A stretch of DNA of 64,000 nucleotides from Sabellastarte sp. h YS-2021 (lineage: Eukaryota > Annelida > Polychaeta > Sabellida > Sabellidae), in the NCBI GenBank assembly GCA_964017235.1, contig OZ024938.1, positions 9,725,454-9,789,453 of the forward strand, written 5' to 3'. Each line of letters starts with the position of its first letter. Position 1 is the stretch's first letter. Under the pieces are notes generated by a model. It saw nothing but the letters and a program-made list of their open reading frames with translations, did no database searches and was not told where the DNA came from. Shown here one piece after another: positions 1-64,000 of the stretch. The position numbers and the translations under genes were made by a program.

Positions 1-1740
1 CCAAATTTGGCAAATTAAGGAGAATATTTGAGGATGAAGTGACCACTCTGTCTGAATTATTTTGTCCTTCCTGGAGAGACTGTCGGCTATGACATTGAGG
101 CAACCCTGAATGTGTCTGGCTCTTATGAGTATATTTCGAGGATTGCAGTAGGCCATGATGCGCCAAACCAGGAGACACATGTCCCATGAGTGTGTTCCCC
201 CTTGTTTGTTCAGATAACTGACTACAGTGGCGTTGTCTGTTGCTATGAGAACCCTCTTGTCTAGAATTCTGTTTTGAAAGTTTTTTAAGGCCAGAAATAC
301 CGCCTTTAACTCTAGGACATTGATATGAAGCAATTTTTCCTGATCTGTCCAATTGCCACTGACTGTCAGATTTTCTAAATGAGCTCCCCAACCCTGGTTT
401 GACGCATCTGTGAAAATAAGGGTATTGTGTTCCTGAGGATGTAAAGGACAACCCTTTTCTAGATTTTTGGGGTCTTTCCACCACTGAAGAAAACTTTTCA
501 GAAGATTTGAAACCGGAATCTTCAGGTCTAGAGACTGGGGATATTGCCAATGTGTCTTCAGGTACCACTGAAATGGACGCATGTGGAGCCTGCCCATTGG
601 TATTGTCTTTTCTAGGGATGCTAGTACACCTATCAGGGACATAAGCGACCTTGGGGTTGTTAGTGATACGACCTCCATGTCCTGAACAGCTTTTGCTAGA
701 ATTTTCAACTTCTTTTGGGTTGGAAAAACCTTCCCTTGTACCAAATCGAAATGGTAGCCCAGAAAGTCGATTTTTTGTGTAGGTACGAGCTCTGATTTTT
801 CGAAGTTTATCACGAAACCTAATTCCTGGATTGTGTGAAGAAGTTCTTTTGTCTGGCTCATGCACTGGTGTTGGGAGCTTGCCCTTAACAACCAGTCGTC
901 CAGGTATTGGTGAACTCGAATTCCTCGAGACTGAAGAACGAGTTTTGCTTCTTTTACAATCCGCGTGAACTCTAGTGGTGCTGTTGCTAAACCGAAAGGG
1001 AGAGCTTTGAACTGATACGTTCTGTTGTCTACATGGAAGCGTAGCAAGTGTTGAGAGTCCGGATGTATGGGCACGTGAAAGTACGCGTCTTTTAAATCTA
1101 TGGACACTACCCACTCGCTCTTTGTCAGAGAATTTCTTATAATTTCTGCAGTTTCCATTTTGAAGGTCGGTATATGCATGTAGCTGTTCAGAACACTGAG
1201 ATCTATTACTGGCCGCCATTTTTTGCCGGGTTTCGGTACAAGAAATAATCTGCTTGAGAAACCTAGAGTTGTGCAGTCCTTGAGATGGTAAATTGCGTCT
1301 TTTTGAAGCATTTGAACTACGCAATCTTGAAGGAAGCCATGTTTTTCCTGTCTTCCGTACCCGCTTTGCATTATGGGATAAACAGACAGGGGCGGATTCG
1401 ATTGGAGAGGAATTCGGTAACCCCACCTCAAGACCTGCACAACTCTGGGATGACAATAAAGATTCTCCCATACCTGCCAAAAATGCTGCAAACGGCCCCC
1501 ATGGTGAGTAACTACGCTGTAGTCACCTACGCTTGCTTCCACCTCTTCTGGAAGGCTGGGAAGAGTGGAAGTTTGGTTTCTTGAAGGAAGATGAGTTCTG
1601 CTCACGAAAACTCTTCTGGTTGTAGTTGGAATGCTGTTTATTGGTATTCCTGTCATCAGAGTGTCTTTTGAAACTAAAGGAAGACTTTTGATCTGTTCTA
1701 GGCCTTTTTGGAGACTTTTGAATCTTCTTTTCAACCTCAT
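1..1740 (-). CDS. DIRS copy A reverse transcriptase/RNase H, open, partial
   Basis: The frame is open from ATG 1740 to the left edge, with no stop in the stretches I translated. RT motifs: FLVPKPGKKWRPVID near 1240, the FKALPFGLATAPLEFTR block near 980, and catalytic YLDD near 895-906. RNase H: LIFTDASNQGWGAHL near 400, then the ELKAVFLAL and ATDNATVVSYLNKQGG blocks (about 200-320), then HIQGCLNVIADS near 90. It reads straight through the A-run where copy B is shifted. Replication enzyme of a DIRS element; overlaps gag. The truncation comes only from the window edge. Confidence 0.9.
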   Translation of the reverse strand, partial: MRLKRRFKSLQKGLEQIKSLPLVSKDTLMTGIPINSIPTTTRRVFVSRTHLPSRNQTSTLPSLPEEVEASVGDYSVVTHHGGRLQHFWQVWENLYCHPRVVQVLRWGYRIPLQSNPPLSVYPIMQSGYGRQEKHGFLQDCVVQMLQKDAIYHLKDCTTLGFSSRLFLVPKPGKKWRPVIDLSVLNSYMHIPTFKMETAEIIRNSLTKSEWVVSIDLKDAYFHVPIHPDSQHLLRFHVDNRTYQFKALPFGLATAPLEFTRIVKEAKLVLQSRGIRVHQYLDDWLLRASSQHQCMSQTKELLHTIQELGFVINFEKSELVPTQKIDFLGYHFDLVQGKVFPTQKKLKILAKAVQDMEVVSLTTPRSLMSLIGVLASLEKTIPMGRLHMRPFQWYLKTHWQYPQSLDLKIPVSNLLKSFLQWWKDPKNLEKGCPLHPQEHNTLIFTDASNQGWGAHLENLTVSGNWTDQEKLLHINVLELKAVFLALKNFQNRILDKRVLIATDNATVVSYLNKQGGTHSWDMCLLVWRIMAYCNPRNILIRARHIQGCLNVIADSLSRKDKIIQTEWSLHPQIFSLICQIW

Positions 1741-3055
1741 TTAACACAGTTGGACAAAAAAGATCATGAGACTTGAAGCCCGTCCTTCTTAGTCTGTTGA
1801 AATCGTGCTCGTTGAGGTTGGGAGCAAGATTCTTGAGTACCGTATCTCTTCGTGCCAGTTCCAAGTTACAAGATGCAGCAATCGAATTATCAGTCACGTT
1901 TTCTAAAGCCTTTTCAATAGAAGCAATACAACTAAATTGAATCTGAAGGCCAGACAGCATAGTTTCTAACTCTTTGATGATGGCTTGATCCTTTGTGGAG
2001 GATTTTAAAGTCAACATGGTGGACTCCAGGTTATTGGCCGTCTTTTCTATGGCATTGAGAAAGAAATGCACATACGACAGGATCTGTACATGCTCCCTGT
2101 TTACTGTTTCTAACAGAACATGTTGCTTCATGGGAATACGGACTGAAGACGGAATAGGCCCAGGAAATGATGAGCGAAAAGAATCCTGGCATCTTGGAGC
2201 TTGGAATGAAAAGTCCGCAGACGTGGACTTATAAAACTTCATTGGTGCCCTTGTGAAATATAAGAAATTGTCATAGTTCAAAGGGTTAGTCTTTAGAAGG
2301 TAAGGTTGATCTTGTTGTGGGTTTCCAGAGGACTTCTTTTCATAAAAATCCCATCTCTCCAATACTCCATCTACAGGAGGCATGACCATTGGTAATAAAG
2401 ACGATTTTCGCTTGTCTTTTTGTCTAGAACCAAAAATGCGGGAAGGTTGTTCGGAGAATTGCTCAGGAATAGTGAGTTGTAACAAAGAACGCACCGCAGC
2501 AAGGGTTTGTCTGTAGGAAGGGTCGTCTTCAATGTCATCAGGTGAGGGCGATCTGTCACGTTTCTTTGAGTTGTTTAACTCTTGAAGGGTGGAGTCTTCG
2601 TCTGAGGCTTCGCCTTCCTCAGAATGAAGAGACACAGAAACCTCGCTGTTTCTGTCTTTAAGAGCAGTTAACTGGCCCTGCATATCATCTAATCTTTGTA
2701 AAATGGTTTGAAGGGGGTCTGTCGTAGTTCCCTCCGTTGTAGGTCGTGGATTGGAAGAAACTGGGTTTTGGTGGCACTCCACCCCCAGTAAAGCATCTTC
2801 AATCTCTTGAGACACCACGCTAGGTGTAGATTTTTCTTTTCTTTTACTCTTATGGACCAGTTTACGCTTCTGATCCTCAGAGAATTGTAGACAAATAAAG
2901 CAATCTTCTTCTTTATTCTTCACACAAACGTCATTGCCACGACCTTTTTCCCTGCATGGAAAGCAGAATTGATGACAATCCCAGTCAAATAAAGGATGTC
3001 CGCATCCTGGTGCACGTTTAAGTTCCTTCGAGTTTTTGACCTGCGAATCGGCCAT
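1523..3055 (-). CDS. DIRS copy A gag-like protein, intact
   Basis: A 510-residue open frame. I chose the ATG at 3055 because copy B's gag starts at the equivalent place (MAEG.. there, MADS.. here), although the frame is open further upstream through the terminal repeat. Near the N-terminus is a Cys/His cluster (CGHPLFDWDCHQFCFPC, then C..C) that could bind zinc. An acidic, Ser-rich middle follows, then a helical core and a Lys/Arg/Ser-rich C-terminus ending RRGGSKRR, likely nucleic-acid binding. It overlaps the RT frame by about 218 bases. The gag role is inferred from position and composition. Confidence 0.82.
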   Translation of the reverse strand: MADSQVKNSKELKRAPGCGHPLFDWDCHQFCFPCREKGRGNDVCVKNKEEDCFICLQFSEDQKRKLVHKSKRKEKSTPSVVSQEIEDALLGVECHQNPVSSNPRPTTEGTTTDPLQTILQRLDDMQGQLTALKDRNSEVSVSLHSEEGEASDEDSTLQELNNSKKRDRSPSPDDIEDDPSYRQTLAAVRSLLQLTIPEQFSEQPSRIFGSRQKDKRKSSLLPMVMPPVDGVLERWDFYEKKSSGNPQQDQPYLLKTNPLNYDNFLYFTRAPMKFYKSTSADFSFQAPRCQDSFRSSFPGPIPSSVRIPMKQHVLLETVNREHVQILSYVHFFLNAIEKTANNLESTMLTLKSSTKDQAIIKELETMLSGLQIQFSCIASIEKALENVTDNSIAASCNLELARRDTVLKNLAPNLNEHDFNRLRRTGFKSHDLFCPTVLNEVEKKIQKSPKRPRTDQKSSFSFKRHSDDRNTNKQHSNYNQKSFREQNSSSFKKPNFHSSQPSRRGGSKRR

Positions 3056-3109
3056 GATGATAGAAGAAGAAACGATGCTGCTCCCAGTACGACCAAAAAT
3101 GTAATGAAG

Positions 3110-3286
3110 AGTTTCTAGACAGTCACTCTCGTCTACGGTATCGGCGCATGCGCGGATATTCGCAGACAAAGGGGTCACTTCTCGACAAGAAAAGTCTTTA
3201 TTAAAAGACTCGTCGGTCGATGCTTTTGCTCCACAAAACCAAACCAAGCACTTGTGAGGATAAGGTAAGGCTATTTTACGCAATAA
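3110..3286 (-). repeat. DIRS copy A right inverted terminal repeat
   Basis: Shares with copy C the block around GACAAGAA..GTCGGTCGAT..TTTTGCTCCACAAAACCAAA and the terminus AAGCACTTGTGAGGATAAGG. It also contains GCGCATGCGCG, matching the alternating GC-rich core seen in all three copies. Confidence 0.75.
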
Positions 3287-3401
3287 AAATATATTTCTAA
3301 AATTCATCAGTAAAGATGGAAAAATAATATCCTTGTCCTTACCTTGTTTTTTGACAAATAAAATTAAAAAAAATAATAGATTACATTGGTTACTTCTATA
3401 G

Positions 3402-3519
3402 GTTATCCACCAGTATGTCTCATTCAGGAGGATAAAGTTACACATGAATTTGACTTGGGTGAAAAAACAATTTTGGCAGAAATAGTGTTCCGCGAAAGGC
3501 ATCCCAGGGGAAGTTATAG
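3402..3519 (+). other. Candidate stray coding exon on the plus strand
   Basis: Open frame bounded by an AG (CTTCTATAG) and a GT (TATAG|GTTTGT). It encodes YPPVCLIQEDKVTHEFDLG and then EKTILAEIVFRERHPRGSYR. The composition is exon-like, and the pattern (PVCLI...HEFDL.E..L.EI) recalls the N-terminal segment before the GTPase P-loop in atlastin/GBP proteins. That likeness is weak and from memory of the family pattern only. It lies between DIRS A and host exon 17 but on the opposite strand, so it would be a captured fragment or part of another gene. It could also be chance. Confidence 0.3.
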
Positions 3520-3717
3520 GTTTGTGACACTATTATATTTCTGTAGTTCTCACCCAGTGTTTCAAATCAGCATTACTTAGATTAGGCAGCATAAAAACAA
3601 AGGAAAGTCAGGTTGACACTGACTGGGAATAAATCATTTTCTTTATCAGTTTTAGATGATCATTGGCCATATAACCATATCCAGGTAAACATGACGGGAA
3701 AAGAGGTTTGGCACAAG

Positions 3718-3764
3718 CCCCCCCCCCACCACCACCACCACCACCACCACCACCACCACCACCA
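3718..3764. repeat. C-run followed by (CCA)n microsatellite
   Basis: About ten C bases followed by roughly twelve CCA/ACC units. The His-only and Trp/Gly-only reading frames here come from the repeat. Confidence 0.97.
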
Positions 3765-4338
3765 TATTCTGTATTTCGAAGCCAAAAATAACATGTCTTT
3801 AGTGTACACTGGAAGTACATAAATTACAATTATTCCAGTATTCTGATGACTTTCAATGACTGGGACACTTATGTTCAACTTGTTCACACTGATGAAGTTC
3901 TAGGGACTCCACAGTACTTCGATTTAATCACTAGTACCTAGTTCACACCTTTCTGAGTCATGACTTACAACTGACTGTCATTCAGCTTGTCTACCTTAGG
4001 CTATAGCTGGACCAGGTTCAGTCTGCTTTGTGTTATGGTAGCACACCTTTGTGGGGATTCGCTTTTCGGTAGGCCAACCTCACTGTGATTCAACACAACT
4101 CGGAATGTGTTTTGCATTCAGGGCCACTGTTTTTTTTAAAAGTTTGAAACACCTCTCACTGAGATACCTACTGGTGGGGTGGGGATATACAGGTTGGCTC
4201 ATTGTTGAATATATATTACCCAGATAAGAGGGTCTCTTTTCAAAGCCATAAGGACAAGGTTGCTAACTGGACAACGAATACATACAAATACTACCATAAA
4301 GACAGGTAGGACTTAAGCATTACATTGAATAAGCTTAC
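3765..4338 (-). other. Host intron, no feature seen
   Basis: Intron after exon 17. I found no LRR-like or in-phase exon on either strand, only ordinary AT-rich sequence. Confidence 0.6.
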
Positions 4339-4400
4339 CTTCTAATAGCAGCAATCCGACATCCGACACCTTAGTATTCCCCAGCCGCAGCTTTTTCAGA
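4339..4400 (-). CDS. Host gene exon 17: one leucine-rich repeat, last in window
   Basis: A 62-base exon with acceptor TATTTGCAG and donor GTAAGC. Encodes LKKLRLGNTKVSDVGLLLL. Phase 2 in, 1 out. A strong donor shows the gene continues. No in-phase exon is seen between 4338 and 1, so the next exon should lie left of DIRS copy A, outside the window. Confidence 0.9.
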
Positions 4401-7400
4401 CTGCAAATAGAAATATAAGTACACTTGTCAGAAAATGCATGTAGTCTTGTCCCTCTAGTACTGTCTCCAGTGAAACATTGCCCAAAGTCTGTCAAATGTG
4501 TAGCTTAACAAGACGGATGTGTACTTGATCTACATTGCAGTGCAGGCAAGAGTGGCATTTGGCATTTGTATACATTGAAAGTAGGTGGTCGTACAAGAGC
4601 TGTGGGGCCTTTAGGCATCAGGTATGCTGTGTCTGGTGTTGTAGATGCACAATGCTACAGTAAGGTAGGTGCTGAAATACTAGTGTAGAGAAAACCAATA
4701 TCAAGATACTTGTAAACCAGAGCCAAAGTCCAAATTCTTATAAAACTTAGCAAAATTCTAATAAAACTTAACATACAGGAGAGATTAAGTGCCATAAAAG
4801 TCCAATTGGAATTAAAACAATTCAATTTGTGCAACTTTTAAAAGAAAATATTGCCAATTCTAGTTATTTTATACTAAAGAGTTAGTCTTGTTGCAGTCAT
4901 GGGATGCGGAGTGGTAGCAATTACCAGTTACTTTCAAGCTGCAACAGGAAAGGACAAAAAGTTTTACTCAACAAATTTATTGAATAATAAAAATAATAAA
5001 TACAGCCAACTGAGATTCTCTTAATAGTTCATACAACAATACAATAATGAAGCCATTTTGACCTGACCACAGTCCTATCCAAGTAATTAAAAGTTAAGTT
5101 TTTCCACTCTATCCGGCAATCTGTCCTGTGATCACAAAGTATCTACATGCAAATGTTCAGCCTGTCTGCACAACTAAACTGTCCACTCCAGGACAATATC
5201 CAAAATTCAGCAAATCTACTCTCTGGTAGATCCACAGACTATATCCAGTTCATTCCAATACGAATTCACCACAAAATGTATAGAACTAGCAGTTTGTATC
5301 TACTTAACACACAGTATAACAGTTTTAAAGACCTCTGTCCATATAGCACACCAACTCAAAACTGAACTGACTGCGGCCAGGCCCTCCATCCCATATATAT
5401 TATAGCTCTGGCTTATGGAATGTTTCAAAAGGATGTGTACAATACAGACCAGAAGATTCCAGAAAGAAATATAAACATGTCAACACATTTCCAAGAAAAG
5501 CACAGGGGTGTTTCCCAACATGATCAACATCTATTAATAGATCTTCCAATTTAGCTCAAAAGAGGTCACCAGCTAGCTAGACTAATTCTGTAGACTACAG
5601 AGAAAATCAATAATTCAAACTCCTGATATGATAAAAGAACTCTGCACTTATAACAGTGTTGTCCTTGTTAAAAGACACACTGGCAGAGTGGCCTTATATG
5701 AAACACTCTTTATAGAAAAAAGTATTGCTAGTAGTGGTTGTACAGAAATTAGTACAAAGATCTTCACTTACCTGAGCAGTTTTCCAATATGTTCCATGCC
5801 AGCATCACCAACATTGATGTAGTTTGTTAAATCTAAGGTATGCAGGGACATTCCTATATATTTAACAGAAAACAACAGAAAATCAATAGAAAGGCTCAAT
5901 GGTAAAATATCAAACCATGTATAGTACCTCACCTTTGGACAGACACAATATTTTGCCCCACACTCCTCTTGGTATACATCTGCTGTTAATACAAGACGTA
6001 GCAATCCAGAGAAGATATTCCTAAAGGATAGTTTCTAAAGGAGAAGATGCTCCTTCCTCCCATTATAGTTCTTGAATTTATAAATAAAAAGTTCACTTAA
6101 ACAATTGTTTCTCATATGATGCTGCAAAATCTTTGTAATGATTTACCACTAGAAATTTTAACTGCTCCTAGTAGACTCTTTCATGTTTCCAAAGTTGACT
6201 TAAAACCTATCTGTTTCATAAGTCTTTCCATCCCTAGGTTATCGACTACCGAACGGCAATGGTCTCCTTGGTTACAACCCTTATCATGTTCAATGAGTTT
6301 TGGTTTATGTCTTATGTGTGCCTTAGAATCCACTAGTTCGGAGATTAAGCACTTGGATACCCAATGTACTTATATTTGTTCATCAGCAGTACTGTTTGCA
6401 CAACATCTATTTGTTAATGCTGGCACAATGTTTGCAAACTTCACTATTATCATTCACTGGTTCACTGGAGAGCAATGATCAGTAAAATTCAAATATTACA
6501 ATCAATAGTTTCTAAAAACCCATTTCATTGAAACCTTTCTGTCGCAATAAAACACTGGCTAGAATCATATTTTGTGAAAATTTGGTACATTCACCAGTTA
6601 CAATCATAAACTAGCAGTAAATGCAAAAAATATAAAGTAAACAGAACACACCTTGGGCTGTTTCCCATTGTCATCAAGGTGGCCATAAAATAAGCCAATC
6701 ACAAGTGAGGATAGGTCAACTTGATCAATCCTGACTTGTGACAAGCATGGTATGTAGTGAGAGAAACGTTTGGGAAAGGCTTTTAGGTTATATATTTGGT
6801 AATATATGTGGTGATCTGTGTGTCTATATATTGCTTTTCCCCATTTAATATTTGATTTTTTTGTTGTTGTTGTCTGATTCACACTTTGATCAATATTTGT
6901 CCACATTTTTTTCTGATATGAACATCAACATGTATTACCATGGCAATCTCCCAGCACCACTATTTAGCATATTTTCATTACTGGCAAAATTCATACATCC
7001 TTCCAGTTCACTTTCTCGACCATACACTTCATACACCAAAAACACACAAGTCTTTCAGCCATTATTTTAGAATTTTCTCCCTTTCTATAAAACAACCAGT
7101 TCCTCGGTAACATGCTTTAGAAAGCAGCTTAAGACTCACCATTCCTTTTCACACCCATAAATTGTAACAAATTTTATTGTAATTTAACTTTTTACAAGTT
7201 AAATACTTACCTTATCCTCACAAGTGCTTGTTTGGTTTTGTGGAGCAAAAACGTATCGACCGACAAGAATTTTTTAAGGAATATTCTTGTCACAAGAGGT
7301 GACCCCTTGTCTGCGCATGTCCGCGCTTGCGCAGTAGTCGTTGTCGACAGACGAATGTCGAGAGCTCTTCATTGTATTTTTGGTCCCCAGAAAACAAATT

Positions 7401-10400
7401 ATGCGGGGAGGTAGGGTGGGTTTAAGTGCTTGAATACAACCATAACAGGTCGAGGGTATTTGTTTTGGCCACACTGTTAGATGATTGTCAGACAAGGGGT
7501 CACCAAATAAAGCACTGATAAGAGGATAAGATAAGCTTCTATAATCCACATCTTAGGTTATATATTACTTCTTCAACACAGATAAGTAATTTGCTAACCT
7601 CAACAAGAGATCCATGATGTGGTCGTCATTGTTGCTGCTGTTGCTGTTGTAGATAATTTTACAACAAATCATATAGCAGTATTAACCATCACCCAGTATT
7701 GGCCGGAGATGTCTGCATGACTCCCCAAACAAGATGTCATCATCTGACAATGAGAATATCTCCAAGCAGGCAAACTGAACTGCATAAACTGCAGATATGG
7801 GGCCATATGTAAGTCAAGAAAGACATATGTCAGTGACACAACACTTGTATAACTGGAGAGAACATAAATATGGGAGTCATATCAATAACATGTATAAATA
7901 CACAAAATCTGACTACATGCTGAGGTGAATCCACAAGGCCCAAATTGTTCATGGACTGGTCATGGGATTGCCAAGCTACATCTTCGAGTGGAATGTAGCA
8001 AAGAATTGTGGGTCTTCCAATAACAAGAGTTTGATATCTGCTCAGGTAAGACCCCACTCTTGAAAACTAAAGAGGCAGCCATGGATGTAATATGTGTCTC
8101 AATGTATGGATTCTGAGAATCAGAATTAAAGGAGTGGCAATCTAATCATGCATCCAGATTGATCCAGGAAGAGATAGCAGAACTCAAGATATCTCCGTCA
8201 AGCCTTCCTTAAAAGATATGAGCAAGAGATTCTTCACCCCCTTGAAATACTTGTACTGTCTTGATAATACTAAGTACTGTAAGAGGGCAGAGTGTCACAA
8301 CATCAGTCCAACGTCAGCTCAAGAAAGGTTTGTGAGCTGGAATGACCACTGGTTTGAGCCATCTGGGGCATCAGAAACCAACTGATTCTTGCTAAAATCA
8401 GGAGAAGGAGACTTTCCCTTTTCTCCAAGCAGTAGTCCTGTCCAAGAAGGATGTAAGTGCTGTAGGAGGACAACGAATCATGTGTCTAGGCAATTTGAGT
8501 TCAGGAATGATGTAGAGCTGAAGAGACCACTGGAGCCAATCTAGACCAATTGAGGCTAATAGGTCCTTGCTGAAAAGGTAGGTAGGAGGGAGAAACTGTA
8601 ACCTCCTTCCTATGAGGCTTGTGTCTGAAGGAGCCAAAGTCCCAGAATACACTTCCAATGCCATTGCAACAGTCTTGCAAGTCAAACTTTTTTTTTTTTT
8701 GACTGACTGACCTCCTTTAAAGGTTAATAAGGAGCCTTTTGTGAAAACCAACAGAAGCAAAGGCAAATCCCTTGATGCTACACCTCTGTTAGCAGTGGGC
8801 TTCTCTCTATAAACACTTGCAATAGGCCTTTAAAGATCCAGGCTTTTGCTCAACTCCTGCACGAAAAATTTAAATGATCAGCTTTGGCTGCTGCAAAGCC
8901 AACAATAGTGACAGGTTTCAGATTTTTGCAAGTAAATGGATAAAAAAATCTAGTATATTTGAGACAGTAGGCTCTGAGATGGCCACCTTATTCCGTGGGT
9001 ACCAGAGCTCAAAATGGCCCATCATGACTCATACATTCCAAGATGAGGGTCCTAGAGATGCCCTAAATCTCTCTACCCCTTGCTCAGAGAATGATATAAG
9101 AGATTCTGAGTGGTGTTAAGGTGCCAAGCATGAAGGTGCCAATGCAACAGATTCAGATGGTATTTCTGACTGAATGGCTGTTTCTGAGACCAGTGAAGTA
9201 GCTGTAATGGAGGTTTGGTTGAATGACTCATCAGACCCCAAAGCCAATGCATCATGGGCCACCAAGGGGCCACTACAATCATTTTGCACCTGGTGTTCAC
9301 TTGTTCAATGACTTTGTGGAATAAGTGGTATAGGACAAAAGGCCTAGCAGTCCAGAACCTCCAACAAGATGTTTAAAGCATCTATGTTCAGAGCATTTGC
9401 ATCCGGGACTGTCAACATAGAATGGAAGTTTGTGACTCATATTGGTGGCAAAAATCTCTACCATTGGTATTTGACAAACTATGTAAATCAAATAGAATAT
9501 TTAAAGATGAAGAGACTATCCTGTCTGTATTATTTCGTTCTTTGTGGAGAGGCTGTCATGATATCTAGGCAACCCTGAATATATCTGGCTCATATGAGAA
9601 TATTTCAAGGATTGCAGTAGGCCAAGATGCAGCATACCTGCATAAAACACCTATTGTTGACTTGTGCCAAACTTGCATGTTGTCTAGAACCATAAAGGGA
9701 GTAAGAACCATTCTGTACAGATTACTTTTGTCCCTTCTGTAGAGATCATTGAGTATGACATTTAAGCAACCCCAGAATATTTCTGTCTCTTATGAGTATA
9801 TTTCAAGGATTGCAGTAGGCCAGGATGCGCCAAACCTTTATCCCTTCTGGAGATGATGTTGGGTATGACCTTTTAGCAACCAAGAATAAGTCTGTCTGTT
9901 ATGAGTATATTTCAAGGATTGCAGTAGGCCAAGCTGCGCCAAACTAGGAGGTATATGCTCCCCCCCCCCCCTGTTTGTTCAGATAACCGAACACAGTGGT
10001 GTTATCTGATGCTATCAGAATTCTTTTGTGTAGAATTTGTCTTGAAGGCTTTTAAGGGCTGAACACACTGCCTTCAGTTGTATGACATTGAAATGTAATA
10101 TATACATTTTTAACTGTCCAAAGCCACTGACTGTGATGCTTTTAGATGGGATCATCAACCCTGGTTTAATGCATCTACGAAAATAAGGGAATTGTGTACC
10201 TGTGTATAGAAAAGGCATCCTATTTCCCATTCTTTGGCATTTTCCACCACTGAATATACCTTTTCAGAAGGATTTGAAACAGGAATTCTCACAACTAGTG
10301 ACTGGAGATATTGCCAGTTTGTTGTAGATACGGCTGAAAGGCACACATACTTAAGTAACCCATTGGTATAGTCTTTTCCAAAGATGCTCGTACCCCTACC

Positions 10401-13400
10401 TGGGATATAAGCAACCTTGGGGTCATTTGTGATGAGATCTCCACTTCCTGAAAAGATTTCTCAAGTTTTTAAAATTTATTTGTGTTAGAAAGACATTTCT
10501 TTGTATCAATATGCAGTGGTAATCTAGGAAATCGATCCTTGTGTGGGCTCGAGCTTGGATTTTTATCAGAAACTAATCACAAAGCTGAGATGTTGAAGAA
10601 TTTAGATGAATTCTTGGTTTGAAGCAAAAACTGGTGTCTTTTATGTACACTTAACAACAGTGGTCCAGGTATTGGTGAACTCATATTCTGCGAGACTGAA
10701 GAATGAGTTTTGCCTCTTTTACTACTGGAGTGAATACAAGAGGGGTGGTCGCTAATCTGAAGTTCAGTGCTCTGAACTGATAGGTTTGACCGTGTACATT
10801 AAACTGAAGTAGATGTTGAAAATCTGGGTGAGTCGGTACATAGAAGAACGCATCTTTTGTAACCGAATTTCTAATAATTTCCGCTGTCTCCAGTTTAAAT
10901 GATGCGACAAGCAGGTATTTATTGACATAGTAAACGAACTTCACTCGTGGGCAATGACCGTTGAAGTCGTAGTTAGAAATCAATTCAGGACACTGAGATC
11001 TATCACAGGTCGTCATTAGCCGAGTTTCTATACAAGAAATAAACTGCCATAGAAACCTTTAGTTCTGCAATTGTTGAGTGGATAAATCGCTTTCTTTTGA
11101 AGCATTTAAGCGGTATATCTAGTACTGTAGCCATGTTTTCCTGTCTGACGTCATCGCTTGCATTGTGGGTAGTACAGGCATTGGCGAATTCGATTGGGGA
11201 GTAATTCGACAACTCCAACTCAAGATTCGCACAACTCTGTGATGGCAATGAAAATATCCCATCACTGCCAGTAATACTGCAAGAAGAGCCTGCATGGTGA
11301 CTTGCATTAATGTAGCCACGTTCCTCTGTATCCATCTCTCCTGGTAAACTAGGAAGAGTGATTATATGAAGATCTGTAAAATTACTGCTCGATGTTTTCT
11401 TTCTACATATCAGAGGGTAACAGGACAAATAATTACTGGACATAGCCCCTGTCCTGTATATACTGTGCAAAAACACCCTCGTAAAAGTTGGAAGCAAGGA
11501 CTTCAACACCATATCTCATCTAGCCAGTTTGATCTTAGTTGAGTTTGCAGAAGAATTAACTCAAAAGTCACAGAATTCCTTCCATTGGAGACATGGCCAT
11601 AGGAAGGTTTTATTATCTAGTAGATAGTTATTGCAATTCTTCAACAGGGCTGAACAGACAAGCAGTGCACATAGTGCCCCAAAGATGTCTGTTGGATCTT
11701 CATCCAAATTTACAGCAAAAGAAGGTAATCTGTCCATATTTTCATGTCTGAGCAGCAGGAAGTTCACTGTACCTGCTAGGAAGCAATATACTAACTGCAA
11801 AGATCAGTGGATAGGCTTCTGTAGTCGTTCTTTTGGAGGGGGACCTGTTACTGTACCAGAGTGGCGCTCCACCCACAGTAAAGAATCTACGACCTCCGTT
11901 GCAAAGCCAACTGCATTCATTTCCACTGAAAACTTTAGGAAAATCTTCTCTGCATACCTTTCATCAACAAGGAGGTAGTTCCAGTCGAATAATGGGCGAG
12001 TACAGCCGAAGATATACACCGTCTTCCACTGAAGACTTTACAGCAACCTCTTCGTGCACATCTTATTCTGACCCTTTTCAGGACAAGGGAGGCAGAATAG
12101 TGGTAGTACCAGTCGAATAATGGACAACTACAGGTAGGTGCACGCTTGCACGCTTCAAAACTTCATAGACTTTCATCTGTATATGGGCGATAATAAGAAA
12201 AAAATACGTGTTGCTCCCACATCGACCAAAAATATAATGAAGAGCTCTCGACATTCGTCTGTCGACAACAACTACTGCGCAAGCGCGGACATGCGCAGAC
12301 AAGGGGTCACCTCTTGTGACAAGAATATTCCTTAAAAAATTCTTGTCGGTCGATACGTTTTTGCTCCACAAAACCAAACAAGCACTTGTGAGGATAAGGT
12401 AAGGCTATTTTACGCAATAAAAGTGGACTATTGACCTGGTAAAATCATCTTAAATTTCACTTTCGATGTACTTTTAGAGGTGTTATCTACAAGGAGGGCA
12501 GGGTCAGTAATTATACTGTTATTGTAATAATTTCAATTTAATACTGTGACAACACCTTACAACTACCATTTTGATTGTCAGTATGAAAAACTGTAGGAAA
12601 ACTTATCAGAATATTATGAAGAAACCTTCTAAATCCGAAGAAACTGTGGAGTTTTATCTTGTATTTTGTAAACGTCACAAATTCTGCAGTTATTTCCATG
12701 AGCAGAACGGCCATGTTTTGTTTTTACAAACTTCTGTTTCTGTTAGCATTTAAAACACGTTTTTGATTCCTTAATCTCTAAAATTTTAAAAGAACATCAA
12801 AGACTCCAATGGCAGTATTTCCTAAGTACAAGAAGTCATAGTTAGGGATTTTAAATCCCATTCAACAGCCAGAGTCATATTACCAATGGCCCTCACCATT
12901 GCCATTCTGCTTTGTAAGTACAATGCACATACCTGCCAGATACTGCATCCCCTCATCACTGGTGGTCAGTCTACTGGGAAGGTTCAAAGCCTGAAGATGC
13001 AGACCTGAAAACACCAAATGTTCAGATAATCGAGGTCTTGCTAAAGACTTGCTTGCTAAAGACTTTCTGGACTATTTCTGTTTCTTTTACTAGTAATTTA
13101 TGTGTTATTTCTCTTACGTGTAATTTACCCTTTCTTTGTCTCATTTATAACTGACCTCTCATTTCCATTACCTGTGATATCACATAGGGCTTGGTTTTAC
13201 CTGTTATTGCGGTTCTTTAACTCACTTACATGAACCAAGACTTCTTGTAATCAGTCTATTCTGTCTTCCCTCTCAGCTGTAACATAACTGTAAATTCTCT
13301 GTCATTTCTCTTACCTGTAATATAACTATCACTTTTTTACCAGTATTATACCTGTAATTTACCGGCTGCTTCTCTTACATGTAATTTACCTGTTATTTAC

Positions 13401-16400
13401 CCGTCATTTGTCTTTCCAGTGTCCAAATGTTTCTCTCAAGTATAATTCTCTAATATACTTCACCCAGTAACTCCCCTGGTGTATTTCTCACCTGTAGGTT
13501 ACCTGTCATGTCTCTTACCTATGATATACAGTAACTGTAGGTCTAGTCTATCCCTGATATTAGACATGTTTACATAATGCCAGATGTCTTGTACCTGATA
13601 TAACCTATCTTCTCTGCCAGGTGTAGTTTACCTGTGATGCTGTAATTTACCTGTTACTTTTCTGATCTGCATCTTTCTTGCTGTTCCTCTCACCTGTAAT
13701 TCACCTGTCATTCCTCTCACCTGTAATTCACCTGTCGTTCCTCTCACCTGTAATTCAGTGGTCCCTCCTCTCGCTGTAATTCACCTGTTGTTCCTGTCAC
13801 CTGTCAATCACCTGTCATTTTTCTCACCTGTACTTCACCTGTCGTTCCTATCACCTGTCAATCACCTTTCATTTATTTTTACCTGTGATATACTGCAGGG
13901 CCTGATCTCCCACCACATTGGGCGTGCTGGACACGTTTAGCGCTGTGAGTGTCGGGTGATTCTGCAGACATAGCAGCGTGTCGCTCACAATCTGCGTGTT
14001 GGACACGTTGAGACCTTCTAACCTCACAAGTCTTTGTATTCCTGACAGACTAGATACCTGTAAACAGACCCCAAAACCTCCATTGTACTAATTCCTATTG
14101 TCACCTCATCTTACAATGAAACATATCTCTTTACCTACAACACCCCTGTCATACAAACTCATATCATCATATTACCTCATTTTACGACCAAACATAATCA
14201 GACAGCAAAAGTACTAGCATATGAATTTCCATTATCCAAATAGTTTACCTTCTGAATAAGAAATACCTGTAATAGCTGTTACCCTGAAACAGACACTTGT
14301 AAAAAATACTATGTCAATGGAGACAGCAAAATTAGGTAAACGTAAATATAATAACCATATAGCTTTGTCGCATGAGGATTACCTCTGTCAAGTGACAACC
14401 TCCTAAATGTGAAGGTAGTTTTTGTCACAAATTTACAATTCCAGCTGAACAGCAAGTGATAGATATTCTCAAGAGAAGCCACACATGTGGGCGTTACACT
14501 ACAATATTATTATAGGTGTTTCGTGTAAATAATTGCTTTAACCATGTTCACACTGGCACACATATACATGTACACCCCTATCAGCAGCAAATAATCCATT
14601 AGCTGTGACTCCCTTACTGACATACCAATTCGCTTGGTCTCAACCTGAAATGTAGGTCAAGAACTACTTTCTAGAGGGTTGCTACGTAGGTTGGGGTTTG
14701 TTCCTACCTGCGTTCCCTCCATGTTGAGTACTCTGAGTTCCGGCATACTTGGCAGCGCTGTAAAGACTTGGTGGGAGACCTGTGTTCGGCTCAAGTCAAG
14801 CGTGTGTAAAGCCGGGAGTGAACTAAGTGCAAACTGACAGATCCCCTCATCAGTGATTCCAGTGTCCTCCAGTACTACAGTCACCAGACTCTGTAACTCT
14901 GCAGTGATAAGACAGGTGTTATACAGGTGAGTTAATTACAGGTAAACACTCCAGTGTGTTCCAGTACTACAGTCACCAGACTCTGTAACTCTACAGTGAT
15001 AAGACAGGTGTTATACAGGTGAGTTAATTACAGGTAAACACGTGTCCTCCGGTACTACAGTCACCAGACTCTGTAACTCTACAGTGATAAGACAGGTGTT
15101 ATACAGGTGAGTTAATTACAGGTAAACACTCCAGTGTCCTCCAGTACTACAGTCACCAGACTCCGTAACTCTGCAGTGATAAGACAGGATACAGATCAGT
15201 TAATTGCTGGTATTATACAGGTAAGTTAAGTACAGGTATGATACAGTATAGCATATTACAGCTGAACCCTCCAGTGTCTTCCAGTACTGCAGTCACCAGA
15301 CCCTGTCACTCCGCAGTGAGAAGACCGTTGCTATAGAGACAAGTTAATCAGACCTTTGCTTCATGTAAGTTAATCACAAGTTAACACTCCAGTGCCTCAG
15401 TCATGGGTACCTGAAACTCTATAGCAAGACAGGTATGACACAGGTGAGTTAACGACAGGTGTTACATAGTTAACTAGATTGGGCCAACTCGGCGCCAACA
15501 TATCCCCAGACAGGTCATCACTCACGCCACAGGTTTTGATCGGGAATTTTTTAAAACATAATTACCCATTATTATATGAACTTCAGCACATCAATCTACT
15601 CTGTTTATATCTTCCCAAGGAAGATGGTGTATCCCCAGACGCCAAATACATAACTCAAATTATATTTTCAATCTTCCTGCAATGATAACTCTAAACCTAT
15701 TTTCAAAGTATTTAAATGATTGATGATTGAATGTCCATTCTAAAATAATAATCCCAAAAGAGCATATCTGTTTCTATATTTGTTGACAAATAAAATATTA
15801 TTTTTAACTCAACTCATCATACTTTTCAATCTTCCTTCAAAGTATTTAAATGATTGATGATTCAATGTCCATTCTAAAATTCATAATCCCAAAAGCGCAT
15901 ATCTGTTTCTATATGTGTTCACAAATAAAATATTATTTAAAAAAAAATTATTTATATTATTATTTTATTATAATATTTTTAGAATTTGCAAATTGTTTTC
16001 AGTTATTCATTTCCTCTATACCTATATATGTGGTCCATATATATGCAACCTAAATATGTGACACAATCTCAGTTCTGACTCCCCTTTGTGTTATATGTAA
16101 TGAAGCCCACCACCTCCCACCCCCACCCCTCTCCCCTTCTCCACACCTCTCTCACTATTACACAAGATCTGCAACCCCATTGAGTTTTTTGTTTCTCATC
16201 TGATATCATTAAATACCTTTGTTTATTTAGTGTCACTCAATATAGCTGGAGGTCCCAGAGGTGGGTGGGGGGAATCTGGGTGGGGGATGTGGGTTGGGAC
16301 TACAAAGAGATGGAGTGCTACAGCATAAATGGTAAACAATCTATATAAAAGGGGTAGTCAAATACAAAAAGAATTGAGAATTTTAAGTATGTGATTATCA

Positions 16401-19400
16401 ACTGAAATGAGTTCATAACTGTAGGAGCTGTGTCAAAATTAACTGAGGCAAGTTGAATAAAACTGGGCTAGTTGAGGGTTAAAAATCCCCTAGTTTTACT
16501 ACATAAGGATATAATTTCATTAATATTGGGACTTAAAGCTCACTTAAAGTGTCCATTTTGTCTACTTGAATATGTTTAACCAGTTTCATTTTAAAAAGTT
16601 AAAAACTCAGCAAGCAGAGGTATAACACACAAAAATAAGTTCTTAAAAGACTAAGATAGCCATAACATTATTAATATTCAAAATTTAAATAGACAGGCAT
16701 TTCCTTTTAAAAATTCAAAGATTTCAGCTCTATAACCCACATAGTTTGACAGTTACTGGGCTTTAAAGTGGCACAATGTCCATAAATTGGGTTTCTGTGG
16801 GCATTTTACAATTGCTAAAGAGACCTTAGCAATTAAACTACAGATCTGAAACTTTTTGGGGGACATACATAACAAACAAAAATTATATATAATACAGTTT
16901 AAGACTTGTCACACTAAGCATTTCCAAATAACAGGGCAAAATACGGAAAAAATTGCAAAAAAGGCACTTGGGCGAGTGTCTATGGCCCTCATACACAGGT
17001 TAAATGTCTACTAAAAACCTTGATTTTCGGCATATGTAAAAAGGACATAATAATGCATTCCCAGATGGGATTTCAGCTCCATCAATGACATAGTTTAACA
17101 GTCACAGGGCTTAAAGGTGGTAAAAAGTCCAAATATTGGGTCTCTGTGGGCCTTTTAGAGATCTCGATGTGCCTTTCAAATTAAAGCTTCAGACTTAAAA
17201 TTTGTTACATACTAAGATTACACATAGAATATGTATCTAATAAAGTTTGAAACTTCTCAGACTTACCATTTCCAAGTTACAGAGCAAAATATGTGAAAAA
17301 TGTCTTAAAAGGGTCACTCAGGTGGGTGTTTAAGGTCCTCATACACAGGTTAAATGTCTACTTGAAGCCTTGATTTTTGGCACATGTAAAAAGAACATAC
17401 CGGTAATAATGTATTCCCAGATGAGATTTCAGCTCTATCAGTCACATAGTTTAACAGTCACAGGCCTTAAAATTGGCAAAAAGTCCAAATACTGGGTCTT
17501 TATGGGGCCTTCTAGAGACCTAAATGTGGCCTTCAAATTAAAGCTTCAGACTTAAAATTTGTCACATACTAAGATTACACATAGAATATGCATCTAATAC
17601 AGTTTGAAACTTCTTAGACTTACCATTTCCAAGTTACAGGGGAAAATATGTGAAAAATATCTAAAAATGGTCACTCGGGTGGGGATTTATGGTCCTCATA
17701 CACAGGTTAAATGTCTTCTTAAAGCCTTAATTTTTGGCACATATAAAAATAACATACTAATATCTTCCCAGATAGGATTTGAACTCTATCAGTCACATAG
17801 TTTGACAGTCACAGGGCTTAAAAGTAGCAAAAAGTCCAAATATTGGGTCTTTGGGAGCCTTTTAGAGACCTCAATTTGACCTTCAAAATTAAAGCTTCAG
17901 ACTTAAAATCTGTTACATACTAAGATTACACACAGAATATATATCTAATACAGTTTGAAACTTCTCAGACTTACCATTTCCAAGTTACAGGGAAAAAGAT
18001 GTGAAAAATGTCTTATAAGGGTCACTCGGGTGGGTGTTTATGGTCCTGATACACAGGTTAACTGTCTATTAAAGGCCTAAATGTTGGGGCACATATAAGA
18101 AAACACATAGATATATTCCCAGATGATATTTAACTTAGATGAGAGACATAGTTTGAAAGCTACAGTGCTTGAAAGTGGCAAAAAGTGCATAAATTGGGTC
18201 TCTGTGGGCACTTTTGAGACCTTAAGTCGACCCCTTTGGGTAAACCTACAGCCCTAAAATTTTCTACAGACAAGGATTACATATCAAAGTTATACCTAGC
18301 GCAGTTTGAGACTCATCAGAATTACCACTTCCAAATTATAGGGCAAAATATGTGAAAAGTATAGCAAAAAATCCCTAAGTGGGGATATTTATGGGCCTCA
18401 AACACAATTTTCTCCTCAACTTAAAGTCGTGATTTTCGGCACATGTACTAAGAACATATTAATGTGTTGTCAGGTAAAATTTCAGCCAGCTGAGCATCAT
18501 AGTTTGTGACCTACAGGGCTCTAAGTGGCCAAAAGTCCAATTTCTGACCTTAAGGTGGCCATAAGTTCTTTTTTACTGGGAGTTTAAGGTCACCTTAAAA
18601 TAGGGATCTTCCTTTGGGCACCCTTAACATGTGTACCAAGTTTGAAAAAAAAATATTAATTTGTTTTTGAGTTATTGCGTCCACAAGGAAATTTCTACGG
18701 CGGCGGCGGCGGCGCGACGGACCTGAATCCAATATATCCCCGACTTTCGTCTGGGGATATAATTACAAGAAACACCTTCAATGTCCTCAACATAGCAGTA
18801 GCAGAGTGGTTGGCACACTCACTTCCCAACTCCTTTGTCCTGGGTTCAAGTCCAGGCTCAAAGCTGAAGTGGGAAAATTGTTTACTAGTACCAAATGGTT
18901 TTCAGTGCAGAATGTCGACCAACTAGTATGCACTGCTTTTCTCCATCCCCTCAATTAAAGCCCTTTCACACTACACAGGTGGTATCACCTGTGGTAGGCC
19001 GCGTTTGGCGAAACGTTCCTGTCCTTGGATCACTGCCTGATATCCTTGCGCATCCAATGGAAATTTTAAAATTTCCGTACCGTGGGCATGTGCATGCATA
19101 TATGAATTTCTCACTACGGTAACCGAAGGTGTGGCCCACGATGTACATAAAGTTGTGATTCAGTCATTTTTGGGTGCAATACTGTGACATAAGGTGAGTT
19201 AAGGTATTGGATGTTTCGCTACTGTGTCATAAGGTCGCATACAAATCTCAAACGGTAGTTGAAGGACAGGGATGTTTTGCTGAACGCCAAGAACCGCGAA
19301 TTACACCATCTGTAATGTGAACAACACGGACAAAATGGGGCGCCCTGGGAAGCGATTCCGCAGCCGAGTAAAACCTCTAACCACGGGACATACTGCCTGT

Positions 19401-22400
19401 AATGTGAAAGGGCCTGATGTGACCCTACACTATGTGTTGAAATCAACATCAAATCTAAATACTGAAAAAAAAAAATTAAAGTAAATACCTAAACTCACAA
19501 CATGAAATAAATATTTAAATTCATTAACTTATTCTACAGAGCAACAACTGAAACTCACAATTTTGTGAAGCCAACGCTTTAAGAAAGTAAATCTCACCAC
19601 AAAAGTCTGTGACTCACCTTGTAAGATGGGCAAACAATTGTTGGTAAGTTGTCTACAGCCGGCAAGGCTAAGAAACCTGAGCCGCGACAAACCTACAGAC
19701 AGAAAACAAAGGAACAGAAGCATCATATGGTTTTCTGTGAACATATACAAATAGCTCCTGTGGCAGTTTTAAAACTTTTATAAATGTTTTCAACAAGACT
19801 ATTGCAACTCAGATCTACATGTATATGTTTTCTCTTAAGATTATACCTACTTTTTCTCAAGATGAAATCAAAGAAATCAACCCTGTTTACATACATCTGA
19901 ATAGAAGTCTTTTTATACCCATAGTCCAGTTAGCAGTACCTTTCTTACAAAACTGTTGTATGCAATTTGTATTATTTATAGTTGATAGCTACAATTTTAA
20001 CCATAGGGAGGAGTAATAGACAGGGTGTATCCACTAAATTTCAATATTTTTTCCATGACTTTTCAATGACTTCTCAATGACGGAAGCTTTAAAATAAAGG
20101 ACCTCAAAGGACATGCTTCGTGGCATGGAAGAGACATGTACCGAGACCACGAGCTCCCGCCGGTTTTGCCTTTGAGAAGCACTCACAAGGTTCCAGTCAC
20201 GGTACAGGAAGATGTAGAAGACACCAAAATTTAATATGATTATATAAACGTATCCTTGTGTTGAAATACTGGATGAAAGAAAAGAACAACGCCGTTTCAC
20301 GAAAGGATGCCTTTTAATTTCAATGACTTTTTATGAATTTTCCTAAACCTGGAGTCAATTTCCATGTCTTTTCCAGGCCTGGAAAAAAATAATGGAATTC
20401 CATGACTTTTCTAGGTTTTCCATGACTGGATACACCCTGAAATACATTAAGTCTGATACAGCAGCGACTGGACATGTAGCAGTAATACAAAGTTCACCAG
20501 CGAAGTTTATTGCGAGTGAAGTTTGTGAAACATATCGTATTCTCTCTATAACGGACAAGAGTGAACATTTACCCGCTATGGACTGCAGGCCCCTGTCTGT
20601 GATGAGTGGACAGGAAGCCAGGCTGAGATGCTGGAGAGACGTGTGGTATCTAATGCCGGCCAGCAGCTCATTGGTCACGTAAGGATAGCAGTCTAATACC
20701 AAGTGTGTTAAATGGCTGAAAAAAAAATATTGCACTGAATGTACAGATGAATACACTACAGGTATGGCTGACAAGATTGAACAAATACCAAATCACGTTA
20801 CTATCTTACCAGAGCACATGTCTTACATTGTTTGTGTATGAGTTAATAAGCTCAAAGGACACAGTTCCACTATTTCATTACTTTTTGAATTTTTGTCCCA
20901 AGATGTGCACCTGCATGCCATGAACATGGTAGTGTTACGATCGAAAGTAAATATGGAAACCGGGTCCCGAAAACAAAAATTCGGCGAAAACCGGATTCAT
21001 TCGAATTAGTATACACCAAACTGTAGTCAAACTGAAAAATCTTCTGTGCGTGTACATGAACAATAACTTCAATTTTGTTTGGGATATTATTTCACTGTAT
21101 ATTGGCAAAATATTACACAAGTAAATATTTTAAAGCGTTTCTGTGCAATATTTTATATGTTTGACGCGAAATATGTGACATTTCGGGAACCGGTTCTTGG
21201 ATTTTTGTCACCGGATTTCATTTACATTTATATAAATCGAATAGAAACCAACTATCCGGTTTGCTGTCTTTACCACTAGAACATGGATGTGCATAGTGAA
21301 ACAGCTGAAAACACTGAGCTTCATTATTTTCACTCCGGGGCCTGCTGGTAAGTTATTTTTGTATACCTCTTGCCATAACACGATGAATTTTGCACCATAC
21401 TTATATTTTTAACCTGGCATCAATTTGTAATCTTTTGCAAACTTATAATATTTGATGCATTGAAATTTGGAAAATATGTTGTGAGGTGAAGGGACCTCAA
21501 AAAATGGGAATGATTATACTTTACATAGGTACGATACTACACATCCAGATTATCAAATGTTGAAGTCTGTGCGTCGGTCAAAACTCCCTGGCCAATCAAA
21601 ATCCTTGCACTTAACCCAACACACACCTATTGAATTAAAAAGAACTATGTTGAATTCTCAACATTAAAATGATTTAACTGTGTCTTCTATAAACATGTTA
21701 ATGCACTATGGCAAAGGCCTGATTCTGTGAAGATGTACAACTCACCAACATCTACATAATGATTGTAAAAAAAATTATCAGCAACTGCAGTGGTGTACCC
21801 ATGTGCTCTGTGTACAGTTTTATTCATATTACTAAATATTTCATCCGGTTGGTTGTTACTCTGGTTCTGGTTCGATTTGCTTCAAATGTGGACAGGAAGT
21901 CCTCATTGAGTAAACACACACAACTCAGAAAACCTCTTGTGGTCGGGGGTTACTTTACTGAAATGTTTGAAATACCTTTCACAAGCGTCATGAATATAGG
22001 AATATAGGCACTCCATGGGTGAAGGTTGGGGGTGATGGATATTCGGGAAGGCTCAATTTCTGTTTGCTACCAGATACGAAGGGTCTCTTTTCGAGTTGTC
22101 AAGGGAATCTAATCTAATCTACTCATTTGCAAGCGCAATATCTTCCCACAAAGGGGAACTCAGTGCGCTAATTAAACAAAAACATTATCATAGGGAGAGT
22201 CGAGGGTTGTTGAAGGTCGGTAATCCAGGATTGTGAGTGTGACCAGGAGGGAAGAAAACGAAGTTTGGAAACTAGAGCTGAAGAGGCGGATTTTGAGGTG
22301 CTTTCTAAAAGATGCAACAGAGGGACTGTTTCTTACACGAAAGGGGAAAGAGTTTCAAAGGACTGGGGCATAGTGACTGAAGGAATTAGAAAAGTGTTTG

Positions 22401-25400
22401 ATTGATTAGTGAACTCGACAATCCAAAATGGGGGTTTGAAGGAACCTGAGTTTGGGGGTACTTCGCCTTGTATTTCTGGAAGAGGTGCAGGGGTGGATTA
22501 ATTCTCTTAGATAAACTGGTTGACCTCGGTTGAGAACTTTGTACGTAATGAGGCCAATTTTAAATTGTACTCTGTATCTGACTGGTAGCCAATGGAGTTT
22601 TTTTAGTCAAGGGGAAATATGAGAGAATTTAGAGGAACGGGTGACAAAGCAAATACATTAAGAAATGGCTGTAATGAAAGATGAAAACAAACCATTATAT
22701 AAATCATGGTTCAAGTACCACTATAAGGACACTTTGGCCCAGCCACAAACATTAAAACGCCTCAATAGTCTGTTTTGTCTCATGGAACTGCTAACTACAT
22801 CTCTCAAGCCACTTTGTCTATAAAATCTAAGCACTTTACCATGAGATAAACGGCCGCAGTGTCTTTGGTTTGAGCAATCTCTCTTTGATCAAGTGGTTCA
22901 CTACGTGTATGGCGATGTTTGCTGGAATGCCTTGTAAGCCTGTGGAAATACATAAGATACACTACCAACACTGATAAATCTCTAGAGAATGGGAAAACAG
23001 CTTCTGCTTAACTGGGATGTCCAAGCACCTGAGCCCACATCCACAAACATTTGTATTCTTGGGATTATTCATATATTCTTGGAATTTTTTAAGAAAATGG
23101 CTTATTTCTAGGAATAAGAATCTTTAAATCCATGAGAATTTTTTAGACTTTTGAAGATAATAAGGATTAATTGAATGCAACATCTGTGATTAAAAACAGG
23201 TAACTTCAGTATTTTAGTTGTTAAGGTGTATGACTTGTAAATTAATTATATTGCAAATACACTTTTTACAGAAACTTTGAAAATTTCTTAGAATTTCTTA
23301 GTCTAAGAGTACTTTTCTTAGAGAATACTTTGACTGAATACTAAGAAAAATTCTTATTCTAAAAATAAGGATGTTAATGAATACGACCCCACTTCAATGT
23401 GGAGAAATACTGTAAAAAATTAATAATCTTAGCAAATATAGATGACAAATTTTTGGTTTAGATGAAAAAGGGGGAGCCTGAATTATTTAAGCCTCTAATC
23501 TACGGTCTAAATCTGCATACATCACAGACTAGGATGAATATTCAACTAAGCCTTGAGAAACTCAAAGATGACTTTCCACACATTTGGGCGATGGGACTTT
23601 GACTAATAACTAGTGCAGTAACGACGCGGCTCGACTTGGTCATAGTCGGTCGTGAGTGTTGCAATTACGACGCATCGGTTCATACATAATAAAAATCGAT
23701 TTTTCATCAAAACCTTTATGTTACACCAAAATATTACCTACCTTATAAAATCTTATGATAATTAGTGTTTTTAAAGAAAGCAATCACATTTTTAAGTTGT
23801 CACAGCTTTCAAGTGGAAACAACAATGGCTGCTTCCCTCAATTTTTTAACCGCAAATATAAATTCTCACGAGAGTCAGTACTTTATTGGCTAGGGTCAAA
23901 GATCAAACTACAAAATTCGTTTTTTATTTAAAAGCGGCTAATTAATAAAGTATATTTCTTCTGAAGTCCTCGATCAACACTAGTACGACTTTCGTCGGTT
24001 CACCGTCGCCTATTAGTTCCGACGCGTCGACTCTAGTATTTCTTCACGACTTACAGCACTACTAATAACTGTACCAGTGTTATGCATTATTCCCCATTAA
24101 CTTTTATCTTCATCTTTATTTAGTTATTTCCTTCATGTTTTAACTGTAACACCACCTGTTACCTTGTTTTACCTGTAACAACCCTGTCTCTTTTCTAGTT
24201 TATCTGTACAGTTTATTCGTTTCTTGTGCTTTATTTCACATGTAACAGTGTGACACTTCCTTACTAGTGAGTGGCAGTCTGGGGCTAAAAATACCATGGA
24301 CGTGTACTTGCATTACCTGTTACCTGTATTTTGGCATTCCTTTCATTAAGAGTGGCTGCCTGGAATCACAGAAACCTTGATATTGTTCTCTACTACAAGT
24401 GGGTAAATTGTTTATCAATAATGACGATATTTATTGTTTTGGGGCAGGGTTACCAGTATTGATGCCTAAAGATGCCCATACCCCACAGCCTGGGGAAGTA
24501 GTTTTCAACACCATGACATATAGAAGTAGTGAAACAGTACAAAGAACGGGATACTTTCAGTGCAGTGTCACTTATATAAAGGTCCAAATAAAGTTTAAGT
24601 AGAGAAAATAACATCTAAGAGAAAGAAAATGTATATAAAGATAAAGTACTAAAACAAGACAACTCAATAGCAAGATGACAGCATTAATCAGTAAACTAAA
24701 AAATATGAAGCTGTAAAATTTATTAATTGGAGAATAGCTGTCAATGGAAACAGCATAATTTTGTAAAAGTGCATATAATAATCAGTTGCAGCAATCCATA
24801 TATCTTTGTTATAAGAGAAAAAATGTCTCAAATATGGCAGATGAACACACTTTGGCAGAGCAAAAAGGTCACACCATGATGCACACATACATTTACATAC
24901 ACCCCCTAACCAATGTCCCTACCATGTGTCAACCTTCTACACCTCATGGAATCCAAGAAATAGCAAAGACAAGATTTTAAAACTCATGGTCACTACGACA
25001 AGGTCAAAGGTCAAATCAAGGTCACAGAATAATGTTACACACCTACACCTCATAACCAATATCCTTACCAAGTATCAACCTTATGTTGCCAAGATATAGC
25101 CCAGTCAGGATTTTAAAGGTCAAGGTCACTATGGCAAGGTCAAATCAAAGTCACACCATGACATTGCACACCTACACCTCCTAACCAACGTCCCTACCAA
25201 GTATCAACTTCCTACACCTTACGGTTTCCGAGATATAGCCCTGACAAGATTTTATACATCAAGGTCACTACGGCAAGGTCAAAGGTCCAATTAAGGTCAC
25301 ACCACGACGTTGCACACCTCCACATCCTAACCAACGTCCCTACAAAGTATCAACTTCCTACACCATACCGTTTCTGAGATACAGCCCAAACAAGATTTTA

Positions 25401-28400
25401 TAGGTCAAGGTCACTGCGGCAAGGTCAAAGGTCAAATCAAGGTCACACCATGACGTTGCACACATACACCCCTAACCAATATTCCTACCACGTATCAACT
25501 TCCCACACCTTAAGGTTTCCAAGATATGGCCCAGACAAGATTTTATAGGTCAAGGTCACTACGGCAAGGTCAAATCAAGGTCAAACCATGACGTTGCACA
25601 CCTACAACTCCTAACCAATGTCCCTACCACGTATCAACTTCCTACACCTTACGGTTTCTGAGATATAGCCCGGACAAGATTTTCAAACTCATGGTCACTA
25701 CGGCAAGGTCAAATCAAGGTCAGACGACGTTACACACCTACACCTCCTAACCAATGTCCCTACCCAGTATCACTTTCCTACACCTTACTGTCTCTGAGAT
25801 ACAGCCTGGACAAACCCGCCCCCCACCCGCCTGCCAGCCCATCCAGACACCATGGGTGAAAACAATACCCCGACAGCCCTTAAGGGCTACGGGGTAAAAA
25901 CTGTGAACTTACACTGCAAGTATCTGAAGTAAAACCTAAACCTGAAGAAATTCTACACGTTATCTCGCATTTTGGCAGTTTTCAATGCGTTTTTTGATAA
26001 ATTTAGCTTCCTGTTGGAGATATGTTCCAATACATGTATTTCAGTATCCCTAACTCTATTTGGTAGACAATATCACTCCCCACCCCCCACCCCCCACCCT
26101 TATAGCGGCTGATACTGAAATATTTTCACATTCAATATCAATATGCACACAGCCAAACAATTTACCCACTATCTGCTACCTGTCATATTTACTTATTTCA
26201 CTAGTACTTTTGAATTCTTTTCACTTATATAAGTGCTGCCTGGAATCACAGATACCCTTGATATAGTTTTATGTTACCTGTATTATTTACTTATTTTACC
26301 TATACTTTTACAGCCTTCTCACCTATGACATTCCTTACCTATGAGTGTCTGCCTGGGATCACAGATGACCTTGATATTGTTCTTTACTACTTGTATTATT
26401 TATGTATTTCACTGGTACTATTACAGTTTTCTCACCTATGACATTCCCTTACCTGTAAGTGGTTGCCTGGGATCACAGACGCGCTGGCTGACATTTTGTA
26501 CCAGTAACTGCACCAATCTGGGCACCTCCTGAGTGGGGACACCCGGACTCGTGTCCATCTCCGCATCTTTCTCCTGAGGGGGGTTCTGTGCAAAACGCTG
26601 GCTGGCAGCCTCCGCTAGAATGAATGGAAACCCAAAGAAAAGTAAATTAATTCTACAGGCCTGCTGCACCATTTTGCTTATCTCTAGCACGATATGGTTT
26701 TGTATGCGTTTGATGGTCTTTTCGTGTTCATAATTACTCAAAAAGTCTTATTGTTTGTGGACGCTTATGACTGGACCAAAGAAACAAGAGGAGAGTGCCT
26801 GTGAACGGGCACTGTGTCAGCTGACTGAGTGTTTTTGATTTGTGAAGGTAATAATGATAGGAAAGCATAATTATCAGGGAAAGTGTTGTACAGAAGTACA
26901 GTAAATGGTAATTGAACAGCATGTTCAAAAGAAATTCTGAAACTGACAGAAGAAAAGGACAAAAAAGTTTTGCCCTGCAAATAGTATTATGAAGGAAAGT
27001 AACAAGGTAACTGTTTAAGTGTAAAGAGTAGGTTAAAACATATTTAAAGAAATACTGCAAATGCAGTATCCTCGTACGACCTTGAAGAAGGGGTCCACGG
27101 TCAAATCCAACCACACAAAAACATTCCCAGCCCATGATTTCCTATAGGTTGGTTTACCATCCCAAACCTCTAGGACCAATAATAAGCGAGTTATAAGCAC
27201 TTTTAAGTTTGGCTGTCCTTATTTGACCTTGAAGGAGGGGTCCAAAGGTCAAATCTGACCACACCAAAAGATTCCCAGCCCATGATTTCCTATAGGATGG
27301 TTTACCATCCCAAACCTCTAGAACCAATGATAAGCGATTTATAGGCACTTTTAAGGTTGGCTATCTTTGTTTGACCTTGAAGGAGGGGTCCAAGGTCAAA
27401 TCTGACCACACCAAATGATTCCCAGCCCATGATTTCCTGTAGGTTGGTTTACCATCCCAAACCTGTAGGACCAATAACAAGCGAGTTATAAGCAATTTTA
27501 AGTTTGGCTATCCTCAACTGACCTTGAAGGAGGGGTCCAAGGTCAAATCTGACCACACCAAAAGAATCCCAGTCCATGATTTCCTATACGTTGTTTTACC
27601 ATCCCAAACCTCTAAGACCAATAATAAGCGAGTTATAAGCACTTTTAAGTTTGGCTATCCTCGTTTGACCTTGAAGAAGAGGTCCAAGGTGAAATCGGAC
27701 CACATCAACAGATTCCCAGCCCATGATTTCCTATATGTCTGTTTACCATCCCAAACCTCTAGGACCAATAATAAGTGAGTTATAAGCACTTTTAAGTTTG
27801 GCTATCCTCATTTGACCTTGAAGGAGGGGTCAAAGGTCAAATCTGACCACACCAAAAGATTCCCAGCCCATGATTTTCTACAGGTTGGTTTACCATCCCA
27901 AACCTCTAGGACCAATAATAAGGGAGATATAAGCACTTTTCATGACTGACAAAGAAGCACCTGTGGCGGCCATCTTGTTTTTCAAAATGAGGCCAAAAAT
28001 ATTCCCAGTCAAGATTTTATAATGAGGAACATATCCTGCGAATTTGAGATCTCTACCTATAATACCCTATCCTCTAGAGGGCCAACAAAAGTCCTTGTTT
28101 TAAAGTCGAATAAACGTCCCTGGCGGCCATCTTGTTTTTCAAAAATATTCCCAGGCAACGTTTTATGGTTATTAATATATTCTGCAAACTTGAGAAGGCT
28201 AGCTATAATATTTTTTTCATTAGAGCGGTAATGGTGAAATCTCTCTACACACTGCGGCTAACCAGTGGATACAATGATTTACTCAATAGTGAGAACCTGA
28301 ATGTAGTTATTGCTCAGCTATAGCATGACATAGAGGTCTGCAATTTCACTATGATATAACTGACCAAAAATTATGTGAATAACATATTTAAACAAAATAC

Positions 28401-31400
28401 TCTAAATGTAATAGTTTTCAAGTTACAACTGATTTTAACAAAATACTCCAAATGCAATATTTTTCAAGTTACAATTGATTTACTCAACAGTCAGTACCTG
28501 AAAATAGCTATTGCTCAGTTGTGCCATGAGCTACAGGTTTGTAATTTCACTATGTTATAGCTGACCCAAAAGTAGCTGAATAACATATTTACACAAATTT
28601 CTGTAAATGCAATAGTTTTCAAGTTATAAATGATTTACTCAACAGTGATAACCTCAAAGTAGCTATTACTCAGCTATGCCATGAGCTACAGGTCTGAAAT
28701 TTTACTATGTTATAGCTGACCCCAAAACAGGTGAATAACATATTGAAACAAAATACTGTAAGTGCAATAGTTTTCAAGTTATAAGTGATTTACTCAACAG
28801 TGATAACCTAAAAGTAGCTATTACTCAGCTATGCCATGAGCTTCAGGTCTGAAATTTTACTATGTTATAGCTGACCCCAAAATAGGTGAATAACATATTG
28901 AAACAAAATACTCCAAATGCAATAATTTTCAAGTTATAAGTGATTTACTCAACAGTGATAACCTAAAAGTAGCTATTACTCCGCTATGCCATGAGCTACA
29001 TGTCTGAAATTTTACTATGTTATAGCTGACCCAAAAGTAGGTGAACAACATATTTAAGCAAAATACTGTAAATGCAATATTTTTCAAGTTACAACTGATT
29101 TACTCAACATACAGTACCTGAAAATAGCTATTGCTCAGTTGTGCCATGAGCTACAGGTCTGTAATTTCACTATGTTATAGCTGATCCAAAAGTAGCTGAA
29201 TAACATATTTACACAAATTTCTGTAAATGCAATAGTTTACAAGTTATAAGTGATTTACTCAACAGTGATAACCTCAAAGTAGCTATTACTCAGCTATGCC
29301 ATGAGCTACAGATCTGAAATTTTATTATGCTATAGCTGACCCCAAAATAGGTGAATAACATATTGAAACAAAATACTCCAAATGCAATAGTTTTCAAGTT
29401 ATAAGTGATTTACTCAACAGTGATAACCTCAAAGTAGCTATTACTCAGCTATGCCATGAGCTACAGGTCTGAAATTTTACTATGTTATAGCTGACCCCAA
29501 AATAGGTGAATAACTTATTGAAACAAAATACTCTAAATGCAATAGTTTTCAAGTTATAAGTGATTTACTCAACAGTGATAACCTAAAAGTAGCTATTACT
29601 CAGCTATGCCATGAGCTACAGGTCTGAAATTTTACTATGTTATACCTGACTCAAAAGTAGCTGAATTGTAAAAATTTTATTGTAATTTAACTTTTTATAA
29701 GTTAAATACTTACCTTATCCTCACTAGTGCTTACGTGTTAGCGGGAGCGTACATGGACGACCAGACGAGAATATTGTTTTAAAAACGAATATCCTTGTCA
29801 GTACCAGTATGTATGCGCATGACTGCGCATGCGCCTACTCCGGAATAACTCCTATTAGCCTCACTTTTAATTTTGGGAGTCAATACGTTGTATTGTAAAC
29901 CAAAAATCTTGAAAACGTGGGGTTGGATGGGTGGGAATTCGAATCTAGTGAGGATAAGGTAAGTATTTAACTTATAAAAAGTTAAATTACAATAAAATTT
30001 TTACATTTTATTGCGTAAAATACCCTTACCTTATCCTCACTAGTGCTTGATTACAACCCTACAGGTGGTGGGATTTTCAATAATTTTTGACACCAAACGT
30101 AGGAATAACCAAACAATAAGCCAAAGAATCACTATCAAGCACCCTTGTGAGGATAAAGTATTAGGCTATGTTACACAAAAAAGTTAACTTGACAAAATAA
30201 CACTTGTAAATCTGTTATATTTGCAAGACTAACCTATAGCCCTTGGATCCTTGGCCCTATCTGCAGTTTGAGTTTTCTGTATATCAAAGGCTGTTATCAA
30301 CTTGCTTGAATAGGTGGTTGCAACAATAATCAACTTATAACATCAACTTCTAAACTTCCAATGAACCAACATGAAATATTTACAAACACCTCCCTGGATA
30401 GCCTGTAAATATATAAAATATGCATAAAAACTGGACAACACAACACAAACAAGTTGAAAATAATTATGATTCATATATAGCTAAATTCATTTAAAATACG
30501 TACTATAAATGAACTATATGTTGAGCAGAAACTACAGAACCCAATGAATATTCTGCCCCTTCTTTTGACTTCCAAGATACATCCTTCAGATAGAAGTTAG
30601 TGAATGTCGTATGAGATTTCCAAAAACATGCACCTAAAATCTGTTCAAGAGAGACTCCACCCTTGAAAGCCAATGAAGCCGCCATAGAGCGGACATCATG
30701 TGCCTTGACCCTAGATAATTTTTGAGTTTCAAGGTCAGATTCCTGATAAGCCAAGATGACTGTTTGTTTTATCCAGGATGATATAGTCGCTCTTTGAATA
30801 TCTCCTGAAAAACCATTCTTGAAAGAGACAAACAAAAGGTGTTTTCCATCCCTAAGGTCCTTTGTCTTATCAACATAGTATCTTAAAGATCTGACTGGGC
30901 ATAAAGTCATGTCCTGAGATAAAGATGAGTCCAAAATTGGTTTAAGAGCTGGAATGACCACTGGTTGAACCACATTAGGTCCATCCGAAGCCAACTGGTT
31001 TTTGGACAGAAACACTGATGAAGGAGCCACTGTGACCTCCTTCCAACCAGTCTTATGTTTCAGGGATTTGAAGGTCCAAGCATGTACTTCACCTCTCCTT
31101 CTACCTGATGCCAAAGTCATAAGGAACAATGTTTTGAAGGTTAGTAATTTCAAAGGAGCATCCTTCAGAGGTTCAAAAGGCGACTTAGTTAATGCCAGAA
31201 GGACCAAAGATAAATCCCAAGAAGGTACGCCTCTATCTTTTACTGGTCTATCTCTATGAAAACTAGCAATCAGTCTATTTAGCTCAAAACTGTGACTGAT
31301 ATCAGTGCCTGCTGGTCCCAAATGATCTGCTATAGCTGTTCTATAACCTGCAATGGTAGTGGGTTTCAAATTTTTCTCATTGAATAAATGAATCAGAAAA

Positions 31401-34400
31401 TCTGCTATTGTGGAAATAGATGGTTGTTCGAATTCCACCTGCTTCTCTTTACCCCATGATTCAAAAATGGACCACCTTGATTCATAGACCCTTCTGGATG
31501 AAAATCTCTGAGGTGCCTTAATTCTCTCTGCCACTGTGCTTGAGAATTTTTGAGGTGATTTGGTCTCGAGTCCAGATGCCAAACATGAAGATTGAGATAA
31601 GGAAGATTTTGATGGAATTTTTGACTGAATGGTTGCTTCAGAAGCCACTCCCAATGTGGAAGAAACAGTGGAGGTTTTGTGGAAAGGTCTATGAGATCCC
31701 AAAACCAACTCATCCCTGGCCACCCTGGGGCCACCACAATCATTTGACATGCATAAGACCTCATCTTTTGGACTACCTTGGGAATTAGAGCTATTGGACA
31801 ATAAACATAACCGTCCATTGCCTCCCAAGAGATGTTCAATGCATCTACCACCATTGCATTTGGATCTGGGACTGGAGACACATATAGGGGTAGCTTGTTG
31901 TTCATTTTGGTGGCAAACAAGTCTATCATTGGTTTGTGCCAAATTTGGCAAATCCTTAGAAAAATTTTGGGATGAAGAGACCATTCTGTCTGTATGACCC
32001 TGTCCCTGCGTGAGAAGCTGTCTGCTATCACATTCAGACAGCCCTGTATGTGTCGAGCCCTCAGCAAAATTGCTCTGGGATGACAAAAAGCCATGAGACG
32101 CCATAACATGAGACACATTTCTAGTGAATGAGTCCCCCCCTGTTTGTTGAGGTAGGCCACCACTGTTGAATTGTCTGAGGCCACCAAGACTCTCTTGTTC
32201 AAAAGATGGGTTTGAAAAGACCTTATTGCTAGAAACACTGCTTTTAGTTCCAGAATGTTTATATGCAAATTTGTCTCTCTGTCCGACCACAGTCCACTGA
32301 CTGTCAGGTCTCCCAAATGTGCTCCCCAACCCTTGACCGAAGCATCTGTAAACAACAGGAGATTGTGCTCCTCTGCATGTAGGGGAGACCCTGTCAAAAC
32401 ATTTTTGGGATCTTTCCACCATATGAGATGTTTTTTCAAAATTTGTGAACATGGGATGATTTTGTCCAATGATTGGGGATACTTCCAATGGGATTTCAAG
32501 TACCATTGGAAGGGCCTCATGTGCAACCTGCCCATTGGGACTGTCTTCTCTAGAGCTGCCAGGATCCCTATGAAAGACATTAGGATCCTGGGAGTTGTTG
32601 TGACATTGTTGTCTAGATCTTCTATGGCATTTTTCAAAATTTGCCATTTTTTTCTGTAGGCAAAACCTCGCCCTTGACCAAGTCGAACCTGTAGCCCAGG
32701 AAATCGAACTTTTGAGTTGGTGTCAACTCTGATTTTTTGAAGTTGATCACCCAACCTAACTCCTGCACAAATTCTACCAGTTGTTTTGACTGCTCCATGC
32801 AAATCTGCTGTGTTGGAGCTCGCAAAAGCCAGTCGTCTAAATACTGGTGGATGCGAATACCCCTGTTTTCAAGCATTAGCTTTACCTCCTTGACTACACG
32901 AGTGAATTCGAGTGGAGCCGTCGCAATGCCGAAGGGTAGTGCTTTGAACTGGAACGAACGCCCCCCTAAATGAAACCGAAGTAGGTTTTGAGATCTTTGG
33001 TGAATAGGAATGTGAAAATACGCCTCTGCAAGATCTACAGAAACTACCCACTCCCCTTTGCAAATGGAGTTTCTTATCACCTCGGCGGTTTCCATTTTGA
33101 ATGTTGGAACTGTTAAATGACTGTTGAGAATACTGAGATCTATTACTGGGCGCCATTTTTTCCCCGGCTTTGGTACTAGAAATAACCTGCTGTGAAATCC
33201 CAGAGTTGCAGACATTCTTACCGGAATCACTGCTTTTTTCTGTAACATTTGCTGTACACATTCCAACAGGAAGTTTTGTTTTTGCTGATTGGCATAACCA
33301 CTGTGAATTGTGGGATGTCGAGCCAATTCGATTGGATCTCTCAAAATGATCTCGTAACCGTGTTCTAGAATGTGTACAACTCTGGGATGACAACCGTTTT
33401 CTTTCCATACCTTGTAGAATAACTGTAAACGGCCTCCAGGTAGCAATGCTTCTTGAGTATAGTCATTTCCTTCTCCCCCCACGACCTCCTCTGGTGGCCT
33501 GTGTGGGTTTGAATTGTGGCTTATTATCTTGCTGGCCACGAAAAGAATTCTTTGAGGATGTGTTTGGAAATGAAGAACTATTATAGTCAGCCCTTCCTTT
33601 CCTAGAATTGAAAATGGGTTTCGAATCCATCTTCTGTCTTTTGGGAGAACGGCTGCGTTTGTATTTGTTCTCCACATTGTTGAGAACTGAGGGAGAAAAC
33701 AAATCTGTTGAAGTGAAACCAGATCTCCTCAATCTGTTCCTATCGTGCTCGTGTAAGTGAGGGGCTGAGTACTTTAAGATAGTATCCCTCCTAGCAAGCT
33801 GCATATTGCAGGACATTGTCATTGAAGCTTTTTTCCACAACAGTTTCCAGAGCTCTTTCAATGGAAGCTATAGTTGAGTACTGTAGCTGAATGTAAGACA
33901 TCAGTTCTTCAATATCCTTACTGAGACTGTCTTCCATGTTGGCAGCACCAGACTGTAAAATCTCCTCCATATTAGAGGCACATTTCTCAAGAGCCCTAAT
34001 AAAGTGACTGACAAACCCCAACACTTGGACATGCTCGCGTTTTACTGATTCCATTGTAGTAAACTGACGAGTTGGAACAGAAATGTAAGATGGAGCAGAG
34101 GTAGATTTTGAGCAAATAGATTTGAAGGAATCCTGACATTTAGGTGCAGAGATGGAAAATCCAGAAGTGGTAGACCTGTAGAACTTCATGTTGGGTCTGG
34201 TGTAAGGTAGAAAAGTATCTGAATTGAAAGGTGCTGAGTGAAGTCTCTCCCCATTCTCAGATGGATTCCCTGCAACTTTCTTTTCCAATTCTGTCCATCT
34301 ATCATTAATTTCCCCCACTGGAGGTAAACACATAGGTAAGACAGATAATTTTTTCTTTCGGTCCTTCGACCCAAAGATCTTCGATGGAACCTCCTTATAT

Positions 34401-37400
34401 TCCTCTGGAGTTGAAAGTTCTAACAAACCCCTGATAGATGCTAAAAGCTGTCTGTAGGAAGGATCTTCGTCTATCTCCTCTTCTCTCGATGGAAATTTTT
34501 GTTCGGAGTGAGGAGAGAGAGAACGCGCTCGTTTGTGATGCGTTCTCTGCTCCACTTCTTCTTGAACCACACTATGATCTTCCTCCTCAGTTGTTGCAAA
34601 AATGGACCTGGCCTCTTCACGATTTGCAGTCTCTCCAAACACCTCTTGAGTAGCAGTCTCTGTGGTTTTAGTTTCTAAAACCTGAATACGACCCTGCATA
34701 GCTTCTAGATGTGCTAGTATAAGCTGTAAGGGATCATTTGACACAGTTGAGGAAGAAGAAGCGGAAGGTAAAAGGGAAGACTTTTCTTTACTGGTAGCTT
34801 GAGAGGGCTGAATATCCTCAGACCCTAGAAGGGAATCTTCGACCTCTTTAGAGATCGTTTCTTTAGTGGATTTTTTTCTTCTCATAAGCTTTCCTTGCTT
34901 TGAGTTTTTTCTTCTGATCAGCCGTGAATTGGAGGCACACAAAGCAATCCTCCTCTTTAGAAGTAACACAGACGTCATCACCTTTGTTCTTCTCTCTACA
35001 AGAGAGGCAGAAACGATGGTGATCCCATTCAAAAGAAGTATGGCGACAACCAGCCGCTAACTTCTGTCCTTTACTTTTTATTTGACCTTCTGCCATAGTT
35101 GAAACAATCTTTGTTTACGATGTACACTCCCTGACGACCAAATTAAAAGTGAGGCTAATAGGGGTTATTCCGGGGTAGGCGCATGCGCAGTCATGCGCAT
35201 ACATACTGGTACCGACAAGGATATTCGTTTTTAAAACAATATTCTCGTCTGGTCGTCCATGTACGCTCCCGCTAACACGTAAGCACTAGTGAGGATAAGG
35301 TAAGGGTATTTTACGCAATAAAAAACATATTTATAAGAAATTCTCTAAATGCAATAGTTTTCATGTTACAAGTGATTTTACTCAAGATGGTAGTTACTGA
35401 AAAGCCCAAAAGTAGCTATTACTCACTTAGCTATTGAGATAGACACCCAAGTTACTCACCATGTTGTAGCTATGAAAAAAGTAGCTGAATAACATATTTT
35501 AACAAAATGCTCTAAATGCAACACTTTTCAAGTTATAAGTGATTTAGTGCATGATTTCATGAATTTTAATGCATTAAAAATTATTAAAAAAATTTATTAA
35601 AAAAAACTAAGACAGATCCAGGTCTCATACTCACACAAGAGAATCTACCTCTGGCCTAGTACATATATACATGATATGAGAGAAATCCCTGCAATAGTCA
35701 CTGAGAAAATTGTGATAAAGTGTTGAAATTTTCACACTTTTGGTGGGGGTACCTCCCTTGTAACGTCTCTAGCAAACAGACGAACAGACAGATTTGCATG
35801 CCTTGAACACTTTTTCATCCTCGATAGATAAGGTATCTTTTAAAAAAAACAGCATGTCTCTAGGCCTTGTAGTTTTGGAGAAGAAGATGTTCACACGGAC
35901 GCGGACGCCCACGCCGCAGAGTGACGACATAAAAAGCGACTAAATTTTGGGAAAGATCCAGATAATATTCTGTTCTGGTTCTGGATATACCAAAATCTCG
36001 AAATTTCAATGATCCATTTTTTAATATATTTTCTAGACTTTGGCTTTCTGATTGACATTACCAACTAGATATTGCGTCTCGACGCAGTGTATCCCCAGAT
36101 GGGACATGGTTGAAGTGTGACATACAGAGTATTATGTCAAATCTGACCCAACAAAAGATTCGGGGGGAAATGATTTCCTTAAGTTGTGTTCACATCCAAA
36201 ACCTCTACGGCCAATAATAGGGGAGATATAGCCCATCATAGGTATCAAGTACCACATTCGACCTTGAAGGAGGGATCCAAGGTCAAATCTGACCCCAACC
36301 AAAAGATTCGGGGCACATGATTTCCTATCAGTTGTCTTCACATCCAAAACCGCTATGACCAATAAGGGAGATATAGGCCACTATAGGTATGAAGAACCAC
36401 ATTTGACCTCGAAGGAGGGGTCCAAGGTCAAATCTGAAACCAGCAAAAGATTCGGGGCACATGATTTCCTATAGGTTGGTTTACCATCCCAAACCTCTAG
36501 GACCAGTAATAAGCCAGTTATAAGCACTTTTAGGTATGGCTATCCTCATTTGACCTTGAAGGTGGGGTCCAAAGTCAAATCTAACCACAGCAGAAGATTC
36601 CCAGCCCATGATTTCCTACAAGTTGGTTTACCATCCCAAACCTCTACGACCAATAATAAACGAGTTATAAGCACTTTTAAGTTTGGCTATCCTCATTTGA
36701 CCTTGAAGGAGGGGTCCAAGGTCAAATCTGACCACACCAAAAGATTCCCAGTCCATGATTTCCTATAGGTTGGTTTACCATCCCAAACCTCTAGGACCAA
36801 TAATAAGCAAGTTATAAGCACTTTTATGTTTGGTGGCGGCGGGTCAACAAACTGGATGATGGTACTCCATCATGTACTCAACCTCCAAAGCCATTTTCAA
36901 TAGTTTCCATGCAATATAGTCAGTATTAAGTGTGAAAATATCTCCAAAAAAGGCCAAAACTGGCCTCAGTGAGGTACTTTGGTAGTCTGTGGATGACCTT
37001 CAATGAAGAGCTTCAACGTCAAATTTCTGCATGCTTACAGAGGACATACATATGTATTATTTTATTTTTATATACCACCCATACGATGATCTAACTTTCT
37101 GTATATGAGAACTGGGGCTAAATGTGAAAAAATGGTCAAAATCTGACTTTTAAGAGGCCACCAGCGACCTTGAAATTGAAGGTAAAGGTCACAAAACAAT
37201 AGCGTTCGTGGCTTTGCCCATATATACCCACAAACCAAAATTTGAAAGGTCTAACTACAATATTTTTTAAGATATCGCATCCGAAAGGAAATCTCTGTGG
37301 CGGCGGTGGCGTGGGCAGCGGCGTGACCGTACTGAATCCTAAGTATCCCCGTCTTTCGTCCAGGGATGCAATAAAGTTCATCTTCATGATGCTTATTATG

Positions 37401-40400
37401 CAGACAGGGCCAGGACAAAGCAGGTATAGACTATGATTTGGGGAAAAAAATTCATTTTCTGAATACAAAAATCTGGAATTTTTTTAACTCCCCCCCCCCC
37501 CCCCCCCCCTTCAATCTGAACACTGTCAGATTGAAGGGGGGTTTACCTGTTTACACTGTTTACCTGCCAACTGTTTGGGGTCTTTCTGCTGATGTGGAAG
37601 GTGGTTGCCATCAATCATCTGATCAATTAACATGTGCCCGCCCCCTCCCCATGCATGATGATCTGTTGAGAAAAAGACATTGGTACAATATCATCTCTAC
37701 AGTATGATAACAAGAGGAGAGTGCCCGTGAACGGGCACTGTGTCAGCTGACTGAGTGTTTTTGATTTGTGAAGGTGATTAGAGGACAGAATAATTATCAG
37801 GAAAAGGGCTGTACAGAAATACAGTAAATGGTACCTGAACAGCAAGTTCGAAAGAAATTCCGAAGCTGACAGAAGAAAAGGATAAAAAAGTTGTGCCCTG
37901 TAAATGGTATTATGAAGGAAAATAACAAGGTAATTGTTTAAGTGTAAAAAATAGGTTAAAACATATTTAAAGAAATACTACAAATGCAATATTCTCGTTC
38001 CGACCTTGAAGAAGGGGTCCAAGGTCAAATCTAACCACACAAATACATTCCCAGCCCATGATTTCCTATGGTTTACCATTCCAAACCTCTAGGACCAATT
38101 ATAAATGAGTTATAAGCACTTTTAAGCTTGGCTGTCCTCATCTGACCTTGAAGGAGGGGTCCAAAGGTCAAATCTGACCATACCAAAAGATTCCGAGCCA
38201 ATGATTTCCTATGGGATGGTTTACCATCCCAAATCTCTGTCACCAATAATAAGCGAGTTGTAGGCACTTTCAATTTTCGCTATCCTCATTTGACCTTGAA
38301 GAAGGGTTCCAAGGTCAAATCAGACCACATCAACAGATTCCCAGCCCATGATTTCCTGTCTGTTTACCATCCCAAACCTCTGGGACCAATAATAAGCGAG
38401 TTATAAGCACTTTTAAGTTTGGCTATCCTTGTTTGACCTTGAAGGAGGGGTCACTGAAGGTCAAATCTGACCACACCAAAAGATTCCCACCCCATGATTT
38501 CCTACAGGTTGGTTTATCATCCCAAACCTCTAGGATCAATAATAAGGGAGATATAAGCACTTTTCATGACTGACAAAAAACACCTGTGGCGGCCATCTTG
38601 TTTCTCAAAATGAGGCCAAAAATATTCCCAGACAACATTTTATGGTTATTAATATATACTGCAAACTTAAGAAGCTAGCTATAATATTTTTTTTCATCAG
38701 AGCAGTAATGGTGAAATCTCTCTCTACACACTGCGGCTATCCAGTGGATACAATGATTTACTCAACAGTGAGAACCTGAAAGTAGCTATTGCTCAGCTAT
38801 GCCATGACATAGAGGTCTGCAATTTCACTATGTTATAGCTGACCAAAAATTCTGTGAATAACATATTTAACAAATTACTCTAAATGTAATAGTTTTCAAG
38901 TTACAACTGATTTACTCAACAGTGAGAACCTCAAAGGAACTATTACTCAGCTATGCAATGAGCTACATGTCTGAAATTTTACTATGTTATACCTAACCCA
39001 AAAGTAGGTGAACAACATATTTAAGCAAACTACTGTAAATGCAATAGTTTTCAAGCTACAACTGATTTACTCAATAGTGAGAACCTGAAAATAGCTATTG
39101 CTCCGCTATGCCATGAGCTATAGGTCTGTAATTTCACTATGTTATAGCTGACCCAAAAGTAGGTGAACAATATATTTTAACAAAATACTCCAAATGCAAT
39201 ATTTTTCAAGTTACAATTGATTTACTCAACAGTCAGTACCTGAGAATAGCTATTGCTCAGTTGTGCCATGAGCTATAGGTCTATAATTTCACTATGTTAT
39301 AGCTGACCCAAAAGTAGCTGAATAACATATTTGCACAAATTTCTGTAAATGCAATAGTTTTCCAATTATAACTGATTTACTCAACAGTGAGAACTTCAAA
39401 GTAGCTATTACTCAGCTATGAAATGAGCCACAGGTCTGAAACTTCACTATGTTATAGCTGACCCCAAAATAGGTGAATAACATATTGAAACAAAATACTC
39501 TAAATGCAATAGTTTTCAAGTTATAAGTGATTTACTCAACAGTGATAACCTAAAAGTAGCTATTACTCAGCTATGCCATGAGCTACAGGTCTGAAATTTT
39601 ACTATGTTATAGCTGGCCCAAAAGTAGCTGAATAACATATTTATACGAAATTCTCTAAATGCAATAGTTTTTAAGTTACAAGTGATTTTACTCATGATGG
39701 AAGTTACTGAAAAGCCCAAAAGTAGCTATTACTCACTTAGCTATTGAGACAGACACCCAACTTACTCACCATATTGTAGCTATGAAAAAAGTAGCTGAAT
39801 AACATATTTTAACAAAATGCTCTAAATGCAACACTTTTCAAGTTATAAGTGATTTACTCAACAGTGATAACCTAAAAGTAGCTATTACTCAGCTATGCCA
39901 CGAGCTACAGGTCTGAAATTTTACTATGTTATAGCTGACCCAAAAGTAGCTGAATAACATATTTATACGAAATTCTCTAAATGCAATAGTTTTGAAGTTA
40001 TAAGCGATTTACTCAACAGTGATAACCTAAAAGTAGCTATTACTCAGCTATGCCACGAGCTACAGGTCTGAAATTTTACTATGTTCTAGCTGACCCAAAA
40101 GTAGCTGAATAACATATTTATACGAAATTCTCTAAATGCAATAGTTTTGAAGTTATAAGCGATTTTACTCATAATGAAAGTTACTGAAAAGCCCAAAAGT
40201 AGCTATTACCCACTTAGCTATTGAGACAGACACCCAACTTACTCACCATATTGTAGCTATGAAAAAAGTAGCTGAACAACATATTTTCACAAAATGCTGT
40301 AAATGCAACACTTTTCAAGTTATAAGTGATTTAGTGCATGATTTCATGAATTTCAATGCATTAAAAATTATTAAAAAAATTTATTAAAAAAAAAGTAAGA

Positions 40401-43400
40401 CAGATCCAGGTCTCATACTCACACAAGAGAATCTACCTCTGGCCTAGTACATATATGCAAGATATGAGAGAAATCCCTGCAATAGTCACTGAGAAAATTG
40501 TGATAAAAAGTTGAAATTTCCACACTTTTGGTGGGGGTACCCCCCTTGTAATGTCTCTAGCAAACAGACGAACAGGCAGATTTGCATGCCTTGAACAATT
40601 TTTCATCCTCGATAGATAAGGTATCTTTTAAAAAAAACAGCATGTCTCTAGGCCTTGTAGTTTTGGAAAAGAAGTTGTTCACGCGGACGCCCACGCCGCA
40701 GAGTGATGACATAATGTCAGCTGACTGACAGGTCAGCTGACATAAAAAGTGAAAATAATGTCATATTTATATCAAATTTAACAAAATATCAATGTATAAT
40801 AAGTTTGCCACTAAGGGACATATTTGTAACTCGAATACAATTTCACCATTTCTGTAATCTTCAAAGAGTATTCTTTTCAGTATAACAGCCATGAAAAGGG
40901 GCAATTTTTTCCTTCAAATGTAACAGAAACTCATCAATGCTAAGCCACAATGTCCTCACAATTTAAGCTCAGAGGGTGGCATACTCACAAAAAAGCAATC
41001 ATCTGTTATCGTCAAATACAAGTACATACAATGGTAATATACAAATGAAATCCACCCTGAAATTTCAGCAATATTACCCAAATCAGTGTTATAACCTTAA
41101 AGTCACTACAACAAAGTAACCCTTGGGAGTTTATGGTAAGCATATAGTGGACTTTCCTTGGGCCTAATTACAACCACATACCCACATAAATGAAACACAG
41201 TAAATAATTTCCAAACATTTTTTGACCGGACCATGTCACTCACCGTCTTGCCCTCCTATTGCGGCTCCACCCTGTAACATTCCGCCCAGCTGGTGTGGGT
41301 TTGGAGGGAGTTGTTGCAGTACTGGACCAATGTCCATACCCGCACCCTCATCATGGGAGTCATCTGATGCAGATTCCATTGGCTCTAGGAAGACACACTT
41401 CAAATTATATAACTTTATACATTGCAGGTAACGATAATTCTGAGGTGATGTGATCGATGGATTATGCTTGTTGCTTGTTAGCGAGATTAAATAGAGCCGA
41501 AAGGGGTTTCGATCTACTAGCGCCAACCGCAAAGCCATCAGAGACAGGAGTAATACACTGAGGCGGTCACCCGTCAAAGTACTAACACAGCCCATTGCTG
41601 CTTAACTTCAGTGATGAGACTGGTAGTCACCATGCTTCGCCACAATTCATAAAAATCTGGAGACAAAAAACCAGACAGTATATGGGTCTCGGTCTAACAT
41701 AAAACTGATCTGATTATGGAAGTGATCCACAAGCAGGAACTTTCTATATATATCTGCACTCATAAGCAATAGTGGAGTTGTCAAGCCTTGTTAAGTTCTG
41801 TGCCTTTCGCAATTGCCGAAATTTCTGTGCCAAATACCAGGGGACCATGATTTTTTCTGAAAGACAGGCATTTTCATCAACCAAAAGCACTGGTAAAAGA
41901 TTTTTTTTTCACTTCAGTTAAATTCTGATACGACATAGATGTGTCAGTGAATGTGATTTTTCAAGATGGTAAAGAACTCTTTGCATTGTGACTCCGTGTA
42001 ATAGTTCCCCCAATTATGGCCCATATAAAAATGTCATTTAAAAGCAGATTTGTACATAATTTAACCCTCATCTTATTAGAATAGTAATAAACCATCACTG
42101 TTTGGACATTATGCAAAGTTATAATCCGATTGACAATTTAGGACTTTAGTCGGCCAATCAGACTCTAATTCTGCATTCAGAAACAGATTATTACTAAAAA
42201 TAGTACCTTGAAATGATTGAGTCAAATTTTTATCACACTAACTTCTTCTAGGTGTAACATGTAACAAACACAGCTGACAAAGTTAATAATAAAAAGTATT
42301 TTATCTCCTACTCTAATTTGTGTACAGTTACTGTAAAAATGTAAGTGGTAATATTTATTTTTGTTTTATTGAAACTTTACTGTAGTGAGGGTGATACATA
42401 AGATACAGGCTGAAAAATTGAATACCTTTGTGTCATTTATAAAAACCAGACTGAAAATTGCAAAATTTCTGAGCATTTTACAAGTCTGTAACATCTGCAG
42501 CAGCCTCTGACCCTTGATCACTAAAATTTATTACAAATAAGTTTGGGAGAGGCCAATATTAGAGATGGGGCTTTTATAACAAAATTTACGGTATTGGTGT
42601 ATACCTTTTGGCCAAATCTTACTTGCTGAATGATGAAAACAATGTAACTTCCATGATCCATTGGATGGGATCTATAAGGGAATCTCTTTCGTGAAAGGTG
42701 GAAATGCTGTGATTTCTTTCACTATTGAGAGCAATCCTGCTGCTTCCTGGTTTCCATTTACTTCTACATAGAGTGCATTTTTGAGTTCTAAGAATTTTCA
42801 TACTGTGGTTGACAAGCGACTCATACTTTCATTTAAGTACATGGTAAGTGGATATATGTGTCAAAATGGCAGAAATAATATGCTCCCTTTAATGGTTTAG
42901 GGTTGAAAAAAGTCTTGGGTTTGATCCCTCGCCCAATGATGGAGATTGTACCATTGGATGCGGGAATTAATATTTACGTGTCTCTCATAACCCAGCAACA
43001 TAAATGGGGAATGACAAAACTTGGGAGGTGTAAACATGTCATAGTCTGGCATCCATGAAATGGGAGTAAACAAAACTCACCCTGTGCCACAGAAATCAAA
43101 AGTAAACACCAGCCATATTGGGCGACTAAGCCTCATGAATGACTAATTTCTCTATATATTGCTCACTTCCTGTTTGTGCTAATTTAAGGAGTGAACTAAA
43201 TTACCAAGCCAGGTTGTAGGTAAGCAATGACCTTCACTGACCTTGTTGTTCTTCCTGACCCCCGTCTGTCTGCAAGGCGTGGCCTTCACCCCAAGAGTGG
43301 GAGGGCTCACTCGGGGAAGCTTGTGGGGGTGGAACTTGGTGCGGTTGTGGGGCGAGTGAAGTTTCGATTAGTTTCTTCTTTTTCCCTGCAGTTAACAATG

Positions 43401-46400
43401 TCTCAATCTCAGGGTCTTCCAGGTTCATGGGAGGATCTGAATTAAATAAATAATAATAATAAAAAAAAGTACACCTGAACCCAGTCAAGTGGCTTCTTAA
43501 ATGCCAAGAAAACTTCAACCAATAAGGGTTGTCAAAACAAAACTTGTGATCTGTACAGTCATTGGTACCGTGCCAATTTAGGGCACTAATTTTGTGCATT
43601 GAATGCCTTATGCAGAAGCTTGGCTGTCTTTCATATTATTTCTAAGCTGAGATTAAATGTCAAAACATACTTCAATCAAAAGAAACTGAGAATAAAATAG
43701 ACATACCAAGCAAAAATAGTGATTATGAATTGAGCTTCTGCTGAATTACCACTAAGTAGGACCTTCTCTATGCCGGTTGTTTTACAACTAAGATATTATA
43801 TTGGGTTGTGTCTTGGAGCCTTGGAATTTGTTAAAACAAAGATAAACACATAAAAATTTGAAAATAAGTAAAGAAAAAACAACTTACTTTCTTGTGTCGG
43901 GGCACTTTGCACCCTGTTGAGCACTAGGGAGCCATTGGGTACGAGTCCAAGGTCAGCCAGGGTAATCTCCATGGAGTCAGGTCCAAACTCTTTGTGGGGG
44001 AATGGCTGTAAACAGATTTTGTCATGCGGTGTAAACAAAGTCAAGGTGGGTTCTGCAATATGATAGTTTGTCATAACAAAACTGAGTGGATGACAATGAA
44101 ACTTGTATTACAGTCACAAACTTAGCATGTCGTTCTAAAATGGAGTGGATCACAATCAAACTTTACAGATTATAGTAAAACTGAATGGATTACAATCAAA
44201 CTTGGTGAATTACAGTCAATTAGGATTGAGGCAATATGAGTAAGTTACAATAAAACAGAATGGATCACAATCAAGCTTTATGCATTGCAAAAAGTGAGTG
44301 GATCACATTCAAACTTGGTGAACAGCAGCCAATTAAGGTCAAGTCAATCTCTGAGTGCCATAATAAAATTAAGTACATTACAATCAAACTTGGTGGCTTA
44401 CAGTCAAAAGTTTTAGCGTGCCACTCTAAAGTTTACTATATTTCAAAGGGAACAGATTAAAATTATTTTTGACCCATTTCTTCTGACCTCTTATTATTGT
44501 AAACCTTAAAGCCAGAAGTTAATGGGAATTTGACATTCCACCCATAAGCAGTGAAACTGATGTCTTAAGAGGTTCAGTATTCTCCCTTAAAGATGCTTCG
44601 CAAGTTAACCTGGCTGCAGAGTTTTAAAGGTATTAGAGTTTCTCAAGATGGCCTTTTGTAATACCATACAAACATCACTGTTACATTATGATTAGTGGTG
44701 AGATCACCAGCTAAAATGGCAGATCGAGCATCACCTGTTAGAAGCGAGTTGAACTCAAGTTAAACTCGAGTAATTTTCGGGATAAAGTATTTCATTTGTT
44801 AGCCATTAATATATGGAAAATATTTTACATAACCGTACATTAGCCAAACCTTTGACCTGGAAATGGTGAATCTTCATTGATTTAAGCCAGAATTAAGTAA
44901 AAATGCAATATATTTTTGAAAACATTGGATTTTTCATTGTTGGTGAAGTGTCAGCTTTAAATATTGACGTTTTCAAAAACTCGAGTTTCACTTGCGCAGA
45001 TTGATGTTACCCCTAATTATTGCCCATCAAGTTACGACTCGAGTTTCAGTCAACTCGTCCCAGCACTAATAATAATAAAGAAAACTTTGCACCATGGATG
45101 AGCAATCTACCACTCTTACTTTGTCTATCACTACACCATTACCACAGTTTTCAAAATTTTCAGTCCATAACTTTTAGTTTCAATTCCATTAGATATCACA
45201 CCACGACGGTGAAAAATAAACATAACTGAGTGATCAAAATATATTATTGAACTGTCATTTGCAGTTAAACACTAAAACTATACGCAAACAAACTTAAGGT
45301 TAAACAACATACCTGAACCAGCCTGAAGTTCCCCAATGCTGCTGCATGGAATTTTGTCACCACAAAATCCCAGACTTCCTGTAAAACAGTTGCTGCAGTG
45401 AACCTTTCCCGTAAAGGCCTCCCTTCTGGTAACCGGATCTGTCAAATCATCAAGCGAAATGGGTCAGAACTTTCATAACAAGAAACCCTTTTCTTGTGTA
45501 TCCAGTATATTTTATTGCATTTTAACAATGTCATTTATATTTTCACAGATCTTGGACTATTCAATCTGCAATAATGTGGCCTCAAACAAATACTCTTGAT
45601 ATAGCCTGATTGGAGTACCAATGCAAGTATCATCACAACTATGACGTAAAAAGGACCTTAAATCACTAAACATGTTGGGTGATCATGATTTTATTTAGTA
45701 GGGATGGGTCGGTAGGTCCGGTATCGAGAGCATTTTACTGAAATACTGTGACAAGATTTTAAAACCACCACTTCCTTGCCAACATATATAATGGAAGGAA
45801 GAGTTAAAATATTAGAAACATACCCAAAATCTGAAGAAATTGTAAGCTTTTATCCGCATATTTCTGTCCATTTTGCAGATCATTATAGCAAATACAGAAC
45901 AGCCATGTCTTGGTTACGGTACTTTACAACCTTAATCTCGCTTGACAACACATATAATGGAAGGAAAACTTATAATATTGGGAACAAACAGGAAATCTGA
46001 AGAAACTAGATTGGGCCAACTCGGCGCCAACATATCCCCAGACAGGTCATCACTCACGCCACAGGTTTTGATCGGGAATTTTTTATTTAATCCATTTGTT
46101 GTATGCCATAAATATTGGGAAAAGTTATATGAACTTCAGCACATCAATCTACTAAGTTTATATCTTCCCAAGGGAGACGGTGTATCCCCAGACGTCGAAT
46201 ACATAACTCAACAGATCATATTTTCAATCTTCCTGCAAAGATAACTCTGAACCTATTTTCAAAGTATTTAAATGATTGATGATTGAATGTCCATTCTAAA
46301 TTAATAATCTCAAAAGAGCATATCTGTTTCTATATTTGTTGACAAATAAAATATTATTTTTAACTCAACTCATCAAACTTTTCAATCTTTCTGCAAAGGG

Positions 46401-49400
46401 TAACTCTGAACCTATTTTCAAAGTATTTAAATGATTGATGATTGAATGTTCATTCTAAATTCATAATTCCAAAAGCGTATCTCTGTTTCTATTAGGGATG
46501 GGTCGGTATGAAAAATATGGACATCGGGAGGTCGGCAATGCAAAACCGTACTGGTTCCGGGACTAGGGGTGCAACGAATCAAAATATTACGAACCGAATC
46601 GATCCGCGAATCAATCATTGCAAACCAAATCGATTCACGAATCAATCTGACATAATTTAACTTGCCTGTGCAGTGGTCATTTGCAAACATAAGCACAAAT
46701 GAGCAGTGTTCATGTTTGCTATTACTTGTTAACAATTGTCTTTGAAGTCACTTGTAAGAGTGCATTATGCAAAAATATACCTTAAAAAGTGAAAATATTA
46801 AAAAACTGGATAATTAAATCTTGTTGTGCAATAGATATTTATTTCTATATATATTTAACAAAACTATGAAAAAAATGGCAAGTTTACATCCACTGGTGAG
46901 TTTACATCACTTACTATAAACATGTTTTCTATTGATAAATACTGAATTTTTGTTAAACGAAGTATGATTGGACAGTGCCGTTTCTGCTCGACCAATCAAA
47001 TTAAGGCATTTAGAAGCAAGGAAACATGGAGGAATTGGGTTAAAAAGACAATATATGCGTCCTTTTATTTGATTTTTAAACAAAATTCGTCTAATTTTCC
47101 CAATATTTACAGCGAAAACGCGGGCGATAATGCAATATATATGCGTTACTGCGACTCGGTATGAGATTCGCAAACTTTCGTTTGCCACCAAGTGGTTCGC
47201 GGATCTCTGTTTCACCGAAAATGACCGAATATACCGAACCACCGAACTATCGTTGCAGTACTATCCGGGACTCCGCGTTTTAGTACATCCCAAACAAACA
47301 TGGACGTTTCCTCTTCACGACATCTCAATAAAAGTGCCTAAATGCACAAAATATGAGATAAAAGCTTATAATTTCTTCAGATTTCTTGTTTGTTTCCAAT
47401 ATTTTAAATTTTCCTTTAATTATATGGGCTGACAAGCGAGATTGAGGTTATACATTGTCATAACCAAAACATGACCGTTCTGCTCAACATAATCGCAAAT
47501 ACTGTATAAAATCTGCAAATGCATGAAAATCGGGGATAAAACCTTACAATTTCTTCAGATATTGGGTATGTTTCTAATACTTTAACTCTTCCTTCATTAT
47601 ATATGCTGACAAGCAAAGTGGCGGTTGTAAAATCTCATCACGGTATTTCAGTAAAATGCTCTCGATACCGAGATACCGGACCTACCGACCCATCCCTAGT
47701 TTCTATATTTGTTCACAAATAAAATATTATTTAAAAATCATATATTATTTATATTATTATTTTACTATATTATTTTTAGAATTTGCATTGTTGTTCAGTT
47801 ATTCATTTCCTCAATTCCTATATATGTGGTCCATATATATGCAACCTAAATATGTGACACAATCTCAGTTCTGACTCCCTTTGTCTTAGATAATTAGATA
47901 ATGAAGCAAACACCACCTTCCACCCCCACCCCACCTCTCTCCCCTTCTCCACACCTCTCTCACTATTACAGAAGATCTGTATACCTTTGTTTATTTAGTG
48001 TCACTCAATAGCTGGAGGTCCCAGAGGTGGGTGGGGGATGGGGGGTGGGACTACAAAGAGATGGAGTGCTGCAGCACAAATGGTAAACAAACACTTATAA
48101 TATAAAAGGGGTAATCAAATACAAAAAGCTCAGTTAATCTTATCACTAAAATAAAATCAAATATATAAATAAGGAATGTCCAACAGGAAGATTATATACC
48201 TCCAGAATTAAATATAAATTATCAAACGACAAGAACAGATTTATAATAATAATTCAGAATTGAGAATTTTAAGTATGTGATTATCAATTGAAATGAGTTC
48301 GTAACTGTAGGAGCTGTGTCAAAATTAAGGCAAGTTGAATAAAACTGGGCTAGTTGAGGGTTAAAAATCCCCTATTTTTACTACAAAAGGCTATAATTTC
48401 ATTAATATTTGGGACTTAAAGCTCACCAGAAAATAACAGTGTCCATTTTGCCTACTTGAATATGTTTAACCAGTTTCATATTAAAAAGTTAAAAACTCAG
48501 CAAGCAGAGAGATAACACACAAAAATAAGTTCTTAAAAGCCTAAGATAGCCATAACATTATTAATATTCAAAATTTAAATAGACAGGCACTTCCTTTGAA
48601 AAATTCAAAGATTTCAGCTCTATGAGCCACATAGTTTGACAGTTACAGGGCTATAAAGTGGCATAATATCCATAAATTGGGTCTCTGTGGGCATTTTACA
48701 ATTGTTAAAGAGACCTTAGCAATTAAACTACAGAACTGAAACTTTTTGGGGGACATACACAACAAACAAAAATTATATATAATACAGTTTAAGACTTGTC
48801 ACACTAAGCATTTCCAAATAACAGGGCAAAATACAGAAAAAAATGTCAAAAAAGGTCGCTTGGGCAAGTGTCTATGGCCCTCATACACAGGTGAAATGTC
48901 TACTAAAAGCCTTGATTTTCGGCACATGTGAAAAGGACATAATAATGCATTCCCAGATGGGATTTCAGCTCAATCAATCACATAGTTTAACAGTCACAGG
49001 GATTAAAGGTGGCAAAAAGTCCAAATATTGGGTCTCTGTGGGCCTTTTAGAGATCTCGATGTGGCCTTCAAATTAAAGCATCAGACTTAAAATCTGCTAC
49101 ATACTAAGACTACACATAGAATATGTATCTAATAATAAAGTTTGAAACTTCTCAGACTCACCATTTCCAAGTTACAGAGCAAAATATGTGAAAAATGTCT
49201 TAAAACGGTCACTCGGGTGGGTGTTAATGGTCCTCATACACAGTTTAAATGTCTACTTGAAGCCTTGATTTTTGGCACATGTAAAAAGAACATAATAATG
49301 TATTCCCAGATGAGATTTCAGCTCTATCAGTCACATAGTTTAACAGTCATGGGCCTTAAAACTGGCAAAAAGTCCAAATAGTGGGTCTCTATGGGGCCTT

Positions 49401-52400
49401 TTAGAGACCTCAATGTGGCCTTCAAATTAAAGCTTCAGACTTAAAATTTGTCACATACTAAGATTACACATAGAATATGTATCTAATACAGTTTGAAACT
49501 TCTCAGACTCACCATTTCCAAGTTACAGGGCAAAATATGTGAAAAATGTCTAAAAAGGGTCACTCGGGTGGGGATTTATGGTCCTCATACATGGGTTAAA
49601 TGTCTATTAAAGGCCTAAATTTTGGAGTACATACAAGAAAAACATATTGATATATTCCCAGATGATATTTCACTTAGATGAGAGACATAGTTTGAAAGCT
49701 ACAGTGCTTGAAGATGGCAAAAAGTCCATAAATTGGGTGTGTGGGCAATTTTGAGATCTTAAGTCGGCCTAACAGGTAAACCTACAGCCTTTAAATTTTT
49801 CACAGACAAGGATTACATATAAGAGTTACATCTAGTGCAGTTTGAGACTCGTCAGAATTACCACTTCCAAATTATAGGGCAAAATAAGTTAAAAATATAG
49901 GAAAAAAGTCCTAAGTGGGGTCTTTATGGGCCTCAAAGACAATTTTTTCCTCAACTTAAAGTCTTGATTTTCGGCACATGTACTAAGAATATATTAATGT
50001 GTTCTCAGGTAAAATTTGAGGCAGATAAGCCTCATAGTTTGTGACCTAGAGGGCTCTAAGTGGCCAAAAGTGCAATTTCTGACTTTAAGGTGGCCATAAG
50101 TTCTTTATTATTGGGACTTTAAGGTCACCTTAAAATAGGGATCTTCCTTTGGGCATCCTTAACATGTGTACCAAGTTTGAAAAAAAAATATTAATCCGTT
50201 TTTGAGTTATCGCGTCCACAAGGAAATTTCTACGGCGGCGGCGCGACAGACCTGAATCCAATATATCCCCGACTTTCGTCTGGGGATATAATTATACAGG
50301 TTTCTCTCATATTTTGTCCACTTGGGGACTTTTATTGCGATGTCATTCAGAAGAAACGTCTGTTTGGCATGTACTAAAACGACCTCCCGATGTACACATT
50401 TTTGATACCAACCCATTCCTATTTTTAGATGGTAGAAGGTTACTTCATGGAAGAAATATTGTGAATTAAAGATGAGAGAGTTGCATATTTTCCTTATTTG
50501 TATCCCACCAATGAAAAAACTGTTCCGATTCCATGACAATGGAAGAAGTTTTGTTTTTAGTCTTGTCTAATCAAATATGCCCACCAGGGCACTCGCATAC
50601 TCATGTATATTTTTTTTTCTTGTACTCATGAAGTACTTGTTGTACTAATGAGCAAAAATTTAATGTACTTGAATTCCAGTACTGTCACAAATTAGGCCCA
50701 TTAACAGAATGAGGTGTCAATAAAAACATATAAATTCAATAAAATCACAAAAAAACAAAAAAACAGCTTAATATTTGGGAAAATTTTGGAGTAAAATTTC
50801 ATGTGCTGACTGTAGCCATGTCAGTTATAACATTTTGTTTTGGCAATTCAGTAAAATGGTCTCAATGTTATGCCTTTGTCTCATCCCAAATGGTAGTACA
50901 GAACCACAGGAAAGAGTACATTTTGAAAAGCCTAATTGTGTTTGTAAAATACGGATGTTCAGATTGTTGAAGGATAACAGAAGTTCCACTGTTTTGCCAA
51001 AATGCTTAAAAATCCTCCCCTAAACTAAAGCTAGATGATTAGACATGTGCTCAATTAATCGTTGGTGACATTGTACAATTGCAGTCAGTCACCGACGTTT
51101 TCTAATGATCAATTATTCCGCTCAAATGTTACCTTTCCTAATATTTTTCAATGTCCATGCATCTTTAAAATATATTTTAGGCATTTTTACTTAATAAATT
51201 GACAAATTTGTCTTGAATTTCTTGTTTACGCCTTATTTACAGGAAGTGGGTATTTTTGGTAGAATCTAACTGTTGTAACACTGCTATTCTTACCGGATTG
51301 ACCTATACTTCATCCCGGAGGGTGTTTCATGATATAATGACCAACAGTGAGTAAAAATTTGACTCTGGTCGATTATCGGTTGGACAAATTGGGCAATTAA
51401 TCGACCATGGAAATTGGGGGGTGATTCGCAGCACTAAAGTGCAATACTGAAATATAACATGTATGGTCATATGACAGACGCACTACCCTGGGGTTTCTGT
51501 TGACAACATTACCTGTATATGTGCAGTTGCCTGGCTGGTTGTCTGGCTCTGGCCAGTTGTTGTGTGGGAGGCCGTAGGGGCACCTGTAGGGGGTGTTTCC
51601 TGTTCTATGTCTGTGCTGGCACCTTGTGCTATGGAACTACCGGAGCTTCCCTCTGAAATACAAGTAATCAGTGACCGAATGGACCAATTATCTCTGATCA
51701 TTTATGAGATTGTGGAGACCAGTCTGGTTTCACAAAGCCTCCTGTAATAAGTATTTCCTTTACTAAACGAAGGTGTATAACTACTTATCTTTGCAAAATC
51801 ATCCTTTTAATTCTGCTTCACAAAGGCTCTATTAGTTTGCCTTACCAAAGGTCTGCCTTAAAGCCTATAGAAGGAATAAACTGCCCCACTTAGTTAAAGA
51901 AGGGGGAATGTTACAGTTATAGAATGTTTTAAACCTTAATCGAAGGAAGGTGTTTCCTTTAAAATGATGTGCTATTTGTTGAAATCAAGCAAGAAATAAC
52001 AATCTTATGAATATTTTAACCACTTATTTTATGGTAAGTTGTTTGTTTACATTTGTATGCAAAGGGATGATGTACATCGAAATCAACAGTGTTACTTTAT
52101 TTACCATACCGTATTGGTGATTCTAGAATTACACAAAAGAATTGTTCAAGGTAGCTTCACAGCCTACTCTTTTAGAATATTTTTAGATGCACTGGGAGAA
52201 ATATGAAGAATCTGCCCATAATATACTAATACTGACCTGATAAAGTAAGTAGGACAAACAAAACAGTTCATGCAACCTACTGGTGGGGGGGGGGGGGTCG
52301 ATGGGACAGATAACTGTAACTCTTGTACACTTCTACACTTTAAGCATGCATATAACCATAAATCTGCATTTCAGTGTTTGTCACTGAGTTGACGATTGAA

Positions 52401-55400
52401 TTCAGCTACATATATAAAATACTGACCTTTTTGAGTCTTCAACAACTTCCTCCGTTCCTGGTCCTCTCGGATTTGAGCCAGCGCTTGTTCTTTTGCCTGT
52501 CAACAATTTGTTACACATTTGAAGCCTGTTTTCTGTGTAATATCAATGAAGCAGAAATATACTTAAATAGTTAACCGAGACTGATAAAAACACCAGGGTA
52601 AATGTTGAGTGGAAGTAAGATATTCTAAGTTCAAAGTTATTCAACAGCCAGTACACTTTAAGGACCAGGGCATGGCCTGGAAGTATGTCCCAGTGACACT
52701 ACAGGCAGCACGTCCCACGGTTTTACCACCTCCAGCTAATAGATTGCAAACTTTGAAAAGTAACAGTAATAGATTGTAAAGTAATAGTAACAGATTGCTT
52801 ATAATAGACCCCATCCCAAAGACGCCTCAGGCCTTCCGAGATTTGGTGAATCCATTCAACTACACAGGCGGTACAATCCGTGGTTATAAGGGTTGGGCAA
52901 AACGCTCCTGTCCTTCAACTACTGCCCAACGCCTATAATGACAGATTGTACCGCCTGTAATGTGATTGGGGTGTTAGACTGAAAGAGTTTTGTCTTTATT
53001 ATTCAGGCTAAAAGGTCTGTGGTCTTTGAGAGGGTTTCGCAAAGCTGCTCAGTCTAGGTTTTTGCTAACAATATCTGGCAGCGGGCTTAACTTTTGTACA
53101 CAAAGATTTAAATATGGGCAAGTCTGCTTCAAAATTTGAAATGCCTGAAAAAGAAAGAAGAAATGTATAGGACACCTGTGTAATTTTTTTGACATTTTTG
53201 TGCAGTAAAAAGGCTTTCCATTAAAAAACAGCATTTTACCAAAAGATAAAATGAGTTAAACAACGGATACACACTAGAGATTGTGTCTCGACGCAGTGTA
53301 TCCCCGGACGGGATATAGTTAAGGTGTGAATGTGTCGGGCTTGAGCCTGTTTCCTGGAGCACCAGGTCAGGATTCTCCATAGTACCAGATTACTTCCAAA
53401 AGCTAATCACTAGTTGTTTCACTTATATCTGTCTTTAAAAATTACATTTCATGGATCCAGAAGATCCAGATAGTGATCCGGATCGCTTCCAAAACTCAAT
53501 CATTTCATCCTTTTACCTTTTCAGACATATTCTAAAAATTTCATCGAAATCCATCCATAAGTTTTTGAGTTATCTTGTACACAGACACATCTGGCAGCCT
53601 GGATCCACATGATCCAGACAGTGATCCAGATTACTCCCAAAATCTAATCACTTGTTCTTTGTCCCATTTAAGACATTTCCTTAAAATTTCATAAAAATCT
53701 ATTCATGACTTTCTGAGCTATTTGTCTTTAAAAATTACATTCACGGATCCAGAAGATCCAGATAGTGGTCCAGATCACTCGCAAAATTGAACCATTTCTT
53801 CCTTTTACCACTTCTTCCTTTTACCATTTGTAACATATCCTGAAAATAGTAAAATCCATTCCAAGATTATGTGCAAGCCTGGATCCAGATGATCCAGATC
53901 ACTCCAAAAATGTAATCACTTGTTCCTTGTACCATTTAGGCCAGTTGCTGAAACAATCCATCCATAACTTTTTGAGGTATCTGTCTTAAAAAATTACATT
54001 TCATGGATCCAGAAGATCCATATAGTGATCCGGATCACTTCCAAAATTCAATCATTTCCTCCTTTTACCACTTCTTCCTTTTACTATTTGTAACATAGCC
54101 TAAAAATATCATCAAAATTCATCGTAATATCATGTTGCAGGCTCGATCCAGATGATCCAGACGGTGATCCAGATCATTCCAAAAGTATAATCACTTGTTT
54201 CTTGTACCATTTAGGTCATTTGCTGAAAATGTCATCACAATCCATCCATAACTTTTTGAGGTATGTCTTATTACATTTCACGGATCCAGAAGATCCATAC
54301 AGTGATCCGGATCACTTCCAAAATTCAGTTATTTCATCCTTTTACCTTTTCAGACATATCCTGAAAATTTCATCAAAATCCGTCCATAAGTTTTTTTGCT
54401 ACAATGTACACAAACACATCTGGCAACCTGGATCCAGATGATCCAGACAGTGATCCAGATCACTCCCCAAATCTAATCACTTGTTCCTCGCACCATTTAG
54501 GTCATTTGCTGAAAATGTCATCACAATCCATCCATAACTTTTTGAGGTATCTGTCTTATTACATTTCATGGATCCAGAAGATCCATATAGTGATCCGGAT
54601 CACTTCCAAAATTCAGCCATTTCATCCTTTTACCTTTTCAGACATATCCTGAAAATTTCATCAAAATCCGTCCATAAGTTTTTGATTTATCTTGTACATA
54701 AACACATCTGGCAGCCTGGATCCAGATGATCCAGATCACTCCCAAAATCTAATCACTTGTTCCTTGTCCCATTTAGGACATTTCCTGAAAATTTCATCAA
54801 AATCCACCCATGACTTTTTGAGCTATTTGTCTTTAAAATTATATTTCATGGATCCAGAAGATACAGATAGTGGTCCAGATCACTCGCAAAATTGAATCAT
54901 TTCTTCCCTTTACCACTTCTTCCTTTTACCATTTCTAACATATCCTAAAAATATCATCAAAATTTATCCTAAAATTATGTTGCAGCCTGGGTCCAGATGA
55001 TCCAGATCACTCCAAAAATGTAATCACTTGTTCCTTGTACCATTTAGGTCATTTGTTGAAAATGTCATCACAATCCATCCATAACTTTTTGAGGTATTTG
55101 TCTTTAAAAATTACATTTCATTGATCCAGAAGATCCATATAGTGATCGGGATCACTTCCAAAATTCAGCCATTTCATCCTTTTACCTTTTCAGACATATC
55201 CCGAAAATTTCATCAAAATCTGGCCATAAGTTTTTCAGCTACATTGTACACAAACACATCTGGTAGCCTGGATCCAGATGATCCAGATCACTCCAAAAAT
55301 CTAATCACTTGTTCCTCGCACCATTTAGGTCATTTGCTGAAAATGTCATCACAATCCATCCATAACTTTTTGAGGTATCCGTCTTTAAAAATTACATTTC

Positions 55401-58400
55401 ATGGATCCAGAAGATCCATATAGTGATCCGGATCACTTCCAAAATTCAACCATTTCATCTTTTTACCTTTTCAGACATATCCTGAAATTTTCATCAAAAT
55501 CCGTTCATAAGTTTTTGAGCTATATTGTACACAAACACATCTGGCAGTCTGGATCCAGATGATCCAGACAGTGATCCGGATCACTCCCAAAATCTAATCA
55601 CTTGTTCCTCGTCCCAATAAGGACACCTCCTGAAAATTTCATCAAAATGCACCCATAACTTTTTGAGCTATCTGTGTTTAAAAATTAAATTTCATGGATC
55701 CAGAAGATCCAGACAGTGATCCGGATCACTCCCAAAATCTAATCACTTGTTCCTCGTCCCAATAAGGACATCTCCTGAAAATTTCATCAAAATGCACCCA
55801 TAACTTTTTGAGCTATCTGTGTTTAAAAATTAAATTTCATGGATCCAGAAGATCCAGACAGTGATCCGGATCACTCCCAAAATTTAATCACATCTTCCTT
55901 TTACCAATTTGGACATATCCTGAAAATTTTATCAAAATCCGTCTGTCAGTTTTTGAGTTATCTTGTTTACAAACAAACAAACAAATAGAGGGCCCAAAAT
56001 GACCCTCGGTCAGGTACTTTGGCGGTCAGTGGATGACCTTCAACGAAGATCTGTAACCGGTCAGCCTGGATGCTGGTACTCCGTCATGTACTCAACCTCA
56101 AAAGCCATTTTCAATAGTTTCCACGCAATGTAGTCAGCATTAAGTGTGAAAATATCTCCAAATATGCCAAAAATGACCCTTGGTCAGGTACTTTGGCGGT
56201 CAGTGGATGACCTTAAATGAAGATCTGTAACCAGTAAACCTGGATGGCAGAAGTCCATCATGTACTCAACCTCCAAAGCCATTTTCAATAGTTTCCATGC
56301 AATATAGTCAGCGTTAAGTGTGAAAATATCTCCAAAAAGGCCAAAAATGCCCCTCGGTCAAGTACTTTGGCGGTCAGTGGATGACCTTCAATGGAGAGCT
56401 TCAAGGTCAAATTTCTGCATGCTTATAGAGGACATATATATGTATTATATATACCAGCCATAGGATGATCTAACTTTCTGTCTTGGAGAACTGGGCCAAA
56501 ATGTGCAAAAATGGCCAAAATCTGACCTTTAAGTGGCCACCAGTGACCTTGAGATTGAAGGTCAAGGTCACAAAACAATAGCGTTTGTGACATTGCCCAT
56601 ATATACCCACATACCAAATTTGAAAGTTGTAACTAAAATATTTTTTAAGTTATCGCGTCCAAAAGGAAATCTCTGCGGCGGCGGCGTGACCGTACTGAAT
56701 CCTAAGTATCCCCGACTTTCGTCCGGGGATACAATTACCAGTAAAGTATTTTGACTAGAAACAAAGGATCACATGACACAGAAAACCAGTGGTTATTTGA
56801 TAAGGTTGGGCCTTTGCTAAATCACCTTCTGTGATATTCATTTAAGTAAAAACTTAAGTTAAAACTTACTAAGGATGTGCCCGAGTCAACATGTACCCCA
56901 AAACAGGCCTTCTTTGTTGTAAAGTAAACTGCCAACTAGCTAGCCATAAAAACTAGCAAAGAATTGCATAATTTCATAAATATCACAGGTAGAAGTTTTT
57001 CTGCATGGATTTATTCTGGCAGGAGTTATAGGGGTTTGTTCCAGTTGGAGATTTGTTCTGGTAGGCATTTGTTCCTTTGTATAGTTTTTTTCTAGGGGTT
57101 TATTCCTACACTTACTTTTTTCTTAGCCAGTCTCTCCTCTTTCATCTTTTTTTGCAGTTCCAATCTTTGTTTCTCTTCATAACGTGCTTTCACCTGACGC
57201 TGCTCGTCATTCACCATTGTGCTGGATGAAAGAAAACAGAAAAATACTGTAATTTAATATAGGGCTAGAAACTGTTCCTCGAGTCTTGATAGACGAGTTG
57301 GTCTTTCCTAGTACCCAAGTCCATGTTAACTACTTGATTACTTACACCTTATTGTATTATTGCCTGCCAAATGAAACGTTTGTGTAAAATATGCTACATT
57401 TTGCCATACAGTATCAATTTAAGTTGTCGTTTCGGCTTAAAAATGCCTAATTTACTCCATATTCTACAATACTTGGTTAAATAGAACATGTTTTCCTTCA
57501 AAAGTTGCATTACCATTCGTTTACAGAAGACTTCTAATGGTAAGTACGAAATCTCATGATTACTAGAATTTAGGTCAGTTGTCAGGGCGTGGGTACTCGG
57601 GGTTGTTTTTAGCACCCATCCCAGCCCTTTGCTTTGCAGGCACAATATCTTCCCCCCAATGGGGAACTCCGTACACTAGGTTGACAAAACCCAGGGCTGT
57701 GGGTGTGACCAGAGGAATAAAATACTAAGATGAAAAGGTGAGTCTTAAGATGTTTCCTAAAGGATGTAACAGAGGGACTATTTCTTACATGCAGAGGAAG
57801 AGAGTTATGGAGGGCCGGGGCAAAATGACTAAATGAGTTAGAAAAGTACACATGAAAAATACACTTTAAATGATGGTTATTGTGAAGTTAGGATGGATAA
57901 ACCCCAGATTGGATAAACCCCTGCAAAGTCACATTCCTAAACCTTACAAAGCCTTCCTTAGGGTCCATTCATCAAATGTACACCATCTTTTGTTTTGTGT
58001 AGATAGTTTTTTTGTTGTTTTTCATAAATGATCAAACCACTTCCATCTTTTGATTACCTACAATCACTCCATAGGTCTACATATAACAAGCATTCTGACG
58101 CATGCATTTATCTCCCGCCGTATAAATTAGATGTACTAAAGATAGTTGAATATAAATTTTATTGTGAGATGGAGGCACATGTAGAAGTGACAACAAGCAA
58201 GAGGCACTTTAATGTTTGATTGCAATACTTTTAAAGACAAAAGGCATTTACTCATTTTAGTAGCTATTACTCTGCCATCCAAAGAGCTACAGTTCTACGA
58301 CTTTGTTATGTAGTAGATCAACCCAAAGTAGGTAAAGGACATATGTAGAAGAAATTGCCTATCTGTAACACTTAAAAGACATTTGCTCATTTTAGTGCCT

Positions 58401-61400
58401 ATTACTCTGCCATCCAAAGAGCTACAGTTCTGCAACTTTATTATGTGGTAGATCGACCAAAAGTAGGTGAAGGACTTACTTACAAGAAATTGTCTATGTC
58501 CAATACTTTTAAAGATAAAAGACATTTACTAATTTTAGTACCTGTTACTCAGCTATGCAAAGAGCTACAGTTGTGCAACTTCACTATGTGGTAGATCACC
58601 CAATAGTAGGTGAACAACTTATTTAGAAGAAATTGCCTATCTGCAATACTTTTGGAGATAAAAGACATTTACTCATTTTAGCAGGTATATGACTGAGCTA
58701 TGCAAAGAGCTATAGATGTGCAACATCACTATGTGTAGATCACCCAAAAGGTGAATCAGTTATTCAGGAGAATTTGCCTTTTCATAACACTTTTAGAGAT
58801 AAAAGACATTTAATTGTATCCCCGGACAAAAGTCGGGGATACTTAGGATTCAGTACGGTCACGCCGCTGCAGAGATTTCCTTTTGGACGCGATAACTTAA
58901 AAAATATTTTAGTTACAACTTTCAAATTTGGTATGTGGGTATATATGGGCAATGCCACGAACGCTATTGTTTTGTGACCTTGACCTTCAATCTCAAGGTC
59001 ACTGGTGGCCTCTTAAAGGTCAGATTTTGGCCATTTTTCCACTTTTTGGCCCAGTTCTCCTATACAGAAAGTCGGATCATCCTATGGCTGGTATATATAA
59101 TACATATATATGTCCTCTGTAAGCATGCAGAAATTTGACCTTGAAGCTCTTCATTGAAGGTCATCCACTGACCGCCAAAGTACCTGACCAAGGGTCATTT
59201 TTGGCAAATTTGGAGATATTTTCACACTTAATGCTGACTACATTGCATGGAAACTATTGAAAATGGCTTTGCAGGTTGAGTACATGATGGAGTACCAGCA
59301 TCCAGGCTTACCGGTTACAGATCTTCATTTAAGGTCATCCACTGACCGCCAAAGTACCTGACCGAGGGTCATTTTTGGCCCTCTATTTGTTTGTTTGTTT
59401 GTGAACAAGATAACTCAAAAACTGACAAATGGATTTTGATAAAATTTTCAGCATATGTCCAAAATGGTAAAAGGAAGATATGATTAAATTTTGGGAGTGA
59501 TCAGGCTCACTGTCTGGATCTTCTGGATCCGTGAAATTTAACTTTTAAAGACAGATAACTCAAAAACTTATGGGTGCATTTTGATGAAATTTTCAGGAAA
59601 TGTCCTTAATGGGACGAGGAACAAGTGATTAGATTTTGGGAGTGATCTGGATCACTGTCTGGATCATCCGGATCCAGGCTGCCAGATGTGTTTGTGTACA
59701 ATATAGCTCAAAAACTTATGGATGGATTTTGATGAAATTTTCAGGATATGTCTGAAAAGGTAAAAGGATAAAATGGTTGAATTTTGGAAGTGATCCGGAT
59801 CACTATATGGATCTTCTGGATCCATGAAATGTAATTTTTAAAGACAGATACCTCAAAAAGTTATGGATGGATTGTGATGACATTTTCAACAAATGACCTA
59901 AATGGTACAAGGAACAAGTGATTACATTTTTGGAGTGATCTGGATCACTGTCTGGATCATCTGGATCCAGGCTGCAACATAATTTTAGGATGAATTTTGA
60001 TGATATTTTTAGGATATGTTAGAAATGGTAAAAGGAAGAAGTGGTAAAAGGAAGAAATGGTTCAATTTTGCGAGTGATCTGGACCACGACCTGGATCTTC
60101 TGGATCCATGAAATATAATTTTTAAAGACAAATAGCTCAAAAAGTCATGGGTGGATTTTGATGAAATTTCAGGAAATGACCTAAATGGGACAAGGAACAA
60201 GTGATTAGATTTTGGGAGTGATCTGGATCATCTGGATCCAGGCTGCCAGATGTGTTTGTGTACAAGATAAATCAAAAACTTATGGACGGATTTTGAGGAA
60301 ATTTTCAGGATATGTCTAAAAAGGTAAAAGGATGAAATGATTGAATTTTGGAAGTGATCCGGATCACTATATGGATCTTCTGGATCCATGAAATGTAATT
60401 TTTAAAGACAGATACCTCAAAAAGTTATGGATGGATTGTGATGACATTTTCAGCAAATGACCTAAATGGTGCGAGGAACAAGTGATTAGATTTTGGGAGT
60501 GATCTGGATCACTGTCTGGATCATCTGGATCCAGGCTACCAGATGTGTTTGTGTACAATGTAGCTGAAAAACTTATGGCCAGATTTTGATGAAATTTTCA
60601 GGATATGTCTGAAATGGTAAAAGGATGAAATGGCTGAATTTTGGAAGTGATCCCGATCACTATATGGATCTTCTGGATCAATGAAATGTAATTTTTAAAG
60701 ACAGATACCTCAAAAAGTTATGGATGGATTGTGATGACATTTTCAACAAATGACCTAAATGGTACAAGGAACAAGTGATTACATTTTTGGAGTGATCTGG
60801 ATCATCTGGATCCAGGCTGCAACAGAATTTTAGGATAAATTTTGATGATATTTTTAGGATATGTTAGAAATGGTAAAAGGAAGAAGTGGTAAAGGGAAGA
60901 AATGATTCAATTTTGCGAGTGATCTGGACCACTATCTGGATCTTCTGGATCCATGATATATAATTTTAAAGACAAATAGCTCAAAAAGTCATGGGTGGAT
61001 TTTGATGAAATTTTCAGGAAATGTCCTAAATGGGACAAGGAACAAGTGATCAGATTTTGGGAGTGATCTGGATCATCTGGATCCAGGCTGCCAGATGTGT
61101 TTATGTACAAGATAAATCAAAAACTTATGGACGGATTTTGATGAAATTTTCAGGATATGTCTGAAAAGGTAAAAGGATGAAATGATTGAATTTTGGAAGT
61201 GATCCGGATCACTATATGGATCTTCTGGATCCATGAAATGTAATTTTTAAAGACAGATACCGCAAAAAGTTATGGATGGATTGTTTCAGCAAATGGCCTA
61301 AATGGTACAAGGAACAAGTGATTAAATTTTTGGAGTGATCTGGATCACTGTCTGGATCATATGGATCCAGGCTGCCACATAATCTTGGGATGGACTTTGA

Positions 61401-64000
61401 TATTTTTAGGATATGTTACAAATGGTAAAAGGAAGAAGTGGTAAAAGGAAGAAATGATTCAATTTTGCGAGTGATCTGGACCACTATCTGAATCTTCTGG
61501 ATCCAAGAAATGTAATTTTTAAAGACAAATAGCTCAAAAAGTCATGGATGGATTTTTATGAAATTTTCAGGAAATGTCTTAAATGGGACAAAGAACAAGT
61601 GATTAGTTTTTGGGAGTAATCTGGATCACTGTCTGGATCATATGGATCATGGCTGCCAGATGTGTTTGTGTACAAGATAACTAAAAAACTTATGTACGGA
61701 TTTTGATGAAATTTTTAAAATATGTCTGAAAAGGTAAAAGGATGAAATGATTGAATTTTGGAAGTGATCCGGATCACTATATGGATCTTCTGGATCCATG
61801 AAATGTAATATTTAAAGACAGATATAAGTGAAAGAACTAGTGATTAGCTTTTGGGAGTAATCTGGTACTATGGAGAATCCTGACCTGGTGCTCCAGGAAA
61901 CAGGCTCAAGACCGACATATTCACACCTTAACTATGTCCCGTCCGTGGATACACTGCGTCGAGATGCAATCTCTAGTCATTTGAGCAGCTGTTACTCAGC
62001 TATGGAAAGAGCTACAGTTCTGCAACTTCACTATGTGGTAGATTACCCAAAAGTAGGTGAATGAATTATTTAGAAGAAATTGCCTACCTATAATACTTTT
62101 AGAGATAAAAGACATTTATTCATTTTAGTAGCTATTACTCAGCTATCTACTCACTTAGCTATTGACCTCGATCTGCAAAAGCAATAAAAATATAAAGGAC
62201 ACAGGAAAGTAAGCTTATCAAAAACCAGATGAATAACAAATGAAAAGATTTGCTTAAGTTTAATACTTGTGAAGGTATTTGGCATTTATTCCCATCATAA
62301 TTTTGATACAAATAAGAAAATAGCTATTGCTCACTTATGACATGCAATGGAACCCCAAACTATATGCCATCTTATAGTTAAGGACAAAGTAGCTGAACAA
62401 ATTATTTTAGGAAAATATTGTAACTGCAATAGTTTTGGAGTTACAATGGATTTACTCAGCCGTCAGAATTTCAAAGTAGCTATTACTCAGCTATCCAAAA
62501 TGCAACAGGTCTGCAACTTTACTATGTGATAGCTTTTCAAAAACTAGATGAATAACATATTTGAAAATATTTCCCTAACTTTAATACTTTTGAAGATATT
62601 TGACATTTACTTATGTCATTATTTTGCTACAAATAAGAAAATAGCTATTACTCACTTATGGCATGCAATAGAACCCCAAACTATATGCCATCTTATAGTT
62701 AAGGACAAAGTAGCTGAACAACATATTTTAAGAAAATACTCTAACTGCAATAGTTTTGGAGTTACAATGGATTTACTCAACAGTCAGAATTTCTAAGTAG
62801 CTATTACTCAGCTATGCAATGTGCAACAGGTCTGAAACTTTACTATGTGATTGCTTACCAAATCTAGATGAATAACATGTTGAAAGATTTGTTTAACTGT
62901 AATACTTCTAAAGATATTTGACATTTACTTTTGTTGTTATATTGCTACAAATAAGGAAATAGCTATTACTCACTTATGGCATGCAATAGAAACCCAAACT
63001 ATTTGCCATCTTATAGTTAAGGACAAATAGCTGAATAACATTTTTAAAAAAATACTCTAACTGCAGTAATTTTGGAGTTACAATGGATTTACTCAACTGT
63101 AGAATTTCAAAGTAGCTATTACTCAGCTATCCAATGTGCAACAGGTCTGAAACTTTACTATGTGATAGCTTATCAAAAAGTAGATGAATAACATATTTGA
63201 AAAGAATTCCCTAACTTTAATACTTTTGAAGATATCTGACATTTACTTATGTCATTATTTTGCTACAAATAAGAAAATAGCTATTACTTATGGCATGCAA
63301 TAGGACCCCAAACTAAGTACCATCTTATAGCTAAGGACAAAGTAGCTGGACAACCTATTTGAAGAAAAAGCTGTAACTGCAATAGTTTTTGAGTTATGAG
63401 CCCTTTACTCCAAGTAGCTAAGATTGCTATTACTCACTTATCTTTAGGCCTAAGTCCATAAAACCAAAAAATTTTTCATGGGCGTGAAAATTCATTGGGA
63501 CAATTAATTTACAAAAAATCTGTAGCTGTAGTAGTTTTGGAGAAATCTGCGTGACTAACTAACGCACGCACACACACACACGCACGCTCCCTCCCAGGCT
63601 AAAGCCCAGCGGAGGATAATTATGCCGAATAGTCTATCATGGATGATGAAGATTAAGTGCTACAAAAGTTTGGATAAAATTTATTACATTAGATTTCCGA
63701 ACTCACTGTGCATGTAGCTGTTTTTTTGTTGTTGTTGTTTTTTTTCACCAAAAAAACAACCATATTTTGCTTTCTGTAAATTCTTTTTGTTGTTTTTCAC
63801 AGAGTTTCATAAATAATCTGACTACAAGCATCTTTCTGGACTCACCGAGTCTGAAGTCTGTCCTCTGTCTCCATATTCTCACCTCCTGAGTGGAAGGCTG
63901 ACCTCTGATCCCCCGTCTCCTGTACAGGGCTAACAGGCTGTGGGTTCAAAAATGGGTTGGAGCCAATTACATTCTCTCCACTCACTTCATCAGGTTTCTG
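4339..64000 (-). CDS. UBX-domain plus leucine-rich-repeat protein, 17 exons in window, partial at both ends
   Basis: Spliced gene built by matching GT/AG sites and codon phase over 17 exons: 63846-64000, 57116-57221, 52427-52496, 51513-51652, 45313-45438, 43888-44005, 43242-43436, 41244-41384, 26453-26614, 22840-22939, 20573-20715, 19618-19692, 14708-14898, 13883-14057, 12933-13004, 5772-5853, 4339-4400. These give 2113 coding bases, about 704 codons, with no stop. Order: polar N-terminus, charged coiled coil, Ser/Thr/Gln linker, UBX domain, acidic Pro/Gly-rich linker, helical segment, then LRRs to the left edge. UBX domains are known to bind the N domain of p97/VCP. LRRs of this LxxLxLxxCxxLT type are protein-recognition surfaces, as in F-box/LRR and Amn1 proteins. 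I infer a p97 adaptor with an LRR substrate arm. The start codon lies right of the window and the stop left of it. I do not recognise a specific named orthologue. Introns reach about 14.6 kb and hold all the transposons below. Confidence 0.88.
4401..5771 (-). other. Host intron between exons 16 and 17, nothing recognised
   Basis: AT-rich intron with no coding pattern, tandem repeat or inverted ends that I could identify. Confidence 0.6.
5772..5853 (-). CDS. Host gene exon 16: one leucine-rich repeat
   Basis: An 82-base exon with acceptor AAATATATAG and donor GTAAGTG. Encodes LHTLDLTNYINVGDAGM and EHIGKLL. Phase 1 in, 2 out. The intron before it contains the decayed DIRS copy C. Confidence 0.9.
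6101..6330 (+). pseudogene. Fragment of non-LTR retrotransposon reverse transcriptase C-terminus
   Basis: The plus frame reads LQNLCNDLPLEILTAPSR and then a diverged ..VDLKPICF. It resembles the LWNxLPxxIRxAPSxxxFKxxLKTxLF tail found at the end of many non-LTR (L2/CR1-like) reverse transcriptases. Opposite to the host gene, in the intron before exon 16. No upstream RT domain remains. Confidence 0.5.
7163..7380 (+). repeat. DIRS copy C left inverted terminal repeat
   Basis: Mirrors 12222-12422 over the block CACAAGTGCTTGTTTGG through GACGAATGTCGAGAGCTC. The two arms are far better preserved than the coding interior. Confidence 0.85.
7830..8870 (-). pseudogene. DIRS copy C tyrosine recombinase remnant
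   Basis: Nucleotide similarity to copy B's recombinase is visible, for example AGAGGCAGCCATGGATGTAA near 8070 against the HDVRSMAAS coding stretch of copy B. It is interrupted by stops and a poly-T stretch at 8690-8700. Not functional. Confidence 0.6.
9100..11050 (-). pseudogene. DIRS copy C RT/RNase H remnant
   Basis: The best preserved part (10681-11016) reads ETAEIIRNSV, then HLLQFNVHGQTYQFRALNF and ..EAKLILQSR, matching the RT block of copies A and B. Frames are broken throughout, and the segment around ATTTCAAGGATTGCAGTAGG is repeated three times (about 9602, 9789, 9910), showing internal duplication. Confidence 0.75.
11060..12120 (-). pseudogene. DIRS copy C gag remnant
   Basis: Occupies the gag position between the RT remnant and right terminal repeat, with short matches to copy A gag. 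A local duplication of the GGTAGTTCCAGTCGAATAAT motif occurs near 11975 and 12103. Many stops; non-functional. Confidence 0.5.
12222..12422 (-). repeat. DIRS copy C right inverted terminal repeat
   Basis: Reverse complement of the left arm. Ends GATAAGGTAAGGCTATTTTA then CGCAATAAAA, the same terminus as copies A and B. Confidence 0.85.
12933..13004 (-). CDS. Host gene exon 15: one leucine-rich repeat
   Basis: A 72-base exon (exactly 24 codons, phase 1 both sides) with acceptor TGGTGTTTTCAG and donor GTATGTGC. Encodes LQALNLPSRLTTSDEGM plus QYLA, one LRR. Confidence 0.9.
13090..13880 (-). repeat. Minisatellite of splice-donor-like CAGGTGA/CAGGTAA motifs
   Basis: On the plus strand, degenerate units such as CACCTGTAATTCACCTGTC recur many times, densest at 13680-13880. 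Read on the host gene's strand these are ACAGGTGAATTACAGGTGA, repeated consensus-like 5' splice sites, directly downstream of the exon 14 donor. Spacing is about 15-40 bases. Confidence 0.8.
13883..14057 (-). CDS. Host gene exon 14: leucine-rich repeats
   Basis: A 175-base exon with acceptor CTGTTTACAG and donor GTAAAAAT. Encodes LEGLNVSNTQIVSDTLL and LTALNVSSTPNVVGDQAL, two regular LRRs. The donor is followed by an intron full of donor-like CAGGTGA motifs (13090-13880). Phase 0 in, 1 out. Confidence 0.92.
14058..14707 (-). other. Host intron between exons 13 and 14, no clear feature
   Basis: AT-rich. About 14310-14370 shares a short segment (TGTCAATGGAGACAGCAAAA) with 24737-24800, so a small dispersed repeat is likely. 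Nothing else recognised. Confidence 0.4.
14708..14898 (-). CDS. Host gene exon 13: leucine-rich repeats
   Basis: A 191-base exon with acceptor CTTATCACTGCAG and donor GTAGGAAC. Encodes LVTVVLEDTGITDEGI, LHTLDLSRTQVSHQVF and LRVLNMEGTQ, two full repeats plus the start of a third. Phase 1 in, 0 out. The first ~40 bases of the exon and its acceptor are copied several times upstream in the intron (see 14860-15320). Confidence 0.92.
14860..15320 (-). repeat. Tandem copies of exon 13 acceptor and first exon bases
   Basis: A unit of about 88-92 bases holds the intron end, the AG (CTTATCACTGCAG or CTGTAG) and the first ~40 exon bases. Copies are anchored on TACTACAG ending at 14880, 14972, 15060 and 15152, with a diverged fifth ending at 15292. 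Only the 14880 copy leads into the full exon; the others run back into intron-like sequence. Confidence 0.85.
15474..18762 (+). mobile_element. Family E satellite-carrying element, copy E1
   Basis: Starts CTAGATTGGGCCAACTCGG, with CATATCCCCAGAC 30 bases in. Ends with a GCGGCG-rich stretch and the hairpin ATATCCCCGAC..GTCTGGGGATAT. The inner block is shared almost base for base with E2 (46006). From 16930 to 18460 it holds about five tandem units of ~350 bases (anchor GGTCACTCGGGTGGG). No transposase. The short inverted subterminal repeats, 3' hairpin and internal satellite fit Helentron-associated non-autonomous elements (HINE/DINE/pearl-like); that assignment is inference. Confidence 0.8.
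18785..18957 (+). mobile_element. tRNA-derived SINE head or fragment
   Basis: Reads TAGCAGAGTGGTTGGCACAC (A-box-like) and, about 35 bases on, GGGTTCAAGTCC, a perfect RNA polymerase III B box (GGTTCAAGTCC). The GAGTGGTT core recalls Ser/Leu tRNAs, but there is no complete cloverleaf, so I call it a SINE rather than a tRNA gene. It follows the E1 end and abuts the MITE at 18960. Confidence 0.6.
18960..19413. mobile_element. MITE with 16-bp terminal inverted repeats
   Basis: Begins GCCCTTTCACACTACA and ends TGTAATGTGAAAGGGC, inverted at 15 of 16 positions. 454 bp, no coding capacity. Flanks show no obvious duplication. Confidence 0.8.
19618..19692 (-). CDS. Host gene exon 12: one leucine-rich repeat
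   Basis: A 75-base exon with acceptor TCTGTCTGTAG and donor GTGAGTC. Encodes LRFLSLAGCRQLTNNCL plus PILQ, one Amn1/FBXL-type LRR. Phase 1 in and out, so single-repeat exons of this type can be skipped or duplicated without changing frame. Confidence 0.92.
20021..20439. mobile_element. hAT-like MITE, TIR CAGGGTGTATCCA
   Basis: Starts CAGGGTGTATCCACT and ends inverted as CTGGATACACCCTG. The interior carries repeated TTCCATGACTTTTC motifs on both arms. 419 bp, non-coding. The CAGGG terminus suggests hAT; a clean 8-bp target duplication is not visible. Confidence 0.7.
20573..20715 (-). CDS. Host gene exon 11: two leucine-rich repeats
   Basis: A 143-base exon preceded by TTTTTTTTCAG. Encodes LTHLVLDCYPYVTNELL and LQHLSLASCPLITDRGL, two clear cysteine-containing LRRs, ending QSIA. 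Donor GTAAATG. Phase 2 in, 1 out. Confidence 0.93.
20716..22090 (-). other. Host intron between exons 10 and 11, first part
   Basis: Mostly unremarkable. Around 20940-21240 there are two imperfect inverted arms (ACCGGGTCCCGAAAACAAAA and the reverse of CGGGAACCGGTTCTTGG), possibly a worn MITE. Confidence 0.4.
22090..22620 (-). pseudogene. Dispersed repeat with non-LTR RT tail remnant
   Basis: Shares long stretches with 57594-57870 (CAACAGAGGGACT.TTTCTTAC). On the minus strand it reads a degenerate ..FSNSFSHYAPVL..NSFPL, the same RT tail as that copy, with stops. The rest (to ATTGTACTCTGTATCTGACT) is further 5' sequence of the same repeat. Confidence 0.5.
22840..22939 (-). CDS. Host gene exon 10: helical cap of the LRR region
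   Basis: A 100-base exon with acceptor TATTTCCACAG and donor GTAAAG. Encodes IPANIAIHVVNHLIKERLL and then KPKTLRPFIS. The P-x-x-[IL]-x-x-x-[IV]-[IV]-x-x-L-[IL] helix resembles the F-box-like or capping helices before LRRs in ZYG11/FBXL-type proteins, though no family can be named. Phase 1 in, 2 out. Confidence 0.85.
22940..23600 (-). other. Host intron, A/T-rich, nothing recognised
   Basis: Contains an imperfect inverted stretch at about 23070-23350 (ATTCTTGGAATTTTTTAAG against TAAGAAAAATTCTTATTC), possibly a foldback remnant. No coding signal. Confidence 0.35.
23612..24060. mobile_element. MITE with 10-bp target duplication
   Basis: Flanked by perfect direct repeats ACTAATAACT at 23602-23611 and 24061-24070. 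Ends AGTGCAGTAACGAC and (inverted) GTCGTGAAG..AGTGCTGTAA are partly inverted. The arms are rich in CGACGCG motifs. The 9-11-bp duplication size suggests a Mutator-like element. 449 bp, non-coding. Confidence 0.75.
24890..25895 (+). mobile_element. Satellite array with AGGTCA motifs and terminal palindrome
   Basis: About six tandem units of ~145 bases (CCTAACCAATGTCCCTACCA, ..GATATAGCC..ACAAGATTTT, ..GGTCACTACGGCAAGGTCAA). It ends in a hairpin at 25866-25895, TACCCCG-acAGCCCTTAAGGGCTa-CGGGGTA. The plan (array followed by 3' hairpin) is like families E and F, but the sequence is unrelated. The left boundary is uncertain. Confidence 0.65.
26225..26452 (-). repeat. Tandem copies of the exon 9 3' end and donor
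   Basis: GCCTGGGATCACAG recurs at about 26351 and 26465, with a diverged CTGCCTGGAATCACAG at 26237 and another at 24358. The period is about 114. Each copy includes the exon tail (CTGTGATCCCAGGCA on the minus strand), a donor-like site and the following CATAGGTGAGAA. Confidence 0.8.
26453..26614 (-). CDS. Host gene exon 9: linker and helical segment
   Basis: A 162-base exon with acceptor CATTCATTCTAG and donor GTAAGGG. Encodes AEAASQRFAQNPPQEKDAEM and then VPRLVQLLVQNVSQRV, a likely amphipathic helix, ending CDPRQPLT. Phase 1 in and out. Its 3' end and donor are repeated, degenerate, downstream in the intron (see repeat at 26225-26452). Confidence 0.88.
27065..27945 (+). repeat. 147-bp tandem array (F1)
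   Basis: Six units, anchored on TGACCTTGAAGGAGGGGTCC at about 147-148-base steps (27231, 27379, 27526, 27673, 27820). Each carries TGACCTTGA and a downstream inverted AAGGTCA, plus CCCAGCCCATGATTTCCTAT. Confidence 0.93.
28240..29666 (+). repeat. 155-bp tandem array (F1)
   Basis: Units anchored on TTTTCAAGTTATAAGTGATT, spaced 155 bases (28771, 28926, 29081, 29236). Consensus parts: TTTACTCAACAGTGATAACC, GCTATTACTCAGCTATGCCA, TTTTACTATGTTATAGCTGA. Continues at 35324 across the DIRS insertion. Confidence 0.93.
29667..29876 (+). repeat. DIRS copy B left inverted terminal repeat
   Basis: From TGTAAAAATTTTATTGTAAT through GCGCATGACTGCGCATGCGC to CCTCACTTTTAATTTT. The part from ACCTTATCCTCACTAGTGCT inward mirrors 35141-35300; the outermost ~43 bases are specific to this side. 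Confidence 0.92.
29943..30052. repeat. DIRS copy B internal complementary region
   Basis: First half (TAAGTATTTAAC.., to TTTTTACA at 30004) is the complement of the left outer edge. Second half (TTTTATTGCGTAAAATACCC..) is the complement of the right outer edge. The junction falls at 30004/30005 and fixes both element ends. In DIRS-1 this region templates circle closure. Confidence 0.92.
30053..30502 (-). other. DIRS copy B 3' untranslated stretch
   Basis: Between the internal complementary region and the recombinase stop. AT-rich with no open frame. Contains a third partial edge motif (CACCCTTGTGAGGATAAAGT at 30140), perhaps an older rearranged copy. Confidence 0.6.
30503..31560 (-). CDS. 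DIRS copy B tyrosine recombinase domain
   Basis: The integrase of the element, which recombines the circular DNA intermediate into the genome. The frame is open from 32647 to 30503 (714 codons), but only the last ~350 look like real recombinase; the upstream part is out-of-frame RT/RNase H sequence. N-terminal SAM-like part: ..ISTIADFLIHLFNEKNLKP. Catalytic residues: Arg in SGRRRGEVHAW (about 31095), His-x-x-Arg in HDVRSMAAS (about 30690), Tyr in FTNFYLKDVS (about 30593). It overlaps the RNase H frame by about 150 bases, so translation may need a frameshift or internal start. Appears intact. Confidence 0.9.
31405..32650 (-). CDS. DIRS copy B RNase H part of the RT polyprotein (downstream of frameshift)
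   Basis: The frame contains MGRLHMRPFQWYLK, RNase H LLFTDASVKGWGAHL, ELKAVFLAI, SDNSTVVAYLNKQGG and HIQGCLNVIADS, then a C-terminal region (WHKPMIDLFATKMNNKLPLY) typical of DIRS pol. It is separated from the RT frame by one base at the A-run near 32645. All acidic residues expected for RNase H are present. Confidence 0.88.
32634..33677 (-). CDS. DIRS copy B reverse transcriptase part (ends early at frameshift)
   Basis: 347 codons. RT motifs: RLFLVPKPGKKWRPVIDLS, VSVDLAEAYFHIPIH, FKALPFGIATAPLEFTRVV, catalytic HQYLDDWLL, then INFKKSEL and FDFLGYRFDL. It stops just after PTEKNGKF because of a one-base loss in a run of A (plus strand T-run at 32644-32650). Copy A reads through the same point in frame. 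The start ATG lies 215 bases inside gag, matching the 218-base overlap of copy A. Confidence 0.9.
   Translation of the reverse strand: MWRTNTNAAVLPKDRRWIRNPFSILGKEGLTIIVLHFQTHPQRILFVASKIISHNSNPHRPPEEVVGGEGNDYTQEALLPGGRLQLFYKVWKENGCHPRVVHILEHGYEIILRDPIELARHPTIHSGYANQQKQNFLLECVQQMLQKKAVIPVRMSATLGFHSRLFLVPKPGKKWRPVIDLSILNSHLTVPTFKMETAEVIRNSICKGEWVVSVDLAEAYFHIPIHQRSQNLLRFHLGGRSFQFKALPFGIATAPLEFTRVVKEVKLMLENRGIRIHQYLDDWLLRAPTQQICMEQSKQLVEFVQELGWVINFKKSELTPTQKFDFLGYRFDLVKGEVLPTEKNGKF
33463..35096 (-). pseudogene. DIRS copy B gag-like protein, split by two frameshifts
   Basis: Three consecutive frames together match copy A gag: 34863-35096 (MAEGQIKSKGQ; Cys/His cluster CRHTSFEWDHHRFCLSC, C..C), 33791-about 34870 (acidic middle and helical core) and 33463-about 33830 (CNMQLARRDTILK to RGGRGGRRK). 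The breaks are at about 34870 and 33830, both in runs of A on the coding strand (7 and 6 long), each one base longer than copy A's frame implies. No other stops. Confidence 0.85.
35141..35323 (-). repeat. DIRS copy B right inverted terminal repeat
   Basis: Complements 29710-29876 almost perfectly (GTAAGCACTAGTGAGGATAA outward). The outer edge GGGTATTTTACGCAATAAAA is specific to this end and is repeated inside the internal complementary region. Confidence 0.92.
35560..35945 (+). repeat. Family F 3' tail (F1)
   Basis: Unique-sequence tail also present at 40330-40750: GACAGATCCAGGTCTCATAC, CCTCGATAGATAAGGTATCT, ending GACGCCCACGCCGCAGAGTG. It defines the right end of the element. Confidence 0.8.
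36064..37372 (+). mobile_element. Family E element, copy E5, carrying 147-bp units
   Basis: Starts CTAGATATTGCGTCTCGACG with GTATCCCCAGATG. Ends GCGTGACCGTACTGAATCCT then AGTATCCCCGTCTTTCGTCC. The 3' 500 bases match E3 and E4. The central array (36125-36835) is not the GGATCC repeat of E3/E4 but the 147-bp unit of family F. Confidence 0.78.
36125..36835 (+). repeat. 147-bp tandem array (E5)
   Basis: About five units. The first two are diverged (AAAGATTCGGGGCACATGAT); the last two are close to the F1/F2 consensus (CCTTGAAGGAGGGGTCCAAG). Confidence 0.88.
37481..37541. other. C-run joined to a perfect 16-bp hairpin
   Basis: A run of about 20 C (37490-37509) merges into CCCCCCTTCAATCTGA (37504-37519), loop ACACTG, then TCAGATTGAAGGGGGG (37526-37541). 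All 16 stem positions pair. Confidence 0.9.
37995..38565 (+). repeat. 147-bp tandem array (F2)
   Basis: About four units of the CCTTGAAGGAGGGGTCCAAG type, with the same order of motifs as in F1 and E5. Confidence 0.9.
38745..40340 (+). repeat. 155-bp tandem array (F2)
   Basis: About ten units. Some alternate with a variant unit (ACTCATGATGGAAGTTACTG and AGACAGACACCCAACTTACT), so there is higher-order structure. Includes the uninterrupted equivalent of the DIRS B target site near 39945. Confidence 0.92.
40751..41243 (-). other. Host intron before exon 9, no feature seen
   Basis: AT-rich with no coding pattern or repeat recognised between the F2 end and exon 8's donor. Confidence 0.5.
41244..41384 (-). 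CDS. Host gene exon 8: acidic, Gly-rich linker
   Basis: A 141-base exon with acceptor GTCTTCCTAG and donor GTGAGTG. Encodes EPMESASDDSHDEGAGMD and then a Gly/Pro/Gln-rich part (HQLGGMLQGGAAIGGQDG). Phase 1 in and out. A 5S-rRNA-like repeat sits about 170 bases upstream in the preceding intron. Confidence 0.86.
41557..41632 (-). mobile_element. 5S-rRNA-derived sequence (SINE3-like head or 5S pseudogene)
   Basis: On the minus strand it reads CTGAAGTTAAGCAGCAATGG, GTTAGTACTTTGACGGGTGA and CCGCCTCAG, closely following the internal-promoter part of 5S rRNA (GAAGCTAAGCAG.., GGTTAGTACTTGGATGGGAG, ACCGCC). Box A-like and box C-like elements are in the right order. Further 3' (to about 41440) the sequence is not 5S, as expected for a SINE body. 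Confidence 0.65.
41633..43241 (-). other. Host intron between exons 7 and 8
   Basis: Mostly unremarkable. At about 42895-42960 GGGTTTGATCCC resembles a polymerase III B box (possible SINE fragment, weak). Confidence 0.4.
43242..43436 (-). CDS. Host gene exon 7: acidic then Pro-rich linker
   Basis: A 195-base exon with acceptor TTTAATTCAG and donor GTCAGTG. Starts DPPMNLEDPEIETLL, then a basic patch (GKKKKLIETSL), a Pro/Gln-rich run (LAPQPHQVPPPQASPSEPS) and an acidic/Gln tail. Probably disordered. Phase 1 in and out. Confidence 0.87.
43888..44005 (-). CDS. Host gene exon 6: UBX domain, second half, variant FPR loop
   Basis: Acceptor CTGTTTACAG at 44006-44015 is required by phase and by the UBX alignment. 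It encodes PFPHKEFGPDSMEITLADLG and then LVPNGSLVL, the canonical end of a UBX fold. The p97-contacting loop, normally Phe-Pro-Arg, reads Phe-Pro-His here. A second AG lies upstream (TATTGCAG, next to 44053) and the frame stays open from there, but using it would put the exon out of phase with exon 5. Donor GTAAGTT; phase 0 in, 1 out. Confidence 0.88.
44080..44440. repeat. Degenerate minisatellite with CACAATCAAACTTGG units
   Basis: GTGGATCACAATCAAACTT-like units recur about every 40-60 bases between host exons 5 and 6. No other feature there. Confidence 0.65.
44693..45068. mobile_element. hAT-like MITE
   Basis: Starts TAGTGGTGAGATCACC and ends inverted as TCGTCCCAGCACTA. The inner arms carry CTCGAGTTTCA-type motifs in both orientations. 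Imperfect 8-bp flanks ATTATGAT / ATAATAAT (6 of 8). Non-coding. Confidence 0.6.
45313..45438 (-). CDS. Host gene exon 5: UBX domain, first half
   Basis: A 126-base exon (42 codons) between ATTTGACAG and GTATGTTG. IRLPEGRPLRERF matches the UBX opening (xIRLPDGxxLxxxF). TVLQEVWDFV is the first helix, and it ends NFRLVQ, the strand leading to the FPR loop. Phase 0 at both ends. Confidence 0.92.
46493..47698. mobile_element. hAT element copy 1 inside E2
   Basis: Perfect 8-bp target duplication GTTTCTAT (46485-46492 and 47699-47706). Terminal inverted repeats TAGGGATGGGTCGGTA and TACCGACCCATCCCTA are perfect over 16 bp. Non-autonomous, and itself interrupted by a second hAT. Confidence 0.93.
46564..47263. 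mobile_element. Second hAT family element nested in hAT copy 1
   Basis: Perfect 8-bp target duplication TCCGGGAC (46556-46563 and 47264-47271). Ends TAGGGGTGCAACGA and TCGTTGCAGTACTA are inverted at 11 of 14 positions. 700 bp, no transposase frame. Confidence 0.9.
50540..51512 (-). other. Host intron before exon 5, nothing firmly recognised
   Basis: AATTAATCG motifs face each other at about 51050 and 51390, perhaps a worn MITE. No coding pattern. Confidence 0.35.
51513..51652 (-). CDS. Host gene exon 4: Ser/Thr/Gln linker and first UBX strand
   Basis: A 140-base exon with acceptor TATTTCAG and donor GTAATG. It encodes a low-complexity linker (EGSSGSSIAQGAST..., TTTGQSQTTSQAT) and ends AHIQ, the start of the first UBX beta strand that exon 5 continues as IRLPEG. 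Phase 1 in, 0 out. Confidence 0.87.
51653..52426 (-). other. Host intron between exons 3 and 4
   Basis: Contains a G-run of about 15 bases at 52283-52298. Otherwise featureless. Confidence 0.5.
52427..52496 (-). CDS. Host gene exon 3: coiled coil continued
   Basis: A 70-base exon with acceptor TTGACAG and donor GTCAGT. It encodes AKEQALAQIREDQERRKLL, continuing the charged helix. The pattern ALAQIREDQERRK closely resembles the LxxIxxDRxER segment found just before many UBX domains. Phase 0 in, 1 out. Confidence 0.88.
52864..52958. mobile_element. Small foldback element
   Basis: ACAGGCGGTACAATC (52864-52878) and GATTGTACCGCCTGT (52944-52958) are perfectly inverted, with a second inner pair GTTGGGCA / TGCCCAAC. 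It may be the core of a larger MITE (about 52800-52975). Confidence 0.75.
53274..56735 (+). mobile_element. Family E element, copy E3, carrying GGATCC-rich array
   Basis: Starts CTAGAGATTGTGTCTCGACG. Subterminal GTATCCCCGGACG at the left is the exact inverse of CGTCCGGGGATAC at the right (13 bp). The array 53450-55960 alternates two ~140-base unit types (GGATCCAGAAGATCC and GGATCCAGATGATCC). A unique 3' part (55990-56735) is shared with E5 and E4 and ends in the hairpin TATCCCCGAC-TTTC-GTCCGGGGATA. The repetitive open frames here are by-products of the array. Confidence 0.83.
53450..55960 (+). repeat. GGATCC-rich tandem array in E3
   Basis: Roughly 18 units of 130-150 bases with conserved cores AGTGATCCGGATCACTTCC and TAATCACTTGTTCC. 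Unusually dense in GATC. Confidence 0.9.
57116..57221 (-). CDS. Host gene exon 2: charged coiled coil
   Basis: Acceptor TTTCATCCAG and donor GTAAGTG flank a 106-base exon encoding DEQRQVKARYEEKQRLELQ and a Lys-rich tail (MKEERLAKKK). The heptad-like charged helix resembles the coiled coil that precedes UBX domains in UBXN1-like proteins. Phase 2 in, phase 0 out. Confidence 0.88.
57594..57870 (-). pseudogene. Non-LTR retrotransposon RT C-terminal fragment
   Basis: The minus frame reads FSNSFSHFAPALHNSLPLHV, then SPSVTSFRKHLKTHLF, the characteristic C-terminal tail of L2/CR1-like reverse transcriptases. Only the tail and 3' sequence (CAATATCTTCCCCCC) remain. A related, more decayed copy lies at 22090-22620. 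Confidence 0.7.
58200..58812 (+). repeat. Third satellite family (G), left part
   Basis: Units of about 145 bases (AAAGACATTTACTCATTTTA, GCTATTACTCTGCCATCCAA, CTATGTGGTAGATC). Distantly like the 155-bp F unit (ACTCAGCTATGC..GAGCTACAG..). Interrupted by E4 and resumes at 61977. Confidence 0.85.
58813..61976 (-). mobile_element. Family E element, copy E4, inverted relative to E3
   Basis: Reverse orientation copy of E3: hairpin end first (ATTGTATCCCCGGACAAAAG), then the shared unique part (to about 59400), the GGATCC array (59500-61830), and the start CTAGAGATTGCATCTCGACG at 61976. It splits a family G satellite unit (..AGACATTTA / TCATTTGAG..) without target duplication. Confidence 0.83.
59500..61830 (-). 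repeat. GGATCC-rich tandem array in E4
   Basis: About 16 units, the inverse of the E3 array, with the same alternation of two unit types. Confidence 0.9.
61977..63430 (+). repeat. Third satellite family (G), right part
   Basis: Starts with the unit interrupted by E4, then longer ~300-base higher-order units (ATAGAACCCCAAACTATATG, TTTTGGAGTTACAATGGATT, TACTATGTGATAGCTT) repeated about four times with increasing divergence. Confidence 0.85.
63564..63592. repeat. CA/GC dinucleotide microsatellite
   Basis: ACGCACGCACACACACACAC-type run between the satellite and exon 1. Confidence 0.9.
63846..64000 (-). CDS. Host gene exon 1 in window (5' side open)
   Basis: Open to the window edge, with donor GTGAG following at 63841-63845. 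It encodes a polar, Pro/Asn/Ser-rich stretch including NPFLNPQPVSPVQ and ends ETEDRLQT plus two bases (phase 2). No domain is recognisable; it is probably a disordered N-terminal region. The phase fits the next exon exactly (CG|C, Arg). The true start codon must lie beyond 64000. Confidence 0.8.

What the first reader, a model, noticed from the sequence alone, without database searches (positions are those of the whole stretch)
15474..61976. Family E: hairpin-ended non-autonomous elements that carry interchangeable satellites
Five copies share a start (CTAGA.ATTG or CTAGATTGGG, TATCCCC near the left end) and a 3' hairpin (TATCCCCGAC-TTTC-GTC.GGGGATA). They hold three different arrays: 350-bp units (E1, E2), 147-bp units (E5) and GGATCC units (E3, E4). 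Subterminal inverted repeats, a 3' hairpin, no target duplication and inner tandem repeats are features of Helentron-associated elements. The modular swapping of satellites is the unusual part and may be the system worth describing here.
Basis: partly seen in the sequence, partly recalled or inferred. Interest (0 to 1): 0.8.

Follow-up and report, generated by a model that had tools for sequence, protein, structure and literature searches.

The report
Rolling-circle transposons ferrying satellite arrays
Five copies of a protein-less jumping element, most likely of the rolling-circle (Helitron) type, each carry a block of satellite repeats, and one block type also sits in an unrelated element nearby, a kind of shuffling already known from oysters.

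Summary
In detail: five copies (E1-E5) share ends and carry three unrelated arrays. Flanks are A and T in 5 of 5. Two copies (E2, E4) have empty sites inside the window without target duplication; E1's is tentative. The internal layout is that of DINE-1/HINE elements, but the termini (TT...CTAG, A^T) are Helitron-type. Such intermediates are published for Pacific oyster. "Family E" is two families under the published rule (E1/E2; E3/E4/E5). Swapping rests on one contrast: E5 has E3/E4 ends but a different array. That 147-bp array also sits, in the same orientation, in two copies of an element with unrelated ends (B1, B2). Arrays shared across different Helitrons are also already reported in oysters. 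No autonomous partner appeared among the 29 of 79 ORFs scanned; the host genome is not held. Verdict: new member of a known kind, modest interest.

The parts
15474..18762 (-). E1, whole element read 5'->3' on the minus strand (3289 bp); family E-I
   Evidence: tentative empty site in the neighbouring array 14858-15188 (gapped alignment only; no peak in ungapped)
46006..50291 (-). E2, whole element (4286 bp including a nested TIR element); family E-I
   Evidence: empty site 34/40 at 47391 on the minus strand
53274..56734 (-). E3, whole element (3461 bp); family E-II
   Evidence: no empty site found
58814..61976 (+). E4, whole element (3163 bp); family E-II
   Evidence: empty sites 36/40 at 62100, 34/40 at 58510, 33/40 at 58232, 31/40 at 58653
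36065..37371 (-). E5, whole element (1307 bp); family E-II ends with a different array
   Evidence: no empty site found
18733..18761 (-). E1 5' hairpin: subterminal repeat ATATCCCCAGAC and its complement
   Evidence: -9.7 kcal/mol, z -4.7
50262..50290 (-). E2 5' hairpin, same sequence as in E1
   Evidence: z -4.7
56706..56732 (-). E3 5' hairpin; subterminal repeat TGTATCCCCGGACG
   Evidence: z -3.5; 14-bp exact inverted match to the 3' end
58816..58842 (+). E4 5' hairpin
   Evidence: z -5.3
37345..37367 (-). E5 5' hairpin, decayed
   Evidence: z -1.0
15474..15518 (-). E1 3' end: inverted subterminal repeat, bulged palindrome, CTAG
   Evidence: (z -1.0)
46006..46050 (-). E2 3' end, identical to that of E1 over 60 of 60 bp
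36065..36109 (-). E5 3' end: palindrome TGCGTCGAGACGCA, then ATATCTAG
   Evidence: z -2.1
53274..53318 (-). E3 3' end: subterminal repeat, altered palindrome (not in the best fold), CTAG
   Evidence: (z -1.7)
61932..61976 (+). E4 3' end: subterminal repeat with one mismatch, altered palindrome (not in the best fold), CTAG
   Evidence: (z -0.4)
16884..18358 (.). 350-bp array in E1
48779..50008 (.). 350-bp array in E2
53426..55975 (.). GGATCC array in E3 (145/290-bp periods)
59396..61824 (.). GGATCC array in E4
36136..36833 (.). 147-bp array in E5
55991..56397 (.). 174-bp unit, 2.3 copies, in the 5' module of E3; fewer copies in E4 and E5
15630..15640 (-). second, internal copy of the subterminal repeat in E1, 129 bp inside the 3' one
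   Evidence: following palindrome weak (z -1.8)
46183..46193 (-). second, internal copy of the subterminal repeat in E2, 150 bp inside the 3' one
   Evidence: palindrome not supported (z +1.0)
26783..35932 (-). B1: unrelated element carrying the same 147-bp array (27067-27940) plus a 155-bp array; split by a retroelement at about 29670-35321; outer boundaries not proven
37709..40744 (-). B2: second copy of B, 147-bp array (38002-38564) and 155-bp array; palindromic GTCAGCTGAC repeats and a strong hairpin at each end; outer boundaries not proven
   Evidence: (z -4.3 and -5.0)
46493..47698 (.). TIR element nested in E2 with 8-bp duplication GTTTCTAT; control for duplication detection and source of E2's empty site

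Best explanation
E1-E5 are non-autonomous rolling-circle transposons of the Helitron/Helentron group, moved in trans by a Rep-helicase not seen in the window. Read 5'->3' each is: A^TT, 5' subterminal repeat (TATCCCC(A/G)GAC where intact), a 4-nt loop, the complementary repeat, a short GCC-rich stretch, tandem-repeat array(s), 3' subterminal repeat (GTC(T/C)GGGGATA where intact), a short palindrome, CTAG^T. Inferred steps: the Rep protein nicks at the 5' end, a single strand is peeled off and copied, the subterminal repeats and hairpins mark the ends, the 3' palindrome/CTAG stops the transfer, and the strand joins an A^T site without duplicating it. Because only the ends are needed, the interior is free to change: arrays gain or lose units, and an array can be exchanged for another by template switching or by recombination with another array-bearing element. 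E5 is the one case seen: E3/E4 ends around an array otherwise found in family B. Shown here: ends, flanks, lack of duplication, two empty sites, the shared array. Inferred: polarity, rolling-circle mode, the protein partner, the exchange mechanism and its direction.
For: A upstream and T downstream in 5 of 5 copies (about 8e-6 by base frequency, with the boundary chosen after looking). No 2-9-bp flank duplication in 5 of 5. Joined flanks match uninterrupted paralogues at zero offset: E2 34/40, E4 36/40, against 25-28/40 for the other best matches of E2 and of the copies without empty sites; shifting the right boundary by 1-3 bases lowers the best 28-position score from 25 to 19-20 in E4 and from 23 to 19-22 in E2, the latter a small margin. 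Exact inverted subterminal repeats of 12 bp (E1, E2) and 14 bp (E3); 2 of 4000 random pairs reach 12 and 0 of 4000 reach 14. The repeat variant agrees between the two ends in E1, E2, E3 and, but for one mismatch, E4. Strong 5' hairpin in 4 of 5. CTAG at the other end in 5 of 5. Order of parts equals that given for Cg_HINE (5' subTIR, IR, microsatellite; repeats; 3' subTIR, palindrome; PMC7492417). At E 1e-3, E5's end modules match E3/E4 (its 5' end weakly E1/E2) and not B; B2's modules match no E copy; the 147-bp array of E5 matches only E5, B1 and B2.
Against: No Rep-helicase seen, but only 29 of 79 ORFs of 80 aa or more were scanned, and the genome is not held. The 3' end folds little better than shuffles (z -1.0, -1.0, -2.1, -1.7, -0.4 for E1, E2, E5, E3, E4), and the palindrome is in the best fold in only 3 of 5. 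The 5' end is TT, not the usual TC. The exact inverted match between the ends is only 7 bp in E4 and 5 bp in E5, and E5's two ends carry different variants. E4's boundary base is A where the empty units have T or C, so a substitution or a one-base boundary shift must be assumed; E1 shows no peak at zero offset (19 of 28, against 20 at -1), and E3 and E5 have no empty site. The boundary can slide by 1-2 bases because flank and element share A. E1 and E2 have identical first 40 and last 60 bases, so the five copies are few independent cases.
Confidence: 0.8

Rival explanations
1. Typical Helentron-associated elements (HINE/DINE-1 type) in the reader's orientation, inserting within TT.
For: Subterminal repeats, complementary repeat, palindrome and inner arrays.
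Against: The base on the other side of the junction is A in 5 of 5 and one end is CTAG in 5 of 5; the published order of parts fits the reverse orientation; E2's empty site reads GAAA^TTAT.
Confidence: 0.1
2. MITEs or foldback elements moved by a DDE transposase whose duplication has decayed.
For: Inverted repeats near the ends; copies are about 10-15% diverged.
Against: The repeats are not terminal; no duplication in 5 of 5, while the TIR element nested in E2 keeps a perfect 8-bp one (it inserted later, so the control is not of equal age); two empty sites lack a duplication.
Confidence: 0.04
3. Elements moved by a tyrosine recombinase (Crypton-like), which also need make no duplication.
For: No duplication, no terminal inverted repeats.
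Against: Subterminal repeats, 5' hairpin, CTAG end and A^T flanks are not expected from this group (recalled, not tested).
Confidence: 0.03
4. E5 did not exchange its array; E3/E4 did, or both took arrays independently from free-standing satellite arrays. This rivals only the direction of exchange.
For: Three E5 monomers are mixed among ten B monomers in the tree, with low support (0.18-0.76) at the nodes next to them, so direction cannot be read.
Against: Nothing decisive either way.
Confidence: 0.4

Closest known systems
Cg_HINE elements of Crassostrea gigas, group 2 (Vojvoda Zeljko et al. 2020, PMC7492417; abstract, whole Results section, part 1 of 2 of the Discussion and passages seen)
   Same: Order of parts, short satellite arrays between conserved ends, related ends with unrelated arrays, no duplication, no autonomous partner linked.
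   Different: Cg_HINEs prefer TT/T-rich sites; there each satellite cluster went with one pair of ends, here the 147-bp array is in two unrelated end types.
Helitron/Helentron intermediates of the oyster genome (Penaloza et al. 2021, PMC7992393; passages seen)
   Same: CTAG end, mostly A^T insertion, subterminal repeats in 257 of 751, a third of those with the 5' complementary repeat.
   Different: Those start with TC and only 1 had a microsatellite; here TT and a GCC-rich stretch.
proto-Helentron-Pi of Phytophthora infestans (Thomas et al. 2014, PMC4067079; passages seen)
   Same: 5' TT, 3' CTAG, A^T insertion.
   Different: About 14 kb and protein-coding; no satellite arrays mentioned in the passages seen.
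Hel-2 of Lepidoptera (PMC4344730; abstract part and passages seen)
   Same: 3' CTAG, A/T flanks, 3' hairpin, 5' inverted repeat, subterminal repeats, microsatellite.
   Different: 5' TC; a 250-bp consensus; no large arrays mentioned in the passages seen.
'Shuffled' Helitron loci in C. gigas (review PMC12628747; passages seen)
   Same: Different arrays in one element and the same array in different Helitrons.
   Different: Summarised there as complex, partly truncated loci; here E5 and B2 keep both ends.

Membership tests
Helitron (canonical) | Insertion between A and T without target duplication | tested here: met
   A and T flanks 5 of 5, no 2-9-bp duplication 5 of 5; empty sites for E2 and E4, with one base difference at the E4 junction
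Helitron (canonical) | 3' end CTRR (here CTAG) | tested here: met
   5 of 5
Helitron (canonical) | Hairpin upstream of the 3' CTRR | tested here: inconclusive
   Palindrome in the best fold of E5 (z -2.1) and, bulged, E1/E2 (z -1.0 each); not in that of E3 or E4
Helitron (canonical) | 5' end TC | tested here: not met
   TT in 5 of 5
Helitron/Helentron group | Autonomous partner with HUH Rep and Pif1-type helicase | tested here: inconclusive
   None in 29 of 79 window ORFs against Pfam; genome not held
Helentron / HINE | Subterminal inverted repeats of at least 11 identical bp | tested here: met
   Met in 3 of 5: 12 bp in E1 and E2, 14 bp in E3; one internal mismatch in E4 (7 bp exact), decayed in E5 (5 bp exact)
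Helentron / HINE | 5' complementary repeat and microsatellite at one end, palindrome after the subterminal repeat at the other | tested here: inconclusive
   5' complementary repeat strong in 4 of 5, GCC-rich stretch in the 5' alignment, 3' palindrome weak
Helentron / HINE | Insertion within TT | tested here: not met
   A^T by flanks in 5 of 5 and by E2's empty site
Helentron / HINE | Partner Rep-helicase with C-terminal endonuclease | not testable with these tools
   host genome not held
One single family E (rule of Thomas et al.: 11-bp identical subterminal repeat for a family; 80% over the last 60 bp for a subfamily) | Same subterminal repeat and 3' end in all five | tested here: not met
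   E1/E2 against E3: 10 of 12 subterminal bases; E1/E2 against E3/E4/E5: 53-60% over the last 60 bp

The most novel reading that the evidence does not exclude
The 147-bp array behaves as a mobile module of its own: passed, in fixed orientation, between two rolling-circle families with unrelated ends (a TT...CTAG, A^T lineage and family B, whose ends have palindromic subterminal repeats), which would break the one-satellite-one-pair-of-ends rule stated for Cg_HINEs and suggest that arrays, not elements, are the unit that spreads.
Probability: 0.3. Interest if true: 0.5.

Novelty: new member of a known kind. Interest (0 to 1): 0.32.

Why it matters
It adds a compact, bounded example of satellite arrays being exchanged between rolling-circle elements, with two empty sites, and a lineage with HINE anatomy but Helitron termini. 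With the host genome in hand it would make testable how satellites are dispersed through a genome and whether one Rep-helicase can serve both end types.

Tried and rejected
Own-genome search: no genome is held. Pattern scans for further copies: the hairpin, the 5' end and the 147-bp unit gave 0 matches in viral contigs, and the hairpin and 5' end gave 0 in genome contigs; E3's 5' module had no match in the phage collection. These collections are viral and prokaryotic, so the misses say little. Autonomous partner in the window: 29 of 79 ORFs of 80 aa or more were scanned against Pfam (9 at E 0.01, 20 at E 0.1). Found: reverse transcriptase, RNase H just under its cut-off, and short matches to YmiD and LRR_6 (under cut-off) and UBX (just over); no Rep or helicase. 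50 ORFs were not scanned (list). Family B: boundaries not proven, no empty site found, and B1 lacks the last hairpin seen in B2. Internal second subterminal repeat of E1/E2 as a bypassed older 3' end: the following palindrome is not convincing (z -1.8 and +1.0). E1's empty site: seen in a gapped alignment, no peak in ungapped comparison, so tentative. Monomer tree: of 15 hits to the 147-bp unit, two partial E5 hits (36136 and 36252) were dropped as too short; 13 were used. The free-satellite reading (no transposon) was rejected because ends are sharp and two empty sites exist.

Literature: nine searches. Seven papers were opened (PMC7492417, PMC4067079, PMC7992393, PMC4344730, PMC11136912, PMC8268682, PMC12628747); six only as passages, PMC7492417 as abstract, passages, both parts of Results and part 1 of 2 of the Discussion.

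Full report
What is there. The window holds five copies of an element whose ends recur: E1 15474-18762, E2 46006-50291, E3 53274-56734, E5 36065-37371 and, on the opposite strand, E4 58814-61976. Within pairs the similarity runs through arrays and ends: E1/E2 86.4% over 1709 and 90.0% over 1657 columns, E3/E4 84.8% over 2632. E5 shares 507 columns at 86.6% and 56 at 85.7% with E3, one stretch at each end, and otherwise only extra copies of the 174-bp unit. Arrays are 350-bp units (E1, E2), 145/290-bp GGATCC units (E3, E4) and 147-bp units (E5).

One family or two. Over the last 60 bp E1 and E2 are identical, E3/E4/E5 are 80-92% identical, and between the groups identity is 53-60%. The subterminal repeat is ATATCCCCAGAC in E1/E2 and GTATCCCCGGAC in E3. 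Under the rule of Thomas et al. (PMC4067079, passage: at least 11 bp of identical subterminal repeat for a family) these are two families. The two ends carry the same variant in E1, E2 and E3 and, with one mismatch, in E4, which fits joint recognition by one protein; E5's ends have decayed and do not agree.

Ends and target. Flanks are A before and T after the element in 5 of 5 copies, and no copy has a 2-9-bp flank duplication. When the flanks are joined, E2 matches an uninterrupted paralogue at 34 of 40 positions and E4 matches four array units at 36, 34, 33 and 31 of 40, at zero offset; E5 and E3 reach only 28 and 26, by matching themselves. Shifting the right boundary by 1-3 bases lowers the best score clearly in E4 (25 to 19-20 of 28) and slightly in E2 (23 to 19-22); E1 shows no peak (19 at zero, 20 at -1). 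E4's base before the junction is A where the empty units have T or C. E1 is compatible with an empty site in the adjacent array, but only in a gapped alignment, and I count it as tentative. A TIR element nested in E2 keeps a perfect 8-bp duplication, so duplications can be seen here, though that insertion is younger than E2. Because element and flank both carry A at the boundary, the exact cut can slide by one or two bases.

Polarity. Read on the strand that ends in CTAG, each copy is TT + subterminal repeat + 4-nt loop + complementary repeat + GCC-rich stretch + arrays + inverted subterminal repeat + palindrome + CTAG. The 5' hairpin is strong in 4 of 5 copies (z -3.5 to -5.3) and decayed in E5 (z -1.0). 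The 3' end folds weakly (z -0.4 to -2.1), and its palindrome is in the best fold of E1, E2 and E5 only. Exact inverted repeats of 12 and 14 bp between the ends are rare by chance (2 and 0 of 4000 random pairs); E4 and E5 have only 7 and 5 bp exact.

Array exchange. At E 1e-3, E5's end modules match E3/E4 and, weakly at the 5' end, E1/E2, and not the B elements; B2's modules match no E copy; the 147-bp array of E5 matches only itself, B1 and B2, all on the same strand. If B is read by the same order of parts, the orientation relative to element polarity is also the same. In the tree of 13 monomers four B1 monomers pair with four B2 monomers in order, while E5's three sit among the B monomers with low support (0.18-0.76); the best E5-B pair is 94% identical. 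So one satellite sits between two unrelated pairs of ends. Direction cannot be told. Within E1/E2 and E3/E4 the arrays go with the element; the claim of interchange inside 'family E' therefore rests on E5 against E3/E4 alone.

What it is. The best reading is non-autonomous rolling-circle transposons with HINE-like anatomy and Helitron-like termini. Each parent label fails one tested feature: Helitron (5' TC not met) and Helentron (TT target not met), so I file the elements under neither alone. Elements with such mixed features are published: 257 of 751 oyster Helitrons had subterminal repeats, and such elements were called possible intermediates (PMC7992393), and proto-Helentron-Pi has TT...CTAG and A^T insertion (PMC4067079). 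Related ends with unrelated arrays (PMC7492417) and the same array in different Helitrons (PMC12628747) are published too. The host and an autonomous partner could not be examined.

Verdict. Real and well bounded, partly mislabelled, ordinary in kind. The part worth following is the 147-bp array under two unrelated end types, against the statement for Cg_HINEs that each satellite cluster goes with one pair of ends (PMC7492417).

Noticed in passing
window 29670-35321: A retroelement with inverted terminal repeats (185 bp, 95%) and complementary internal stretches, with a reverse transcriptase match and an RNase H match just under its cut-off, splits B1; DIRS-like in layout (label recalled).
   Followed up: partly
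window 1-1271, 9843-10722, 31939-33208: Stretches about 71-74% alike in pairs, probably relatives of that retroelement; a 668-aa open frame at 1523-3529 (minus) has no Pfam match at E 0.01.
   Followed up: no
window 46493-47698 and about 45699-46005 with 50292 onwards: Two copies of a TIR element (TAGGGATGGG..., hAT-like by its 8-bp duplication, label recalled): one nested in E2, the other apparently the target into which E2 itself inserted.
   Followed up: partly
window 37709-40744 and 26783-35932: Family B: palindromic GTCAGCTGAC subterminal repeats, a strong hairpin at each end of B2 (z -4.3, -5.0) and two consecutive arrays (147 and 155 bp); another HINE-like element.
   Followed up: partly
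window 58223-58812 and 62212-63396: 143-bp and 321-bp arrays about 72-76% similar to the 155-bp array of family B; E4 lies at the edge of the first.
   Followed up: no
window 15630-15640 and 46183-46193: An extra internal copy of the subterminal repeat in E1 and E2; it could mark an older, bypassed 3' end, but the palindrome is weak.
   Followed up: partly
window 25078-25813: A further array of 139/146-bp units, GGTCAAGGTCA-rich, whose flanks were not examined.
   Followed up: no
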